This document shows positions 1 to 64,000 of a DNA stretch of 64,000 nt, piece by piece. The position numbers and the translations under genes were made by a program. This stretch comes from Clostridia bacterium. GTDB taxonomy: Bacteria; Bacillota; Clostridia; Acetivibrionales; DSM-27016. The notes under the pieces are model-generated. The model did not search any database and was not told where the DNA came from. It saw only the letters and a list, made by a program, of their open reading frames with translations. The number at the start of each line of letters is the position of its first letter. Within the stretch, counting starts at the first letter, position 1. Where the stretch lies: the NCBI GenBank assembly GCA_026414765.1, contig JAOAIJ010000042.1, forward strand, positions 124,001-188,000, given 5' to 3'.

Positions 1-816
1 CATTTCGCCGATATAGTTGATCGAGCGGTGGCACTGCACTACATTAAGATCTGCCATATGAGCATTTTTCAATTGCTCTACAGTACCATTCCCGGTCATC
101 ATAGATACAATATTGTAGCCGATTTTCTTTAAAATCCTTTCAAGCTCCCAGCCGTCTCCGCCTATATTGTATTCCCCCAGGACATTTATGGAGAATTTAC
201 CTGCCACAGCATCTCCTGTGCCGATAATATGCCTGATAAGCCCATTATTCGCAATATGATGTCCTCCTGACTGGCTTACACCTTTGTATCCCTCACAGCT
301 GAATGCCAGTACTTTGATTCCGTATTCCTTTTGTGCCCATGCAGCAACCGCATTTATATCATCTCCAATCAGACCGACAGGACATGTGGAGCATATCATT
401 ACAGTCTTGGGTTTGAAAATTTCTACCGCTTCTGTTATAGCCTTTCTAAGCTTTTTTTCGCCCCCGAAAACTATATCGCCTTCCTGTAAATCTGTTGAAA
501 AGCAGTAGTTAAGAAGATTCATTCCGCCGTCTTCAGATCTCCCTTTGTTCCTTCTTGTACCCCACGTATAATATCCACAACCTATAGGACCGTGTGTCAA
601 AATTACTGCATCCCTCAGAGGTCCAAGTACAACACCCTTGCATCCAGCATAGCAGCAGCCTCTGTTGGTTATGATTCCGGGAATAGTCCTTGTATTGGCA
701 GTTATGGTTTGCTGCTCCTGTTCCACCCCACTGTTCTTTACCAGAATGTGTTCCTTCCTGTTTTTGAAAACACCCGCAGGGTAATTCTCAATAATTCTTC
801 CCAATTTTCCTCTCAT
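1..816 (-). CDS. nifD: Nitrogenase molybdenum-iron protein alpha chain NifD (3' end cut by window)
   Basis: Alpha subunit of dinitrogenase, which with NifK carries the P-cluster and FeMo cofactor and reduces N2 to ammonia in the cytoplasm. The first 272 residues are in the window. The ATG at 816-814 follows a GGAGGG ribosome-binding site at a good distance. Seen: cysteines in GCCYAGCKG (about residues 53-61) and GPIGCGYY (about 76-83), which match the P-cluster ligand regions; a CSTCPVGLIGDD motif; and SQSGGHHIAN, matching the family's substrate-pocket histidine region. It lies 17 bp after nifI2 and is the fourth gene of the leftward nif unit. VnfD or AnfD are alternatives, but the nifH-nifI1-nifI2 context favours the Mo enzyme. 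The cofactor Cys and His near the C-terminus are outside the window, so the type is not proven. Confidence 0.95.
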   Translation of the reverse strand, partial: MRGKLGRIIENYPAGVFKNRKEHILVKNSGVEQEQQTITANTRTIPGIITNRGCCYAGCKGVVLGPLRDAVILTHGPIGCGYYTWGTRRNKGRSEDGGMNLLNYCFSTDLQEGDIVFGGEKKLRKAITEAVEIFKPKTVMICSTCPVGLIGDDINAVAAWAQKEYGIKVLAFSCEGYKGVSQSGGHHIANNGLIRHIIGTGDAVAGKFSINVLGEYNIGGDGWELERILKKIGYNIVSMMTGNGTVEQLKNAHMADLNVVQCHRSINYIGEM

Positions 817-833
817 TGTGATTCCCTCCGTTT

Positions 834-1217
834 TCAGACTGCATCTTCTCCCATTTCACCTGTTCTGATTCTTACTGTTTCAGAAACCGGCATTACAAAT
901 ATCTTCCCATCGCCAGGATTTCCTTTGCTGTTCACTCTGATTATGGTATCAACCGCTTTTTTTACTTCATCATCCTTTACTACAAGCGAAAGAAGCCTTT
1001 TAGGTATTAATCTGTGCTCTTCAGTGATAGTCTCTGCAACTACCGGCGGCGCACTTTGCATTCCCGTTATCATGTTCTGAATCAGAGAAAAATCTACTTT
1101 CTTTCGGCCCCGCCCTATCACCTTACGACAGTTTAGTGCCGGAAACCCATCTGCCAGAAGGGCTTGCTTAGTCTGGTTAATCATATTCATTCTAATAACA
1201 GCCATAACTTCTTTCAT
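834..1217 (-). CDS. nifI2: PII-family nitrogenase regulator NifI2
   Basis: A 127-residue PII-like protein of the NifI2 (GlnB2) group. In methanogens and clostridia NifI1 and NifI2 form a complex that binds dinitrogenase and switches it off when ammonia is available, with 2-oxoglutarate and ATP relieving inhibition. Seen: the PII fold order, with an N-terminal strand (MKEVMAVIRMN), a variable T-loop zone around residues 30-75, and the C-terminal GDGKIFVMPV nucleotide-binding stretch. It is longer than NifI1 in the T-loop, as is usual for NifI2. The ATG follows a strong AAAGGGGGAG site. It sits between nifI1 (15 bp gap) and nifD (17 bp gap), so it is co-transcribed with both. Confidence 0.93.
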   Translation of the reverse strand: MKEVMAVIRMNMINQTKQALLADGFPALNCRKVIGRGRKKVDFSLIQNMITGMQSAPPVVAETITEEHRLIPKRLLSLVVKDDEVKKAVDTIIRVNSKGNPGDGKIFVMPVSETVRIRTGEMGEDAV

Positions 1218-1232
1218 AACAGCTCCCCCTTT

Positions 1233-1559
1233 CTAAAGTTGGTTTACACCGGAGCTTATCGTATAAGCTTCCTCCACAGGACTGACAAATATTTTCCCAT
1301 CACCGAATGCACCCTTTTCGCCTGTTTTTGCATTTTTCATAATTATTTTTATTACATCATCCTTATCTTCGTCTTTTACAACCATCATCAGCATTTCTTT
1401 TGGAATCTCATCATAAAATACATCTCCAACTTTTACTCCTCTTTGTTTGCCACGACCCATAACATCCATCTTCGTCACAGCTGGAAAACCCGCATCACAT
1501 AATTCTGACAATACTGCTCCAACTTTTTCGGGCCTGATAATTGCTCTTATCATCAACAT
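1233..1559 (-). CDS. nifI1: PII-family nitrogenase regulator NifI1
   Basis: A 108-residue PII-like protein of the NifI1 (GlnB1) group, partner of NifI2 in post-translational control of dinitrogenase. Seen: the N-terminal strand MLMIRAIIRPEK, the GRGKQRGVKVGD segment at the T-loop, and the C-terminal FGDGKIFVSPVEEAY motif for nucleotide binding. The start at 1559 follows GGAGGAG eight bases upstream. It lies 43 bp after nifH and 15 bp before nifI2. There is no uridylylation-type tyrosine loop like that of enteric GlnB, consistent with NifI acting by ligand binding alone. Confidence 0.93.
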   Translation of the reverse strand: MLMIRAIIRPEKVGAVLSELCDAGFPAVTKMDVMGRGKQRGVKVGDVFYDEIPKEMLMMVVKDEDKDDVIKIIMKNAKTGEKGAFGDGKIFVSPVEEAYTISSGVNQL

Positions 1560-1602
1560 AGGAATCTCCTCCTTGTATTTATTAATTCTTCAGCCTGTCT
1601 TG

Positions 1603-2448
<846 letters not shown>

Positions 2449-2454
2449 TTATAG

Positions 2455-2502
2455 TTTAAAAAACAAAAAGGCACCAAAATCAATAATTGATTCTGGCGCC
2501 TT
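2455..2502 (-). terminator. Intrinsic terminator in the nifH leader (attenuator)
   Basis: Read leftwards, 2502 to 2468 forms a long hairpin whose arms AAGGCGCCAGAATCAA and TTGATTTTGGTGCCTT pair with G-T wobbles over a 3-base loop. A T-rich run follows (2469-2455). It lies between the nifH promoter and the nifH start, so it would stop transcription before nifH unless opposed. This is the usual layout of a regulated attenuator. Confidence 0.8.
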
Positions 2503-2541
2503 GGCCTTTTGATATAAAAATCTTTCAGTGGATTCTATATC
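2495..2541 (-). promoter_or_regulatory. Candidate ANTAR-responsive antiterminator hairpins in the nifH leader
   Basis: Read leftwards, 2541-2511 folds into a hairpin with about 11 base pairs (GATATAGAATC against GATTTTTATATC, one bulged T). It closes through a C-A mismatch on the six-base loop ACTGAA, which has A at position 1 and G at position 4, the known ANTAR loop signature. A second short hairpin, GGC-CAAGGC-GCC (2506-2495), has a six-base loop with G at position 4 but C at position 1, and overlaps the 5' arm of the terminator. This is the dual-hexaloop arrangement used by EutV/NasR/AmiR-type proteins. The second hairpin is short and off consensus, so the call is tentative. Confidence 0.5.
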
Positions 2542-2563
2542 GGATATTAAATTTATTAACCTT

Positions 2564-2592
2564 ATTATAACTGATGTTCCTAATAATGTCAA
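2564..2592 (-). promoter_or_regulatory. Consensus sigma-A promoter of the nifH operon
   Basis: TTGACA (2592-2587), a 17-base spacer, then TATAAT (2569-2564), reading leftwards. Both hexamers match consensus. A promoter this strong for nif genes suggests that control lies after initiation, at the leader terminator. Confidence 0.85.
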
Positions 2593-2628
2593 CCCTATTT
2601 TGCAATTTTATTACTAAAATCCTGCATT

Positions 2629-3201
2629 TTAATTTCTGGCAAGTATAATTGCTTCTGCAATTTCCTTCATTGCAATCCTGTTATCTCTGCTTTTTTTCTT
2701 AATAGCTTCATATGCTTCAGATTCGGTATACCCTTCTTTTTCAACCAAAATCCATTTTGCCTTTTCAACAACTTTTCTGCTAACAATCGTATCATTAAGC
2801 TTTTTTACCTTTTGCTCATATTCCATAACCCTCTTGTAATTCATAAGTGTCAAATCAGCAATCTGAATTACTGCTTCATCAAATACAGGTTTGGTCAAAT
2901 ATGTTATTATTCTGGAGTTCCTTAAAAAATTAAGAATCTCATCATTCCGTGTCTCAAAGACAAGGACACATGCAGTAAGCAGTTCTTCATCCAGTACTTC
3001 AAGAGTATTCCTGATTTCCGTAAACTTATTGGTAATTTCAATAACGACAAATTCTGGATAACAGCTCCTTACATGCTTTAAAATATTATGAGTATCATTG
3101 GAATATCCCAAAAATATATGTCCATTTGAAACAAGGGAATTTTTGATCACTGAAAGAGTCTTCTTATCATTCCCAAATAAAATGAATTTTGCATAATCCA
3201 C
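2629..3201 (-). CDS. ANTAR-domain RNA-binding antiterminator with degenerate receiver domain
   Basis: A 190-residue protein with an N-terminal receiver-like domain (about 1-115), a short coiled linker (about 120-140), and a C-terminal ANTAR domain (about 135-188) with the typical A-K-x-I-L-x-x-x-x-G-x-x-E-x-x-A-Y pattern. ANTAR proteins bind paired hexaloop RNA hairpins and block intrinsic terminators. The receiver has lost its chemistry: the phospho-acceptor Asp position is Glu55 (VVIEI), the N-terminal acidic pair is absent (FILFGND), and only the Lys of LTKP remains. Ordinary phosphorelay control is therefore unlikely. The start is GTG at 3201-3199 behind GGAGGG. It lies 56 bp after the NifB-like gene and directly before the nifH leader, which makes that leader its obvious target. 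The ligand or partner is unknown. Confidence 0.88.
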   Translation of the reverse strand: MDYAKFILFGNDKKTLSVIKNSLVSNGHIFLGYSNDTHNILKHVRSCYPEFVVIEITNKFTEIRNTLEVLDEELLTACVLVFETRNDEILNFLRNSRIITYLTKPVFDEAVIQIADLTLMNYKRVMEYEQKVKKLNDTIVSRKVVEKAKWILVEKEGYTESEAYEAIKKKSRDNRIAMKEIAEAIILARN

Positions 3202-3257
3202 CTTTATCCCTCCAGTAGCTCCCTCATTGATAAGATTTTGTAAACATTGTACAGACT

Positions 3258-4046
3258 TTAATTCGTAAAAGTTTTTATTTCAACTATACTTACTTTCTTT
3301 GAAAAAAGCTCGCAAAGCATAGTCATTTCAGTCAAACTCGGCGTATGAACAGCTTTAAGTTTTCCATTCGGCAGCGCAGGTATGAGTCTCATGGATTTTA
3401 CTCCAAGCTCTCTGCACAATTCACTGATATTGAAAATATCATCTCTGTTAATATCCGGGAAAAAGATAGTGTTTATCTTAACTTCTATCCCATTCTTTAT
3501 ACAAAGCTTTATTCCCTCAATCTGACTTTCCCTCAAAGTGTCTGCTATCTTAGCCTTATCGTTTATAATCCTTTCATCCTTTATTAATCTTGAATATAGT
3601 TTATAGCTCGATTCCGGATATATGGAGTTTAGGGATACTTCCACCATTCCAACATTTAAACGCAGTAAATCATCTATCCTTTCCTTCAGCAGCAGTCCGT
3701 TTGTGCTTATGCTGAATATATGATTAGGCAAATGTACATTAAGCCTTTTTAAGACTTCAAAGGTTTGTTTATTAAATAATGGTTCACCAGGGCCTGAAAT
3801 CTTAATAACCTTTATACTCTTGTTTTTATTTGCACATGAAACCGCCCAGTTAACCGCTTGCCGCGGAGTCATTACCCGGCTTAACACTGACGGATTATTT
3901 GCATTACAAATACAATCACTATCTCTAGAACAGAAGTTACACATCATATTGCACGCAGGAGCAACGGGAAGTGCCAGTTCTTCAAACCATGCAGTTATCA
4001 ACCTGCTTTTAGCGGATATTTTTTCCTTTGCTATGCTTCCAATCAT
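3258..4046 (-). CDS. NifB-like radical SAM protein (short form)
   Basis: A 262-residue radical SAM protein resembling the N-terminal core of NifB, which makes the 8Fe-9S-C precursor (NifB-co) of FeMo cofactor. Seen: the PVAPACNMMCNFC motif (about 28-40) with the CxxxCxxC cluster ligands, a following SDCIC region, GPGEPL (about 88-93, SAM binding), STNGLLL and VSLNS segments. Odd points: it lacks about 30-40 residues at the N-terminus compared with usual NifB, ends without the Cys-rich CRADA-type motif of the NifB core, and has no NifX-like domain. It may be a divergent or accessory NifB. The ATG follows AAAGGGGAG. It is the first gene of a unit with the ANTAR gene and has its own attenuated leader. 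Confidence 0.75.
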   Translation of the reverse strand: MIGSIAKEKISAKSRLITAWFEELALPVAPACNMMCNFCSRDSDCICNANNPSVLSRVMTPRQAVNWAVSCANKNKSIKVIKISGPGEPLFNKQTFEVLKRLNVHLPNHIFSISTNGLLLKERIDDLLRLNVGMVEVSLNSIYPESSYKLYSRLIKDERIINDKAKIADTLRESQIEGIKLCIKNGIEVKINTIFFPDINRDDIFNISELCRELGVKSMRLIPALPNGKLKAVHTPSLTEMTMLCELFSKKVSIVEIKTFTN

Positions 4047-4094
4047 AAAACCACTCCCCTTTCAAAATTAAAGCAATAACCGGAATAAAACTAC

Positions 4095-4138
4095 AAAAAA
4101 AGCTCTCCCATAACAGCATTATCTGTTTCAGGAAAGCT
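4095..4138 (-). terminator. Intrinsic terminator in the leader of the NifB-like/ANTAR operon
   Basis: Read leftwards, 4138-4101 forms a 16-pair stem (AGCTTTCCTGAAACAG against CTGTTATGGGAGAGCT, with one A-A mismatch and wobbles) closing on a six-base loop ATAATG. A T run follows (4100-4095). It lies about 50 bases before the ATG at 4046, so it would attenuate the gene. Confidence 0.8.
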
Positions 4139-4175
4139 TCCACGCTAATCGTCATAGGTTACATCAAGGTAACCT
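4135..4175 (-). promoter_or_regulatory. Candidate paired hexaloop hairpins (ANTAR target) before the NifB-like gene
   Basis: Read leftwards, 4175-4156 is a perfect 7-pair hairpin AGGTTAC-CTTGAT-GTAACCT with a six-base loop. Next, 4146-4135 is AGC-GTGGAA-GCT, whose 3' arm is also the start of the terminator stem. Both loops have G at position 4; position 1 is C or G rather than the A of the ANTAR consensus. The geometry (hexaloop, spacer, second hexaloop overlapping a terminator) copies that of the nifH leader. As DNA, the 20-bp palindrome could instead be a repressor site. Confidence 0.45.
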
Positions 4176-4195
4176 AGATTATTAATATAGTAAAA

Positions 4196-4224
4196 ATAAT
4201 AGCATAAATAAAATATATTTGCAA
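4196..4224 (-). promoter_or_regulatory. Sigma-A promoter of the NifB-like/ANTAR operon
   Basis: TTGCAA (4224-4219), 17-base spacer, TATTAT (4201-4196), reading leftwards, upstream of the hairpins and terminator. Between this and 4468 the AT-rich DNA holds no gene that I can see; it must also contain the rightward promoter for the next gene, where a TATAAT stands at 4447-4452 with a poor -35. Confidence 0.65.
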
Positions 4225-4477
4225 GTTTATTGTATCAAAATTTCATAATTAATTTTATGGTACAGAATCCTCCCTTTACATAATAGATAATACAGTAAAC
4301 TCACCGTAAACATTGAAAGTAAATTAGAGTACTCCTGCATTTCTGTAGAAATTAATCATTTATCCAGCTTCACCCGGGTAATATACCTGCTTAACGCTAT
4401 TTCTTATTATTGCCCCATTCATAGGTCAAGCTGTTTCTACATATACTATAATATTCTTTTATAGGGGTGTGGCTGTT

Positions 4478-5020
4478 GTGAATAGTTCCAGATCTTTATC
4501 CCCCGATAAAGCAGCACAAAACTGGATACTCTTAGGTATACCTGTCCTCAGTATCGCAGGCTGTCTTATGCACTTTGTATACGAATGGTCAGGTAATCTG
4601 ACAGCAGTAGGCATCTTTTCCCCAGTAAACGAAAGTGTATGGGAGCATTTGAAATTGACATTTTGGCCTATGCTCATCTGGTGGATTTCAGGATATTACC
4701 TGCTAAATAAAAGAGGAAAAATATCAGCAGCCCAGTGGTTTTCTTCCTGTACTGCAGCAGAGTTAGTATGTCCTATGGTTATAGTATCCTTCTTCTATTC
4801 ATATACGGGCGCTTTGGGTATCGAATCACTCATACTTGATATCTTTTCATTATTCCTTGGCATAATTGCAGCCCAGAGCTTTTCACTTCACTTATATAAA
4901 AATGCAGAATTCGGCAATTATTGCTTGTATATTTCTATTACTACACTTGCTTTACTTGCAGCCGCCTTCACGATTTTTACCTTTACCCCCCCGCAGCTCC
5001 CTCTGTTTATGGATTCGTAA
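4478..5020 (+). CDS. DUF6512-like integral membrane protein
   Basis: A hydrophobic protein of 180 residues with about five membrane segments. It contains a conserved-looking stretch GIFSPVNESVWEHLKLTFWP followed by a membrane helix, which I recall as characteristic of the DUF6512 family of clostridial membrane proteins of unknown function. Two GTG starts are possible. The one at 4469 leaves no room for a ribosome-binding site, whereas AGGGG (4463-4467) is well spaced for the GTG at 4478, so 4478 is used. It stands alone, reading rightwards between leftward nif and PKS transcripts. It shows no link to nitrogen fixation or to the polyketide. Confidence 0.7.
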   Translation: MNSSRSLSPDKAAQNWILLGIPVLSIAGCLMHFVYEWSGNLTAVGIFSPVNESVWEHLKLTFWPMLIWWISGYYLLNKRGKISAAQWFSSCTAAELVCPMVIVSFFYSYTGALGIESLILDIFSLFLGIIAAQSFSLHLYKNAEFGNYCLYISITTLALLAAAFTIFTFTPPQLPLFMDS

Positions 5021-5108
5021 AAAGGCGGTTATGCTAATGGAACATATCACCTGTATATATTGAAACACCCTTTTATTTTAAACCACAGAAACTAGGTTCA
5101 TATCCATC

Positions 5109-6326
5109 TTATTCAGAAATTGGCTTCCCCGCCTCAATCAACGCCTTATTACCTATGAGGAAAAATCCCTGGATAAACATCAGTATACCTGTTCCCATCA
5201 ACAGCCATTCAATCACGATTACATCGGACAGAGGACCAAACACAAGCATTCCCAGCGGCATCATAGAACTTGATATCATACCTAAAACACCAAATACCCT
5301 GCCTAGAAAGTCTTTTTCTACCTTCTGCTGTAATAAAACCGTTGCAGGTGTATTGAACATCGGCATGGTAACTCCAACCAAGCCCATGAAAATCAAATAC
5401 AACCAAAAAACCGGAATAAGACCAAACGCGAAAGTACATCCACCTATAAAGAGACTTGCAAGAGTCATCGTATGAATTTTGTTCTTGAATCCACCCCAGG
5501 AAGCCATTGTGATACCTCCCGCCATCATACCTATTGAAAAAGCGATTTCAATAGCAGTCAGGCGCCAGACATCGTCACCAAAGTTCCGTGTAACCTGCAA
5601 CGGGGTCAAAAACGCAACAGGCGCTGCAAGGAAAAAGAAAAAGGCGCAAAATATAAAGAATTTTTTGACATAGTCATGGTTTTTTATGTAGACAAACCCT
5701 TCCCGCATATCGGCAAAATAGCTTAGGGTTTGTTTTTCCAGGGCCTTTGCATGAGCCGGCACCTTTAAGAATAAAAATAACGTTACAACTGCTACAGCTG
5801 CTGTGATAACATCTATAAAGAATATGATTTCAATAGTAGCAAGGGTAAGCAGTGCACCGCTGAGCATCGGAGCCAGAAGCATAACCATGGATTGGATAGT
5901 GCTGCTTGTCGCATTCACCTGTGTAAGTTTATCTTCCGGCACGAGCTGGGGAATGAAAGCTCCGACCGCAGGTGTTTGAATCCCTGTACCAAAAGCTCTT
6001 ATAGTAGAAATCACAAAAAGCAGCCATACCTCTCCGTATCCCATCAAGAACAGCACGGCCAAAACAAGCGTTGCTATGGCAATCATACAATCTGCCAAAA
6101 TAATAAGCATCTTGCGATTGTAGCGGTCCGCCCATACTCCTGCAAAGGGCGAAAGGAAGAAAGTCGGCAGAAAACCGCAAATAATTGCTATGGTCATCAT
6201 TACACCTGACTGTGTTTTCAATGTAATATACCATGTAATCGCGTACTGAACCAGCATAGATCCAAAAAGAGATATGGTCTGACTGGTTAAGAAAAGAATT
6301 ATGTTATGTTTCCAACTCTTATTCAT
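5109..6326 (-). CDS. MFS drug/macrolide-type efflux transporter
   Basis: A 405-residue transporter of the major facilitator superfamily, MFS_3/MefA-like group, with about 12 membrane helices. Seen: the motif-A loop GVWADRYNRK between helices 2 and 3 and repeated glycine-rich helices. Such proteins export antibiotics by proton antiport. It is the gene after the acyltransferase-reductase on the same strand and the natural candidate for export of, or resistance to, the polyketide-peptide. A gap of about 290 bp with a strong hairpin separates it from the biosynthetic genes, so it may have its own promoter, though no convincing -35/-10 pair was found. The start at 6326 follows ATAGGAG. It converges with the DUF6512-like gene. 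Confidence 0.85.
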   Translation of the reverse strand: MNKSWKHNIILFLTSQTISLFGSMLVQYAITWYITLKTQSGVMMTIAIICGFLPTFFLSPFAGVWADRYNRKMLIILADCMIAIATLVLAVLFLMGYGEVWLLFVISTIRAFGTGIQTPAVGAFIPQLVPEDKLTQVNATSSTIQSMVMLLAPMLSGALLTLATIEIIFFIDVITAAVAVVTLFLFLKVPAHAKALEKQTLSYFADMREGFVYIKNHDYVKKFFIFCAFFFFLAAPVAFLTPLQVTRNFGDDVWRLTAIEIAFSIGMMAGGITMASWGGFKNKIHTMTLASLFIGGCTFAFGLIPVFWLYLIFMGLVGVTMPMFNTPATVLLQQKVEKDFLGRVFGVLGMISSSMMPLGMLVFGPLSDVIVIEWLLMGTGILMFIQGFFLIGNKALIEAGKPISE

Positions 6327-6550
6327 ACTTATAATATACTCCTATTCCATATTTCTATAACAGTTTGCTGTGCTCGCCTTAACGATAACGCAATAACAGT
6401 GTTTTCCTGCTAACACAGTACTATTTATTTTAGAGTATTATCGCAGCTTAATATTACAGATTAGTATCTTATCCTTTTATACACACATAATTCTAACTTA
6501 TTCCAAGCTGTTTGTCTGTACAAATTTATAGAATTTCCATATTTGATGTT

Positions 6551-6588
6551 GTGCCCTGCTTCCAGAAATAATTTCTTTTGCAGGGCAC
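6551..6588. terminator. Strong hairpin between the AT-reductase and MFS genes
   Basis: A perfect 9-bp stem, GTGCCCTGC (6551-6559) and GCAGGGCAC (6580-6588), encloses an inner AGAAAT/ATTTCT stem. On the leftward transcript it comes just after the AT-reductase stop but has no T run after it. On the rightward strand a T-rich stretch follows. It may be a weak terminator or an mRNA-processing hairpin at the end of the PKS message. The remaining intergenic DNA (6327-6550) shows nothing else clear. Confidence 0.5.
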
Positions 6589-6618
6589 TGTTTATTCTTT
6601 ATTCAGAAATATAGTAAT

Positions 6619-8952
6619 TCATGCTAAAGCTTTAAAACGTTCATTCAGATATTTTGCCGCCTCAGTCATCAGCATCTTTCCTATTTCATCTACATGCCTA
6701 TTCTTCCAACTTTCAAGGTTTGTACCCTTTACCCATTGATTAAACGCACCGAGAGAAGGCCCGCAGTGTATCTGATAATCAATTCTGCTGCTTTGGTCAC
6801 CATTTAATGCAAGCAGATTTGTATAGGCAAAATACCATCTAAATATCATAGCCATCTTATGCTTGGGGTTTCTTTCCGCCTTCTCGATTTCCTCAGCAGA
6901 ATAGCGGGCCTTAACCTTTTCATACACTTCATCAATACTTCTTTTAAAATACCTTTCTTCCAGTTCTTTTTTTGTTTTACTGTCAATTTCGTCCAAAGAA
7001 TTGTATTGACGGTACAGGTCATATAATCTATTTGCTCTTGCCGGAAAAAACACCCCTCTTTTCAACACCTGTACTTTAGCACCTATTTCAAACATATCTC
7101 CTGCAGGTGCATAATCAGTATCCTGTATGTTTACTTCCTGCAGTAAATCCTTAACTTCATTGCTGGTGCCCGATTCAAAAGTACACTGGTTTACCGAGCC
7201 TGTCATAATAAAATCCGCCCCCAATACAAATGCCGCCGCCGCAGCTTCAGGAGTACCAATACCACCTGCAGCTCCAACCCTGATATTTTTGTTGTAGCAG
7301 TATTTACTCATCATATTGTTTCTTAATTTTATGATAACCGGCACTAATGCATAAGCCACCCCATGATCGGTATGTCCGCCCGAATCTGCTTCAGCACACA
7401 GATCATCGGCCATTGGAATTAACCTTGCCAAGTCGGCCTCATCTTTAGTTATTTTGTTTTCCAGAAGCAGTTTATTCACAATCCGCTCCGGAGCAGGACT
7501 TAAAAAGGCTTCTGCAACCTCTGGCCTGGATATCTTTGCAATTATTCTGTTTTTAGCTTCCGCTCTACCCGCCTTATCCTTTGTCAAACCTTTTAGCCTG
7601 TATTTTACCAGAGCGGGTGTTATGCTCATAAACCCAGCGGCTTCAACTCTCCGTACTCCATGCTTCAAAAACATATCTACCAGACGTTCTTCTCTGTCCA
7701 GCCTGTTAGGATTGTGAAGAAGATTCATTCCATAAGCTTCGCCATTTTTTAGTTCACTCTGAATATATTTTATTGCTTCTTCTATTTCAGCACTATCAAG
7801 TCCGCCAGTTCCGAAGAAACCCATCATTCCAGCCTTTCCTACACTCACTATCATTTCCTTTGAAGCAATTCCTTTATACATCGCCCCTGTCAGATATGCA
7901 TATCTGATGCCATAATCACTCTTAAATTCACTGCTTCCAAGGGATTCCGGAGTAATATGGCAGCACGATCCAGCAGCTTTGTTTTCTTTGCTTGCCGAAA
8001 CCTCCCTGCCTACAGCTGATACCTCCTCATAAACGCACCCAACAGGTTTTTCAATCACTTCCTCCTCCATATCCTCTTCAATCTCATCATCAGTAATAAG
8101 AGGCTGAGCTTCTCTTTGTATCGTTTTGACAAGGCCGGTAAGAATATTCCCTGGCCCAACCTGAACTATTTCTTCCACATTCTTCCCCATGAGATACCTT
8201 ATACTCTCTGTCCATTTGACTGAGTTGGTTATCTGTATGGCTAGAGTACTTTTTAGATCTTTTTGTCTGTAAGGCCTTGCATATACATTTGAAATTACCG
8301 GAGTTTTCATTTTTAAAAATTCAAACTGCTCCATAAATTCTTCAAAACTCTTCCTTGCATCCTCCATATATCTTGAATGAAATGCCCCGCTTACTTTCAA
8401 CACAATATATCTCATGGCACCGGAAGCTTCAAATATGGATTGCGCCTGTTCAACTGACTTTTTAGGTCCTGACACTACTATTTGTGTCGGAGCATTGAAG
8501 TTTGCAATATCCAAATCAATTAATTTATTCTTATCGATGACTTCCCTAACCTTTTCTTCACTCAAGCCAATAACCGCAGCCATTCCCCCTTCGGTTGCCT
8601 GACTCATTAGTTCCCCTCTTTTTTTTACAAGCTTTATCCCCGTCTCAAAGTCAAAAACTCCGGAAGCTAAAAGGGCATTATATTCACCCAGGCTGTGCCC
8701 CGCCACATAATCCGGCTCCTTTCCCAACTGTTTTATTTTTTTTAGATAGGTCAGTGCATTTACTACATACAGTGCCGGTTGTGTAAAATTTGTCTGCCCT
8801 AACTGCTCCTCAGGATCTTCCATGCATAACTTTCTTATAGAATACCCCAGTATTTTATCCGCTTTCGCGGTCAGTTCACCGAATTCTTCAAACAGGTCGC
8901 CTCCCATACCTTTTACCTGAGAACCCTGTCCCGGAAAAACATATGCTATCAT
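6619..8952 (-). CDS. Trans-acting malonyl acyltransferase fused to PfaD-type enoyl reductase (AT-ER)
   Basis: A two-domain protein typical of trans-AT polyketide systems. Residues about 1-285 form an acyltransferase (FPGQGSQ near the N-terminus, active serine in GHSLGEY near residue 88, GAFHSRYM near 200, the malonyl type). It would load malonyl units onto every ACP, since no PKS protein here has its own AT. Residues about 330-777 form an FMN-dependent PfaD/nitronate-monooxygenase-like enoyl reductase ([28 protein letters not shown]) that could saturate chosen double bonds in trans. The start is ATG at 8952, behind AAAGGAAGGGG; a TTG-initiated form 36 bases upstream has no such site. It lies 57 bp after the NRPS gene and ends the biosynthetic operon. 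Confidence 0.93.
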
Positions 8953-9009
8953 GCTATACCCCTTCCTTTCTATATTAAGATTAGACAATATTTATAAACG
9001 CTTATTTTG

Positions 9010-12000
9010 CTATATCAAACGCATAAATTCGCTTAATTTCTGCTCTGGATTATCAACAAAGCCTTTTAGTAAAATATGCATATTCTTCAACATCTGAGAA
9101 ATCTCCTTACTATCGAAGCAGCGTTTATAGTAAACCATATTTATGCATGTTCCTACATCCAGCGGAAGTATTTCCACCCTTAGAGGTTGGTCTGTCTGAG
9201 CCAGAGCACGGATGGAACCTGCACCGATTTGTGAAAACTTTTTAAAAGCAGCCGATAGCTGGGGAATCTGTTCGCTTACTGTATAGCTTTCAAACAGCAG
9301 GTTTTCTCTTGCTATTCCGCACCACTCATAGATTTTCCGTATCGGAGTATATTCATAGCTTATTACCTCCATTCCATTCCCTTGCAGTTCTTTCAGCCAG
9401 GGCAACAGGCCTGCTCCTAAATCGATCCGAACCCGTACAGGAAGGATATTAAAATGCTGCCCCACACTATCTTCTATACCTGCAAGCGCAGTACCACGTC
9501 CGGAAAAGACAGAACCGAAAACCACATCATTTTTGCCGCTCCTACGGGCTAACTGCAGTGCCCATGCTGCTTGCACCAAAGTATACATTGTTATATGCTG
9601 TTGCTTTGTAAAAACTGTAAGTCCTTCCATCAGTTCCTGCGGTATTACACTCCACTCAGCATGCATTACAGCTTCTTCATCAGTACTATGCCCGTTTATG
9701 ACCTGTACCAGGGGAGTCGGTACTGTAACGCCATCAAGGTTTTCCCTCCAGAATCTTTCAGCCTTAACCAAATCCTGCTGACGCTGCCATGCTATGAAGT
9801 TTCTGTATGAAGAAACCGGTTCGACTTCTATCTTTCTACCTTCACAATAAGCTTCGTAAAAGTCAAGCAGATTCCTCATTATAACGGGATAGCTCCACCC
9901 GTCCTGTACCATCAGATTTATAGCATGAATAAAATAGTATTCATCCTCATTTATTTTAATAAGAGATATGCGCGTTTGAGGTACAGGTCCATTTATTTTA
10001 AAATCCTCTTTGCGGAAGACATTCATATATGCTTCCAAATGCGTTTTCTGAATATCCAGGGGAATATGAGTCCAGTCTTCCTGCTCCATCCTTATGCTCA
10101 CATCCCTGAACACAACCTGCATAGGTTCATCCAACCCTTCCCATACAAACGATGTGCGTAGGACAGGATACTTCTTTACTATATTTTGCCATGCCTTTTC
10201 AAAAGCAGAGACATTAAACTCTTTTCCTTTTATAACATAAACCGTATCAACCATATAGAGGCCCGTATCATTGGCATTGAGTCTGCGGAAAAGCATATTC
10301 TCCTGTACTGCACTTAGAGGATATACATCCTCTATACCTTGTATTTCAGAAAGCATCCCGTTGATTCTTGCCCGATCATGCTCAGTCAGTTGAATTTCCA
10401 GCCTTTTCCCATGTAAAGTTAAATTGGAGTCTGTTGGGTTTATCTGTTTATCATCTTCAATCAAACACATATTTATGATTTCTGCCAGACCGGCTATGGT
10501 CTGGTGCTGGAAAATTTGTTGCGGAGTAAGCTCAATGCCCTTCTGTTTAGCTCTGGCCACTACCTGTATGCTTTGAATGGAGTTTGCACCTAATTCAAAA
10601 AAATTGTTCTTTATACCGACACGTTCCAGGCCTAATACATCTGCCCAAATTTCAGCAAGGATTTTTTCTGTTTGTGTTACGGGCTCAACATAGTCCTCTT
10701 CCATATCGGGTATTTCCAACAACGGTGCAGGAAACGCCTTCCTGTCCAGCTTCCCGTTCGAATCCACCGGCATTTCCTTGAGAACCATAAAGGCAGAAGG
10801 TATCATATAATCCGGAAGTTTCTCCTTTAGATAACTTCGCAGCTGCGGTATCAATGTCCGGGTAATCCTATCCAGCAAGGGATTGTTTGCATAGCATTCC
10901 AGCTGTTTACCGGCAGGTGCGCTGAAAGGGTGTATTGCAATTGTCATATCATCTTCATTATCTCCGGATATCTGTTTGCGCCTTAAAATCACCTGAAGCC
11001 TGCCGTCATTACACCCGTTTGCCCAGGCAATGCTGGCATTATACTGCAGCTCACAGCATAGATCCCATAATTCCTCCGGATCTACCCCTGTATCATCCTT
11101 ACAGCTGTTTATAATCTGTCTCAGTTCACCTACGCTCTCAGGGCATCTGGTGTCAGAGAGCAGTTTTAAGCACCTGTTGATAGATCCAAGCCTCTTATTT
11201 GGAACATTAGTAATACCGAGTATATCCGTTCGGCTGCTTACCAAGGTTTGACGAAGCCGATCCAAATCCAACATTTCATTTTGCCAGTCCAGCCATGGAA
11301 AATCCATGACATGCTGCACTTTTTTACCGATATGAAGTATGACATCATAGCGGTATATGCTCATCTCATTAAGGTGACAGCCGCGTTTTATCTGGAATTC
11401 CACGTGACTGATTTGAGGTGTTTCACTTTGAAGTGCCAAAAAGAATTCAGGATCAATAACCAGCTCATTCTCCTGATGCATGCGCTTTTGGGTACGATGC
11501 CTCAGTTGTTTGATTGTCAGCGAATCCTGAGCCTTCGCGAGCTCTACGTCAGTATGGAATGCCTCCAGCAGGGGCAGACTTCGTATATCACCAATAAATA
11601 TATATCCGGTATGGGCTATCAATTCTGCTGCATTTCTAATTACCCCGGACAGATACTCAATTCCCGGGAAATACTGAACTACCGAGTTCATGACAACAAC
11701 ATCAAATTTTTTGCCCTCAAGCCCGGAAAAATCATCAGCATTTTTCCTCAGTAATTTTACATGAGATAAATCCCCTCTCCGTTCTAACAAATGATCAGTG
11801 ACATAATCGACGGCTGCCGCAGAAATATCTGTTCCCCAGTATTGCTCACAGCTTGGAGCAATCCGGGACAGCAGAAGCCCTGTACCACATCCGATTTCCA
11901 GTACATTCCGCGGCTTTAGTGCGAGGATACGTTCAACTGTAGAATCTACCCATTCACGCATCTCCTCCATGGACAAGGGAAGTCCGGTGTAGCTGCTGTT

Positions 12001-15000
12001 CCAGCTAGATATATTGAAGCCTTCATCCTTTTGATGTTCGCTTGTATCATATGCCTCGTCAAACACCTTTTCCCATTCTGAAACCTGTACATAAGGCAGT
12101 TCCTCGCCAGTTAAGCCTTCAACCTCTTCCTGCACGTGCAAAGCAGGATTCACATATGCTACCAGTTGTTTTTGCCCCGGTATATATTCGTTATCCCTCG
12201 CCAGAACTACTGCTTTCTGGACAGTAGGGTACTGTTCGAGAACAGCTTCAATCTCAGGCAATTCTATCCTAAATCCGCGCACCTTTACTTGAAAATCAAT
12301 TCTACCGAGAAATTCAATATTGCCATCTGGCATATAACGTGCCAAATCTCCGGTTCTATAGAGCCGCGTCCCTTGTTCAGTACTGAAAAGATTCGGAATG
12401 AATCTCTCATCTGTCAGCTCCTGACGTCTGTAATAGCCACGAGCCAGCTGAACACCACCGATATGCAACTCACCAGGCACTCCGACAGGTACAGGGTTTA
12501 AATACTTATCAAGCAGATATATCTGTGTGTTCGCTACCGGGCGGCCGATTGGAACTGTCCTCAGACCGTCTTTCTGGCTGCAGGCCCAGAAAGTAACATC
12601 AATCGCCGCTTCTGTCGGGCCATAGAGATTGTGCAGTTCTGCGTGAAGCCGTTCAAAAAAGTATTCCTGAAGGGAAAGTGATAATGCCTCTCCACTGCAG
12701 ATAACCCTCTTTAATGAATTACAGCCTTCAATTTCCTTTTCTTCTAGAAATACCTGCAGCATGGAAGGCACAAAATGAACAGTAGTAATATTTTCACTTT
12801 TAATAAGCCTGGCTAGATAAGCCGGATCCTTATGGCCTTCCGGCTTGGCTAAAACCATACAGGCACCTGTAGCCAACGGCCAGAAAAACTCCCATACCGA
12901 TACATCAAAACTAAATGGAGTCTTCTGTAAAATCCGGTCACTCGTATCAAGCTGATATTGCTGCTGCATCCACAAAAGCCGGTTTACAATACCCCTGTGC
13001 GTGTTCATGGCACCTTTGGGCTTGCCTGTGGAACCTGAAGTGTAAATCACATATGCAAGATTATTACTTACAGCCCCGCTAGCTGTACCTACTCTGCTCT
13101 CCTTACTGATAATATCCCAGTCAGAGTCCAGACATACAACTTTGGCTCCATGCTCAGGCAGATCAGCGTACAGATGCTTTTGGGTCAAAAGCAGCGGTAC
13201 TTGTGCATCAGCCATCATAAAAGCTAAACGCTCCCTCGGATATGCAGGGTCTAAAGGAACGTAGGCACCACCTGCTTTAAGAATGCCCAGCAGCCCTATC
13301 ACCATCTCTATGGACCGTTCCACAGAGATACCGACAAGAACTTCCGGCCCTACACCCATCCTGCGGAGATAATTTGCAAGCTGATTGGCCCGCTGGTCAA
13401 GCTCCTTATAAGTCAATTTCGTATTCTCAAAAATTACTGCCGGAAAGTCAGGTGTAAAAGCAGCCTGTGATTCAACCAGTTCGTGCAGGCAAAGATTCTG
13501 TTGAGGGTAATTTATAGCAGTATCATTCCAATCAAATAACAGCTTCTCTTTCTCTTTCTCAGATAAGATAGGAAGACCGGAAATCCTTTGTTCTGGGTTT
13601 GACACAATACCGGCAAGTAGTATTTCATAGCTTTCCAGCATCCGCATTATGGTAGATTCACTAAATATGTCTGAATTATATTCCACTTCACCATCCAGCA
13701 TATCGTCTTTTTCTACTAGCTGTATCCATAAATCAAACTTAGATGTATCATTTCGGATTTCTTCACCACCTTCATAAGCAATATCAAATTCATTTGTCGG
13801 TATCTGGAACTTTTGAAAGTTCTGCAGGACAAAACACACCTGAAAAAGTGGATTCTGACTCATATTACGCTCAGGCTGCAAGTCTTCCACCAATAACTCA
13901 AATGGCACATCCTGATGCATATAAGCCCCATTTGCAACTTCACGTACCCGTCCCAATAGCTCCAGAAAGCTTGGATCACCCGACAGGTTCGTTTTATACA
14001 CAAGTGTGTTGGCGAAAAAGCCGATCAAATTCTCAATTTCTGTCCTATTCCTGTTTGCTATGGGTGATCCCACTAATACCTCTTCTTGTCCGCTGTACCG
14101 ATGCAGCAGAATATTTAGTGCACCAAGCATAACCATATACAAAGTAGCATTTTGTTGCTCACTTAGTGATTTAAGCGATTTTGTAAGAGAAGTCGGCAGT
14201 CTGAACTTGAAATTGCCTCCCTTGAAAGTCTGTACAGGCGGTCGTGTATGATCCAAAGGTAGTTCAAATGCATTTTTTTCTCCTCCAAGCTTCTCCCGCC
14301 AGTAATCCAGCTGTGATTCAAGCACTTCGCCTTGCAGCCACTGCCGCTGCCATATTGAGAAATCAGCATACTGAATGGGAAGTTCGGGAAGAGGAGACTG
14401 CTCCCCTTTGGAAAAGGCTATATAGTGAGTGACTAACTCTTTAAAGAAAACACTCAATATGGACCAGCCATCAATTACTATATGATGTACATTTACTAGC
14501 AATATGTATTTCTGATTCCCCATATTAAACAAAGTAACACGCAAAAGAGGGCCTTGAGACAAACTAAATATATATTTTGCTTCCTCTTTGGCCAGTTGTC
14601 CAAATTCAGCCTCCCGCTCAGATTCGGGATATACAGTCATATCAATAACAGGAAGCTTCAATATCAACTCCGGCGAAATTACCTGGAAGGGCTGCCCGTT
14701 ATCACTCTCGAAAGTAGTCCTCAGAACCTCGTGCCGACGGACTATTTCATTGATGCTCTGTTCAAATATTTCCTCCCGTATGTTGCCCGATAAATGCAGC
14801 GCCATAACCACGTTATAGGCAGGGCTGTTTGGAACCAGCTGATCCAGGAACCATAGTCTTTGTTGTGCAAAGGAAAGCGGTATCCGTTCCTCCTGTTTAC
14901 GTTTTGGTATAGCTGCAGCATTGACCTTAACTTTTGAATGTTTCAGCTTTTCCAGAATCGCTAGTTTTTCCGGCGAAAGCATGGATTTACGTTCTGAAAA

Positions 15001-15018
15001 AATATTATTATCCGACAT
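9010..15018 (-). CDS. NRPS: C-A(Ser)-N-MT-PCP-C* terminal synthetase
   Basis: A 2002-residue synthetase that takes over the chain from the last PKS protein. Domains: condensation (about 40-480, active HHIVIDG near 182); adenylation (about 500-1000, YTSGSTGKPKG near 660); an N-methyltransferase inserted before motif A10 (about 1000-1260, VLEIGCGTG near 1042); A10 NGKLDRKAF near 1425; peptidyl carrier (LGANS near 1482); and a second full condensation domain (about 1530-2002). The pocket residues read by alignment to GrsA are D-V-W-H-I-S-L-I-D, close to the known serine codes, so N-methylserine is predicted. The terminal C domain has NLMVQDG where HHxxxDG is expected, so it lacks both histidines. 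No thioesterase or reductase domain follows. The start follows AGGGGAG. Gap to the previous gene: 78 bp. Confidence 0.93.
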   Translation of the reverse strand: MSDNNIFSERKSMLSPEKLAILEKLKHSKVKVNAAAIPKRKQEERIPLSFAQQRLWFLDQLVPNSPAYNVVMALHLSGNIREEIFEQSINEIVRRHEVLRTTFESDNGQPFQVISPELILKLPVIDMTVYPESEREAEFGQLAKEEAKYIFSLSQGPLLRVTLFNMGNQKYILLVNVHHIVIDGWSILSVFFKELVTHYIAFSKGEQSPLPELPIQYADFSIWQRQWLQGEVLESQLDYWREKLGGEKNAFELPLDHTRPPVQTFKGGNFKFRLPTSLTKSLKSLSEQQNATLYMVMLGALNILLHRYSGQEEVLVGSPIANRNRTEIENLIGFFANTLVYKTNLSGDPSFLELLGRVREVANGAYMHQDVPFELLVEDLQPERNMSQNPLFQVCFVLQNFQKFQIPTNEFDIAYEGGEEIRNDTSKFDLWIQLVEKDDMLDGEVEYNSDIFSESTIMRMLESYEILLAGIVSNPEQRISGLPILSEKEKEKLLFDWNDTAINYPQQNLCLHELVESQAAFTPDFPAVIFENTKLTYKELDQRANQLANYLRRMGVGPEVLVGISVERSIEMVIGLLGILKAGGAYVPLDPAYPRERLAFMMADAQVPLLLTQKHLYADLPEHGAKVVCLDSDWDIISKESRVGTASGAVSNNLAYVIYTSGSTGKPKGAMNTHRGIVNRLLWMQQQYQLDTSDRILQKTPFSFDVSVWEFFWPLATGACMVLAKPEGHKDPAYLARLIKSENITTVHFVPSMLQVFLEEKEIEGCNSLKRVICSGEALSLSLQEYFFERLHAELHNLYGPTEAAIDVTFWACSQKDGLRTVPIGRPVANTQIYLLDKYLNPVPVGVPGELHIGGVQLARGYYRRQELTDERFIPNLFSTEQGTRLYRTGDLARYMPDGNIEFLGRIDFQVKVRGFRIELPEIEAVLEQYPTVQKAVVLARDNEYIPGQKQLVAYVNPALHVQEEVEGLTGEELPYVQVSEWEKVFDEAYDTSEHQKDEGFNISSWNSSYTGLPLSMEEMREWVDSTVERILALKPRNVLEIGCGTGLLLSRIAPSCEQYWGTDISAAAVDYVTDHLLERRGDLSHVKLLRKNADDFSGLEGKKFDVVVMNSVVQYFPGIEYLSGVIRNAAELIAHTGYIFIGDIRSLPLLEAFHTDVELAKAQDSLTIKQLRHRTQKRMHQENELVIDPEFFLALQSETPQISHVEFQIKRGCHLNEMSIYRYDVILHIGKKVQHVMDFPWLDWQNEMLDLDRLRQTLVSSRTDILGITNVPNKRLGSINRCLKLLSDTRCPESVGELRQIINSCKDDTGVDPEELWDLCCELQYNASIAWANGCNDGRLQVILRRKQISGDNEDDMTIAIHPFSAPAGKQLECYANNPLLDRITRTLIPQLRSYLKEKLPDYMIPSAFMVLKEMPVDSNGKLDRKAFPAPLLEIPDMEEDYVEPVTQTEKILAEIWADVLGLERVGIKNNFFELGANSIQSIQVVARAKQKGIELTPQQIFQHQTIAGLAEIINMCLIEDDKQINPTDSNLTLHGKRLEIQLTEHDRARINGMLSEIQGIEDVYPLSAVQENMLFRRLNANDTGLYMVDTVYVIKGKEFNVSAFEKAWQNIVKKYPVLRTSFVWEGLDEPMQVVFRDVSIRMEQEDWTHIPLDIQKTHLEAYMNVFRKEDFKINGPVPQTRISLIKINEDEYYFIHAINLMVQDGWSYPVIMRNLLDFYEAYCEGRKIEVEPVSSYRNFIAWQRQQDLVKAERFWRENLDGVTVPTPLVQVINGHSTDEEAVMHAEWSVIPQELMEGLTVFTKQQHITMYTLVQAAWALQLARRSGKNDVVFGSVFSGRGTALAGIEDSVGQHFNILPVRVRIDLGAGLLPWLKELQGNGMEVISYEYTPIRKIYEWCGIARENLLFESYTVSEQIPQLSAAFKKFSQIGAGSIRALAQTDQPLRVEILPLDVGTCINMVYYKRCFDSKEISQMLKNMHILLKGFVDNPEQKLSEFMRLI

Positions 15019-15048
15019 ATTTACTCCCCTTTTACTAAAATATTAATT

Positions 15049-15063
15049 TGACACCATGTGTCA
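15049..15063. repeat. Short inverted repeat in the PKS-NRPS intergenic gap
   Basis: TGACAC and GTGTCA separated by CAT, in the 78-bp gap before the NRPS start. It may be a small RNA hairpin between cistrons or chance; no promoter is evident next to it. Confidence 0.3.
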
Positions 15064-15096
15064 GTTGGATTTTATGACTAGACCTTGACACAATAA

Positions 15097-18000
15097 TCAT
15101 ATTGTAAGCTGCATTGCTGCATCCTCCGGAAGCTCTTCAAGCTTTTCTATGATCTCACGTTCAAGTAATTCTGCCATACCTGCAACTGTTGAAGCCGTAA
15201 AGAGCTCTTTCAAGCTTAGTTCAAAGGGATAGCTCTCCCTTAACCTGGAGATCACCCTGGTAGCCATAATAGAGTCTCCGCCCAACTCCTGAAAATTATC
15301 ATAGATTCCGACCTTTTCAATGCCAAGCACCTCCTTCCAGATTTCCACAATAGTATTTTCAAAATCATTACGCACTCCATCATTATTTTCACCGGTATGA
15401 GCTACGACCTGGTCTTGCAATGTTTCTGCCGGTGAAAGGTCTTTTATCTTATATGGTGCCGCTATGTCATCTGCCTCTTTGCCCGTTTGAGCTACCCAAT
15501 ACCTCTTTGGGCTAAAAGGATAGGTAGGAAGCGGTATTTTGGAAAACCGCTCATTTGAAAACAGCTTTTCAAACTCTAGTGAATATCCCTGTGTATACAG
15601 GCTTGCAATAGTAGACAGGTATTCCAGATATTCGTCAGCAGAATCCGTATTCAGGCAGTTTTGAATGCATTCATTTCCAAACCTTTTCATGAACGCCTGC
15701 TCTTTATTAGCGCTTTCCACAGGTTCTGATAAATAAACCTGTGAAGGCTTATCTCTTCTCAACCATTTCTTTAGGAGCATACCCAGCTCATCCCAGCTCC
15801 TGGCCACACATGCCAGCCTGTAAGCAAAGTGTTTTCTTCCCAGAAGAAGAGTATAGCTCACATTCCCACAGTCTATCCTGGTTTCCTTCTCACAATACTC
15901 AATCAGCTGTCCGGCCTGTCTCTGAAGCTGCTCAAGAGAACGTGCGGATAAAACTATCAGATAACCGGGTTTTTCTGAATGCTTAGACTCTATAGCCGGA
16001 GCTTCTTCAATAACCATATGTGCATTGGTCCCACTGAAGCCAAAAGAACTGACAGCTGCACATCGTTTGGTAGCAGGCATTACCTCCCAATCCTTGAGAT
16101 GTGTATTAATATAGAATGGGCTGCCCTCAAATCGGATATTAGAATTAACCGATTCAAAGTGAAGTGATGCAGGAATCTGTCTATGCTTTAGTGACAACAG
16201 GATTTTTATCACTCCGGCAACTCCTGCAGCAGTAGCAGTATGACCCAGATTAGTCTTGATTGATCCTATCGCACAGTATTCCTTTTTGTCTGTATCTTTC
16301 CGGAAAGCTCTGGCCAATGCTCCAAACTCGATTGGATCACCCAGTTTTGTGCCTGTACCATGAGCTTCAACCATCTGGATATCTCCGGCACTAATATTAA
16401 AGGCATCATATACATAGCGTTCCAAGCTTTCCTGAGAATTGGCACTAGGTGCCGTAATTCCATTAGTAGTCCCATCCTGGTTAATTCCCGAACCCCGGAT
16501 AACTCCGTAAATATGGTCACCATCCTCAATGGCATCCTTAAGCCGTTTCAGAACAACTACTCCGACACCCTCGCCAGGGACAAAGCCGTCTGCCTTCTGA
16601 TCAAACGTACGGCATCTCCCCGAGGGTGACATCATTTCTGCCCGGTTTCCTGCTATATAGTATTCGGGTGTACACTGTATGAATACCCCGCCGCCTAGTG
16701 CCATTTCCGTTTCGCCTGTCCAAAGCCCCTGACAGGCCAGATGAATTGCAACCAAAGAACTTGAGCACGCAGTATTGACTGATATTGCAGGTCCTCGAAG
16801 GTTTAGGTAGTAGGCTATGCGGGCAGGAATAACGGAGCTGTTGTTGCCCCACATTGCTTGCGCCGGGGCATCATTGCCAAACAGCCTGTTATAGTCTCCA
16901 TCTCCGCACCCAACATAAACTCCGCATATACATCCCTCGACACCTGCTCCTGCATATCCGGCGTCCTCCAATGCCTTCCATGACTCCTCAAGAAAAAGCC
17001 TCTGCTGTGGATCCATATAGGTAGCTTCTAGTCCGGAAATATTAAAAAAGGAAGAATCAAACTTTTCAATACTCTCTAAAAAACTACCGTATTTGCAGAA
17101 TTTTTCATTATCCGTGTGATATTGTGAAAGGTTCCATCTTGTAACCTCTTCAACCAGGTCGACGCCATTTGCAAGATTCTCCCACAAGTCATTTACCGTC
17201 TTTGATCCTGCAAACCGTCCACTCATACCAATAATAGCAATTGGCTCTTTTGAACCCGCACCTTCTGTACACTCCTGTTTCTTTCCGGTTTCATCCCCTT
17301 CCAAAAGTTCCTTTCTTCTAAGAATTCTCTTGGTTTTTGGGTAAACGATATCACTCTCTTGCACATCTGAGCTGGAACTGTTGTCTAAATCCATACATTT
17401 CGCATTCTTTTCCAGCCCTTTGACAAGTATATCTTTATATTGCGAAAGAATATGTGCTGTCAGTTGGTTTACAGAGCTGTAACTAAAAAGGCTTGTAGTT
17501 TCCAGGTCGATCATCAGCGCCTGGTTAATAAGCTGAACCAACTGAACTCCGGTAATGGAATCCAAACCATAGTCAGCGAAGGATTCATCAAAGTCTATGG
17601 CCTTGGCATTTACTTTTAATGCTTCCGATAATTTTTCTATAATTAATTCTTTAACATGATCCTGGACAATTTTCTCAGTTATGCCGGCATCCCCTTGTTT
17701 TTTTACTCTTTTCTCTGCTGACTGCTGCTGTATCTTCCTGAAGCACTCTTCCGATGCCTTCTCTTCACCAGATCCCAACCAGTCCGTTTCCTGCTTACTT
17801 GTCTTATAAGCCGGTTGCACATGGGGTTTTGATTGCTGTCTTTTGCGGATTATCCCGTTGCTTTGGGCGACAATAATCTGCTGTCCCAGCTTATGCGCCT
17901 CACTTGCCGGAAAAATAACCGGACTCAATCCTTCACTCTCCAGTACCGCTTTCCACGCATCAGGAAATAATCCGGGACAGCCCGGGATACGCAATGAAGT

Positions 18001-21000
18001 ATCTTCATATAGCCACCAACCCTCCAGCAGTCCAAATGTCAGGTGGGTACACAAGTTGTTACTGCTTATTTCGTTTAGCAAAAGCAGCCCGTTTTTACAT
18101 AAAGTTTCCTTAACATTGCGTAAAGTTTTGCGGATATTTTTTGTTGCATGCAACACATTGGTGGCAATTACAATGTCATACATTCCTGCTCCGATATCCT
18201 GTACCATTATCGGTACCTCTGCGTCAAATATCTTATAAACCAAATATGGTACCTTAGGACCATACTCCCTTTCTGCATGCATTAAAAATGCTTTGGATAA
18301 GTCTGAATAGCAATATTCATGTACATGATCCCGGTATGGCTCAAGCCTTTTGAAAACCATAGCACTGGTTCCCCCTGTACCTGCACCGATTTCAAGTATG
18401 CGGATCCGTACAGACGGCTCCTGCTTTATCCGTTCCTGGATATAGTAAACTAGGGTGTCGGCAAGCACTTTGTTAAAATAATCTGCAATCGAATTGTTTT
18501 TATAAATTCCTTCAACCAATTCCATAGATGAGCAGGGAAACATTATCTCTGTAGCGGCTGTTTTTCCTGTAAGTATTTCCGGCAAAACCCTCAGTGTTTC
18601 ATTTACCAGGACTACATAGGCCTTAATATCCGGATTATTGACCCAAAGGCTCTTTTTTCGCTCCCATTCTTTCCATAAATCATTTATGTCTTCCAGGTCT
18701 GTATCAACAACGGAATACTCCTTTCCATCATAAGCAAGATAATTATTTCTCAGCAAAACCGCTGTACTTTCTTCAAGCCACCTGCTATAAAAGCCTTTCA
18801 ACCCTGTTTTCACTTTATAGTCCGGTAATGATTGAGATTTCATAGTAAAAATGCCGATAGACTGAAGCTGTCTTAATAACAAACGACAAAGAAGATCATC
18901 AATCTCCTCTACCAGCCTGATTTGCTCAGAGTTCTGCTTTATAATATGCTGCGGGTGCTCCGGCACTGTAATGCAGGACGGAAGCTCCTGGTCTGAATCC
19001 GGACAAAGCTGTTTTGACAGCAGCTCCTTGTACTCTGATATCAATCGTTTTGCCAGTCCATGAAGGCTGTCGCATTCAAAAACCATTCCAGGCATCAAAT
19101 CAAACTTGAATTTCAGATTGAGTATGTTTACGAATTCTGTGAGAGTCGCCGGTTTAAAGCCATATTCATTTAATCCGGTTGAGGCGTCAATAGCTTGAAC
19201 ATTGACTCCTAATACCTCAGCCGCCGCATTAATGATAACTTCCTCCAATTTGGCAATAAGTCTGTCAGTATTGTTTCCGATTGTAGAGCAGGCTGCACTA
19301 TCCGATTTCGAGATATCCGAGCTATGAGCCTGGTTTTCAAGCATAACGGAAGGAATTTTTTCAGGTATGAAGGAAACCAGTTCTTCAGTACTTACTTCTT
19401 CCATAACCAGGGGTTTAGTTGTTTTTATCAGAGAAATCTGATTTATAGGCCCATCCAGCAAAAACTCCAATGCTTCCATAGCTTCAGGAGGCTCGATTGA
19501 ACCTATACCTGCCTGTGCCATTCTCTGCTGATAATCGATGGAAGCAACACTCCCTGTACTACCCCAGTAACCCCAGTTCATTACTTTAACTGCACATTTC
19601 CATTCTGTAGCGAGTTGATGGGCAAAAGTATCAGCAAATGTACAGCCTGAAGCATAATTGCTTTGTCCTGCAGCTTTTGAGAAAGACTGCAGAGAGGAAA
19701 AAAACATAACAAAATCCAGTGATTCCCGTTGAAAAACCTGTGCCATACAGATGCTCACGTTGGCTTTAGCCGAAAATACGTTTTCAAACTGTTCTTCTTC
19801 CATATTTGCCAGGCTTTGATCCGATAACACCAGCGCAGAGTGAATGACTCCATTTATCTTGGTATATTTTTTCTTGATCTCTAAATAAGCCTGCTCAAGA
19901 GAATCGCGGTTTGCTGCATCTGCTGAAATATAGACAGGTGCAATTCCCTGGGTAGCAAGTCTGTCTATTTTTGATTGGATCACTTCATCCTTTTCCCGCC
20001 TGCCTATCCAAACTATACGGACTTTGTAGGTTCTGACCATATATTCACTCCAGGCTTCACCAATACCACCCGCTCCTCCTATTACGACATATACGCCTCC
20101 GGCCTTGTACGACTTCCCGGCACAAGACTGGGGGTCTACAGGTATTAATTTCTGTCCGTACCATTCAAATCTTCTATAAGCTGCAAAATTCCCTCTTGAA
20201 TTTGCAGACAATGAAAAAATATCAGCGGCAGGCCATTCGCAACCGGATTCCAGATCAACAGCCCGTATCTTCCAGCCTGGATACTCTTTTGCCAAAGAGC
20301 CAATCAGCCCGTGGAGGCTTGCGTGGGCAGGATTTACTATGTCATTTCCCGTAACAGGCTGGGCTTGAGCAGTAATTATACTCCAACCCAGATCCTTTTT
20401 ACCATAGCCTGAGCGCAGCAAGGCTTTTATTAGCCTGAATGCCCGGATAACCTCACTTCCCTGTTCTATGGCGACTGCATTTCCTGCCTGAGAAGCAAAA
20501 CTGCTGTCTCGAGCAATCCAGATTATATGATCTACAGGTCCGAGACTCTCTAATTTTTCCTCAATTTCCCCAATAGTATCTTCTGATTGAATCTCCATTG
20601 ACATTACTTCAGGGTAGTACCCCTGTATGCACTCTTTGTTCTCTTCATTCCCTCCAACAATGACGATTTTTGAACCCGGTTTTGGGAAATCTCCTTTTTT
20701 CTCTATCTGAATAACATCCCATACCGGAGTCAGGATATTAACCTCCGTATGCAGTTCTCCGGAGGTTTCACTCTGATATGGGTTTGTCACGCCATCTTCC
20801 TGAACTTTTTTTTCAAATACCCTTGATGAGAATCCCTTCATTCTAATGCACAAATATCCCATATCGTTATATACATCAATATCAAGTTTTTCTACCTTTC
20901 CCCCTGCCACGCTTCCTTCACTGTACTGTACATGAGCCCACATAGTGGAAGTGCATTTATCAAAGGTTTCAAGTTCTTGCAGGGCAAATGGCAGTACAGG

Positions 21001-24000
21001 CCTTGCGGGTGTGACATCTCCAGGGTTTATCAAGCCGTCTGGCCGGATCTTTAAGCCTATGCATGACTGTAATGCAGCATCCATCAAGCCGGGGTGCAGC
21101 ACAAACCGGTCTGCTGTATCAGAAATACACGAGGGCAGTAATATTTCCGCGATTACTTGCCCATCTCCTACAAATATCTTTTCAAGTCCCTGATGGCTTG
21201 ACCCGTATTCAATTCCCATTGCACCAAATGCTTTATAGCACTGTTCCCGTAAAATCACGCCCTTGCTGCACATAGCTTTAACTGTTTGAATATCCAAAAC
21301 CGGAACTTCAGCGTCCCGTTTCATTTGTACGCTTCCTTTGCTGTGGATCACGCGGCCACTTCCGGCCTCTCTGGGTTTGCTATAGATTTCATAATTAACT
21401 TTTTTACCATTCTCAGCGTTAAGTGCTATATGTATTTGAACAGGCTCTTCATTCAAAGAAACCGGCCTCAGCCATACTACATCTTTAATGCGGACTCCCG
21501 TCCAGTCTTCTTCACAAACTTCAGCCGACTGCTCCACTGCTGCCCTGGCCATCTCAAGGTATGCTACCCCAGGCAGGACACTCTGTCCCAGCACTATGTG
21601 ATCCCGCATGAAAAACTCCTGGCCTGTAAAGGTCGAGGTAAACCGCTGTTCATATAAATTTGAAGTGTTTTTATGCAGCAAAGGGTGAATCATATACTGG
21701 GCGGCCGGATCTCCGTATGACCTACAGACATCGCTGCCATCGGCCTTCTGCACCCAATAACTTTCTTTTGCAAACGGATAAAGAGGTAGACTGATCCTGA
21801 GCGGCTTATGATCCTTGTAAAGAATGTTCCAATCAACTTCCAAGCCCTTGACCCAAAGACTTAAAAGTTTTTCATATTTCCCTTTCGTTATCCATACCTC
21901 CACTGTCCTGGCCATATCTTCATCTGCAGCGAAGAGAGCTACAGTGTCTTTATTGGTTTTAACCTGTCCTCTGTACAATTCTGTAATACTTTCATTGCCT
22001 TCCAAAAACTGTACAAGCTTATCCTCAAGGTCTTTGAAGGAATTCACAGTAGCAGCCAACCGCTCTTCCATGGCTTCCCTACCTACCTGCAGGGTGTATG
22101 CAACATCCGCAAGATTGCTGTCAGATAATTTTTGCTCCCTTATTGCGGTCAATATTCTCTGAACCTTTGCTCTAAGACCTTCCTCATTCTTTGCCGACAA
22201 CACTATTACAGCGGGCTTCTCAGGTGAAACAGCAATTTCACGCCCCTCCTGCCGGGATGAAATGTATTCCTGTATTACTATATGGGTGTTGGCTCCACCT
22301 GCCCCAAAGGAGGAAATACCGGCAATCCTCGGATACTCCCGCGACTCACCATTGATTTCAACTACCGGCCGTTTCCATTCTGTCAGCTCCTGTTGGACTA
22401 AAAAGGGAGTACTGCTAAAATCAATATTGGGATTAAGCACCTTTGAATGAAGTGATGGTACCAATTGGCGGTACTTAAGCTGAAGCAGGACTTTTGTGAC
22501 TGCAGCAATACCTGCAGCACTTTCACAATGACCTATGTTGGATTTTACAGAACCAATGGCACAATAATTCTTATCACGTGAATATTCTTGAAAAGCTTTA
22601 GTCAGGCCGGAAACTTCTATAGGGTCCCCTAATGATGTTCCCGTCCCATGAGCTTCAATATAGCTGATTGTGCGGGGATTCACCCTTGCTATCCGCAGCG
22701 CTTCGGAAACCAATTTATACTGGGCATTTGGATTGGGTACCGTATAGCCATTGGTTTTTCCTCCGGAATTTACCATACTGCCTTTGATTACTCCATAAAT
22801 ATGGTCACCATCAGCGACAGCTTTTTCTAAAGGTTTTAGTACAATTGCTCCAACCCCTTCTCCATCGACAAACCCGTCCGCATTATCACCAAATGCTTTA
22901 CATTGTCCATCGGAGGACAGCATTGTTGCTTCCGATAACCTCAAATAATGGACGGGGTCCATAATAAGGTTTACTCCCCCCGCAACAGCACATTCACTCG
23001 TTCCGTTGTACAAACTTTCCAATGCAAGATGGATCGCTGTCAAAGATGAGGAACAGGCAGTATCTACTGCCATACTAGGTCCCTGAAAATTAAACACATA
23101 TGAAACACGGTTGGCAACCGACCAAAAGCTTTGCCCGGTGGGATAGTTTCCATTCATGACGCCTACGAACACGCCTATTTTTTTGTTTTCGGATAAATTG
23201 TAAGGCGTATACCCTGCATCTTCGATACTTTCATATGCCACTTCAAGGAAGAGTCTCTCCTGAGGATCCATCCTCTCAGCGTCAACAGGAGATATATGGA
23301 AGAATAGCGGATCGAACTTATCAATATCCTTTACAAATCCACCCCATTTGCTGTATATAAAACCTTTCCTTCCCCTCTTCGCATCGAAGTACTTCTTCCA
23401 ATCCCAACGGGCTTCCGGGATTTCAGTAATACAATTCTTTCCTTCCTTTAAATTGTTCCAGAATTCATTTGCATTGTCTGCTCCTGCATAGCGCCCGGAC
23501 AGGCCAATAACCGCAATATCCCTAGATATAGCAGACAATTCTGTTTCCTGCTCACGGTCTTGCAGGAAATGGAGTCTTTTCCCAAACGAAGCTTTATTTT
23601 TTACTGTCAAAGGGGCATCTTTTGAAGCGTAGCCTGCACTTTCTGCATTATTTTCACCTACCGCTTCCTCCAGGCCTACAAGTTCAGACAAAGAATCTTT
23701 TTGCGTTTTTATAAAGTGTTCAACCAGAGCATCAATAGTCTGATATTCAAACAGCAATGTACTGCTGATATCACTTAGTACTTCACGCAATGCATTGGTG
23801 AGCTGGATAACCAAAATCGAATCTATACCGTATTTCTCCAATTGCTCTGAAGAATCAACCTTGTGGTATGGAATTTTCAGTATACTGCTTACCAATTTTC
23901 TAAAGTATGCCCTGCTTTTTTCTCTTAGTAAATCCACACTGTTTGCTTCTATCTGCATTTCCGAAGGTTTTTTGTTCAAAGACATTCTTTTCTTGAATTC

Positions 24001-25266
24001 TGGGGCATTATTCTTACCCGCTTGATTTTCTGATACCTTGTTCTGTCGTCTTTGTCGGACAACCCCGTCACTTTCCGCAACAATGATTTGCTGCCCTGAG
24101 TCATGTGCTGTATGAGCAGGAAAGAAGACAGATCTGAAACCTTCACTTTCCAGAACCTCCTGCCAGGTCTCTGCAAACAGACCGGGACAACCCGGTATGC
24201 GCAGCTCCTGGTCATCATACAACCACCATCCTTCTAAGAGCCCAAAGGTTAAGTGGGCAAACAAAGAATTACTGCTTATCTCATTTATAAGAAATAAACC
24301 GTTATTCTTAAGGGTAGCTTTAGCATTCCGAAGTGTCTGCCTTATGTTTTTGGTTGCATGCAGTACATTAGTAGCAATCACTACGTCATATCCGCCGGCA
24401 TCAATATCCTGTCCGGAGAGCGGCTTTTCCACATCAAAGATATGATAGGTCAAATACGGATTTTGGAGCCCGTACTCATTTTCTGCATGCAGTAAAAAAG
24501 CTTTGGATATATCCGTGTAGCAGTATTCCTTTATACTTTCCTTATAAAACTGAAGCTTTTGGAAAACAGCCGCACTGGTTCCTCCTGTACCTGCTCCGAT
24601 TTCAAGGATGCGGAGCCGGGCAGCCGAATCCTGTTTTAGCCTCTCTTGTATATAGACAATCAGAGTATCCGCAAGAACTTCATTAAAATAATCGCAAACT
24701 GGATTGCCCTTATATATTCCTTCAACCAATACCATTGAGGAATCAGGAAAGATTACTTCCGTAGCCGGCTTTTCCCCTCTGAGGATTTCCGGCAACGCGC
24801 CCAGTGCTGTTTCTACAAGAGCTACGTGATATTTCAAGGAGGGATTGTCCACCCAATCGTCTTTTTTCAGTTCCCATTCCTTCCATACCGCATCCATATT
24901 CACCGCATCAGTATCAACCGTAATGTATGACTGTCCGTCATATTTAAGATAGTTTTTACGCAATAAAAACCCTACACTTTCTTTCAACCACCTGTCATAC
25001 AAGCTGACAAACCCGATTTTCGCTTTATTGTCGGCTATTATTTGCTTATCCGCTACAAGAAGACCATTTGACGCCAATTGTCCACAAAGCAGCTTGCAGA
25101 GAAGCTTATCCATTTCGTGAACCTGCTGTCCTTCTTCCTGGTTTTTACATTGGTACTGCGAGGTTTGCTCTAAAATACTGTGTTTTATACTCTGGATATT
25201 TGAAGGAATACTTTCAGGATAAACCGTGATAAACTCTCCTAACTGCAGTCCTAGACTATAATTCAT
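15097..25266 (-). CDS. Trans-AT PKS protein 4: MT-ACP-KS9-DH-KR-ACP0-MT-ACP-KS10-PCP
   Basis: A 3389-residue protein, fourth in the assembly line. Domains by approximate residue: C-methyltransferase (60-400, EIGAGTGGTS near 219); ACP (Ser near 481); KS9 (580-990, DTACSSS, EAHGTGT); DH (1190-1490, HIVLGQSVLP intact); KR (1560-1930, GGAGGIG, QSNYASG); an ACP-like domain near 2037 reading YGFKPATL, which has no serine; second methyltransferase (2110-2480); ACP (Ser near 2567); KS10 (2675-3080, NTACSSS); and a PCP-like carrier (LGGDSIMATRV near 3333) that hands over to the NRPS. No AT and no cis-ER. The first MT completes the module begun by KS8 in the previous protein. The KS10 module has no ketoreductase, so a beta-keto group should remain next to the amino acid. 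The start follows AGGGGTGA. Confidence 0.93.
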   Translation of the reverse strand: MNYSLGLQLGEFITVYPESIPSNIQSIKHSILEQTSQYQCKNQEEGQQVHEMDKLLCKLLCGQLASNGLLVADKQIIADNKAKIGFVSLYDRWLKESVGFLLRKNYLKYDGQSYITVDTDAVNMDAVWKEWELKKDDWVDNPSLKYHVALVETALGALPEILRGEKPATEVIFPDSSMVLVEGIYKGNPVCDYFNEVLADTLIVYIQERLKQDSAARLRILEIGAGTGGTSAAVFQKLQFYKESIKEYCYTDISKAFLLHAENEYGLQNPYLTYHIFDVEKPLSGQDIDAGGYDVVIATNVLHATKNIRQTLRNAKATLKNNGLFLINEISSNSLFAHLTFGLLEGWWLYDDQELRIPGCPGLFAETWQEVLESEGFRSVFFPAHTAHDSGQQIIVAESDGVVRQRRQNKVSENQAGKNNAPEFKKRMSLNKKPSEMQIEANSVDLLREKSRAYFRKLVSSILKIPYHKVDSSEQLEKYGIDSILVIQLTNALREVLSDISSTLLFEYQTIDALVEHFIKTQKDSLSELVGLEEAVGENNAESAGYASKDAPLTVKNKASFGKRLHFLQDREQETELSAISRDIAVIGLSGRYAGADNANEFWNNLKEGKNCITEIPEARWDWKKYFDAKRGRKGFIYSKWGGFVKDIDKFDPLFFHISPVDAERMDPQERLFLEVAYESIEDAGYTPYNLSENKKIGVFVGVMNGNYPTGQSFWSVANRVSYVFNFQGPSMAVDTACSSSLTAIHLALESLYNGTSECAVAGGVNLIMDPVHYLRLSEATMLSSDGQCKAFGDNADGFVDGEGVGAIVLKPLEKAVADGDHIYGVIKGSMVNSGGKTNGYTVPNPNAQYKLVSEALRIARVNPRTISYIEAHGTGTSLGDPIEVSGLTKAFQEYSRDKNYCAIGSVKSNIGHCESAAGIAAVTKVLLQLKYRQLVPSLHSKVLNPNIDFSSTPFLVQQELTEWKRPVVEINGESREYPRIAGISSFGAGGANTHIVIQEYISSRQEGREIAVSPEKPAVIVLSAKNEEGLRAKVQRILTAIREQKLSDSNLADVAYTLQVGREAMEERLAATVNSFKDLEDKLVQFLEGNESITELYRGQVKTNKDTVALFAADEDMARTVEVWITKGKYEKLLSLWVKGLEVDWNILYKDHKPLRISLPLYPFAKESYWVQKADGSDVCRSYGDPAAQYMIHPLLHKNTSNLYEQRFTSTFTGQEFFMRDHIVLGQSVLPGVAYLEMARAAVEQSAEVCEEDWTGVRIKDVVWLRPVSLNEEPVQIHIALNAENGKKVNYEIYSKPREAGSGRVIHSKGSVQMKRDAEVPVLDIQTVKAMCSKGVILREQCYKAFGAMGIEYGSSHQGLEKIFVGDGQVIAEILLPSCISDTADRFVLHPGLMDAALQSCIGLKIRPDGLINPGDVTPARPVLPFALQELETFDKCTSTMWAHVQYSEGSVAGGKVEKLDIDVYNDMGYLCIRMKGFSSRVFEKKVQEDGVTNPYQSETSGELHTEVNILTPVWDVIQIEKKGDFPKPGSKIVIVGGNEENKECIQGYYPEVMSMEIQSEDTIGEIEEKLESLGPVDHIIWIARDSSFASQAGNAVAIEQGSEVIRAFRLIKALLRSGYGKKDLGWSIITAQAQPVTGNDIVNPAHASLHGLIGSLAKEYPGWKIRAVDLESGCEWPAADIFSLSANSRGNFAAYRRFEWYGQKLIPVDPQSCAGKSYKAGGVYVVIGGAGGIGEAWSEYMVRTYKVRIVWIGRREKDEVIQSKIDRLATQGIAPVYISADAANRDSLEQAYLEIKKKYTKINGVIHSALVLSDQSLANMEEEQFENVFSAKANVSICMAQVFQRESLDFVMFFSSLQSFSKAAGQSNYASGCTFADTFAHQLATEWKCAVKVMNWGYWGSTGSVASIDYQQRMAQAGIGSIEPPEAMEALEFLLDGPINQISLIKTTKPLVMEEVSTEELVSFIPEKIPSVMLENQAHSSDISKSDSAACSTIGNNTDRLIAKLEEVIINAAAEVLGVNVQAIDASTGLNEYGFKPATLTEFVNILNLKFKFDLMPGMVFECDSLHGLAKRLISEYKELLSKQLCPDSDQELPSCITVPEHPQHIIKQNSEQIRLVEEIDDLLCRLLLRQLQSIGIFTMKSQSLPDYKVKTGLKGFYSRWLEESTAVLLRNNYLAYDGKEYSVVDTDLEDINDLWKEWERKKSLWVNNPDIKAYVVLVNETLRVLPEILTGKTAATEIMFPCSSMELVEGIYKNNSIADYFNKVLADTLVYYIQERIKQEPSVRIRILEIGAGTGGTSAMVFKRLEPYRDHVHEYCYSDLSKAFLMHAEREYGPKVPYLVYKIFDAEVPIMVQDIGAGMYDIVIATNVLHATKNIRKTLRNVKETLCKNGLLLLNEISSNNLCTHLTFGLLEGWWLYEDTSLRIPGCPGLFPDAWKAVLESEGLSPVIFPASEAHKLGQQIIVAQSNGIIRKRQQSKPHVQPAYKTSKQETDWLGSGEEKASEECFRKIQQQSAEKRVKKQGDAGITEKIVQDHVKELIIEKLSEALKVNAKAIDFDESFADYGLDSITGVQLVQLINQALMIDLETTSLFSYSSVNQLTAHILSQYKDILVKGLEKNAKCMDLDNSSSSDVQESDIVYPKTKRILRRKELLEGDETGKKQECTEGAGSKEPIAIIGMSGRFAGSKTVNDLWENLANGVDLVEEVTRWNLSQYHTDNEKFCKYGSFLESIEKFDSSFFNISGLEATYMDPQQRLFLEESWKALEDAGYAGAGVEGCICGVYVGCGDGDYNRLFGNDAPAQAMWGNNSSVIPARIAYYLNLRGPAISVNTACSSSLVAIHLACQGLWTGETEMALGGGVFIQCTPEYYIAGNRAEMMSPSGRCRTFDQKADGFVPGEGVGVVVLKRLKDAIEDGDHIYGVIRGSGINQDGTTNGITAPSANSQESLERYVYDAFNISAGDIQMVEAHGTGTKLGDPIEFGALARAFRKDTDKKEYCAIGSIKTNLGHTATAAGVAGVIKILLSLKHRQIPASLHFESVNSNIRFEGSPFYINTHLKDWEVMPATKRCAAVSSFGFSGTNAHMVIEEAPAIESKHSEKPGYLIVLSARSLEQLQRQAGQLIEYCEKETRIDCGNVSYTLLLGRKHFAYRLACVARSWDELGMLLKKWLRRDKPSQVYLSEPVESANKEQAFMKRFGNECIQNCLNTDSADEYLEYLSTIASLYTQGYSLEFEKLFSNERFSKIPLPTYPFSPKRYWVAQTGKEADDIAAPYKIKDLSPAETLQDQVVAHTGENNDGVRNDFENTIVEIWKEVLGIEKVGIYDNFQELGGDSIMATRVISRLRESYPFELSLKELFTASTVAGMAELLEREIIEKLEELPEDAAMQLTI

Positions 25267-25309
25267 AATTTCACCCCTGATTTACAAATATTTATTACCC
25301 TCACAATTT

Positions 25310-28300
25310 TTATTCCATAACAAAATGCCCTGTGGTTTTCACTAGTGCTACCTGATTTATTGGTCCGGACATCAGATTTTCCAGCGCCTCCATAGCCTCT
25401 GGAGGCTCAATGGAACCTATACCGGCTTGTGCCATGCGCTCCTGATAGTCTTCAGAAGCAACAATACCGACACTCCCCCAGTAGCCCCAATTTATAGTTT
25501 TCACTGCACAGGGCCATTCCATGGAAAGCCGGTTTGCAAAAGCATCCTTAAAGGTACAGCCTGCAGCATAATTACTTTGTCCGGCAGCTTTTGCAAATGA
25601 GTTGAAGGAAGAGAAAAACAACACAAAATCCAGCGGCTCTTCGTGGAAAACCCGGGCTAAATTTACACTCACATCTATTTTTGATGAAAGCACTGCCCTA
25701 AACTGTTTTGCTTCCATCTTGGCAAGGCTTTGATCTGACAGTACGATGGCAGAGTGTACTACTCCGTTAACCAGGGAGTGTTTTCTTTTTATTTCCTCAT
25801 AGGCCTGCTGCAGAGAATTTATATCCGTCGCATCAGCAGTAATATAGCTGGGTGTAGGTCCCAGTCCGGCAAGCCTGTCCAGTTTTGCACGAATATCGGT
25901 ATCCTTTTCTCTCCGCCCAATCCAAATAATCTGAGCCTTATAGGTTCTGATCATGTACTCACTCCATGCTTCTCCAACTCCACCGGCACCTCCGATCACC
26001 ACATATACTCCCCCACATTTAAAATGATTCTGTTTCATTTGAGCAGGGCTAAATGGAAGCAGTCTCTGTTGATGCCAGTTTTTATTCCTGTAAACCAGCA
26101 AACCACCCTTCATATCCTGAGGCAGGGTAAATATATCCGGAGGCCATTCACCGGCAGACTCCAGGTCAACAAGCCTGGTCTTCCAGTTTGGATACTCCTT
26201 AGCCATAGAACCTATAAGTCCAAAAATCCCTGCATGGGTAGGATCTGCCTTATCCCTTTCATTGATGGGTTGAGTCCGGATCGTGATTATGCTCCAACCC
26301 AAGTCTCTGGTTCCATAGTCTAAGGTAAGCAGTGCCTTTATCACATTGTAAAGTTGAAGAACTCCTCTGTTCTGTTCATCAATAACCGTATCCTCAACTA
26401 CTGACTTTATAGAGCTGTCAGGTGCAACCCACAGGATGTGGTTAAAAGGCCCCTGCTCTCTCAGCTTTTCTGCTATGCCTTCCACGGTATCTTTAAACTG
26501 TATATCTACGACACAGGCATTCTTATAATACTGCAGGATTATTTTTCTATTTTCTGTATTTCCCCCTATGAGGGCAATTTTATCTGTTGTCAATGGAGAC
26601 ATCTGTCCTTTTTCTATGGGCACTGAATCCCATACAGGTGTCAGTAGTATACTTGCATTTCCTCGCTCTTCAACGTTGCCGGCTAAACCTACCTTCGTTT
26701 CAGTTTTTCTTTGCAATCCGCCTTCCAGAGTTCTAAATGAGACTCCTTTCATCCTTACACAAATGTTTCCAGCTTCATCACACATATCAATATCTAACTT
26801 TTCCAGCCTTCCTCCATCTCCGTATCCATCACTGTATCTGATTGAAGACCACATACCCGGAGTACATTTGCCATGCACTTCAAGAATTTCCATGGAAAAG
26901 GGTAGAAGCTGCTCATCAGAATTTTTGCCTATTAACCCTATCGATGCCTGTAAAGCTGAATCCATGAGGCTGGGGTGCAACACATATTTGTCCGCAGCAT
27001 CTGCTGCACAGGAGGGTAGAGCCAGCCTGGCTATTGCCTGGCCTGTTCCTAAATATACTTCCTGAATACCACGGTGTCCGGGTCCGTATTCAATTCCAAT
27101 AGAGTTAAAGGTTTCATAACACTGTGCTGGAGATAGATATCCAAGGCTGCATTGAGCTTTCAGAGATTCGATATCCAGCAAAGGGTGTTTGGGGAGCAGG
27201 GACGGCAATGCCCGCCCCTCGCTGCATACTACCGTTTCAGCCTCGTTCCTTCCTTGGAAACTGCTGATCTGGAAGGAAATTCTTCCGTTTTCGTTCAGGT
27301 CAATTCTCAGATCTACCTGAACAGGTTCTTTACCAACAGCAACAGGTCTGGTCCACACAATATTTTCGAGGCGCATTCCAGCCTGTTTTCCATATGAATC
27401 CCCCATTACCCGCTCAACTGCTTCTCTAGCCATTTCCAGATATGCTACGGCAGGCAATATCTTCTGTCCATTCACAGTATGATCGGAAAGGAAAAATTCC
27501 TGTCCTGTAAAAACAGAGGTAAATTTCAATCCAGAAAAATCAGAAGTGTTACTGTGCAGCAGCGGATGAAGCAAGGCAGTATTAACAGGATTTGCTAACG
27601 GACTGCAGTCGGACTCCTCTCCCGCATTTGGCACCCAGTACCTTTCCTTTTCAAAGGGGTAGGCGGGCAAACTTATACGGCAGGGTTTAAGGCTGCCATA
27701 GAGCTTGTTCCAATCGAAATTCAACCCCTTCACCCAAAATTCCGCGATCTTTGAAAATTTGCCCTTTCTTATCCAGATTTCAATTATCTGTTCCATATCT
27801 TCATCTGAAGCCAAAAGACCTATAGTCTCTTTATTTCTCTTGCTTTGCCCTCTATACAGTTCTCTTATGTTCTCCCTGCCGTCCAGATAATCATTAAGTT
27901 TCTCTTCAAGCTCCTTAATAGAAACAATAATCACTGCCAGGCGTTCTTCCATTGCTTCACGCCCTATTTGCAAGGTGTATGCCATATCAGCAAGACTGTA
28001 ATCTGTGAGCTGCTGCTCCGAAAGAGCAGTCAGCAAGCGCTTCACCTGCTCTTTCAGCCTTTCTTCACTTTTTGCCGACAGCACAACTATTGCAGGTTTG
28101 TGGGATGTAATCATGATTTGTGTTTTTGCTTCACTTTCGGTTGTGTACTCTTCTACTATTACATGTGCATTTGATCCTCCTGCACCAAAGGATGAAATAC
28201 CGGCAATTCTAGGGTACTCTCTTCTTTCTCCGCTAATCTCGACTATTGGGCGTTTCCATTCTGAAAGAACTTGTTGAACTATAAAAGGGGTACCGGCAAA

Positions 28301-31300
28301 GTCAATTTTGGGATTCAATACCTTGGAGTGAAGCGATGGTACCAACTGGCGGTATTTCATCTGAAGAAGGACTTTGGTCAATCCGGCAATACCTGCTGCA
28401 CTTTCACAATGTCCGATATTTGACTTGGCTGATCCTATGGCACAAAATCCCTTATCCCTCGTATAACTCCCGAAGGCCTTTGCCAAACCTGCAATTTCAA
28501 TCGGGTCCCCTAAAGAGGTTCCTGTCCCATGAGCTTCTATATAGCTGATTACTCTTGGGTTTACCCCTGCTTCCTTTACTGCCCTTTCAATGACACCGGC
28601 CTGGGCATTCGGATTTGGAACTGTATACCCGTTAGTCTTTCCTCCATGATTGATTGCGGTTCCTTTGATAACTCCATAAATGCTATCTCCGTCAGAAACA
28701 GCCTTGTAAAGCGGTTTCAGTAGGACTGCTCCCACACCTTCTCCTGGGACATACCCGTCTCCGCCTTGCCCGAAACTTTCGCATCTGCCGTTACTGGATG
28801 CAAATTTCCCTTGCGCAAGCAGTAAATATTTGTTTGGATGTACTGAAATATTGACACCGCCCGCAATAGCCAGCTCGCATGCTCCCCGCTGCAAACTCTG
28901 GCAGGCCAGATGAATAGCTGTCAGTGAGGAGGAGCACATAGTGTCTACAGCCATACTGGGCCCGTGAAAGTTAAAGAAATAGGATATCCTGTTAGCAATA
29001 GAGGCCGGACTTCCATAAAGAGCGACAGGCCTTCCGCGGAGTGTTTCCTGAGCACCATAAAGCTGATACTCTTCATACATCACTCCCACGTATACCCCCA
29101 CATTACCTTCCAAACCCATGTCCTGGTTCATACTGAGGGTTTCCCTAGTATATCCCGCATCTTCAAGGGTTTCATATACGCACTCCAGAAACAATCGTTC
29201 CTGTGGATCCATGAGTTCTGCTTCCCTTGGAGAAATATTAAAAAATAAGGGGTCAAATTGCTCTACTCCTTCTAAAAACCCTCCCCACTTGCTGTAGGTT
29301 TTTCCAGGTTCGTTTTTGTTTTCAGCAAAGTATAATCTATAATCCCAGCGGTCTTTGGGTATTTCTGTTATGCAATCTTTTCCGTCTCTCAGGTTTTTCC
29401 AGAATTCTCTCAGGTTTTTCGCACCGGGATAACGTCCGGATATACCTATTATGGCAATGTCCGGTGTACTCTCATCATTTTTTGCCTCACTTTTTCTTCT
29501 GACAGGTGAAAAGCGTAACCGCCTGTAGCTTTCAGCAGCCGGTTTTTCCGGTCCGGTTACAGCTGTTGCCTCTACTGCTTCCCGCATAATTGCCTCTGCT
29601 TTTTGTTCTATCCCAAGCAATCCGCTTAGCTGCTGACGGTATGAGCTCATAAAATACCCGGCTATATCCCTGATATTCTGATATTCAAAAAATAAGGTTT
29701 TTGGCAAAGAACCAAAGATTTTTTCCAACTGATTTGTCAATTTCATAACCATAATGGAATCTATCCCGTATTTTTCCATAGGGGCATCTGCTTCGATTCT
29801 CTCTGCCGGCAGATTAATAACTTCAGAAAGCAGTTCTTTGAAATATTTCTCAGATTTTTCCCTGAGTAAACCATCTTCTATTACCGGTACTGTCATTTTA
29901 TCTTGAAAGAGTATTTCTACAGCTTTATTTGGGGTCTGACGCTCAAGGAATGCTTTCTTAAGCCTTTTTTCGTCTCCGCTTAACACCAATACCTGTTCCT
30001 TTCCGCAAGCAAAAGCCTGATAAAAAGCCCGTATTGCTTCTGAAGTTCGGATAGCTGTAATGCCTGTGTTTTCCGTCAGCATCCTTTCAGTTTCTGCCTC
30101 AATCTGCATACCTCCATCTTTCCATAAAGGCCAGCTAATGGACAGCGTTATACCATGGCGTTCTTTTTTTGTCACCAGCAAATTGCGATACGCAGAATAG
30201 GAGTCTAAAAAGGCATTTGCTGCCGAATAGTCTGACTGCCCCGGGTTGCCCATCCTTCCTGATATTGATGAGAAGGACACGAAGAAGTCCAGCGGCAGTT
30301 CCCTGCTCGCTTCATCGAGATTTACCAAGCCTGATACCTTCGGAGCCATTACTTCCTTCAGTTCATCCCCCGTTTTCTTGATGATAAAGTTATCCCGTAT
30401 CACCCCCGCACTATGTATTACACCGTTTATACCTCCATGCTCTTTGCATATGTCCTGTATCAGATTTTCAACGGACTTCCTGTCGGCAACATCGATACAC
30501 CTGTATTCTGCTTTGGCACCCAAAGCCTCTATTTTGCTCAGTTTTTTCTGTTTCTCACCATCCAACTCTGACCGCCCCACCAGTATTATGCTTGCACACT
30601 TAACTTTTTGAGCTATCTCGCTGGCAAAAATCGTCCCCAGCCCGCCTGCTCCACCTGTGACCAGATATGTTCCATTATCTTTCCATGGCATATACACCAT
30701 ATCTTTTGCAGGTTCCACTTCCTTAAATCCCGCTACCCAGCGTTTGCCATCACGGTATCGTATATGCCCGTCAAATGGTCTTCGACTGTTTTCTATCAGC
30801 TTTTCAACTATTCTTTCGGGGCCTTCCTCAATAGCTGCTTCAATAAGCTGACAGCTAATATTCGGATTTTCCAAATGTGTCGTTTTCAACATAGCAGAAA
30901 TTCCTGAAAACAACTCCACCTCTCCATGAGCAGGCGCGACAACCTGTATCAGCACATTCCCTGCAGGTTTCTTCCTGAGTATGCTTTGAATTTCCTCAAA
31001 TACCTGTACAGCATATGCTTCAAACCGTACTGCAACATTCCCGCACTCACTCTGCAAGGGAATACAGCTTACATCACCCATAAATGCTTCAATATCTTGT
31101 CTTAGAATATCAGGCTGCTCACACAGCATCACCAGGTGTCGGGCATACTCACAGCCAGTTGCTTCCTCAACAGAAGTATCTTCCCTCCAGCAGGGTTCGA
31201 GAAGCAAAGTTGTAGAATTTACCGGAGCTTCTTTTAGTGACAATCCTTCATTCAAAGTTATTAATGAAAGCCCCCTAAACTGCACACAAATTTTGCCCTG

Positions 31301-34300
31301 TTCATCACACAAATCTATATCAACTACCTTTAGCTTATCTCCAGTCTGACCGGAACTGCCATACCGGATCAACGCCCACATATCAGGACAGCATTCATCA
31401 AATACCGTAATCTCTTGCAGCGCAAAGGGCACTATCGGTTTATTCATGGCAAAACTGCCGGAAAAAATCATATCACCGTCACCTGCCAGCAAACCTATTG
31501 ACGCCTGCAAAGCTGAATCCATCAGTCCAGGATGTAGCACAAACCGTCCGCCTGCATTAAAGGTTTGAGTTTTCAGAGACAGCTTTGTTATGGCTAGCCC
31601 CTCTCCTATGTAGACTTTTTCGATTCCCTGGTATCCAGGCCCGTAATTCAGTCCTATTGCCCTGAATGCGTCATAACATTCTTCAGAGGTGAGTATACCC
31701 TTGCTGCACTTGGCCTTCAAAGAAGCGATATCTATAACCAGATCCTCACCAGGCTTTCTGAACACAGCTATTCCCTTGCTGTGTTCAACCGGCTCCGCTC
31801 CTTCTTCATACTGGCTATAAATTTCATAGGCAATCTCTCCGTCTTCTTCAGGATAAAGCGCTATATTCACCTTGACAGGCTGGTCTACTACAGCAACAGG
31901 CCTCAACCATACTACATTCTTAAGTCTGATTCCTGATTGAGCCTCTACCATTGCCTCCATAGATTGCTCCAATGCTGCCCTGGCCATTTCAAGGCATGCA
32001 ACCCCGGGTAGAACCTTTACCCCATTAACTAAATGGTCTTTCATAAAAAATTCTGCACCGGTAAAGGTCGAGCTAAATCTCTGTTCCAGCAAACTCGAGG
32101 TATTCCGTTGCAACAACGGATGTATGTATTGTATTTCATCAGGTAGCACTGTACTGATTACAGCCTTGTATGCTTCATCTTCCGGAACCCAGTATTGTTC
32201 TCTGGCAAAAGGATATGTAGGAAGATGGGTACGCCGCAGCTTAATACCACTGTAAAGCAAATCCCAGGGAATTTCATGACCCTGGCAATAAAGGTCTGCC
32301 AGTACATGAAGTGCCTCCTGGTATTTACTCTCATCTCCAAGCAGCAGCCGGGTTTGTTCTGCTGTATCTATAACATACTGCTTCATCGCTTTTTGAGCTT
32401 TAAAACTACCGGAAACCTTTCCCACAAACACATTGAACAATTTCTCACTGTCACCTGCATGGCTTAATGCATATACAGCTTCTTCCTTTCCCCGGATCAC
32501 TACGGCACAACGGCAACTGAAGTGCTGGCGCCCCTCCATCAGGGTATAGCAGATTCTATGCAAATCCTGTTGCTGCACATCTCTGTTCTTCAGCATATTT
32601 ATCATATCTTTGATTCTTTCCTGCAAGGCTTCAGGTGTCTTGGCTGAAAGTACCAGCAGAAAACACGGCGGTACTGCAGAAGGCTCAAGTCCATCCTCTT
32701 CTGAATAGCTTCTTACAACCATATGAACGTTTGTCCCGCTCATCCCAAAGGCGCTTACAGCTCCTGTGAGGGGTTTTCCACCATCCTTTACCCATTCTTT
32801 GGTTGTCTTATTGACATAAAACGGGCTTTTTTCCCAGTTGATATAGTCATTTTCTTCTTGGCAGTGCAGACTGGCAGGAATTTTTCCATGTCGGAGAGCT
32901 TGCACCAGACTGATCAGACTTACTACACCGGAAGCCGCCAGCGTATGACCTAGATTTGTCTTAGTGGAGGTAAGTGCACAGTATCCCTGCTTGTCTGTAT
33001 AAGACTTATATGCATCATATAATGCGTTGATTTCAACAGGATCTCCCAATTTTGTACCAGTTCCGTGTGTAACTATATAACCGATGTCTTCGGGATTAAT
33101 CCTGTATTGATCATATACCGTTTTCAATAGATTAGCTTGTGCAACCCCATTTGGAGCCGTAATACCATTGGTCTTCCCGTCATAGTTTATCCCGCTTCCC
33201 TGTATAACTGCATATATGGGATCTCCGTCCGCTCTGGCCTGTGATAACCTTTTAAGTACTACCACCGCAACTGCTTCTCCCGGAACCATGCCGTTTGCCC
33301 GCTTGTCAAAGGCAAAGCATTTACCATCCGGGGACAGCATCCCGGCTTGCCCCATCTTCACATAAATTTGTGGAGTGAGCAGCAGATTTACACCCGCCGC
33401 AACAGCTGTATCACATTCATAATTCCGAAGGCTCAGACAGGCTTCATGTACAGCAGTAAGTCCAGAAGAACATGCGGTATTCACAGCTAAACAGGGTCCG
33501 TTCAGGTTAAGAAAATATGACAGTCGCGCTGACAGGACTGCATTGTGATTTGATGTAATGCTGCTTTTGTCTCCGGCAATAAGGTGATAATCACCATCTT
33601 CTACTCCTACAAACATACCGGTTTTGTTTGTTCCAGCCTTATGCACACCGTATCCTGCATCTTCAAGCGCATTCCAGGCTTCCTGCAGCAAGAGCCTGTG
33701 CCTCGGATCCATATACTCCGCTTCACGGGGTGAAATCTCAAAAAACAGGGGATCAAACTCTTTCACACCCGGGACACAGCCACACCATTTACAATTGGTC
33801 TTTCCCTGATCTTTCATAGGATCACCGAAGTATTGCCGCCAGTCAAAACGTTCAGCAGGTATTTCCTGAACTACTTCCCTGCCTTCCTCAAAGATCTTCC
33901 ACAGCTCATCAATATTCCGCGCTTGCGGAAAACGTCCGCTCATCCCTATAATAGCAATAGGTTCCTGATTGCTCTTTGAAGTGCTGCCTGCTATAAACCT
34001 GTTTTTTTTCAGGACAGGCATTTCCTGTTGTATAGCAGTTCCGGCCTTAACTGCCGGTGATACGGCTTTTTCTTCAATTTTTTCATTATAAAACTCTCTG
34101 ATGGCATCCCTGTGCTTTTCCCAAAAATACTGCACTAATTTTTCAAAGGTAGAGTATCCATAAAACAAAGCCGGAGTAATTTCTATACCGAAATGGCTGG
34201 TTAACAGTGCTGCAAATTCAGTCAGAGCAAGAGAATCAAAGCCAAAGTCTGCCAGGTTTGCTGCATTATCAAGCTTTTCCCTGGAAATCCTGAGCAGCTT

Positions 34301-37300
34301 GCTTGTAAGTTCCTTAAGGTCCCATTCAATACACTGTTCCGGACTTAGTCCCCTCATTTCCAAGCGCCTTCCTGTACCTGAAAATACAGATACCTTGGCA
34401 GGTGCGGTTTTTTTGTACTCTGTAAGACCAAGGAAGCTTTTCACCCTGCCTGGCTGTCCTACTATCACCAACTGCTGCTCAATATTCTGGGATAATATCC
34501 GTTCAAATACAGCCATACCCTCATTTGCTTCCAAAAAGCTTTGTCCACTGGAATTCAGATAGATTTTAGCATTTTCACTATTGCCAAGACCCATCCCTCC
34601 GTCCCTCCAAAGAGGCCAATTAATAACAACAGCTTTTCCATTATGTTTTTCCGGATATTCCTGCCTGTTCCGGTAATGTGCATAGGCCATCTGGAAACGG
34701 TTGGCTACTGCATAGTCGCAGGAACCGAAGTCTCCCATAATAGCTGATGATGAAGAAAAATAGCATATAAACTCAAGAGAAGCTTCTTCCAATATTTCAT
34801 CAAGCACAAGAGTTCCTTGTATCTTAGGTTTAAGAATCTTATTAAAGCTTTCTATATCTTTTTCCAGTATGCTATCCTTTCCCTGTATCCCTGCTGCATG
34901 AATGATTCCATGAATTTCACCAAAGAGTTTTGTTGCCTGGTTCAATCCTTCCTTCATTCCGTCGGCATCACATACATCTGCCTGAATATATAATATCTTG
35001 CTGCCGAAACTTTCCAGTGTTTTTATCCTTGCCCCCTTTTCCTCATCTATGGGGGAGCGTCCGGTTAATATAAGATTTACCGGCTGGGTTTTGGCGAAAT
35101 GCTCTGCAAACAAAAATCCCAAACCTCCGCAGCCACCTGTAATGAGGTAGGTTCCTCCGGGCTTTATCAGGCTAATGCCCTGTTCAATTACTGTAGGCCG
35201 TATTCTGCACACATTCCGCATCTTGTCCTTATACAGCACACTTTGTGCTTTTGATGCGTTAAGTTCTGCCCAGACCCGTTTCATCCACTCTTTCATGTCA
35301 GGTTTCAACACCTGCCCGTAAGCCTCCTCGAGTATTACCGCCATCTGTATACCCGGAAGGACAAGCCCGAGTGAGCGTTCAAATCCAATCAATGATTCCA
35401 GGTAACACCGGTCCAGTCCATTCTGCGCCTGTGCTGCCAGCATTAGTCTGTCCGGTTTTAGCCCTGAAACTGCTATAGCCTTTATGATATATACGATACC
35501 TGTGAAATCATAGATATGCCTCAAGTCTTCAAGCGCCCATAAATACAACACTGCGTCGATTTCCCCATAATCCACCCTTATACTACTCAAAGCCTCAGTA
35601 TATGTGTTTTGATCAGTATTTGATACACTATATACCTCTTTGGAGTATTTTCTATAGGTGCTGCCTTCCGAAATAAAGACAATTTTAGTCTCTGGGTTAA
35701 GAGATTTCATAGTCTCTGCAATTACTTGCTGGTAATGTGAATTTGAAAGAAAACAAACCACGGTTTTAATCATTGGAGGAGAAACACTCTCCAGTGCCTG
35801 CTCTACCCATACTTCTTCAAACGTCATCATCTGATGAATTTGGTCTGCATCAGCATTTTCCGCAACCTGACGACTTATATTCATAAAGGTATCGGTTCCA
35901 GCTTCTGCACTCCCTGTTATTTCAAATCCTTTTATACGCAAACAGATATTGCCTTGCCCATCGCATAAGTCTATATCTACTTTATATGTGGAGTTTTGAT
36001 TTTTAGCTCCCTCACTATACCGGATATAAGCCCATTCTGTAGGAATGCAATTGCTTAATATATCAAGTTTGTGCATATTTAAAGGGATTAGCGGCTTTCC
36101 AACATCCAAACCTGTCATAAACTGCACTGCTGCCCGCAAAATAATATCCATTAAGGCGGGTTGCACGGTAAATTTATTCCCTGTCTCCGGAGTGGATAAC
36201 GGTAGTGCCAGCTTCATCAGTACCTTGTCCAAACCACAGTACAATCGCTCAATTTCCTTATATATGCATGTATCTTTATCACCCGCTGCATGCTTATCCT
36301 CACCGGACCGGAATGATGAAAATTCAAACTGATTACACTGGTGCCGTATAGCTTCCAAGTTCAGTGCATAAACCTGTGAGCCCTTATCCAATACAACACT
36401 CCCCCGGTTGTACACTACCGGTTCTGCACCAGTCTCAGGAGAGTCGCTGTAAATTTCATAAGTAACATCCCCATCGTCTTCTGAGTGCAGCTCTACATGT
36501 ATTTTTAGGTTCTCTCCGGCTATTACAGCAGGATGAATCCAAACTACATCCCTCAGATGTATTGCATTGTTTTCATGCTCCATACCTCCTGCTGCCTGAA
36601 CTACAGCTACTCTGACCATCTCCAGATAGGCCAGTCCCGATAAGACCTGGCGTCCATTCTCTGTATTAACAGGCAAGTAGGATTCCTTACCGGTAAAAGT
36701 CGAACTGAACCTCTGCCGGAAGAAATCTGAAATATTCTGATGCAGTAAAGGGTGGATAAAAGCTGCAACCTTTGTATTTGTCCTGCTATTCGGGTTATCA
36801 GGAACCCAGTAGCGTTCCATTGCAAAAGGATAAGTCGGGAGAGAAATTTTTGAATACCCCCCGTCTGAGAACAATTCTTTATATTCCAAAGAATATCCCT
36901 GTACATACAATTCTGCTACAACTGATATATGCTCCAAATATTGATTCTCGTGATATCCGTTTTTGCAGTTTTGTATACATTGGTTTCCATATTCCTTCAA
37001 TAGATGCTGTTCACTATTATCATTTTCATGAAGCTGGGAAAGATAAACCCGGGATGCCTTTCCCTTTTCAAGCCATTTATTTAGAAGCTCCCCAAGTTCC
37101 TTCGTACTACGTACTACACATGCCAGACGGTGGTTGAAATGCCTTCTTCCTAAAAGAAGGGTGTAGCTCATATTTCCACAATCCGCCTCTTGATTTCTCT
37201 CATAAAACGCAATCAATTGTCTGGCTTGCTGCCTCAACTGCTCTAAAGTACGTGCAGATAATACAATAAGATAACCCGGCTTCTCAGCATGCTTAAACTC

Positions 37301-40210
37301 TACCTCCGGAGCTTCTTCTATAGCCAGATGTGCATTGGTTCCACTAAAGCCAAAAGAACTTACAACTGCACAGCGCTTGATATCATGTGTGACCTCCCAC
37401 TCTTTCAGTTCTGTATTGACATAAAAAGGACTTTCCTTAAACCGGATATTTGAATTACCTGTTTTAAAGTGAAGTGATGGAGGTATCTGCCTATGCTTTA
37501 ATGACAGCAAAATCTTAATTACTCCAGCTACCCCTGCTGCAGTGGCTGCATGTCCCAGATTGGTCTTAACAGATCCTATGGCGCAATATTCTCTTTTATC
37601 CGTATACCGCCTGAATGCCTTAGTAAGAGCACTAAACTCAATCGGGTCACCCAGTTTTGTTCCTGTACCGTGAGCCTCCACCATCTGGATGTCCTGCGGG
37701 TTGATTTCAAACTCATCATATACATGGCACTCAAGACTTTCCTGGGAAATTGCACTGGGCGCTGTAATGCCGTTGGTTGTTCCATCCTGATTTATACCCG
37801 AACCCCGGATTACGCCATATATATGATCTCCATCAGCAACAGCTTCTTTCAGCCTTTTTAAAACAATTACACCTACCCCTTCTCCGGGAACAAATCCATC
37901 CGCCCGCTCATCAAAGGTATGGCAGCGTCCTGTCAAAGAAAGCATTCCGGCCCGGTTTGAGCACAAGTAAAACCCTGGCGTGGATTGAATGAATACCCCA
38001 CCTGCCAGTGCCATATCTGTTTCCCCGGTCCATAATCCCTGACAGGCTAAATGTATGGCAACCAGCGAGCTGGAACAAGCAGTATCGATACACACTGCAG
38101 GTCCCTTGAGATTAAGGTAATAGGCTATCCTGGCAGGAATAACAGAACCAGAATTTCCCCAAAACGACTGCGGTGGCGGATTATCTCCCAGTAGTTCCTG
38201 ATAGTCTACCCCTCCACATCCTACATAAACTCCGCATGAATGCCCGTCTATATCTGCCCCTGCATAACCGGCATCCTCCAATGCCTTCCAGGATTCTTCA
38301 AGGAAGAACCTCTGCTGCGGGTCCATATATGTCGCCTCCAGGCCTGAAATATTGAAAAAAAGCGGATCAAACCGGTCAATATCCTCTAAAAAGCTTCCAT
38401 GCCTGCAGTACTCAGCCCCCTCAGGATATAGCGCTCCAATATCCCACCGGCTGATTTCTTCAATAAGATCCATTCCGTTTGCCAGATGATTCCACAATTC
38501 ATCCACTGTTTTTGACTTGGCAAACCTTCCGCTCATACCAATAATGGCAATAGATTCTTTCTTTATTGAAACATTTCCCATACCCACCTTTTCCTTGATA
38601 TCAGCTTCCTTCAGCACATTTATTTTTTGAAGTCCCCTGAAATGTTCGGAACTGGTTTGTATATCCCTGCTTTCCCCGGAATGCCGGCTGGTTCTCTCAT
38701 ACTGTTTTGTATTTTGCCTTAAAGCATTTACAATTACATCCCTGTATCTGGATAATATATGTAAAGTTAATTTGTTTACCGAACTATAGTTAAATATGCA
38801 TGTGGTCTCCAGATCGATTTTCAGTATCTGATTAATGGCCTGTACCAGATTAACCCCGGTAATGGAATCCACCCCATAATCCGAAAAGGATTGATCAACA
38901 TCCACCAAACCTGTGTTTACTTTCAGCCAGTGAGACAATTTTTCTGTTATAGTTTCCTTTATATAATCTTCAGCCATCTGATCTGTTACAGCAATTTCGG
39001 AATGTAGGGTTTTTTCCTCAGTCTTAATTAAGTCGTGCCTCTTTTCTGCCGAAACCTGTAAAACTCCGCCTTTTTCCTTCTGATATCCCAGGCTGCCGTT
39101 AATTTTGTCGTCATACTTTCCGGTCTTCCCGTATTGCAGCTTTTGCCTGACCACTCCATCACTCTGCGCAGCAATGATCTGCTGTCCGAGATTATGTGAT
39201 TGACGGGCAGGAAACAAAACCGTATGAAACCCCTCGTTTTGCAAAACTTCCTTCCAGGTTCCGGGATACAGTCCCGGACAGCCCGGAATCCGCAAACCAG
39301 TGTCTTCATACAGCCACCATCCGTCTAAAAGCCCAAAGGTCAGATGGGTAAATATTGTATTGGCGCTTATCTCATTTAATAAGAGTATTCCGCCTTTCTT
39401 TAAAACCGCTTTAGCATTCCGCAGGGTTTGTCTGATATTTTTTGTAGCATGAAGTACGTTGGCTGCTATAACGACGTCGTACCCGCCCGCATCAATATCT
39501 TGAACTGCTATTGGAACTTCAGCATTGAATATTTTATAGGTAAGATAATTGTATTCAGTCCCAAACTCCTTTTCCGCATGCATTAAGAATGCTTTAGATA
39601 TATCCGTATAACAATATTCCCCTATATTCTTCCTGTAGGGTTCTAACTTACGGAAAACCACAGCGCTGTTCCCACCCGTACCCGCGCCGATTTCCAGTAT
39701 ACGGACCTGTGCTGCCGCTTCCTGTTTTATCCGTTTTTTTATAAAGTCTGTTAAAGTATCAGCGAGAACATCGTTGAAATAATCCGCAACGGGACTGTTC
39801 CTATAAATCCCTTCCACCAGTCTCATGGAAGAATCCGGGAACATGACATCGGTAGCCAACCGCTTCCCCCTCAGAATTTCAGGCAAAGCCCTCAGCATAG
39901 ATTCACTCAAAGCAGCCTTGGCTTCCATCCCAGGTTCTTTCAACCATGAGCGCTTTTCCGCCTCCCATTCAGCCCATACCTTATCAATATTCAAATGTGT
40001 CACAACAGAAGAGTATACTTCTCCTGTCTGCACAACATAATTATTCCTTACCAAAACCTCTATACTTTCCTCCATCCATCTGTCATACCGGCTGCACAAT
40101 CCTGATTTTCTCTTTAATTCGGCCAATGCCCCCTCCGAATCCCTGAAAAGTCCTATGGCTTGCAATTGACACAGCAGCAGCCGGCATAGAAGTTCATCCA
40201 TTTTCTTCAT
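25310..40210 (-). CDS. Trans-AT PKS protein 3: MT-ACP-KS6-DH0-KR-ACP-KS7-DH-KR-ACP-KS8-DH-KR
   Basis: A 4966-residue protein, the longest here. Approximate layout: methyltransferase (1-375, EIGAGTGGNS near 172); ACP (Ser near 446); KS6 (554-962); a dehydratase-like region (1150-1430) with both catalytic motifs lost (VNTENGRQVLSG for HxxxGxxxxP, VQPALMD for HPALMD); KR (1600-1890); ACP (near 1991); KS7 (2082-2497, NTACSSG, VTHGTGT); DH (2695-2990, HLVNGVKVLP); KR (near 3179-3370); ACP (near 3481); KS8 (3582-4010, DTMCSSS); DH (4212-4490, HTVNGQKILP); KR (4560-4940). It stops right after KR, so the eighth module is finished by the MT-ACP of the next protein. Expected outputs: methyl branch, hydroxyl, double bond, double bond. 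The ATG directly abuts the previous stop codon and uses GGAGGGG within it. Confidence 0.93.
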   Translation of the reverse strand: MKKMDELLCRLLLCQLQAIGLFRDSEGALAELKRKSGLCSRYDRWMEESIEVLVRNNYVVQTGEVYSSVVTHLNIDKVWAEWEAEKRSWLKEPGMEAKAALSESMLRALPEILRGKRLATDVMFPDSSMRLVEGIYRNSPVADYFNDVLADTLTDFIKKRIKQEAAAQVRILEIGAGTGGNSAVVFRKLEPYRKNIGEYCYTDISKAFLMHAEKEFGTEYNYLTYKIFNAEVPIAVQDIDAGGYDVVIAANVLHATKNIRQTLRNAKAVLKKGGILLLNEISANTIFTHLTFGLLDGWWLYEDTGLRIPGCPGLYPGTWKEVLQNEGFHTVLFPARQSHNLGQQIIAAQSDGVVRQKLQYGKTGKYDDKINGSLGYQKEKGGVLQVSAEKRHDLIKTEEKTLHSEIAVTDQMAEDYIKETITEKLSHWLKVNTGLVDVDQSFSDYGVDSITGVNLVQAINQILKIDLETTCIFNYSSVNKLTLHILSRYRDVIVNALRQNTKQYERTSRHSGESRDIQTSSEHFRGLQKINVLKEADIKEKVGMGNVSIKKESIAIIGMSGRFAKSKTVDELWNHLANGMDLIEEISRWDIGALYPEGAEYCRHGSFLEDIDRFDPLFFNISGLEATYMDPQQRFFLEESWKALEDAGYAGADIDGHSCGVYVGCGGVDYQELLGDNPPPQSFWGNSGSVIPARIAYYLNLKGPAVCIDTACSSSLVAIHLACQGLWTGETDMALAGGVFIQSTPGFYLCSNRAGMLSLTGRCHTFDERADGFVPGEGVGVIVLKRLKEAVADGDHIYGVIRGSGINQDGTTNGITAPSAISQESLECHVYDEFEINPQDIQMVEAHGTGTKLGDPIEFSALTKAFRRYTDKREYCAIGSVKTNLGHAATAAGVAGVIKILLSLKHRQIPPSLHFKTGNSNIRFKESPFYVNTELKEWEVTHDIKRCAVVSSFGFSGTNAHLAIEEAPEVEFKHAEKPGYLIVLSARTLEQLRQQARQLIAFYERNQEADCGNMSYTLLLGRRHFNHRLACVVRSTKELGELLNKWLEKGKASRVYLSQLHENDNSEQHLLKEYGNQCIQNCKNGYHENQYLEHISVVAELYVQGYSLEYKELFSDGGYSKISLPTYPFAMERYWVPDNPNSRTNTKVAAFIHPLLHQNISDFFRQRFSSTFTGKESYLPVNTENGRQVLSGLAYLEMVRVAVVQAAGGMEHENNAIHLRDVVWIHPAVIAGENLKIHVELHSEDDGDVTYEIYSDSPETGAEPVVYNRGSVVLDKGSQVYALNLEAIRHQCNQFEFSSFRSGEDKHAAGDKDTCIYKEIERLYCGLDKVLMKLALPLSTPETGNKFTVQPALMDIILRAAVQFMTGLDVGKPLIPLNMHKLDILSNCIPTEWAYIRYSEGAKNQNSTYKVDIDLCDGQGNICLRIKGFEITGSAEAGTDTFMNISRQVAENADADQIHQMMTFEEVWVEQALESVSPPMIKTVVCFLSNSHYQQVIAETMKSLNPETKIVFISEGSTYRKYSKEVYSVSNTDQNTYTEALSSIRVDYGEIDAVLYLWALEDLRHIYDFTGIVYIIKAIAVSGLKPDRLMLAAQAQNGLDRCYLESLIGFERSLGLVLPGIQMAVILEEAYGQVLKPDMKEWMKRVWAELNASKAQSVLYKDKMRNVCRIRPTVIEQGISLIKPGGTYLITGGCGGLGFLFAEHFAKTQPVNLILTGRSPIDEEKGARIKTLESFGSKILYIQADVCDADGMKEGLNQATKLFGEIHGIIHAAGIQGKDSILEKDIESFNKILKPKIQGTLVLDEILEEASLEFICYFSSSSAIMGDFGSCDYAVANRFQMAYAHYRNRQEYPEKHNGKAVVINWPLWRDGGMGLGNSENAKIYLNSSGQSFLEANEGMAVFERILSQNIEQQLVIVGQPGRVKSFLGLTEYKKTAPAKVSVFSGTGRRLEMRGLSPEQCIEWDLKELTSKLLRISREKLDNAANLADFGFDSLALTEFAALLTSHFGIEITPALFYGYSTFEKLVQYFWEKHRDAIREFYNEKIEEKAVSPAVKAGTAIQQEMPVLKKNRFIAGSTSKSNQEPIAIIGMSGRFPQARNIDELWKIFEEGREVVQEIPAERFDWRQYFGDPMKDQGKTNCKWCGCVPGVKEFDPLFFEISPREAEYMDPRHRLLLQEAWNALEDAGYGVHKAGTNKTGMFVGVEDGDYHLIAGDKSSITSNHNAVLSARLSYFLNLNGPCLAVNTACSSGLTAVHEACLSLRNYECDTAVAAGVNLLLTPQIYVKMGQAGMLSPDGKCFAFDKRANGMVPGEAVAVVVLKRLSQARADGDPIYAVIQGSGINYDGKTNGITAPNGVAQANLLKTVYDQYRINPEDIGYIVTHGTGTKLGDPVEINALYDAYKSYTDKQGYCALTSTKTNLGHTLAASGVVSLISLVQALRHGKIPASLHCQEENDYINWEKSPFYVNKTTKEWVKDGGKPLTGAVSAFGMSGTNVHMVVRSYSEEDGLEPSAVPPCFLLVLSAKTPEALQERIKDMINMLKNRDVQQQDLHRICYTLMEGRQHFSCRCAVVIRGKEEAVYALSHAGDSEKLFNVFVGKVSGSFKAQKAMKQYVIDTAEQTRLLLGDESKYQEALHVLADLYCQGHEIPWDLLYSGIKLRRTHLPTYPFAREQYWVPEDEAYKAVISTVLPDEIQYIHPLLQRNTSSLLEQRFSSTFTGAEFFMKDHLVNGVKVLPGVACLEMARAALEQSMEAMVEAQSGIRLKNVVWLRPVAVVDQPVKVNIALYPEEDGEIAYEIYSQYEEGAEPVEHSKGIAVFRKPGEDLVIDIASLKAKCSKGILTSEECYDAFRAIGLNYGPGYQGIEKVYIGEGLAITKLSLKTQTFNAGGRFVLHPGLMDSALQASIGLLAGDGDMIFSGSFAMNKPIVPFALQEITVFDECCPDMWALIRYGSSGQTGDKLKVVDIDLCDEQGKICVQFRGLSLITLNEGLSLKEAPVNSTTLLLEPCWREDTSVEEATGCEYARHLVMLCEQPDILRQDIEAFMGDVSCIPLQSECGNVAVRFEAYAVQVFEEIQSILRKKPAGNVLIQVVAPAHGEVELFSGISAMLKTTHLENPNISCQLIEAAIEEGPERIVEKLIENSRRPFDGHIRYRDGKRWVAGFKEVEPAKDMVYMPWKDNGTYLVTGGAGGLGTIFASEIAQKVKCASIILVGRSELDGEKQKKLSKIEALGAKAEYRCIDVADRKSVENLIQDICKEHGGINGVIHSAGVIRDNFIIKKTGDELKEVMAPKVSGLVNLDEASRELPLDFFVSFSSISGRMGNPGQSDYSAANAFLDSYSAYRNLLVTKKERHGITLSISWPLWKDGGMQIEAETERMLTENTGITAIRTSEAIRAFYQAFACGKEQVLVLSGDEKRLKKAFLERQTPNKAVEILFQDKMTVPVIEDGLLREKSEKYFKELLSEVINLPAERIEADAPMEKYGIDSIMVMKLTNQLEKIFGSLPKTLFFEYQNIRDIAGYFMSSYRQQLSGLLGIEQKAEAIMREAVEATAVTGPEKPAAESYRRLRFSPVRRKSEAKNDESTPDIAIIGISGRYPGAKNLREFWKNLRDGKDCITEIPKDRWDYRLYFAENKNEPGKTYSKWGGFLEGVEQFDPLFFNISPREAELMDPQERLFLECVYETLEDAGYTRETLSMNQDMGLEGNVGVYVGVMYEEYQLYGAQETLRGRPVALYGSPASIANRISYFFNFHGPSMAVDTMCSSSLTAIHLACQSLQRGACELAIAGGVNISVHPNKYLLLAQGKFASSNGRCESFGQGGDGYVPGEGVGAVLLKPLYKAVSDGDSIYGVIKGTAINHGGKTNGYTVPNPNAQAGVIERAVKEAGVNPRVISYIEAHGTGTSLGDPIEIAGLAKAFGSYTRDKGFCAIGSAKSNIGHCESAAGIAGLTKVLLQMKYRQLVPSLHSKVLNPKIDFAGTPFIVQQVLSEWKRPIVEISGERREYPRIAGISSFGAGGSNAHVIVEEYTTESEAKTQIMITSHKPAIVVLSAKSEERLKEQVKRLLTALSEQQLTDYSLADMAYTLQIGREAMEERLAVIIVSIKELEEKLNDYLDGRENIRELYRGQSKRNKETIGLLASDEDMEQIIEIWIRKGKFSKIAEFWVKGLNFDWNKLYGSLKPCRISLPAYPFEKERYWVPNAGEESDCSPLANPVNTALLHPLLHSNTSDFSGLKFTSVFTGQEFFLSDHTVNGQKILPAVAYLEMAREAVERVMGDSYGKQAGMRLENIVWTRPVAVGKEPVQVDLRIDLNENGRISFQISSFQGRNEAETVVCSEGRALPSLLPKHPLLDIESLKAQCSLGYLSPAQCYETFNSIGIEYGPGHRGIQEVYLGTGQAIARLALPSCAADAADKYVLHPSLMDSALQASIGLIGKNSDEQLLPFSMEILEVHGKCTPGMWSSIRYSDGYGDGGRLEKLDIDMCDEAGNICVRMKGVSFRTLEGGLQRKTETKVGLAGNVEERGNASILLTPVWDSVPIEKGQMSPLTTDKIALIGGNTENRKIILQYYKNACVVDIQFKDTVEGIAEKLREQGPFNHILWVAPDSSIKSVVEDTVIDEQNRGVLQLYNVIKALLTLDYGTRDLGWSIITIRTQPINERDKADPTHAGIFGLIGSMAKEYPNWKTRLVDLESAGEWPPDIFTLPQDMKGGLLVYRNKNWHQQRLLPFSPAQMKQNHFKCGGVYVVIGGAGGVGEAWSEYMIRTYKAQIIWIGRREKDTDIRAKLDRLAGLGPTPSYITADATDINSLQQAYEEIKRKHSLVNGVVHSAIVLSDQSLAKMEAKQFRAVLSSKIDVSVNLARVFHEEPLDFVLFFSSFNSFAKAAGQSNYAAGCTFKDAFANRLSMEWPCAVKTINWGYWGSVGIVASEDYQERMAQAGIGSIEPPEAMEALENLMSGPINQVALVKTTGHFVME

Positions 40211-43200
40211 TTACAGGTCCCCTCCTTCAGTTACTATACATCCGCTATCCGGTTTTCCTTCTTGATTTACTCTATCTGATGTAAATGCAACAGAACTTTT
40301 CAAGTCCTCACTGCCGATACATTTTTCACAGCCTCCCTGTAAAAAACCTGCCTGTTCAAATGTTTCAGCCAACACGTCTCCATATTCTTTCATCAAATAT
40401 TCTGCTGCATTGTATAGTGAGTGATCTTTTGTCAGTATGGAAGAGGTCAGCTCAAGGTTGAATTTCCGGTTCAGCATTTCAATCAGACCCGCCAGCATAG
40501 CAGCATCAAATCCATACTCACTCACTCCTGTAGCAGCATCAATATATTCTTTATTAACGGCTATCAATTCTGCCACAGTGTCTATAAGTACAGTCTGTAT
40601 TTTCTCGAGCAGTCCGGAAGAACTAATAGTATCACTTCCAGCTTGAGTATCTTTCTGCATGTCCCGGATATCAAGCCTGAATTCTTCCGGATAAGCCACA
40701 ACTAACTCTCCGGCAGGTTTTATCCCTTCAAATCCTGAAGGTTTTGTAGCTTTTACCAGTGCTATTTGATCGACCGGGCCGGCAAGCAGCATTTCTAAAG
40801 CCGCCATTGCCTCAGGCGGCTCAATAGACCCTATTCCCTTATTCTCCATCCAGTGTTTGAACTCTTTAGAAGCCGCAATATGTCCGACACTTCCCCAGTA
40901 GCCCCAGTTCATCACCTTTACTGAACATGTCCATTCTCTGGAAAGACGGTATGCAAAAGCATCCGTGAAAGTACAGCCTGAAGAATAATTGCTTTGTCCC
41001 GATGCTTTTATAAAAGAATTAATTGAAGAAAAAAATACGATAAAGTCCAAAGGGTCTTTACTAAATACCCGGGCAATACGCACACTTACATCCACCTTGG
41101 CAGAAAGTGATGCCCGGAAATCTCCTTCTTCCATAGTTTCCAGACTTTTACCCATCATAATCATTGCAGAATGGACAACTCCGTGAATCTGTGCATATTT
41201 AGCCTTTATTTTTTCGTGAGCCTCAAGAAGAGATTTATCATCAGCTGCATCAGCTGAGACATAAACTGGAGCAGGTCCATCAAAGCCTGCAAACCTGTCC
41301 AATTTGGCCTGAATGACAGCATCCTTTTTACGCCTGCCTATCCAAATAATATGAGCCTTATATGTACGGATCATATACTCACTCCAGGCTTCCCCAATAC
41401 CACCTGCACCTCCGATTACAACATAGACCCCCCCTGCTCTGTAGGCAGTTTGTCCGGCTGTAAGAGAATTGAATGGCAGCAGCTGCTGCCTGTACCACTC
41501 CTTACATCTGTATACCAGCAGTTCACCACCGGTATCTGCAGGAAGGGTAAACATGTCACCAACCGGCCAGTTTCCCGCCGCCTCCATATCTATAATGCGT
41601 ATTTTCCAATTCCTGTATTCCCTGGCTAATGAACCGGCAAATCCATGAATGCAGGCATGTGAGGGGTTTGCCGTATCGTTTTTGTGTACCGGCTGTGCCT
41701 GTATAGTAATAAAGCTCCAGCTTAAGTCACTGTTCCCATAACCCAGTGTAAGCAAGGCTTTAACTATCCGATACACTTGCAATACGCCCTCGTCCTGTGC
41801 TTTGATTATATCCTCATCTGCCAATGAGCTTATGGTTTGATAAGGAGCTATCCATATAATATGTTCAATGGGATCAAGCTGTTTTAGTTTCAGCATTATA
41901 TCCTCTGACGTATCTCCAATCTGAAGTTTCAGCACCTCCGACTTTGGATAATACTGCCGGATTGATGTTATCTTGTCTTCATCGTCACAGATAAGTACTA
42001 TATTGTCGTTCGGAGGCGGAAAACAAACCTGACTTCTCTCCATGTGAACCGGGTCCCAGGCAGGAGTCAGCAAAACAGTCCCTGTCATTGTATCTTCCGG
42101 ATTATACTGTGAAGGCTGCTGCAAGACTCTTTTAGTTGTACCTTCTGCTCCCATTGTTCTGATTGAAGCACCTCGCATTCTGATACGGATGTCTCCTTTC
42201 TCATCACACAAATCAATATCCAGCTTTTGTATCTGATTATTTTGTGGTTTCTCACCGCTTATCCTTATAAAAGCCCACATTACATGTGTACATTCATCAA
42301 ATATTTCTACCTCGCTGAGTTCAAACAACAGAGCAGGCTCGGTCAGTGCCATGCCATCAGCATGTATTAATGCAGCAAAGTCCGTTATCAATGCAATAGA
42401 TGCTTGAAAAGCTGAATCCAACAAACTTGGATGCATTACATACCTTTCATGCGTATCGGCTACGGATGGTGGTAAAGAGAGTTTTGCCAGAATCTGTCCT
42501 GCACCAGTGAATATTTTCTCAATCCCCCGGTGTCCGGGGCCGTATTCGATTCCTGCAGCTTTAAAGGTTTCATAACACTGACCGGAAGTAATAGAACTCT
42601 GGTTGAACTGGGCTTTCAGTGCAGCCAGATCCAACCCAGGCCTCCTCCCGACCCGCTTTAGAAGCGCACTACCACGGCTATGAGCAATATTTCCCACTTC
42701 CGGTACACCGGAATTGGTATAGATTTCAAAAGCAATTTCTCCTTCATCTTCAGGCGACAGCCTGATATGTACCTGTACCGGCTGATTTTCAACAGATATA
42801 GGGCTAATCCAGAGTATGTTCTTGAGCTGAACTTCCATCCGGTTTGCTTCCATAGTCCCTGATGAAAGCTCTACTGCTTTTCGTGCCATTTCCAGGTAAG
42901 CTGCTCCCGGGAGTATCCGCTTTCCTCTAACTACATGATCTGAAAGGAAAAACTCCTGTCCTGTAAATGTCGAACTAAAACATTGTTGCGAAAAATCCGA
43001 AGTATTACGGTGAAGCAGTGGATGTAATACAGGAATAACCGCCTCTTTCAAGTCCTGTACCTGTTCTGACGAACCGAAATGTTTTATTCCTTCACTTAAA
43101 ACCCAATAATGTTCTTTTGCCAGAGGATAGGCAGGCAGGCTCATCCGTCTGACCCTACTGCTGCCATATAATCTACCCCAATCAAAATCCATCCCCTTGA

Positions 43201-46200
43201 CCCATAAACCGAGGAGTTTTGCATATTTTCTCCTCGCAATCCATTTTTCAATAGCCTCCTGCAATTCCTCATCTTCTGCAAACACAGCCATAGCATCCTT
43301 GTTACGCTTTACCTGACCCCGGTACATCCCGGCAGTCATTTCCCTGCCGGCTAAAAAGCCTTCTATTTTTTCTTCAAGTTCTTTGACAGAACCTGCCAAA
43401 AGCGCCAGACGTTCTTCCATAGCATCACGTCCAACCTGGAGAGTGTAAGCCATATCTGCCAAAACCGTATCCGGGTATTCATTTTCCCTGATCGCTGTCA
43501 ATAGCTGCTGTGCCTGTTCCGTCAGCCGCTCTGCGTTTTTTGCCGACAGCACTATAACCGCAGGATTTTGAGTACTAACTTCAATTAGTGTTTGCTCCGC
43601 TTCTCTTGGTACATATTCTTCAATGACCACATGGGCGTTGGAGCCGCCAAACCCAAAAGAGCTTACTCCCGCCCGCCGTGGAATATCTTTACCTTCCTCA
43701 TCCTGCAAAGGATTCCATTCCTTGCATTTGTTGACTATATAGAAAGGACTGTTGTCCAGCTTTATGTATGGGTTGATACTATCGCAGTGAAGACTTTTAA
43801 CAAGCATCTTGTTTTTTATCTGAAGTACTACCTTAATAACACCAGCAATTCCTGCTGCAAGCTCTAAATGCCCGATGTTGGTTTTTACAGAGCCCAACCC
43901 GCAATGAGCTGCCATTATCTCCTGATTTCCGGTATCCTGGTACAACTTTTTGAAGGCAGCTTTCAGCGCATTGACTTCAATAGGATCTCCAAGTTCAGTC
44001 CCTGTCCCATGTGCTTCAATATATCCGACAGTCCTGGGATCAATGCCGGCTTTTGTATATGCCTCAACCAACAATTCCGTCTGTGCTTTCGGGTTGGGTG
44101 AAGTAAGTGAATTAGCTCGTCCACCATGATTTTCAGCAGTTGAACGGATTACTGCATATATATGGTCCCCTGCTGCCTCTGCCGCACTCAGTTTCTTTAG
44201 CAGAACCATTCCTGCACCTTCACCTCTGACATACCCATCCGCTTTGCTTGAAAAGGTTTTACACCGGCCGTCTTCACTGAGCATTCCAGCTTTATTGAAG
44301 CTGATATGGACTTCCGGAGTAATTATGGTATTTACACCTCCGGCTATAGCCATCTCACATGTATCTTCCTTTATAGCACTAACCGCCCGATGGATTGCAA
44401 CCAATGAGCTGGAGCATGCTGTCTCAACCGGTTCACTTGGTCCATGTATATTGAGAAAATAACTCATCCTGTTAGGACCCACTGACGGTACGGCACCTGT
44501 GGCCGAGTACCCTTCAATGGCTTTATTGGCACGGGAAATCAAACTATTGTACCCGCTGCTTGCCGTTCCTACAAAAATCCCAGTCCTGGTTCCTGATATG
44601 CTGCGGGCAGAATAACCGGCATCCTCAATAACTTTCCATGCATAAGTCATTAAAAGCCGCTGCTGCGGATCCATAAGCTCTGCTTCTCTGGGTGAAATCC
44701 CGAAAAACAGGGGATCAAATTCATCCACACTCTCTATAAAACCGCCCCACTTAATGTTGCTCTTATTTACTTCCTTTATGGGATCGCCGTAATACTCCCT
44801 CCAATCCCACCGGCTTTTGGGGATTTCAGTGATGCAATCCTTGCCCTCCAGAAGATTTTTCCAGAGTTCATTTATATCCTTTGCCATCGGGAATACGCCG
44901 CTTACACCTATTATGGCAATGGGCTCATCAGCACTGCTGTTTTGTGACAACCGGGCCATTTCTCTGACCTTTGAAATCCTTGAACCCCGTATGCTAAATG
45001 ACGGCTCTTTATCAAAACTGTTTTCTTCGGAAAATACCGGAGTTTTCCTTCCTCTTTTGTCACTTATTAATCCGGCAAACGCAGACTTATACTCTTCTGA
45101 AAAGAAACGGGCCAGACTTTTTATTGTAGAATGTTCAAAGAATATTGCCGGAGTCAGCTCCAGTTTGTATTCTTCATTAAGCTTGTTTGCAAACTCAGTA
45201 AACGTAATAGAGTCAAATCCATATTCACTAAACTCCGAACTGATATCTATATCTTCCATTTTAATTTTTAGCAACTCAGATACTGAATGCCTCAAAACTG
45301 ACTGCACCTTTTCCGGCAAGCTGTATGTCTCCCCACATGCTAAAAAATCATCTTCACCGGATTGTCCTCTTCCTTTTTGTGAAACATAATCCATCGTAGA
45401 AAGAAGTTTTTGCTTCATACGCTGTAAATTTCCATACATCACCAAAACCCTGTCTTTACCGCTTGCTATCCCCTTATAAAAAGCCTTAACAGCGGTGTGA
45501 GTTTCTATAGCAGCCATACCCATACTTTGCATCATCATCTTCTCAGTTTCTGAATCGACATGCATCCCGCCCTCTTTCCAAAGAGGCCAGTTGATAGATA
45601 TAGTACTTCCCCTGCGCTTTTTTAGCGCTGCTAAAGCATTTCTGTATACAGCATAAGCATCCATAAAGGCATTGGCGGTAGAATAGTCTGCTTGTCCGGG
45701 ATTTCCCAGACATCCTGCTACAGATGAAAAAAGTATGAAAAAATCCAGAGGAAGTCCGCTGCTTTCCTGATCCAGGTTTACCAAACCGGCAACCTTAGGC
45801 GCTAAAACCTGCAAAAATTCCTCTTTGCCCTTTTTGACAATATAATTATCAGATATCACTCCCGCACTGTGTATGATGCCATTCAGCCCTCCAAATTCAG
45901 TACCTATATACTCTAACAAGCTTGCTGTATCAGCCTTGCAGCTCACATCTGCCTGTCTGTATTCAATCCTAATCCCATTGCCTTCCAGTTCCTTTAGCTG
46001 AACAGACTTCTCTTTAGAAAGCGGTGATCTTCCCGCAAGAATGACCACCGCATTCTGCGTTTTGCCGGCTATTTCCTTAGCAAATATCAGTCCCAGGCCA
46101 CCGGCGCCTCCTGTAATAAGATAAATTCCGCCATCTTTCCATGGAACAGCAGCATCTGCCTGAGAACCTTCAATTTCACTCCAGCCCCCTACATAACGTT

Positions 46201-49200
46201 CCCCGGACTGATAACGTACATGGCTGTCATTGGGATACCGGCTGTTACATATTAATTTTTCTATGAGTTCCCTGAAATTCTCACCTTCTTCAACTTCTAT
46301 AATCTGTCCGAGCAGTTTTGGGTTTTCAAGCCGTGCCGTTTTTACCAGGCCCAGGAGACCGGAAAAAAGTTGCTTCTCTCCCTGAGACGGAACAACAATT
46401 TGTACCAGAATCTTTCCCTCAGACTTGCTGCCGAGCATGTCCCGTATTTCCTCAAATGCACTAACGGCATAAGCCTGAAATCTTTCTTCAATTGCATCCT
46501 CCTTGGAATGCAACACCAGGCAGCGTCCCTCTTTTATTCCTTTTTCTATATCATTTGTCGATATGTTATTTAGTTCACAGATAATGACTAAATGCTGTTT
46601 GTAGTCTAAAATCTCACCATTACCGGCTATCCCCTGCTGCTTCCAGCAGTGGTTGAGCAGTAAGGTGCCCCGGGGCTCGATAGTCTTTAAGGAGCTTATT
46701 CCCTCTGCAGCCGCTCTGACTGAAAGCCCCCTCATCCGCACACATACCCTTCCTTCCTCATCACATATGTCAATGTCAAATTTCTGTATCCTATCTTCCC
46801 GGCTTCCGCTGCAGTGCCGTACCAGAGCCCACATTTCAGAACTACAGCCTCTGAAGATATAAAGTTCCTGAAGCGCATAAGGCAACGCAAGTTCGGGATT
46901 TACATCATCCAGCATCAATGCTGCCTGAAAGGCAGAATCCAAAAGGCTGGGATGAAGTAAAAACTTATTGCCGGAGTCGCAAACCGATGCCGGAAGCGAT
47001 AACCTGGCTAGCAGCCGGCCTGTGCCCTTATATATTCTTTCAATGCCCTGGTGTCCGGGACCATAATCAATTCCAATTTTTTTGAATGCAGCATAGCATT
47101 GAAGTGATGAAAAAACACCTTGGCTGCATTGAGTCCGCAACCCGCCCAGATCCATAACGGGAGCTTCACCAGCTTGAAGCAGTACAACCATACCTTGACT
47201 GTACACTTCACGCTCTCCCTTTATTGTGTTCTCCGGGCCGTATATTTCATAAGCTATTTCTCTTTTGTTTTCCGCAAATAGTCCGATATTAACCTGGAGC
47301 AGCTGATCTTCCACTACAGCCGGACGAACCCAGACTACGTTTTTGAACATAACCCCTGGCATGTTTTCCCTAAAAGCGTCTGAAGACTGTTCTACGGCTG
47401 CTCTCGCCATTTCAAGATGGGCTGCTCCCGGAAAAACCTTATTTCCATTTATTATGTGATCAGCCAGAAAAAACTCGCTGCCAGAAAAAAACGAACTGAA
47501 TTTCTGTTCATAGATATCTGATGTGTTTTTATGCAGCAGCGGATGAATATGTCCATATGTATTCAAATCAGCTAAAGTACTGTCAGCTTCATTTCCAGGT
47601 ATCCAGTATCTTTCTCTTGCAAACGGGTAAGTAGGCAGGCTGATCCTGCAAGGCTTGCCTGTTCCGTACAACAGGTCCCATTCCATAGTAAAGCCGCTGA
47701 CCCACAGTTCTGCGATTTTTTCCATCTCTCCCGTTCTGACACATTTTTTTATTATCTCCGCAGCTTTCTGCTCTCCTGCTGCACAAGCTATGCTTTCCCC
47801 ATTATCTCTGGCATTGCCCCTCATATAATTACCGTCCGGCGCCCTGTCTTCTCTGAAAGCTTCAAGCATTTTCACCAGTTCAGGAATATTCTTGGATAAA
47901 AAGGCTACACGCTCTTCCATGGCTTCACGTCCTACCTGCAAAGTATAGGCCAGCTCATCCATTCTGATGCCCCGGTAAATAGTATCTGATTCCTGTTTCT
48001 TTGCTTTGCCCTGTGTTTTTTCGGAAAAGCCGGAGGAAAAGAGATGGTTTTTAAGAAATTCGAGCAGCTCTCCGGCATACGCATATAGACGCTGTTTATT
48101 CTTTGCAGAAAGGGGGATAATTACAACTTTTTCCTCTACGGGCTGATTCAGCGGTAAACTGCATTGGGCTTTCTCCTGGACAAATTCCTCCAGTATGATA
48201 TGCGCATTGGAACCGGTAGCTCCAAAAGAACTCACTCCAGCCCGTCTCCGATAAGCAACCTTACAGCCATTCTCCGTTATCATAGGCTGCGCCCAATCCT
48301 CTACGCAATGTTGAACATAAAAGGGAGATTCTTCAAATCCGATGTATGGGTTTAATTCCTCTGAATGCAGTGATGGTACAAGGGTTTTATGATAAAGCTG
48401 CAATATCACCTTGTGCAGCCCGCAAACACCTGCTGCAGATTCTGCATGGCCTACATTTGACTTGACTGAACCGATCGAACAGAATTTCCTGTCTTCTGTA
48501 TATTGGCGGAAAGCTTTCTCCAACCCCTGAATCTCAATAGGATCACCCAATGACGTACCTGTCCCGTGAGCCTCAATATAGCCGATAGTTCTCGGATGAA
48601 TCCCTGTCTTTTCCATGCACTCCATAATCAATTCTGCTTGAGCGACAGGACTGGGAACCGTAATCCCGCTCACCGCACCTACATGGTTTATGGAGCTTCC
48701 TTTTATTACAGCATATATATGATCCCCGTCACTGACAGCTTTGTTCAATGGTTTTAGTAAAACCGCACCGACACCTTCTGCCGATACATAACCGTCCCCA
48801 TCCTTGCCAAAAGTATGGCAATGACCGTCACTGGCGTGCATGCCCATCATTCCGTATGTAATATACTTGTCCGGGTGAAGAGATAGATTTACTCCACCAG
48901 CCAGAGCCGTATCGCACTCTCCCTTCTTTATGCTTTCTAAAGCCAAATGCAATGCAGTAAGGGAAGACGAACAAACAGTATCAACAGCCATGCTGGGTCC
49001 GTGAAAATTGCAAAAATATGAGACACGGTTTGCAATCTGAGCATAGTTTAGCGATAATGGAAATGCCTTCGAGTCCGATATGGCTTCAGCTCCGGTAAGC
49101 GCATAATCCTTATGCATTACCCCGGCAAACACTCCCACTTTCATCCTTTTATTCCGGCCTTGAGGCGAGACTAATGTTTTGGGCGTATATCCGGCATCTT

Positions 49201-50716
49201 CTATAGCCTCCCAGCAGGTTTCGAGAAATAACCTTTCCTGGGGGTCCATCAATTCCGCTTCACGGGGTGATATTCTGAAAAACTGGGGATCAAAGCAATC
49301 GGGTTCGTCTAAAAATCCTCCCCATCTGGACATCTTCTTGCCTGACGGCGAACGCAGCGTATCAAATCTTTGCCAATCCCAACGGGATTTTGGAATTTCA
49401 CTGATACAATCTTTCCCTGATTTCAAGTTGTCCCAGAATTCGCGTAGATTTCTTGCGCCAGGATAGCGTCCTGCCATTCCGATAACCGCAATATCACCCT
49501 TCAATTGATCGAATCCGGAGAAATAATCTGCGTAATCAGGGTGATTTTTTACATTTGCCCGTTTATATCCTGGCAGATTTTTTTCTGTTATGTAAGCCGA
49601 CAGTTCAGCAATAGTTGTATACTCAAACAACAATGTCGGAGATAAGGCCGTTCCAAATTCCCTCTCCATATCTTTAACTATCTCTAATAACCCTATAGAA
49701 TCCAATCCCATTTCATAATAGCCGGAATGTATATCTATTTGTTCTAAAGGTTTTTTCAGATGCCGTGCCGTTAATTGGCGTAAAAATTTTTCAACCTCTG
49801 CACCTGATAATGTTGTATCATCCGGCGTTGAAAAAGACTCGGAATCCCCTGAATACTCCCTTGACTGAGAACCAGCCTTTTTATCCGTATTTATTAAGCC
49901 TGGTTCCCTGACCAGTTTGCAGGCAAGGTTTCTTAATTCCCCTATTTTTCTTCCTGTCTCGCTATAAAACTCTATTGTCACATAAACAAGCTCTTTTTTC
50001 CGTATAACCGAAGAAGTTTTGACCAGTGCTACGCATTTTTCCCGGATAGGTTCCCAGGCACGAAAAGATTCATAAAACAAGGGAAGGAATAACTGCTCTT
50101 GTTTCAACAAATCCTGATACATCACTTTCGAAGCAATAGCACTTCCATCAATAAGCGCCGGATGAAATATTGTACCGGCAGCGGTTGCTGATGCTCTGTT
50201 GTTCAGGCAAATATCTGCCAAAATCCATTCTTCCGTATGATAAATGCTTCCTTCTGCTTTCATAATTCCTGTGTGAATCAGCTCCTGACCCCGGTAGTGT
50301 TTATAGACTTTTTCAAGGTCAACAACTTTATTTGCAGACTGTTTCATTGCATTCAAATCCGGTATCTTGTCAGAAACCGCAGAAACAGTTTCATGCATCT
50401 GTGCAGTGATATACAGTTTTTTATCGTAGTCAGCCCTATCATTATGATACCTCTGGCCTTCTACAGTAATATTCCATTGCCCCTCACCTGCTTCAGAGCA
50501 TTGAATGGTCAGCATGATGCCATAGTCTGGTCCCGCAGCTAAAGGGTTGTAAATTGTTAAGTTGCGAAGTTCGAGTCCGGAAAAGTTATATCCATTCTCC
50601 TGAAAAAACTGATATAGCATATCAATATAAGCTAATCCCGGCATCAGTTCCCGGCCATAGGCTTTATGATTTTTAAGAACCGGATGGTTTATATTGATTA
50701 ATATATTATCTTCCAT
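40211..50716 (-). CDS. Trans-AT PKS protein 2: DH-ACP-KS4-DH-KR-ACP-KS5-DH-KR-ACP0
   Basis: A 3501-residue protein. It opens with a dehydratase (1-280; His17, Gly21, Pro26 in HKAYGRELMP, HPALID near 188) and ACP (near 336), which complete a dehydrating bimodule whose KR, ACP and non-extending KS lie in protein 1. Then KS4 (410-840, DTVCSSS), DH (1060-1345, HIINGNKVFP), KR (1450-1730), ACP (near 1834), KS5 (1930-2360, ETACSSS), DH (2564-2855, HVVRGKRILP), KR (2930-3300). Last is an ACP-like domain near 3401 with YGFDAAML, where alanine replaces the phosphopantetheine serine. The start is the ATG at 50716 behind GAGGTGA; an in-frame ATG 45 bases upstream overlaps the stop of protein 1 but lacks a ribosome-binding site. 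The stop abuts the start of protein 3. Confidence 0.93.
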   Translation of the reverse strand: MEDNILININHPVLKNHKAYGRELMPGLAYIDMLYQFFQENGYNFSGLELRNLTIYNPLAAGPDYGIMLTIQCSEAGEGQWNITVEGQRYHNDRADYDKKLYITAQMHETVSAVSDKIPDLNAMKQSANKVVDLEKVYKHYRGQELIHTGIMKAEGSIYHTEEWILADICLNNRASATAAGTIFHPALIDGSAIASKVMYQDLLKQEQLFLPLFYESFRAWEPIREKCVALVKTSSVIRKKELVYVTIEFYSETGRKIGELRNLACKLVREPGLINTDKKAGSQSREYSGDSESFSTPDDTTLSGAEVEKFLRQLTARHLKKPLEQIDIHSGYYEMGLDSIGLLEIVKDMEREFGTALSPTLLFEYTTIAELSAYITEKNLPGYKRANVKNHPDYADYFSGFDQLKGDIAVIGMAGRYPGARNLREFWDNLKSGKDCISEIPKSRWDWQRFDTLRSPSGKKMSRWGGFLDEPDCFDPQFFRISPREAELMDPQERLFLETCWEAIEDAGYTPKTLVSPQGRNKRMKVGVFAGVMHKDYALTGAEAISDSKAFPLSLNYAQIANRVSYFCNFHGPSMAVDTVCSSSLTALHLALESIKKGECDTALAGGVNLSLHPDKYITYGMMGMHASDGHCHTFGKDGDGYVSAEGVGAVLLKPLNKAVSDGDHIYAVIKGSSINHVGAVSGITVPSPVAQAELIMECMEKTGIHPRTIGYIEAHGTGTSLGDPIEIQGLEKAFRQYTEDRKFCSIGSVKSNVGHAESAAGVCGLHKVILQLYHKTLVPSLHSEELNPYIGFEESPFYVQHCVEDWAQPMITENGCKVAYRRRAGVSSFGATGSNAHIILEEFVQEKAQCSLPLNQPVEEKVVIIPLSAKNKQRLYAYAGELLEFLKNHLFSSGFSEKTQGKAKKQESDTIYRGIRMDELAYTLQVGREAMEERVAFLSKNIPELVKMLEAFREDRAPDGNYMRGNARDNGESIACAAGEQKAAEIIKKCVRTGEMEKIAELWVSGFTMEWDLLYGTGKPCRISLPTYPFARERYWIPGNEADSTLADLNTYGHIHPLLHKNTSDIYEQKFSSFFSGSEFFLADHIINGNKVFPGAAHLEMARAAVEQSSDAFRENMPGVMFKNVVWVRPAVVEDQLLQVNIGLFAENKREIAYEIYGPENTIKGEREVYSQGMVVLLQAGEAPVMDLGGLRTQCSQGVFSSLQCYAAFKKIGIDYGPGHQGIERIYKGTGRLLARLSLPASVCDSGNKFLLHPSLLDSAFQAALMLDDVNPELALPYALQELYIFRGCSSEMWALVRHCSGSREDRIQKFDIDICDEEGRVCVRMRGLSVRAAAEGISSLKTIEPRGTLLLNHCWKQQGIAGNGEILDYKQHLVIICELNNISTNDIEKGIKEGRCLVLHSKEDAIEERFQAYAVSAFEEIRDMLGSKSEGKILVQIVVPSQGEKQLFSGLLGLVKTARLENPKLLGQIIEVEEGENFRELIEKLICNSRYPNDSHVRYQSGERYVGGWSEIEGSQADAAVPWKDGGIYLITGGAGGLGLIFAKEIAGKTQNAVVILAGRSPLSKEKSVQLKELEGNGIRIEYRQADVSCKADTASLLEYIGTEFGGLNGIIHSAGVISDNYIVKKGKEEFLQVLAPKVAGLVNLDQESSGLPLDFFILFSSVAGCLGNPGQADYSTANAFMDAYAVYRNALAALKKRRGSTISINWPLWKEGGMHVDSETEKMMMQSMGMAAIETHTAVKAFYKGIASGKDRVLVMYGNLQRMKQKLLSTMDYVSQKGRGQSGEDDFLACGETYSLPEKVQSVLRHSVSELLKIKMEDIDISSEFSEYGFDSITFTEFANKLNEEYKLELTPAIFFEHSTIKSLARFFSEEYKSAFAGLISDKRGRKTPVFSEENSFDKEPSFSIRGSRISKVREMARLSQNSSADEPIAIIGVSGVFPMAKDINELWKNLLEGKDCITEIPKSRWDWREYYGDPIKEVNKSNIKWGGFIESVDEFDPLFFGISPREAELMDPQQRLLMTYAWKVIEDAGYSARSISGTRTGIFVGTASSGYNSLISRANKAIEGYSATGAVPSVGPNRMSYFLNIHGPSEPVETACSSSLVAIHRAVSAIKEDTCEMAIAGGVNTIITPEVHISFNKAGMLSEDGRCKTFSSKADGYVRGEGAGMVLLKKLSAAEAAGDHIYAVIRSTAENHGGRANSLTSPNPKAQTELLVEAYTKAGIDPRTVGYIEAHGTGTELGDPIEVNALKAAFKKLYQDTGNQEIMAAHCGLGSVKTNIGHLELAAGIAGVIKVVLQIKNKMLVKSLHCDSINPYIKLDNSPFYIVNKCKEWNPLQDEEGKDIPRRAGVSSFGFGGSNAHVVIEEYVPREAEQTLIEVSTQNPAVIVLSAKNAERLTEQAQQLLTAIRENEYPDTVLADMAYTLQVGRDAMEERLALLAGSVKELEEKIEGFLAGREMTAGMYRGQVKRNKDAMAVFAEDEELQEAIEKWIARRKYAKLLGLWVKGMDFDWGRLYGSSRVRRMSLPAYPLAKEHYWVLSEGIKHFGSSEQVQDLKEAVIPVLHPLLHRNTSDFSQQCFSSTFTGQEFFLSDHVVRGKRILPGAAYLEMARKAVELSSGTMEANRMEVQLKNILWISPISVENQPVQVHIRLSPEDEGEIAFEIYTNSGVPEVGNIAHSRGSALLKRVGRRPGLDLAALKAQFNQSSITSGQCYETFKAAGIEYGPGHRGIEKIFTGAGQILAKLSLPPSVADTHERYVMHPSLLDSAFQASIALITDFAALIHADGMALTEPALLFELSEVEIFDECTHVMWAFIRISGEKPQNNQIQKLDIDLCDEKGDIRIRMRGASIRTMGAEGTTKRVLQQPSQYNPEDTMTGTVLLTPAWDPVHMERSQVCFPPPNDNIVLICDDEDKITSIRQYYPKSEVLKLQIGDTSEDIMLKLKQLDPIEHIIWIAPYQTISSLADEDIIKAQDEGVLQVYRIVKALLTLGYGNSDLSWSFITIQAQPVHKNDTANPSHACIHGFAGSLAREYRNWKIRIIDMEAAGNWPVGDMFTLPADTGGELLVYRCKEWYRQQLLPFNSLTAGQTAYRAGGVYVVIGGAGGIGEAWSEYMIRTYKAHIIWIGRRKKDAVIQAKLDRFAGFDGPAPVYVSADAADDKSLLEAHEKIKAKYAQIHGVVHSAMIMMGKSLETMEEGDFRASLSAKVDVSVRIARVFSKDPLDFIVFFSSINSFIKASGQSNYSSGCTFTDAFAYRLSREWTCSVKVMNWGYWGSVGHIAASKEFKHWMENKGIGSIEPPEAMAALEMLLAGPVDQIALVKATKPSGFEGIKPAGELVVAYPEEFRLDIRDMQKDTQAGSDTISSSGLLEKIQTVLIDTVAELIAVNKEYIDAATGVSEYGFDAAMLAGLIEMLNRKFNLELTSSILTKDHSLYNAAEYLMKEYGDVLAETFEQAGFLQGGCEKCIGSEDLKSSVAFTSDRVNQEGKPDSGCIVTEGGDL

Positions 50717-50750
50717 TGTCAATTCACCTCGATTTTTTAATCTCTGGAGT

Positions 50751-53700
50751 CTACTCTTCATCAGCTGTATAGCTTTGCTTCCATATGCTGTTCGTACTGT
50801 GCAAGCTTTTTAGTGCCCGCTCCTGTTCTTTGACATTAGTCGTTGTATTATTTATGTCTCCGACCATAACCGCATGTTTTCCGCCTTTGGAATTCTCACC
50901 GGTACAGTCTTTTCCGTTTTCCGGCCTAAATGCTTCCTCAGTTTGATAAACCATATATTTTTCCAATACCGGAGAAGGTATCGGATGGCGTACCACTCTT
51001 TGCAATTCAGTATTTGCCCATGCCTCTAAAATCACGTGGGCATTGGTGCCTCCATCTGCAAAAGAGCTTACTGCTGCAATCCTTGCAGCATCTGACCATG
51101 TAGAAAGATCACGTGAAAAATCAATGAAGGAAACGTCAAATTCATAATTCTTCATAGGCCGCTTTCCAGATAAGAATGGAAACTTCTGACCGTGGTACAG
51201 CATAAGTACGACTTTTATGAAACCTGCAATACCTTCAGCACACAGGAGGTGCCCGATGTTAGGTTTGACGGATCCTACTCCCAGGGAAGTACTGCTTGAA
51301 GAGCGGTAAACGGCTTGAATCGCCTTAAGTTCCAATAAATCCGTAACCTCTGATCCCGAGCCGTTTGCTTCGATATAGCCAACTTCTTCAGGCCTTCTCC
51401 GGCTTTTAGTCAAAGCAGCCATCATAACATCCTTTTGAGCTTGAATATTTGGAGTTGCAGGACCTGCGGTCCGTCCATCGTTGTTTACAGCCGCAGCTTT
51501 TATTATGGCATAGATATGATCTCCATCAGCAACGGCCTGCTCTACTGTTTTTAGCAAAACCATTCCTACACCCTCACCCAATACTACCCCTGAAACCCGC
51601 TGATCAAAAATGTGAAATACCGGCTCCCTGCTTAAAATTTTTCTCTGTTCAAAAATCCTATGGAATTCATCTGTGGTTAAAAGGCTTATTCCACCAACAA
51701 TTGCACATTCTATTTCTCCGCAGCACAAGGCTTGTGCAGCTATATTTATTCCAACTAAAGCTGATGAGCAGGCAGTATCCAGAACAATGCTCGGACCACG
51801 AAGGTCAAAGAAATGTGAGATATTAGCTGCCAGGTAGTTTTTCCCTACGCCAACAATAGGATTCCGGGCCTTTCGCAGGCTGAGCCTGTCCGGCTGGTGC
51901 TGACTCCGGGCTCCAAGGTAGACCCCTACCGGTTTTCCCTTGATTTCTTTATGTGAATATCCTGCATTATGCCAGAGCCTGAGACTTTCTTCCAGCACCA
52001 TCAGTGCTTGGGGGTCCATAACCCTTGCATCTTCATCATGGATGAGAAAAAAAGACGGATCAAAGTGCGTGATATTGTCAAGCATTCCCGCATGGAAATT
52101 GCTTAAGTGACCCCAGCGCTCCAAAGGCACAGGACGGATCACGGTCCGGCCTTCCCGGAGCAGCTTCAGATATTCCTCCACTGTGCCTGCACCCGGGAAA
52201 CGGCATGACATACCAATAACCGCAATATCCTGCATGCCGGTCTTAATTTTCAGCTTTCCTGCCTCTACATCCTTCCGTACTTCTTTTGATGCTGATTGTC
52301 CTGCACGCTGATAGTCCTGCTTTTCAATAGTATCTTGCCTGACGGGTAAGATATCCAGAGTTTTTGCCAGGATATGGGCATGTTTGCACGAAAGCCATTG
52401 TGCAAATGCCTCAATAGTCGGATATTCATATAATATCGAAGGATCTATTTCCTCCCCAACCATTTGCTTAATCGGAGGCAATAGTTGGGCAAGCATAATA
52501 GAATCTACTCCATAGTCCTGAAAAGGTGTATCTGCATCTAGTCTGTGGGAATCGACCTTCAATTCCCGGGCAAACAAACCGGTTAACCAGTTTTTTATTG
52601 CACCGGTAAGGTCATCTGATATTTTGGGTGTTTTAGCGGAATGGAGAGTATACAACCGGGTGCCTGCTGGAATATCTTCATGGATTTTGCGGTTCATCAG
52701 TAGGTGAGGTTTCCACAAATCCGGGTTTATCACCGCTGGCAAGATTACAGGACCTAATTCATTTGACAGGACGCTGTCGAGCAGCTGCAATCCCTCTTTA
52801 TCAGTCATACTCAGCAGACCTGTATACATATAGGCTTTACTTTTCACCTCTCCCATACCGGTCTCTTTCCAGCTGGGCCATTGAATACTGACAACAGGGC
52901 AACTAAAAGCATTTGCTTCTGCAAAATAATCCATATATGCATTTGCCATGGCATAGTCACTTTGCCCTGATGCTAAGGTGGGAATAACTGCCGATACTGA
53001 TGAAAACAGTGCAAAAAACTGTAAAGGTTCATCTTTAAAGCATTGAAGTATTACGTCCAGTGCAGTAGTTTTAGGCTCCAATACCTGCTTAACCCTGTCA
53101 ACAGATTTTCTTATGAACGCCGGGTTTTCAAAGTCACCAATGCCTGCACAATGAATAATTCCCCCGACCGGTCCCATGGTCTGCCTGATTCCCTGCAAGC
53201 TCTGCTGCAAAGCAATTTTGTCTGCCAGCGACACCTGCAGTATCTGCACCTGCACTCCTTGCTCTTCTAACTTTTGTATGGACTCTATTTTTTGTGAAAG
53301 CGGAGTATCCTTCTCCCTGTAAAATCCCCACTGCTCCCGAGGAGGCAATTCTTCCCGCCCTGTGAGTACCAGGCGCTTCACTCCGTAATACTCAACAAAA
53401 TGCTTGGCACACAGATACCCTATTCCCCGTGTCCCGCCGGTGATCCATAAAACGTAATCCTTACTAAAGGCAAATCTGCTTTTCTTATCAGCTCTCAACT
53501 GAATTTCATTCAGAAAAGCCCGGTATCTTTTTTCTCTCCGGTAACAAATCTCTATATCCTCACTATCCGCAAAATATTCAAAAGCAATATGGCGCGCAAG
53601 AATCTTGTTATCCGCACACGGATCTGCATCCATATGCCGTGTCCGCAAGTGGCTGTATTCACTTTGCAGCATGCGGTACAATCCTGCACGGGATGCACCG

Positions 53701-56700
53701 GATAAATTGATGCCAGTATTCTGATAGGATTCAAGTCCCTTTGTTACACATAGCAGAGTCACTTTTTCTTTACGGCCGTGTTCAATCAACTGCTGCAGCC
53801 ATAAAATCCACGTTTCGTCCTCACTACCATCCTTTCCGCAACCGGTCAGATCAATACAGCCGTCATATTTCTTCCACTCATATTCCTTGTTTTGCAGCTT
53901 TTTATCAGGTTCAAATATTTCCAGAATTTCGATTTCCGGAAAGTATTCAGAAAGTTCACCTGCAAGTTCCATAGTTTCTTTTGTTGCTATAATAGCAACA
54001 CATGAATCCACTTCTCTGCTTTGACCCGCTTCACTCAGCTCCCAGCGCTTTTTCAGAAAGCACATTTTTCTCCCGGAAAAGCTGTCTTCGGCAATGTTCC
54101 TGCCAGGTACACCCATATCAACCCTGGGCTTCCAGCATAGTTCCCTGGCAAATGGATATGCAGGCAGGCTTATACGGCAAGGCTTCGTTTTCCCATATAG
54201 CTTGTCCCAATCAAAATCCAGACCTTTTACCCAAAGTTCGAGTAGCTTGGCGTATTTGCCTTTCTTTATCCAAGCATCAATAATACCTTCCATATCTTCA
54301 TCCGCTTCAAAAACAGACAAAGAATCCTTATTGCGTTTTACCTGTCCTCTGAATAACCCCTCTATAGCTCCTTTTCCCCCAGCAAAGCTCTTAAGCTTTT
54401 CTTCCAGTTCTTTAACGGATAGAGCAGTAACGGCCATGCGTTCCTCCATGGCTTCACGCCCCACCTGCAGGGTGTAAGCCATATCTGCAAGACTATTGTC
54501 TGAAAACTGCTGCCTGACGATAGCATCCGACAATCTCTCTGCCTGCTCTTTCAGTTTCTCTTCATTTTTTGCCGATAATACGATAATCGCAGGATTTTGA
54601 GTGTTTATAACAATCTTTGGCTGCTCCGGAACAGCAGGAATATATTCTTCAACCACTATATGAGCATTTGCCCCACCTGCACCAAAACTGCTTATCCCGG
54701 CACGCCTTGGCACCTCATTCCCGCCGATCACCGGCTTTTTCCATTCTTCAATTTCCTGCTGAACTACAAAAGGTGTATTAATGAAATCAATATTGGGATT
54801 GAGTATCTCAGAATGCAGTGACGGCACCAGCTGACGGTACTTGAGCTGCAATAGGACTTTTGTCAGTCCTGCAATACCTGCAGCACTTTCACAATGCCCT
54901 ATATTTGACTTAGCTGATCCTATTGTGCAAAACTGCTTATCCCTTGTATATTTCTGAAAGGCTTTGGTCAGACCCGCAATTTCAATCGGATCACCTAGTG
55001 AAGTCCCTGTTCCGTGCGCTTCGATATAGCTTATGCTCCTCGGGCTTATACCTGCTTCTTTAAAAGCCCGGCCAATAACTTCAGCCTGGGCATTAGGATT
55101 CGGAACGGTGTATCCGTTTGTTTTCCCACCATGATTTATTGCAGTTCCCTTTATTATTCCATATATGTGATCTCCATCCTTAACAGCTTTTGAGAGCGGT
55201 TTTATCAGCACCGCACCGACACCTTCCCCGGGAACGTATCCGTCACCTCCCTGCCCGAAACTTTCACATCTTCCTTTGCTCGATACAAATCGGTTTTGTG
55301 AAAGAAACAGATACTTATTTGGGTGTACAGATACATTGACACCTCCAGCAATTGCAATTTCACATTCGTTCCGCTGTATACTCTGACAAGCCAGATGTAT
55401 GGCCGTCAGTGAGGATGAACACATGGTATCTACAGCCATACTCGGTCCGTGAAAATTGAAAAAATATGATACGCGGTTGGCGATGGATGCCGGAATACCC
55501 CAATAAGCTGCCGGTCTTCCCTGTAGCATTTCCTGAGCCCCGTATAATTGATACTCTTCATACATCACTCCTACAAAAACTCCTGTATTCCGGCTCTTAC
55601 CCATATCGCCGTTCTTACCCCGTACTTCCCGTGTGTACCCCGCATCTTCGAAAGTCTCAAATGCGCATTCCAGAAACAAGCGCTCCTGTGGATCCATGTA
55701 TTCCGCTTCTCTTGGAGAAATATTGAAAAATAATGGATCAAAACGATCAATACCTTTGAGAAAGCCTCCCCACTTACTGTAAGTTTTTCCGGGCTTGCTC
55801 CTGTCTTCATCGTAGTATAGCCTGTAGTCCCAACGGTTTTTAGGGATTTCCGTGATACAATCCCTACCTTCTTTTAAGTTTTGCCAGAATTCAAAAATGC
55901 TTTCAGCCCCGGGGTAACGACCTGCAAGTCCTATAATGGCGATTTCCCCGTTATCCGCCGTTTTCTTATCTTGCAGTATATTTTGTATTGCCGCAAAACG
56001 ATGTCTTTTATAGCTTTTTAGTGTCATATCCGGTTTTTCAGTTCTATCATATGAATCATTGCAGTTTTCATCTGTCGTCAATATTTTTTTCTCATTTTCC
56101 AGCAGTTCTGTCAGCTTATCTGCATAATTTTCGAGAAAATATCCTGTTAATTCCTTAATGTTTTGATACTCAAAAAACAATGTTTTAGGTAAAGAGCCAA
56201 ATATTATCTCCAGCTGGTTGGTCAATTGCATAATCATAATGGAATCAATTCCATATCTCTCCATAGGTGCATTTACTTCAATGCGGTCGTCCGGAAGCTT
56301 GATGACTGAAGATATTATCCTTTTTAAATATTTTTCTGCTTTCTCACATAGTGAATCGTGCCGGATTACAGGGTTTGGCCTATTTATCTGCATAACTGAA
56401 AGAGCTGTCGTTCCTTCAGGATTGCCCGGTTTTTCCATAAATCTTTCTCTAAGCCTTTTAGAATCCCCTTCAATTACCAGTATCTGATCCTCTCCCGAAG
56501 CCAGTCCCTGGTAAAAAGCATGTATCCCTGTGGATGTACTCATAGCTGAAGCCCTCATGTTTTGCCACATCATCCCTACAGATTCCTCAGCTACCTTCAT
56601 CCCGCCATCTTTCCATAAAGGCCAGTTTATTGACAATGTCCGGCCCTGACGTTCTTTTACGGCAACCAGATTATTCCTATAGACCGCATACGCATCCATA

Positions 56701-59700
56701 AATGCATTGGCAGCAGAGTAATCAGCCTGGCCTAAATTACCCAAACTGCCTGAAACAGATGAAAACAAAACAAAGAAATCAAGCTTCAAATCTTTACTTG
56801 CCTGATCAAGGTTAACAAGTCCCGTAACCTTCGGCATTAATACATTCTGCAATTCGTCTTTTGTCTTTTTTAGGATTAGGTTGTCCTGGATGATACCTGC
56901 ACTATGAATAATGCCATCCAGGCTTCCGTATTTTTCACATATGCTCCTGATCAAGTTTGCAACCGGCTTCTTGCCGGCTACGTCTACTTCCCGATATTCT
57001 ACCACTGTACCCATATCCTGTAATTCTTTCAACAAGGATTGCTTATGTGCATCTAATCCAGACCTGCCAGTAAGAACTAAAACAACATCTTTTGCTTTGC
57101 TTAGGATCTCTTTAGCAAAAATCAAGCCAAGACCGCCTGTACCGCCTGTAATAAGGTAAACCCCTCTGTTTTTCCAGGGGATGTCTGAGTCTTCAAAAAG
57201 TTCAACCTCACTCCATCCTGCAACAAAACGTTTTCCCCCTATATATCTGATCTGATCATCAGCAGGACACCGGCTGTTATCCTTCAATTTTTCCGCAACT
57301 CCTTTTAGAGTCTCACCAGGTTCAAGTTCAATAAGCTGACATATGATATTGGGGTTTTCTATATGAGCAGTTCTTAATATTCCGGAAAGTCCTGAAAGAA
57401 GCTTTTTTTCATTGTCGGCTGCAATAACTGTTTGAATCAGAATCCTACCCTTAGGCTTCTCTTCAAACCTGCTCCGAATTTCTTCAAATAATTGAACTGC
57501 ATAAGCTTGAAACCTGCCGTCAATTTCCCGTTTTTTCGAATATAGAGTGATGCAGCGGGCTCCATCCAACTCTGTCTCAATGCTTTGATATACAGTTTTA
57601 TCCGGCTCGCATATTATTACAACATGCTCGTCATATACTGGCTCTGCAGCTCCTTCGCAAACATTTTGTTCTTTCCAGCACGGTTTTAGTATAAGCCTTG
57701 TATCAGGAGTAATAGATTTTTTTCCTCCCGTCTCATTCCCCAAAGCCTTTAAGGATAATCCCCTCATACGTACACACACATTTCCTGCTTCACTGCATAA
57801 ATCCAAATCAACTTTTCGCAGCTTGTCTCCCATTCTGAAGTCATTACCATATCGAACCAAAACCCACATAACCGAAGTACAGCTGCTTATAATCTCAAGC
57901 TCGTCAAGTGCAAATGGTACGAATGGCCTGTCAGGCATATCTGCATTTTCACAAGCAAGTTCTGCTGCTAAAACCACTGCTGCCTGTAGGCTTGAATCCA
58001 TCAAACTCGGATGCAAAACATATTTAGCTGCAGTATGAGCCAGAAAATCCGGTAGAGAAAGTTTTGCAAGGAGCTGTTCTTCTCCCTTATACACTTTTTC
58101 AATCCCCCGGTGCCCCGGACCGTAATCGATACCCATACCTTTAAAAGCCTTGTAGCATTCAGCAGCAGATAGGCTTTTCAGCTTGCATTGCTGCTTGATA
58201 GTTGGTAAATCCAAGGTTTCAACTTCTACCATTCTATCTAAAACAGCTATGCCCTGACTGTTCACTACAGGTTCCATATCTGTTCCGTCTATATTGCTGT
58301 AGATTTCAAAAGCTGCTTGCTCCGCACTTTCGGGAAATAGCCCGACATGGACTCGAACCGGCTGAGCCCCGACTGCTATAGGTTTTACCCATATTACATT
58401 TTTAAGCCTGACTCTTACCCCGCTGTTTTTCAAATATCCCGCAGCCTGACTCAGTGCTGCTTGTACCATCTCCAGGTATGCTACACCGGGAAGCAAACGT
58501 TGGTTATTAACAATATGGTCTGATAAAAAAAATTCTTGTCCTGTAAAGGTTGAACTAAACCGCTGCTCTGAAAAATCGGAGGTGTTTTGATGCAGCATAG
58601 GGTGTATTAAAGCTGCAGCAGCATGGTTTTGTGTTATAGAATCCTTGTATGCGGCGTTATTCGCTATCCAGTAGCGTTCACCGACAAATGGATATACCGG
58701 AAGGTTGATTCTTCTTATTGTATGATTTGAATAAAGCTCTTCCCAGCTCAACTCATGTCCCTCTGTATACATTTCTGCCAAGGCCGTTAGCTTGTCACCA
58801 TACTCCTGCTCATTCTTAATGCTGTTATAAGACAGCTCTTTCATGATAGTTTTGCCCAACTCTCTAAGGATAGCCTTTAAGTTTTCCCTGTTTGTTTGAC
58901 TGTTTGTTTTGGAAAGCTCTTTGGGTTCTTCATTGCTTAGGCTTTTTTTAAGTTTTTCCTGAAGCTCTTCGATATCCTTCACGACAAAAGCACTTCTCAT
59001 TTCAAAATGTTCCCTGAACAAAAGCAGATTCGCGCTGATATCAATAAGACTGTTTTCTTGTCCGTGCTTCTTTAGCCAAGCTGCAAGTTCCTCTTCTTTT
59101 TTACGTAGTGATTCTTCTGTCCTGGCAGATAAGCAGATCAAATAGGAGGGTAATTTTTCAGATGTATGCCTGATAGCAGCAGGCGCCTCTTCAAGTATGA
59201 CATGTGCATTTGTTCCCCCAAAACCAAAAGAACTGACTCCTGCACGTCTGGGAATTGTCCGGTTGTCCTCTCCTCTCAAAGCTTTCCATACCTGAGGCTT
59301 GTCCACTATATAAAAAGGACTGTCATCCAACAGAATCCGGTGGTTTAGCTTTTTATAATTCTGCAATCCGGGCAACTGTTTATGCTTCATCGAAAGCAAA
59401 ACTTTGATAACTCCTGCAATGCCTGCTGCTGATTCCAGATGCCCAATATTGGTTTTCACCGACCCGAGGCCACAATAGTTTTTTCTTGCCGGCTGTCCTT
59501 CTTTTGAAGGAAATGACCCGAATGCCTTTACAAGCCCCGCAAATTCAATAGGATCACCTTTGGGAGTGCCTGTACCATGAGCTTCTATGTAGCTGATACT
59601 GTCAGGTTCTATTCCTGCACGCCTGCAGGCATCAACAATCACTGCTGCCTGTGCATCCGGATTGGGGTAGGTTAAAGTATGAGTCCTGCCATTGTGGTTA

Positions 59701-60548
59701 ACTGCACTTCCCTTAATAACACCATAAATAAGGTCTCCATCCGCTACCGCCTTCTTCAATGGTTTGAGCAGAATCAAGCCTGCACCTTCGCTGCGGACGT
59801 AACCGTCTGCACTATCATCAAAGGTCTTACAGGAACCTGTAGGAGACAACATTCCAGTTTTTGAAAAGGAAATATGTCTAGTAGGAGTCAATAAAAGACT
59901 TACACCCCCTGCAAGGGCCATACTGCATTCTCCAAGGTATAAGGACTGAATTGCTGAATGAATAGCATTCAGCGAACTTGAACACGCAGCATCTATAGGA
60001 AAACTCGGCCCATTAAAATTAAAATAGTGGGAAATCCGGTTGGAAATCACTGCAGAAGCGGTTCCTGTAGAATGATAAGCTTCAATGGAGCTAAATACTT
60101 TTTCCTGTAATTCTTTATAATCATGATTGAACACCCCAATAAAAACGCCTACTTTAGAGCCGGATATGTCAGACGGACAAACGCCTGCATCTTCCAGACA
60201 GTTCCAGGAAAGCTCCAGCATGATTCTTTGCTGCGGGTCCATGACTTCAGCCTGTCTGGCAGAGATATTAAAAAAAGCTGCTTCAAAGGCATCTGCATTT
60301 TCTATAAAACCTCCCCACTTGCTGTTGGTTTTATTCTCCCCGGTTTTGGGATCCCCCCAATATGCTCTCCAGTCCCACCGTTCCAATGGAATCTCCTGGA
60401 TACATGACTTTGAGTTGTTCAGATTTTCCCAAAACTCTCTATAGTTTTCAGCCCCCGGAAACCTGCATGCCATACCGATGACAGCTATGTCCATACTATT
60501 TCCATCTTCCTGTTTTCCTTCGAAAGGTTGAGGTTTTTTGTCTTTCAT
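50751..60548 (-). CDS. Trans-AT PKS protein 1: KS1-DH-KR-ACP-KS2-KR-ACP-KS3(KS0)
   Basis: A 3265-residue protein, first in transcription order. Approximate layout: KS1 (19-450, DAACSSS with Cys189, EAHGTGT, NIGHLE); DH (645-935, HIVNNQRLLP, with Asn for the usual Gly of HxxxGxxxxP); KR (1000-1330, GGTGGLG); ACP (Ser near 1437); KS2 (1535-1965, DTMCSSS); KR without DH (2130-2560, GGTRGIG); ACP (near 2682); KS3 (2772-3175, DTACSSA). KS3 has EANGSGS where EAHGTGT is expected, so the first catalytic histidine is missing; it should pass the chain on without extending it (KS0). About 90 polar residues follow, probably a docking tail. There is no loading domain, no AT and no starter ACP. The ATG follows GAAAGGAGATC. 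Homologous modules recur in protein 3. Confidence 0.93.
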   Translation of the reverse strand: MKDKKPQPFEGKQEDGNSMDIAVIGMACRFPGAENYREFWENLNNSKSCIQEIPLERWDWRAYWGDPKTGENKTNSKWGGFIENADAFEAAFFNISARQAEVMDPQQRIMLELSWNCLEDAGVCPSDISGSKVGVFIGVFNHDYKELQEKVFSSIEAYHSTGTASAVISNRISHYFNFNGPSFPIDAACSSSLNAIHSAIQSLYLGECSMALAGGVSLLLTPTRHISFSKTGMLSPTGSCKTFDDSADGYVRSEGAGLILLKPLKKAVADGDLIYGVIKGSAVNHNGRTHTLTYPNPDAQAAVIVDACRRAGIEPDSISYIEAHGTGTPKGDPIEFAGLVKAFGSFPSKEGQPARKNYCGLGSVKTNIGHLESAAGIAGVIKVLLSMKHKQLPGLQNYKKLNHRILLDDSPFYIVDKPQVWKALRGEDNRTIPRRAGVSSFGFGGTNAHVILEEAPAAIRHTSEKLPSYLICLSARTEESLRKKEEELAAWLKKHGQENSLIDISANLLLFREHFEMRSAFVVKDIEELQEKLKKSLSNEEPKELSKTNSQTNRENLKAILRELGKTIMKELSYNSIKNEQEYGDKLTALAEMYTEGHELSWEELYSNHTIRRINLPVYPFVGERYWIANNAAYKDSITQNHAAAALIHPMLHQNTSDFSEQRFSSTFTGQEFFLSDHIVNNQRLLPGVAYLEMVQAALSQAAGYLKNSGVRVRLKNVIWVKPIAVGAQPVRVHVGLFPESAEQAAFEIYSNIDGTDMEPVVNSQGIAVLDRMVEVETLDLPTIKQQCKLKSLSAAECYKAFKGMGIDYGPGHRGIEKVYKGEEQLLAKLSLPDFLAHTAAKYVLHPSLMDSSLQAAVVLAAELACENADMPDRPFVPFALDELEIISSCTSVMWVLVRYGNDFRMGDKLRKVDLDLCSEAGNVCVRMRGLSLKALGNETGGKKSITPDTRLILKPCWKEQNVCEGAAEPVYDEHVVIICEPDKTVYQSIETELDGARCITLYSKKREIDGRFQAYAVQLFEEIRSRFEEKPKGRILIQTVIAADNEKKLLSGLSGILRTAHIENPNIICQLIELEPGETLKGVAEKLKDNSRCPADDQIRYIGGKRFVAGWSEVELFEDSDIPWKNRGVYLITGGTGGLGLIFAKEILSKAKDVVLVLTGRSGLDAHKQSLLKELQDMGTVVEYREVDVAGKKPVANLIRSICEKYGSLDGIIHSAGIIQDNLILKKTKDELQNVLMPKVTGLVNLDQASKDLKLDFFVLFSSVSGSLGNLGQADYSAANAFMDAYAVYRNNLVAVKERQGRTLSINWPLWKDGGMKVAEESVGMMWQNMRASAMSTSTGIHAFYQGLASGEDQILVIEGDSKRLRERFMEKPGNPEGTTALSVMQINRPNPVIRHDSLCEKAEKYLKRIISSVIKLPDDRIEVNAPMERYGIDSIMIMQLTNQLEIIFGSLPKTLFFEYQNIKELTGYFLENYADKLTELLENEKKILTTDENCNDSYDRTEKPDMTLKSYKRHRFAAIQNILQDKKTADNGEIAIIGLAGRYPGAESIFEFWQNLKEGRDCITEIPKNRWDYRLYYDEDRSKPGKTYSKWGGFLKGIDRFDPLFFNISPREAEYMDPQERLFLECAFETFEDAGYTREVRGKNGDMGKSRNTGVFVGVMYEEYQLYGAQEMLQGRPAAYWGIPASIANRVSYFFNFHGPSMAVDTMCSSSLTAIHLACQSIQRNECEIAIAGGVNVSVHPNKYLFLSQNRFVSSKGRCESFGQGGDGYVPGEGVGAVLIKPLSKAVKDGDHIYGIIKGTAINHGGKTNGYTVPNPNAQAEVIGRAFKEAGISPRSISYIEAHGTGTSLGDPIEIAGLTKAFQKYTRDKQFCTIGSAKSNIGHCESAAGIAGLTKVLLQLKYRQLVPSLHSEILNPNIDFINTPFVVQQEIEEWKKPVIGGNEVPRRAGISSFGAGGANAHIVVEEYIPAVPEQPKIVINTQNPAIIVLSAKNEEKLKEQAERLSDAIVRQQFSDNSLADMAYTLQVGREAMEERMAVTALSVKELEEKLKSFAGGKGAIEGLFRGQVKRNKDSLSVFEADEDMEGIIDAWIKKGKYAKLLELWVKGLDFDWDKLYGKTKPCRISLPAYPFARELCWKPRVDMGVPGRNIAEDSFSGRKMCFLKKRWELSEAGQSREVDSCVAIIATKETMELAGELSEYFPEIEILEIFEPDKKLQNKEYEWKKYDGCIDLTGCGKDGSEDETWILWLQQLIEHGRKEKVTLLCVTKGLESYQNTGINLSGASRAGLYRMLQSEYSHLRTRHMDADPCADNKILARHIAFEYFADSEDIEICYRREKRYRAFLNEIQLRADKKSRFAFSKDYVLWITGGTRGIGYLCAKHFVEYYGVKRLVLTGREELPPREQWGFYREKDTPLSQKIESIQKLEEQGVQVQILQVSLADKIALQQSLQGIRQTMGPVGGIIHCAGIGDFENPAFIRKSVDRVKQVLEPKTTALDVILQCFKDEPLQFFALFSSVSAVIPTLASGQSDYAMANAYMDYFAEANAFSCPVVSIQWPSWKETGMGEVKSKAYMYTGLLSMTDKEGLQLLDSVLSNELGPVILPAVINPDLWKPHLLMNRKIHEDIPAGTRLYTLHSAKTPKISDDLTGAIKNWLTGLFARELKVDSHRLDADTPFQDYGVDSIMLAQLLPPIKQMVGEEIDPSILYEYPTIEAFAQWLSCKHAHILAKTLDILPVRQDTIEKQDYQRAGQSASKEVRKDVEAGKLKIKTGMQDIAVIGMSCRFPGAGTVEEYLKLLREGRTVIRPVPLERWGHLSNFHAGMLDNITHFDPSFFLIHDEDARVMDPQALMVLEESLRLWHNAGYSHKEIKGKPVGVYLGARSQHQPDRLSLRKARNPIVGVGKNYLAANISHFFDLRGPSIVLDTACSSALVGINIAAQALCCGEIECAIVGGISLLTTDEFHRIFEQRKILSREPVFHIFDQRVSGVVLGEGVGMVLLKTVEQAVADGDHIYAIIKAAAVNNDGRTAGPATPNIQAQKDVMMAALTKSRRRPEEVGYIEANGSGSEVTDLLELKAIQAVYRSSSSTSLGVGSVKPNIGHLLCAEGIAGFIKVVLMLYHGQKFPFLSGKRPMKNYEFDVSFIDFSRDLSTWSDAARIAAVSSFADGGTNAHVILEAWANTELQRVVRHPIPSPVLEKYMVYQTEEAFRPENGKDCTGENSKGGKHAVMVGDINNTTTNVKEQERALKSLHSTNSIWKQSYTADEE

Positions 60549-60623
60549 ACTGATCTCCTTTCTTTATGTAATGACTATGTTTTCAGTTGTACATTTCTTT
60601 CCAATTCTAAATAGAAAAGCAAT

Positions 60624-60662
60624 AAAAAAAACCACCTTATCGCAGCCATCACATATCGATAA
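60624..60662 (-). terminator. Weak terminator-like hairpin upstream of PKS protein 1
   Basis: Read leftwards, TTATCG (60662-60657) can pair with CGATAA (60642-60637), followed by GGTGG and a run of eight T (60631-60624). Only six pairs and a long loop, so it is weak. It would lie between the distal promoter at 61318-61346 and the PKS genes. Confidence 0.25.
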
Positions 60663-60725
60663 CAGCAAAAAGGATATACTTAATAAACCTCACCATTAAT
60701 ATGCTTGATGCGGTATTTCTCGTCA

Positions 60726-61190
60726 TCAGTTTTCATTGGGTTTAGTAAAGGCCAGTACGGTTAACAATGAGCAGTTGAGCATGCCCTTTACACTAGTATG
60801 CTTGACTTGCTTTTCAACCATTTTAGTGCTATCTTCTCGGGATTTAGAATTGACCAGATATTTTAGCGGACTTTTCCATAAGAAGCAGTCCGATTTATTT
60901 AACAGTCCTTCTTTTCCTATCATATGACTGTATAACCATTTCTACCTCTTCATTATCCCTTCTGCTGAATAGCCTGCAGCATTGCTTGTGAATTCCACTT
61001 AAATTCAGCAGTTATTCCGTTCAATGTTTTCTCTTTTGAAGGACCTCCAATACAGTTTTGACCTTTATTACGACATGTTAAGTTACAATGACTTTCGTAA
61101 TATGCTTATCATCAGTGACTAACATCACATTCCGGCGATTGGCAATCGCCAGATGCTTATCAAGCACTATATACTTGATAAAAACTATAT
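60726..61190 (-). pseudogene. Broken coding fragments, possibly a transposase remnant
   Basis: In leftward reading, several short coding-like pieces occur in different frames: one around 61190-61084 encoding VLDKHLAIANRRNVM and a following LVTDDKHITKV piece, one around 61050-60955 containing GITAEFKWNSQAM, and one from about 60940 to 60726 containing SREDSTKMVEKQ. Stops and frame changes separate them. The first piece loosely recalls a DDE transposase strand, but I cannot assign a family. Treat it as a degraded gene of unknown type; it occupies most of the gap between the PKS operon and the membrane protein gene. Confidence 0.3.
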
Positions 61191-61317
61191 TTACCAGAAA
61201 AATGTTTTATGATATATTAAAGTGGCAATACTGAATAAATACATTGCCTAAGCTTATAAGAAAGTCCTTCCATCAAAAAAGTCTTTCTTACAAGTCATTT
61301 CTCCCATAATGTGTATC

Positions 61318-61346
61318 ATTATACATCTTTTCCCATTTAGCGTCAA
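61318..61346 (-). promoter_or_regulatory. Sigma-A promoter reading towards the PKS operon
   Basis: TTGACG (61346-61341), 17-base spacer, TATAAT (61323-61318), reading leftwards. It is about 770 bp before the first PKS gene and just past the terminator of the upstream operon. It could drive the whole PKS-NRPS message with a long leader, or it could be the old promoter of the degraded gene in between. No better promoter was seen nearer to 60548. Confidence 0.65.
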
Positions 61347-61442
61347 CCTTCGTATATTGCTTGTATTGAAATTATAATAATTTCCCGATTTTTATATTGT
61401 ACTTCACGCTATATGAAAAATTGTTTTTACATAGTCTTAGCC

Positions 61443-61474
61443 AAAAATATAAAAAGACGTTGATAAACAACGCC
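61443..61474 (-). terminator. Intrinsic terminator of the TetR/membrane protein operon
   Basis: Read leftwards, GGCGTTG-TTTAT-CAACGTC (61474-61456) is a 7-pair stem with one G-T pair, followed by TTTTTATATTTTT (61455-61443). It comes about 115 bases after the membrane protein stop and ends that transcript. Confidence 0.82.
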
Positions 61475-61508
61475 TGTTTTATATACATTATCGCATCTGA
61501 TTAACTTT

Positions 61509-61556
61509 TTATTTTGTTGATTTTCTGACCAGAATTTCCAGCTTTTTCGCTGCCAT
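61509..61556 (-). CDS. Possible tiny cationic peptide gene (15 residues)
   Basis: After the membrane protein stop and before the terminator, a strong GGAGGAG (61574-61568) is followed after 11 bases by ATG and 15 codons, MAAKKLEILVRKSTK, then TAA. The peptide is basic and could form an amphipathic helix. No family is recognised. The clear ribosome-binding site and the position inside the transcript are the only support; it may be chance. Confidence 0.35.
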   Translation of the reverse strand: MAAKKLEILVRKSTK

Positions 61557-61590
61557 ATACAATAATTCTCCTCCATTTTAAAATGAAACT

Positions 61591-62391
61591 TTAAGCTGAA
61601 AGCTTTTTGAAAGCAATGACACCAACTACTGTAAAAAGTATATCTACCACTACACGGATTAATAAATCGAAGGTGAATTCCAGCACTACATACATAAAGA
61701 TATGATTCATAAGCCAATTTAGTCCAAAAACTATTACCCCAAAATATACTGACTGTCGGATGATTGATGTCCCCTTAGCACCTGACTGTAATATTAAGTA
61801 AATATTTCCTACCCATAGTCCTAGGCTTAGTGTCCAAATAAAGCTTCCTAACGGGTTAACATCATTTGCTGATTGGATGTGAAACACAGTATATGCCAAA
61901 TACCTTCCGATAACATAAAAAAAACTTATGACAAAAATTGCCGGTGCGTTTTTCAATTTATATTTCTGCACAGAATCAGTTCCGGTAAAAATCCCCAGAA
62001 GTGTCCCTGATAATACTAAAGTTGCACAATCAGTCAAACCCATTAATAACTCGCTCTGCACACTGGTATTGAATAACAGGACTGCCTCAAACATTCCTAT
62101 AAAGTATAAACCACCAAAGGAAAGTCCATACATAAGCCCTTTTATCCACCTTTTTCCCGGGAGGTTATCCTGAATAAGAATAAATACGAGTGCCAGTACA
62201 CTAAAAGCCAGCAGCTCCCAAACAATCACAGCAGGTATAAGCATGCCGTTCTTAACAAAAATACTGAGTTTAATGGAAGACAAGTTTGATGTATTAATTG
62301 GTGATAATACCGCATGGAAAACCATGTTTATAAAGCCGCTTATGCAAATAATACAAATGACCTTGCGCCAATCTGTTTTCAAAGCTTTCAT
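61591..62391 (-). CDS. Polytopic membrane protein of unknown function
   Basis: A 266-residue hydrophobic protein with about seven or eight membrane segments, no signal peptide and short charged loops. Conserved catalytic or transport motifs were not recognised. Its ATG overlaps the TGA of the tetR gene by four bases (ATGA), so the two are translationally coupled and the TetR protein most likely controls it. By analogy with other TetR-linked membrane proteins it might serve in efflux or stress response, but this is inference. It does not resemble the MFS or ABC proteins known to me. Confidence 0.75.
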   Translation of the reverse strand: MKALKTDWRKVICIICISGFINMVFHAVLSPINTSNLSSIKLSIFVKNGMLIPAVIVWELLAFSVLALVFILIQDNLPGKRWIKGLMYGLSFGGLYFIGMFEAVLLFNTSVQSELLMGLTDCATLVLSGTLLGIFTGTDSVQKYKLKNAPAIFVISFFYVIGRYLAYTVFHIQSANDVNPLGSFIWTLSLGLWVGNIYLILQSGAKGTSIIRQSVYFGVIVFGLNWLMNHIFMYVVLEFTFDLLIRVVVDILFTVVGVIAFKKLSA

Positions 62392-62996
62392 GGATGATTT
62401 GCCCCCTTCTTCATTAACAGTTTGTACAGCTGCTTAAGATTTGACAATAACTTCTTTTTTGCTTCCTCATTACTGCTTGTAAAACTCCTCTTATTGATCC
62501 ACTTACACAATTCACCGTGCATGTAGGTGTGCAATATATCGCCAATTAAATTTGCTTGCTCTCCAGTAAGTTTATTACCGCTTACTTTTATAAGCGCATC
62601 CTTTAGTCCTTCGCCTGGCTTATATAGTATTTGCATAACTTCCGGCGACGGTTTTCCACCTATTGATTCCAACCAAACCAGCCTGAACCACCCCGGATAT
62701 GTCATAGAAAAATCTATTATGCCGGATAGTATCAGGTATATTATTTCATCATCCTTCACTTCAGTGCCTACATTAGATTCCACATAAGCTATCATTTTAA
62801 GCAAAACTTGTCCCAGTGCCTCCCAGAAGATTTCATCAAGGCTGCTGAAATAGTTGTACAAATTCGTATGGGCACATCCGATTTCCTTAGCGATCCCTCT
62901 TAGATTTACATTTTTGATACCCTCATTTTCCTCGATTAGTCGTAATACAGTCTCTATTATGAGTTCTTTGCTTATGTCCTTTTTACCTGTCTGCAT
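62388..62996 (-). CDS. TetR/AcrR-family transcriptional repressor
   Basis: A 202-residue regulator with an N-terminal helix-turn-helix (about 10-55, including VNLRGIAKEIGCAHTNLYNYF-like residues with the typical LYNYF recognition helix end) and an all-helical C-terminal ligand domain. Such proteins bind a palindromic operator and leave it when a small molecule binds. The ATG follows GGAGTGATAAT. A perfect 38-bp palindrome lies just upstream and covers the -10 element of its promoter, so it very likely represses its own operon, including the overlapping membrane protein gene. Whether it also acts on the PKS cluster 2 kb away is unknown; no second copy of the palindrome was seen there. Confidence 0.9.
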   Translation of the reverse strand: MQTGKKDISKELIIETVLRLIEENEGIKNVNLRGIAKEIGCAHTNLYNYFSSLDEIFWEALGQVLLKMIAYVESNVGTEVKDDEIIYLILSGIIDFSMTYPGWFRLVWLESIGGKPSPEVMQILYKPGEGLKDALIKVSGNKLTGEQANLIGDILHTYMHGELCKWINKRSFTSSNEEAKKKLLSNLKQLYKLLMKKGANHP

Positions 62997-63010
62997 ATTA
63001 TCACTCCAGT

Positions 63011-63048
63011 ATTATATTACCAGTGGTAATTACCACTGGTAATATAAT
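63011..63048. promoter_or_regulatory. Perfect 38-bp palindromic operator of the TetR regulator
   Basis: Two 18-base arms with no mismatch around a central AT; inner arms read TACCAGTGGTA and TACCACTGGTA. It ends 15 bases before the tetR start and overlaps the -10 box at 63044-63049. The size and place fit a TetR dimer-pair operator. Confidence 0.85.
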
Positions 63049-63072
63049 ACCAAAACATAACTTTTATGTCAA
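63044..63072 (-). promoter_or_regulatory. Sigma-A promoter of the tetR operon
   Basis: TTGACA (63072-63067), 17-base spacer, TATTAT (63049-63044), reading leftwards. The -10 box lies in the outer arm of the palindrome, so operator occupancy should block polymerase. Confidence 0.8.
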
Positions 63073-63230
63073 CATTCTTCAAGTATAGATCAAGAGTATT
63101 TTCACTTAATCAGGGTAATTGATCAAGCATAGTCTTATAGCTATCGTCCGTATAGTGGGGCATTCTAAAGCTACCTTGCTGCAAATCCATGCCAAATAGA
63201 TTAAAGGTAACTAAACGAAATCAGATTATG

Positions 63231-63259
63231 TTGCCTCGTACCAATAACACATGTATAAT
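63231..63259 (+). promoter_or_regulatory. Rightward sigma-A-like promoter before a gene-free structured segment
   Basis: TTGCCT (63231-63236), 17-base spacer, TATAAT (63254-63259). It points into the hairpin-rich segment 63266-63480, which has no convincing reading frame. Confidence 0.5.
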
Positions 63260-63265
63260 AGGAGC

Positions 63266-63480
63266 TGAAGTAAAGTAGACCTGGGATGTACGGAAAAAGC
63301 TTGTTGTTTGAACCTACAAATGTAAAAAGGGAGTTTAGTGTTTGGAAGCTGAAGTCAGGCCCCAATTTTAATACCTCCATATAGCAGAAGCTATATGCAA
63401 GGCAGGGGAAGGCTGAAATTTTCAACAGGACACCCACCTAGCGAGGGCTAGGTGTCAAACAACAGGTGAAGGCATTTTGG
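63266..63480 (+). ncRNA. Candidate structured non-coding RNA (unassigned)
   Basis: The gene-free stretch between tetR and the cysteine-rich protein gene holds two perfect 8-pair hairpins with four-base loops: CATATAGC-AGAA-GCTATATG (63378-63397) and CACCTAGC-GAGG-GCTAGGTG (63435-63454). Flanking pieces TCAG..CCCC and GGGG..CTGA can pair around the first hairpin. A promoter-like sequence stands upstream. The segment is richer in G and C than its surroundings. I compared it from memory with 6S, SRP, RNase P, tmRNA, T-box and common riboswitches and saw no match. The 3' end is a guess, as no clear terminator was found. A degraded mobile element is an alternative. Confidence 0.35.
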
Positions 63481-63551
63481 GTATTTATTACATAATAATT
63501 AATTGAGTTTTTAGTATAAATATTTAGGGGACACTTAAGCCCCCTGCACAA

Positions 63552-63719
63552 TCATTTACCCCTAGGACATGTCAATTCAGACGATAGTTCACATTTGGCA
63601 CCAGTAGTCTTAGCACAGATACCAGAACAATCTTGTTTGGTAACCTCCGGCATGCATTCTTTTTTGCCATTATCAAAATTTACAATACAGGCCCCTTTAT
63701 TCCTGCTATTTTCATCCAT
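63552..63719 (-). CDS. Small cysteine-rich protein, 55 residues
   Basis: ATG at 63719-63717 behind a strong AGGAGGA, 55 codons and a TGA stop. The product starts MDENSRNKGACIVNF and has six cysteines (residues 11, 22, 31, 35, 43, 51), with a CSGIC pair, and ends TCPRGK. There is no signal peptide, so it is probably cytoplasmic. The even number and spacing of cysteines suggest metal binding or a precursor peptide for modification, but no family is recognised. It stands alone, divergent from the rightward gene at 63910. I saw no radical SAM or other modifying enzyme in the window next to it. Confidence 0.7.
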   Translation of the reverse strand: MDENSRNKGACIVNFDNGKKECMPEVTKQDCSGICAKTTGAKCELSSELTCPRGK

Positions 63720-63909
63720 GGTTTATCCTCCTAAAAGTTGTTTTATTTCAGAATTTATTATTTGCATATGCTAAATAATAATACTTCAATATGAGGATTC
63801 AAATATGGTAAAAAGATTAACAGATTTACTCTTTATCAATATCTACCTCGTATAAAATTAATCTGTTTTTGAAACTATTATAATAGATACTGTTATATGG
63901 AGATAGAAT
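63720..63909. promoter_or_regulatory. Divergent intergenic region
   Basis: AT-rich spacer between two divergent genes. It holds a rightward TATAAT near 63888 with no good -35 and an 8-base inverted repeat, AACAGATT (63819-63826) and AATCTGTT (63860-63867). Nothing else is clear. Confidence 0.3.
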
Positions 63910-64000
63910 ATGATAAATGATTTACTGAAAGGATTATCCAAATTAACATCAACATCCCAGGAAGTAATACCGGACATCCTTCTCTTGCAATTTTCAATAG
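63910..64000 (+). CDS. Start of a rightward gene cut by the window edge
   Basis: ATG at 63910 after a TGGAGAT site, open for 30 codons to the window end. The product begins MINDLLKGLSKLTSTSQ and continues EVIPDILLLQFSI. The phrase VIPDILLLQF recalls the first strand of metallo-beta-lactamase-fold hydrolases, but 30 residues do not allow a real assignment. Confidence 0.55.
   Translation, partial: MINDLLKGLSKLTSTSQEVIPDILLLQFSI

Follow-up and report, generated by a model that had tools for sequence, protein, structure and literature searches.

The window analysed here is a whole 64-kb stretch of DNA, positions 124001-188000 of contig 42 of a Clostridia genome (G000:C42; 4.56 Mb in 53 contigs). 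Five megasynthase genes occupy its minus strand from 60548 to 9010, neighbours abutting or overlapping, and are followed by a gene for a fused acyltransferase and enoyl reductase (AT-ER) and then by an MFS transporter gene. A preliminary description had placed a large trans-AT PKS-NRPS at 9010-60548; the list of open reading frames (ORFs) returns exactly these limits, and the ORFs, the domain order and the separate AT-ER gene confirm the type of system. The genes are:

50751-60548, minus strand: PKS gene 1 (ORF, 3265 aa)
40211-50761, minus strand: PKS gene 2 (ORF, 3516 aa)
25310-40210, minus strand: PKS gene 3 (ORF, 4966 aa)
15097-25266, minus strand: PKS gene 4 (ORF, 3389 aa)
9010-15018, minus strand: NRPS gene (ORF, 2002 aa)
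6619-8988, minus strand: trans-acting AT (8089-8958) fused to a PfaD-type trans-ER (6649-7968)
5109-6326, minus strand: MFS transporter (PF07690)
62388-62996, minus strand: TetR-type regulator (weak match, under the Pfam cut-off)

The AT-ER protein matches TIGR02814 and TIGR00128, both above cut-off. Judging by its position, the MFS transporter likely exports the product, and the TetR-type gene, which shares its flank with a small protein lacking any Pfam match, possibly regulates the cluster. On the other flank are nifH and two P-II-like nitrogenase regulator genes (judged by eye), with nitrogenase component genes on the same side outside the window; these nif genes and kinship with a Clostridia MAG suggest an anaerobic host. 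A 262-aa radical SAM protein encoded at 3258-4046 resembles the N-terminal half of NifB (score under the equivalog cut-off) and is adjoined by an ANTAR protein. For a nif-bearing relative of the Clostridia the genome is rich in PKSs, with 64 ketoacyl-synthase C-domain matches over 12 contigs, a count that probably includes fatty-acid synthases. Upstream of the PKS, a YcaO cyclodehydratase adjoins a radical SAM/SPASM protein (L036:7776-11122, about 195.8-199.1 kb of contig 42), and the pair is possibly a separate ribosomal peptide cluster.

Domain order, active sites and the predicted polyketide chain

Domain order was read with models built from the window's own domain copies, and Pfam agrees on all five proteins; active-site residues were read from alignments. 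Neither Pfam nor the window-built models found an AT family in the five megasynthases: the modules are without an integrated AT, and the free AT resides in the AT-ER gene. All modules lie on the minus strand:

Module 1, PKS gene 1: KS 59187-60485, DH 57738-58607, KR 56607-57173, ACP 56124-56327
Module 2, PKS gene 1: KS 54645-55940, KR 52863-53450, ACP 52383-52577
Module 3, split: KS0 51024-52223 (EANGSG) in PKS gene 1; DH 49904-50677 and ACP in PKS gene 2
Module 4, PKS gene 2: KS-DH-KR-ACP
Module 5, split: KS-DH-KR and pseudo-ACP 40382-40588 (Ser replaced) in PKS gene 2; C-methyltransferase (cMT) 39134-40114 and ACP in PKS gene 3
Module 6, PKS gene 3: KS, degenerate DH 35903-36757, KR, ACP
Module 7, PKS gene 3: KS-DH-KR-ACP
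Module 8, split: KS-DH-KR in PKS gene 3; cMT 24043-25026 and ACP in PKS gene 4
Module 9, PKS gene 4: KS-DH-KR-pseudoACP-cMT-ACP
Module 10, PKS gene 4: KS 16003-17238, PCP 15157-15360

The cMT domains bear out, at the domain level, the methyl branches previously placed at modules 5, 8 and 9; the ACP-like stretch of module 9, like that of module 5, is without the Ser, and neither stretch featured in the preliminary description. In the module 1 DH, Asn replaces the Gly of HxxxGxxxxP, the variant that had been suspected, but KS2 still groups with KSs most of which have a DH in the preceding module. The KS of module 3 carries Asn in place of the first catalytic His, and published passages describe such KSs, e.g. 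BaeKS3 and OzmH-KS8, as non-elongating. In module 6 the DH has changed His to Asn and Pro to Ser in HxxxGxxxxP and His to Gln in HPxLxD, with the Asp kept. Judged by these residues it looks dead, so that the hydroxyl predicted at this module would be retained even though a DH is present. No KR and no cMT were found in module 10 with the domain models, which agrees with the unreduced ketone expected there.

A KS phylogeny, proposed with the preliminary description as a check, supports the chain in that KS clades track the upstream module. The 151 KSs in the FastTree tree were taken from the window and further lines of the same genome, from related genomes, from Brevibacillus fortis and from three plasmid-borne clusters, which we take from gene order and strain to be bacillaene, macrolactin and thiomarinol. 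The partner of KS1 is the KS at the head of the thiomarinol gene that follows the AT gene (support 0.998), presumably an acetate-primed KS. KS3 goes with bacillaene KS3 (0.996), KS4 with KSs behind the DH-ACP halves of split modules (1.0) and KS5 with bacillaene KS7/KS8 (0.958), while KS2 and KS8 are in the group mostly following DH modules (0.851). KS6 and KS10 cluster with KSs after methyltransferase modules, thiomarinol included and one clade member excepted (1.0), as does KS9 with post-methyltransferase KSs including bacillaene KS5 (1.0). KS7 joins two KSs after KR-only modules (1.0). With the 16 unlabelled KSs dropped, 99 of 135 carry the same upstream label as their nearest KS in a different cluster; 2000 shuffles, which ignore the relatedness of the KSs, gave 31.4 on average and at most 51. 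Agreement extends to seven of the nine labelled window KSs; the exceptions are KS7, whose mismatch is attributable to the degenerate module 6 DH, and KS10, whose nearest neighbour is without detected reductive domains.

Two other readings of this region were discarded. KS7 had seemed inactive because a motif search overlooked it, and its Cys, His and His are all present; conjugation running unbroken through module 6 conflicts with the degenerate DH and with the grouping of KS7 beside the KR-only examples.

Domain order, active sites and the KS tree together support a colinear line with an acetate start, and with it the double bonds proposed earlier at modules 1, 2/3, 4, 5, 7, 8 and 9. We infer that the trans-ER is idle, in which case the chain would be CH3-(CH=CH)3-CH=C(Me)-CH(OH)-CH2-CH=CH-CH=C(Me)-CH=C(Me)-CO-CH2-CO-.

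The NRPS module and its amino acid

The line ends in the NRPS gene, with the order C-A-nMT-PCP-Ct:

13534-14898, minus strand: C domain
12139-13503, minus strand: A domain (code DVWHISLID by alignment; tenth position Lys)
10879-11988, minus strand: methyltransferase (nMT) inside the A domain
10459-10668, minus strand: PCP
9019-10338, minus strand: Ct, a condensation-like C-terminus with NLMVQDG for HHxxxDG (proposed release/cyclisation domain)

The A-domain code is one that we take to specify serine. By phmmer the A domain runs to residue ~956, and its tail and the PCP resume at ~1390, behind the methyltransferase. A methyltransferase between A-domain core and tail is the arrangement of N-methylation. 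This position also led us to set aside methylation of the serine oxygen, although side-chain methylation is formally possible. Code and methyltransferase position therefore support the N-methylserine unit of the preliminary description, and the domains likewise predict its beta-ketoacyl aminoacyl thioester: the beta-ketoacyl chain would be condensed with serine, N-methylated and presented on the last PCP.

A terminal condensation-like domain and its clade

The HH-less condensation-like domain that ends the NRPS (Ct) had no place in the preliminary description. In an alignment through a profile built from nine Cts, the motif of the domain falls opposite HHIILDG in the C domain of McyB, and an AlphaFold model (mean pLDDT 82.7, pTM 0.84) matches condensation-domain structures. 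A His at either position of the catalytic pair is found in 0 of 10 Cts, compared with 138 and 135 of 143 other C domains. Conversely, Tyr1912 and Arg1947 (computed numbering) are present in all 10 Cts vs. 0% and 4%, respectively, of the other C domains.

Among 155 C domains the Cts form an exclusive clade (support 0.998) of 12 rows, equal to 11 distinct genes as SKW257 was counted twice, and to about nine independent lines given that three Brevibacillus Cts are 92-94% alike. Eight of the genes come from a scan of named genomes, in which the C-A-nMT-PCP-Ct order ending in an HH-less Ct occurs at 8 of 39 loci (Brevibacillus fortis, formosus and porteri, Peptococcaceae UBA5318, SKW257, Tengunoibacter, Thermosporothrix and Prauserella) and the cassette was undetected in 31; the window, contig 31 of the window genome and the actinobacterial genome G236 supply the rest. 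Tengunoibacter and Thermosporothrix are presumably Chloroflexota. Surveys covering three phyla (346, 398 and 400 genomes), scoring at most four candidates in most of them and examining the best-match loci, returned the HH-less type in G065, G236, G000 (twice), G1074 (probably UBA5318 again), G064 and G063. Six of 48 survey loci were terminal and HH-less, and the other 42 divided into 36 with HH, 5 without a readable motif and 1 with His-Leu. The His-Leu belongs to an internal C domain (L133) and shows that the second His by itself can also be lost outside Ct. Within the clade, the window Ct groups with SKW257, Brevibacillus and UBA5318 (0.999), and the contig 31 Ct with two actinobacterial, lajollamycin-type Cts (1.0; see below).

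The context of Ct is constant. In all 11 genes it sits behind an N-methylating module, and in 10 no more than 31 residues separate it from the end of the protein; in SKW257 it is not terminal, a further C-like stretch of 464 residues standing behind it. The A-domain code is DVWH[IV]SL[IV]D in 9 of 11 lines and D[VM]WSVGMVH in the lajollamycin-type pair, the tenth position is Lys in 11 of 11, and the last PKS module is without a KR in all nine lines where it is visible. The C-like stretch fused behind Ct in SKW257 is similar in size to a separate C-like gene in Brevibacillus fortis (L030:6679-8079 and L037:13228-14544). Contig 31 of the window genome (G000:C31:38001-54542, L033, with L032 downstream) holds a second PKS-NRPS, ending in KS-PCP and C-A(Ser)-nMT-PCP-Ct and followed by genes for a MATE exporter, an AT and electron-transfer flavoproteins; the line is cut off by the end of the contig.

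Published passages on known Dieckmann units describe R*, TE, KS and free cyclases. None of these types (R*, TE-like, KS, free cyclase) was detected in the NRPS or the flanking genes scanned, and Pfam and NCBIfam found no thioesterase or Dieckmann cyclase among the neighbouring window proteins scanned. Ct could nevertheless have a different role: it might dehydrate or gatekeep, turning N-methylserine into N-methyldehydroalanine, or be inert, with release by hydrolysis or by an enzyme from another part of the genome. The structural matches to Ct include, at rank 22, the dehydrating condensation domain AmbE-CmodAA (ordinary C domains match equally or better). With both His gone the domain could be inert, an alpha/beta hydrolase gene lies near the NRPS of UBA5318, and the scan covered the window and flanking genes, leaving room for a release enzyme elsewhere. 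The clade-specific Tyr1912 and Arg1947 and the identical preceding module in every gene instead argue for a selected function, and lajollamycin retains the serine oxygen in its beta-lactone. On balance, we regard a dehydrating or inert Ct as improbable. The UBA5318 cluster (L040:6867-11050) pairs its alpha/beta hydrolase with a UbiE-type methyltransferase, recalling the methyl-ester start (Art28/Art9) described in passages on aurantinin.

Probable lajollamycin-type lines and the proposed release of the chain

According to passages of PMC10831120, the laj cluster is similar to ozm, includes a nitric oxide synthase gene and ends in Laj9 (PKS), Laj10 (NRPS, 2004 aa), ATs and methoxymalonyl genes. 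No thioesterase appears in its printed table of 17 genes, the amino acid ascribed to Laj10 is Ser for lajollamycin B and Thr for lajollamycin C, and nitric oxide synthase clusters of this kind are reported there from Streptomyces, Saccharomonospora and Prauserella. Reference titles in the same paper name the product a spiro-beta-lactone-gamma-lactam, a ring that also appears in part of PMC11196959. In our data, a nitric oxide synthase gene shares the contig of the NRPS gene and lies ~60 kb (Prauserella, L070) and ~62 kb (G236) upstream of it, and the open frames of both loci are similar in size and order to Laj4-Laj11. The Prauserella locus also has 3HCDH, acyl-CoA dehydrogenase and HAD genes, the same kinds as the laj 3' genes, and the absence of a formyltransferase match on its cluster contig (C2) fits lajollamycin rather than oxazolomycin. 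Nitric oxide synthase, frame sizes and order and the Prauserella 3' genes lead us to take these two Cts as probably lajollamycin-type, an assignment by genomic context. The Tengunoibacter genome has a nitric oxide synthase too, on a different contig from its NRPS; none was found in G000. In Thermosporothrix, the NRPS with its HH-less Ct adjoins methoxymalonyl-type 3HCDH, acyl-CoA dehydrogenase and HAD genes on the other strand (L062:11470-14830), possibly a second laj/ozm-like case outside the actinomycetes.

N-methylserine gives the spiro carbon, the N-methyl and the lactone of the lajollamycin/oxazolomycin bicycle, which is formed by the serine alpha carbon and hydroxyl. A review passage, mainly about the oxazole, has three glycines enter oxazolomycin 'instead of serine' and gives serine no support as the source of the bicycle. 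The window's line closes with an unreduced PKS module and, behind it, an N-methylating NRPS module of the Ser/Thr type. Our best reading of the locus, to which we give an even chance of being right, is that Ct releases the chain as a spiro bicycle of the lajollamycin/oxazolomycin type. Without the condensation His pair, Ct would form no amide and would instead cyclise and release the chain. The serine alpha carbon would attack the beta-ketone to give a gamma-lactam with a tertiary hydroxyl, and the serine hydroxyl would attack the thioester to give a spiro beta-lactone. We favour this outcome because clade and context are the same, the code is of the Ser or Ser/Thr type throughout, and no other release enzyme was seen. 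The predicted product is C27H35NO5 (453.2515 Da; [M+H]+ 454.2588), with 2 H more for each position that the trans-ER might saturate.

The preliminary description had instead proposed a tetramic acid. Here the carbon between the two carbonyls would undergo Dieckmann closure, spontaneously or through Ct, to give a trienoyl N-methyl-5-hydroxymethyl tetramate. A beta-ketoamide without an alpha-methyl is more prone to such closure, and the window's beta-keto unit ahead of the NRPS is of this kind, while the last PKS module of the lajollamycin-type lines has a C-methyltransferase. Moreover, the window Ct shares only 25-26% identity with the two lajollamycin-type Cts, and NLMVQDG stands against SYLCLDG, so that the reaction may differ between subclades. 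In the epifadin passages, closure is credited to a condensation-like CT, as proposed for malonomycin. These four points (identity, motif, missing alpha-methyl, and the epifadin and malonomycin proposals) keep the tetramate a rival, albeit one that we consider rather unlikely. No beta-hydroxy amino acid is required for a tetramate, and hence the serine code in nine lines and the Ser/Thr type in the other two count for the beta-lactone; in addition, the Ct clade holds the lajollamycin-type lines, and the window genes scanned include no thioesterase-type or free Dieckmann cyclase. Mass cannot tell the two products apart, as bicycle and tetramate are isomers. The beta-ketoacyl-N-methylserine chain of the earlier proposal is supported, while its ring is not established, the sole release candidate seen being an HH-less Ct. 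Comparison with known clusters brings in a Ct clade that includes NRPSs of the lajollamycin type, the type whose published product is a spiro-beta-lactone-gamma-lactam. Searches for the proposed precedents gave no further sequence: the epifadin plasmid was absent from the best 60 and best 50 plasmid matches of two KS queries, and for the malonomycin CT a search through 392 genomes from G236's genus, by way of the VKGC lumenal family, led to one genome, without PKS or NRPS domains in the 74 kb retrieved. In the titles, abstract openings and passages surveyed from the open-access literature we found no publication crediting ring closure to this terminal domain.

More broadly, and with slightly less than even confidence, we suggest from sequence and context that the HH-less Cts may be a dedicated family of release cyclases, converting beta-ketoacyl-N-methylserine or -threonine into spiro-beta-lactone-gamma-lactams and spread well beyond the actinomycetes. 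The clade is found in Firmicutes, Tengunoibacter, Thermosporothrix and actinomycetes, with the same context throughout. If the suggestion is correct, the window genome has two such lines, and bacteria of an anaerobic lineage would make covalent warheads of the oxazolomycin type. Ct would also be a sequence marker for mining anaerobes for reactive beta-lactones, or for N-methylserine tetramates should Dieckmann closure prove right.

Comparison with known systems

Fungal tetramates of the equisetin type combine a polyketide with N-methylserine, as the window does. They differ in their fungal PKS-NRPS, which according to passages on them carries a reductase-like Dieckmann domain at its end, a release domain unrelated to Ct. 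Epifadin (efi, Staphylococcus epidermidis), compared here through passages of its published description, is also a Firmicute trans-AT polyene whose NRPS module ends in a condensation-like domain; it differs in its peptide start, in Asp instead of N-methylserine and in its assigned tetramate.

Brevibacillus fortis, formosus and porteri share the terminal cassette, have NLMLQDG and show 44-45% identity to the window Ct. B. fortis differs by an internal NRPS module and extra genes for an Asn synthase-like protein, a free C-like protein and a P450. The locus contigs of B. formosus and B. porteri carry a region that, according to a published passage, antiSMASH names aurantinin, and passages of the aurantinin papers describe polyketide chains. 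We rejected these relatives as proof of a known product, the antiSMASH name being loose.

With respect to laj and ozm, the window cluster is without methoxymalonyl genes (none among the flanking proteins scanned), nitric oxide synthase, tandem AT, last-unit alpha-methyl and internal NRPS module, and its host is kin to Clostridia and not an actinomycete. Of these laj/ozm features, the methoxymalonyl genes and the last-unit methyl are perhaps dispensable for the ring. In common are the trans-AT PKS, a last PKS module without a detected KR and polyene parts. With the lajollamycin-type lines of Prauserella and G236 the window shares a C-A-nMT-PCP-Ct NRPS of ~2000 aa that carries an HH-less Ct of one clade, and the printed laj table has no thioesterase either.
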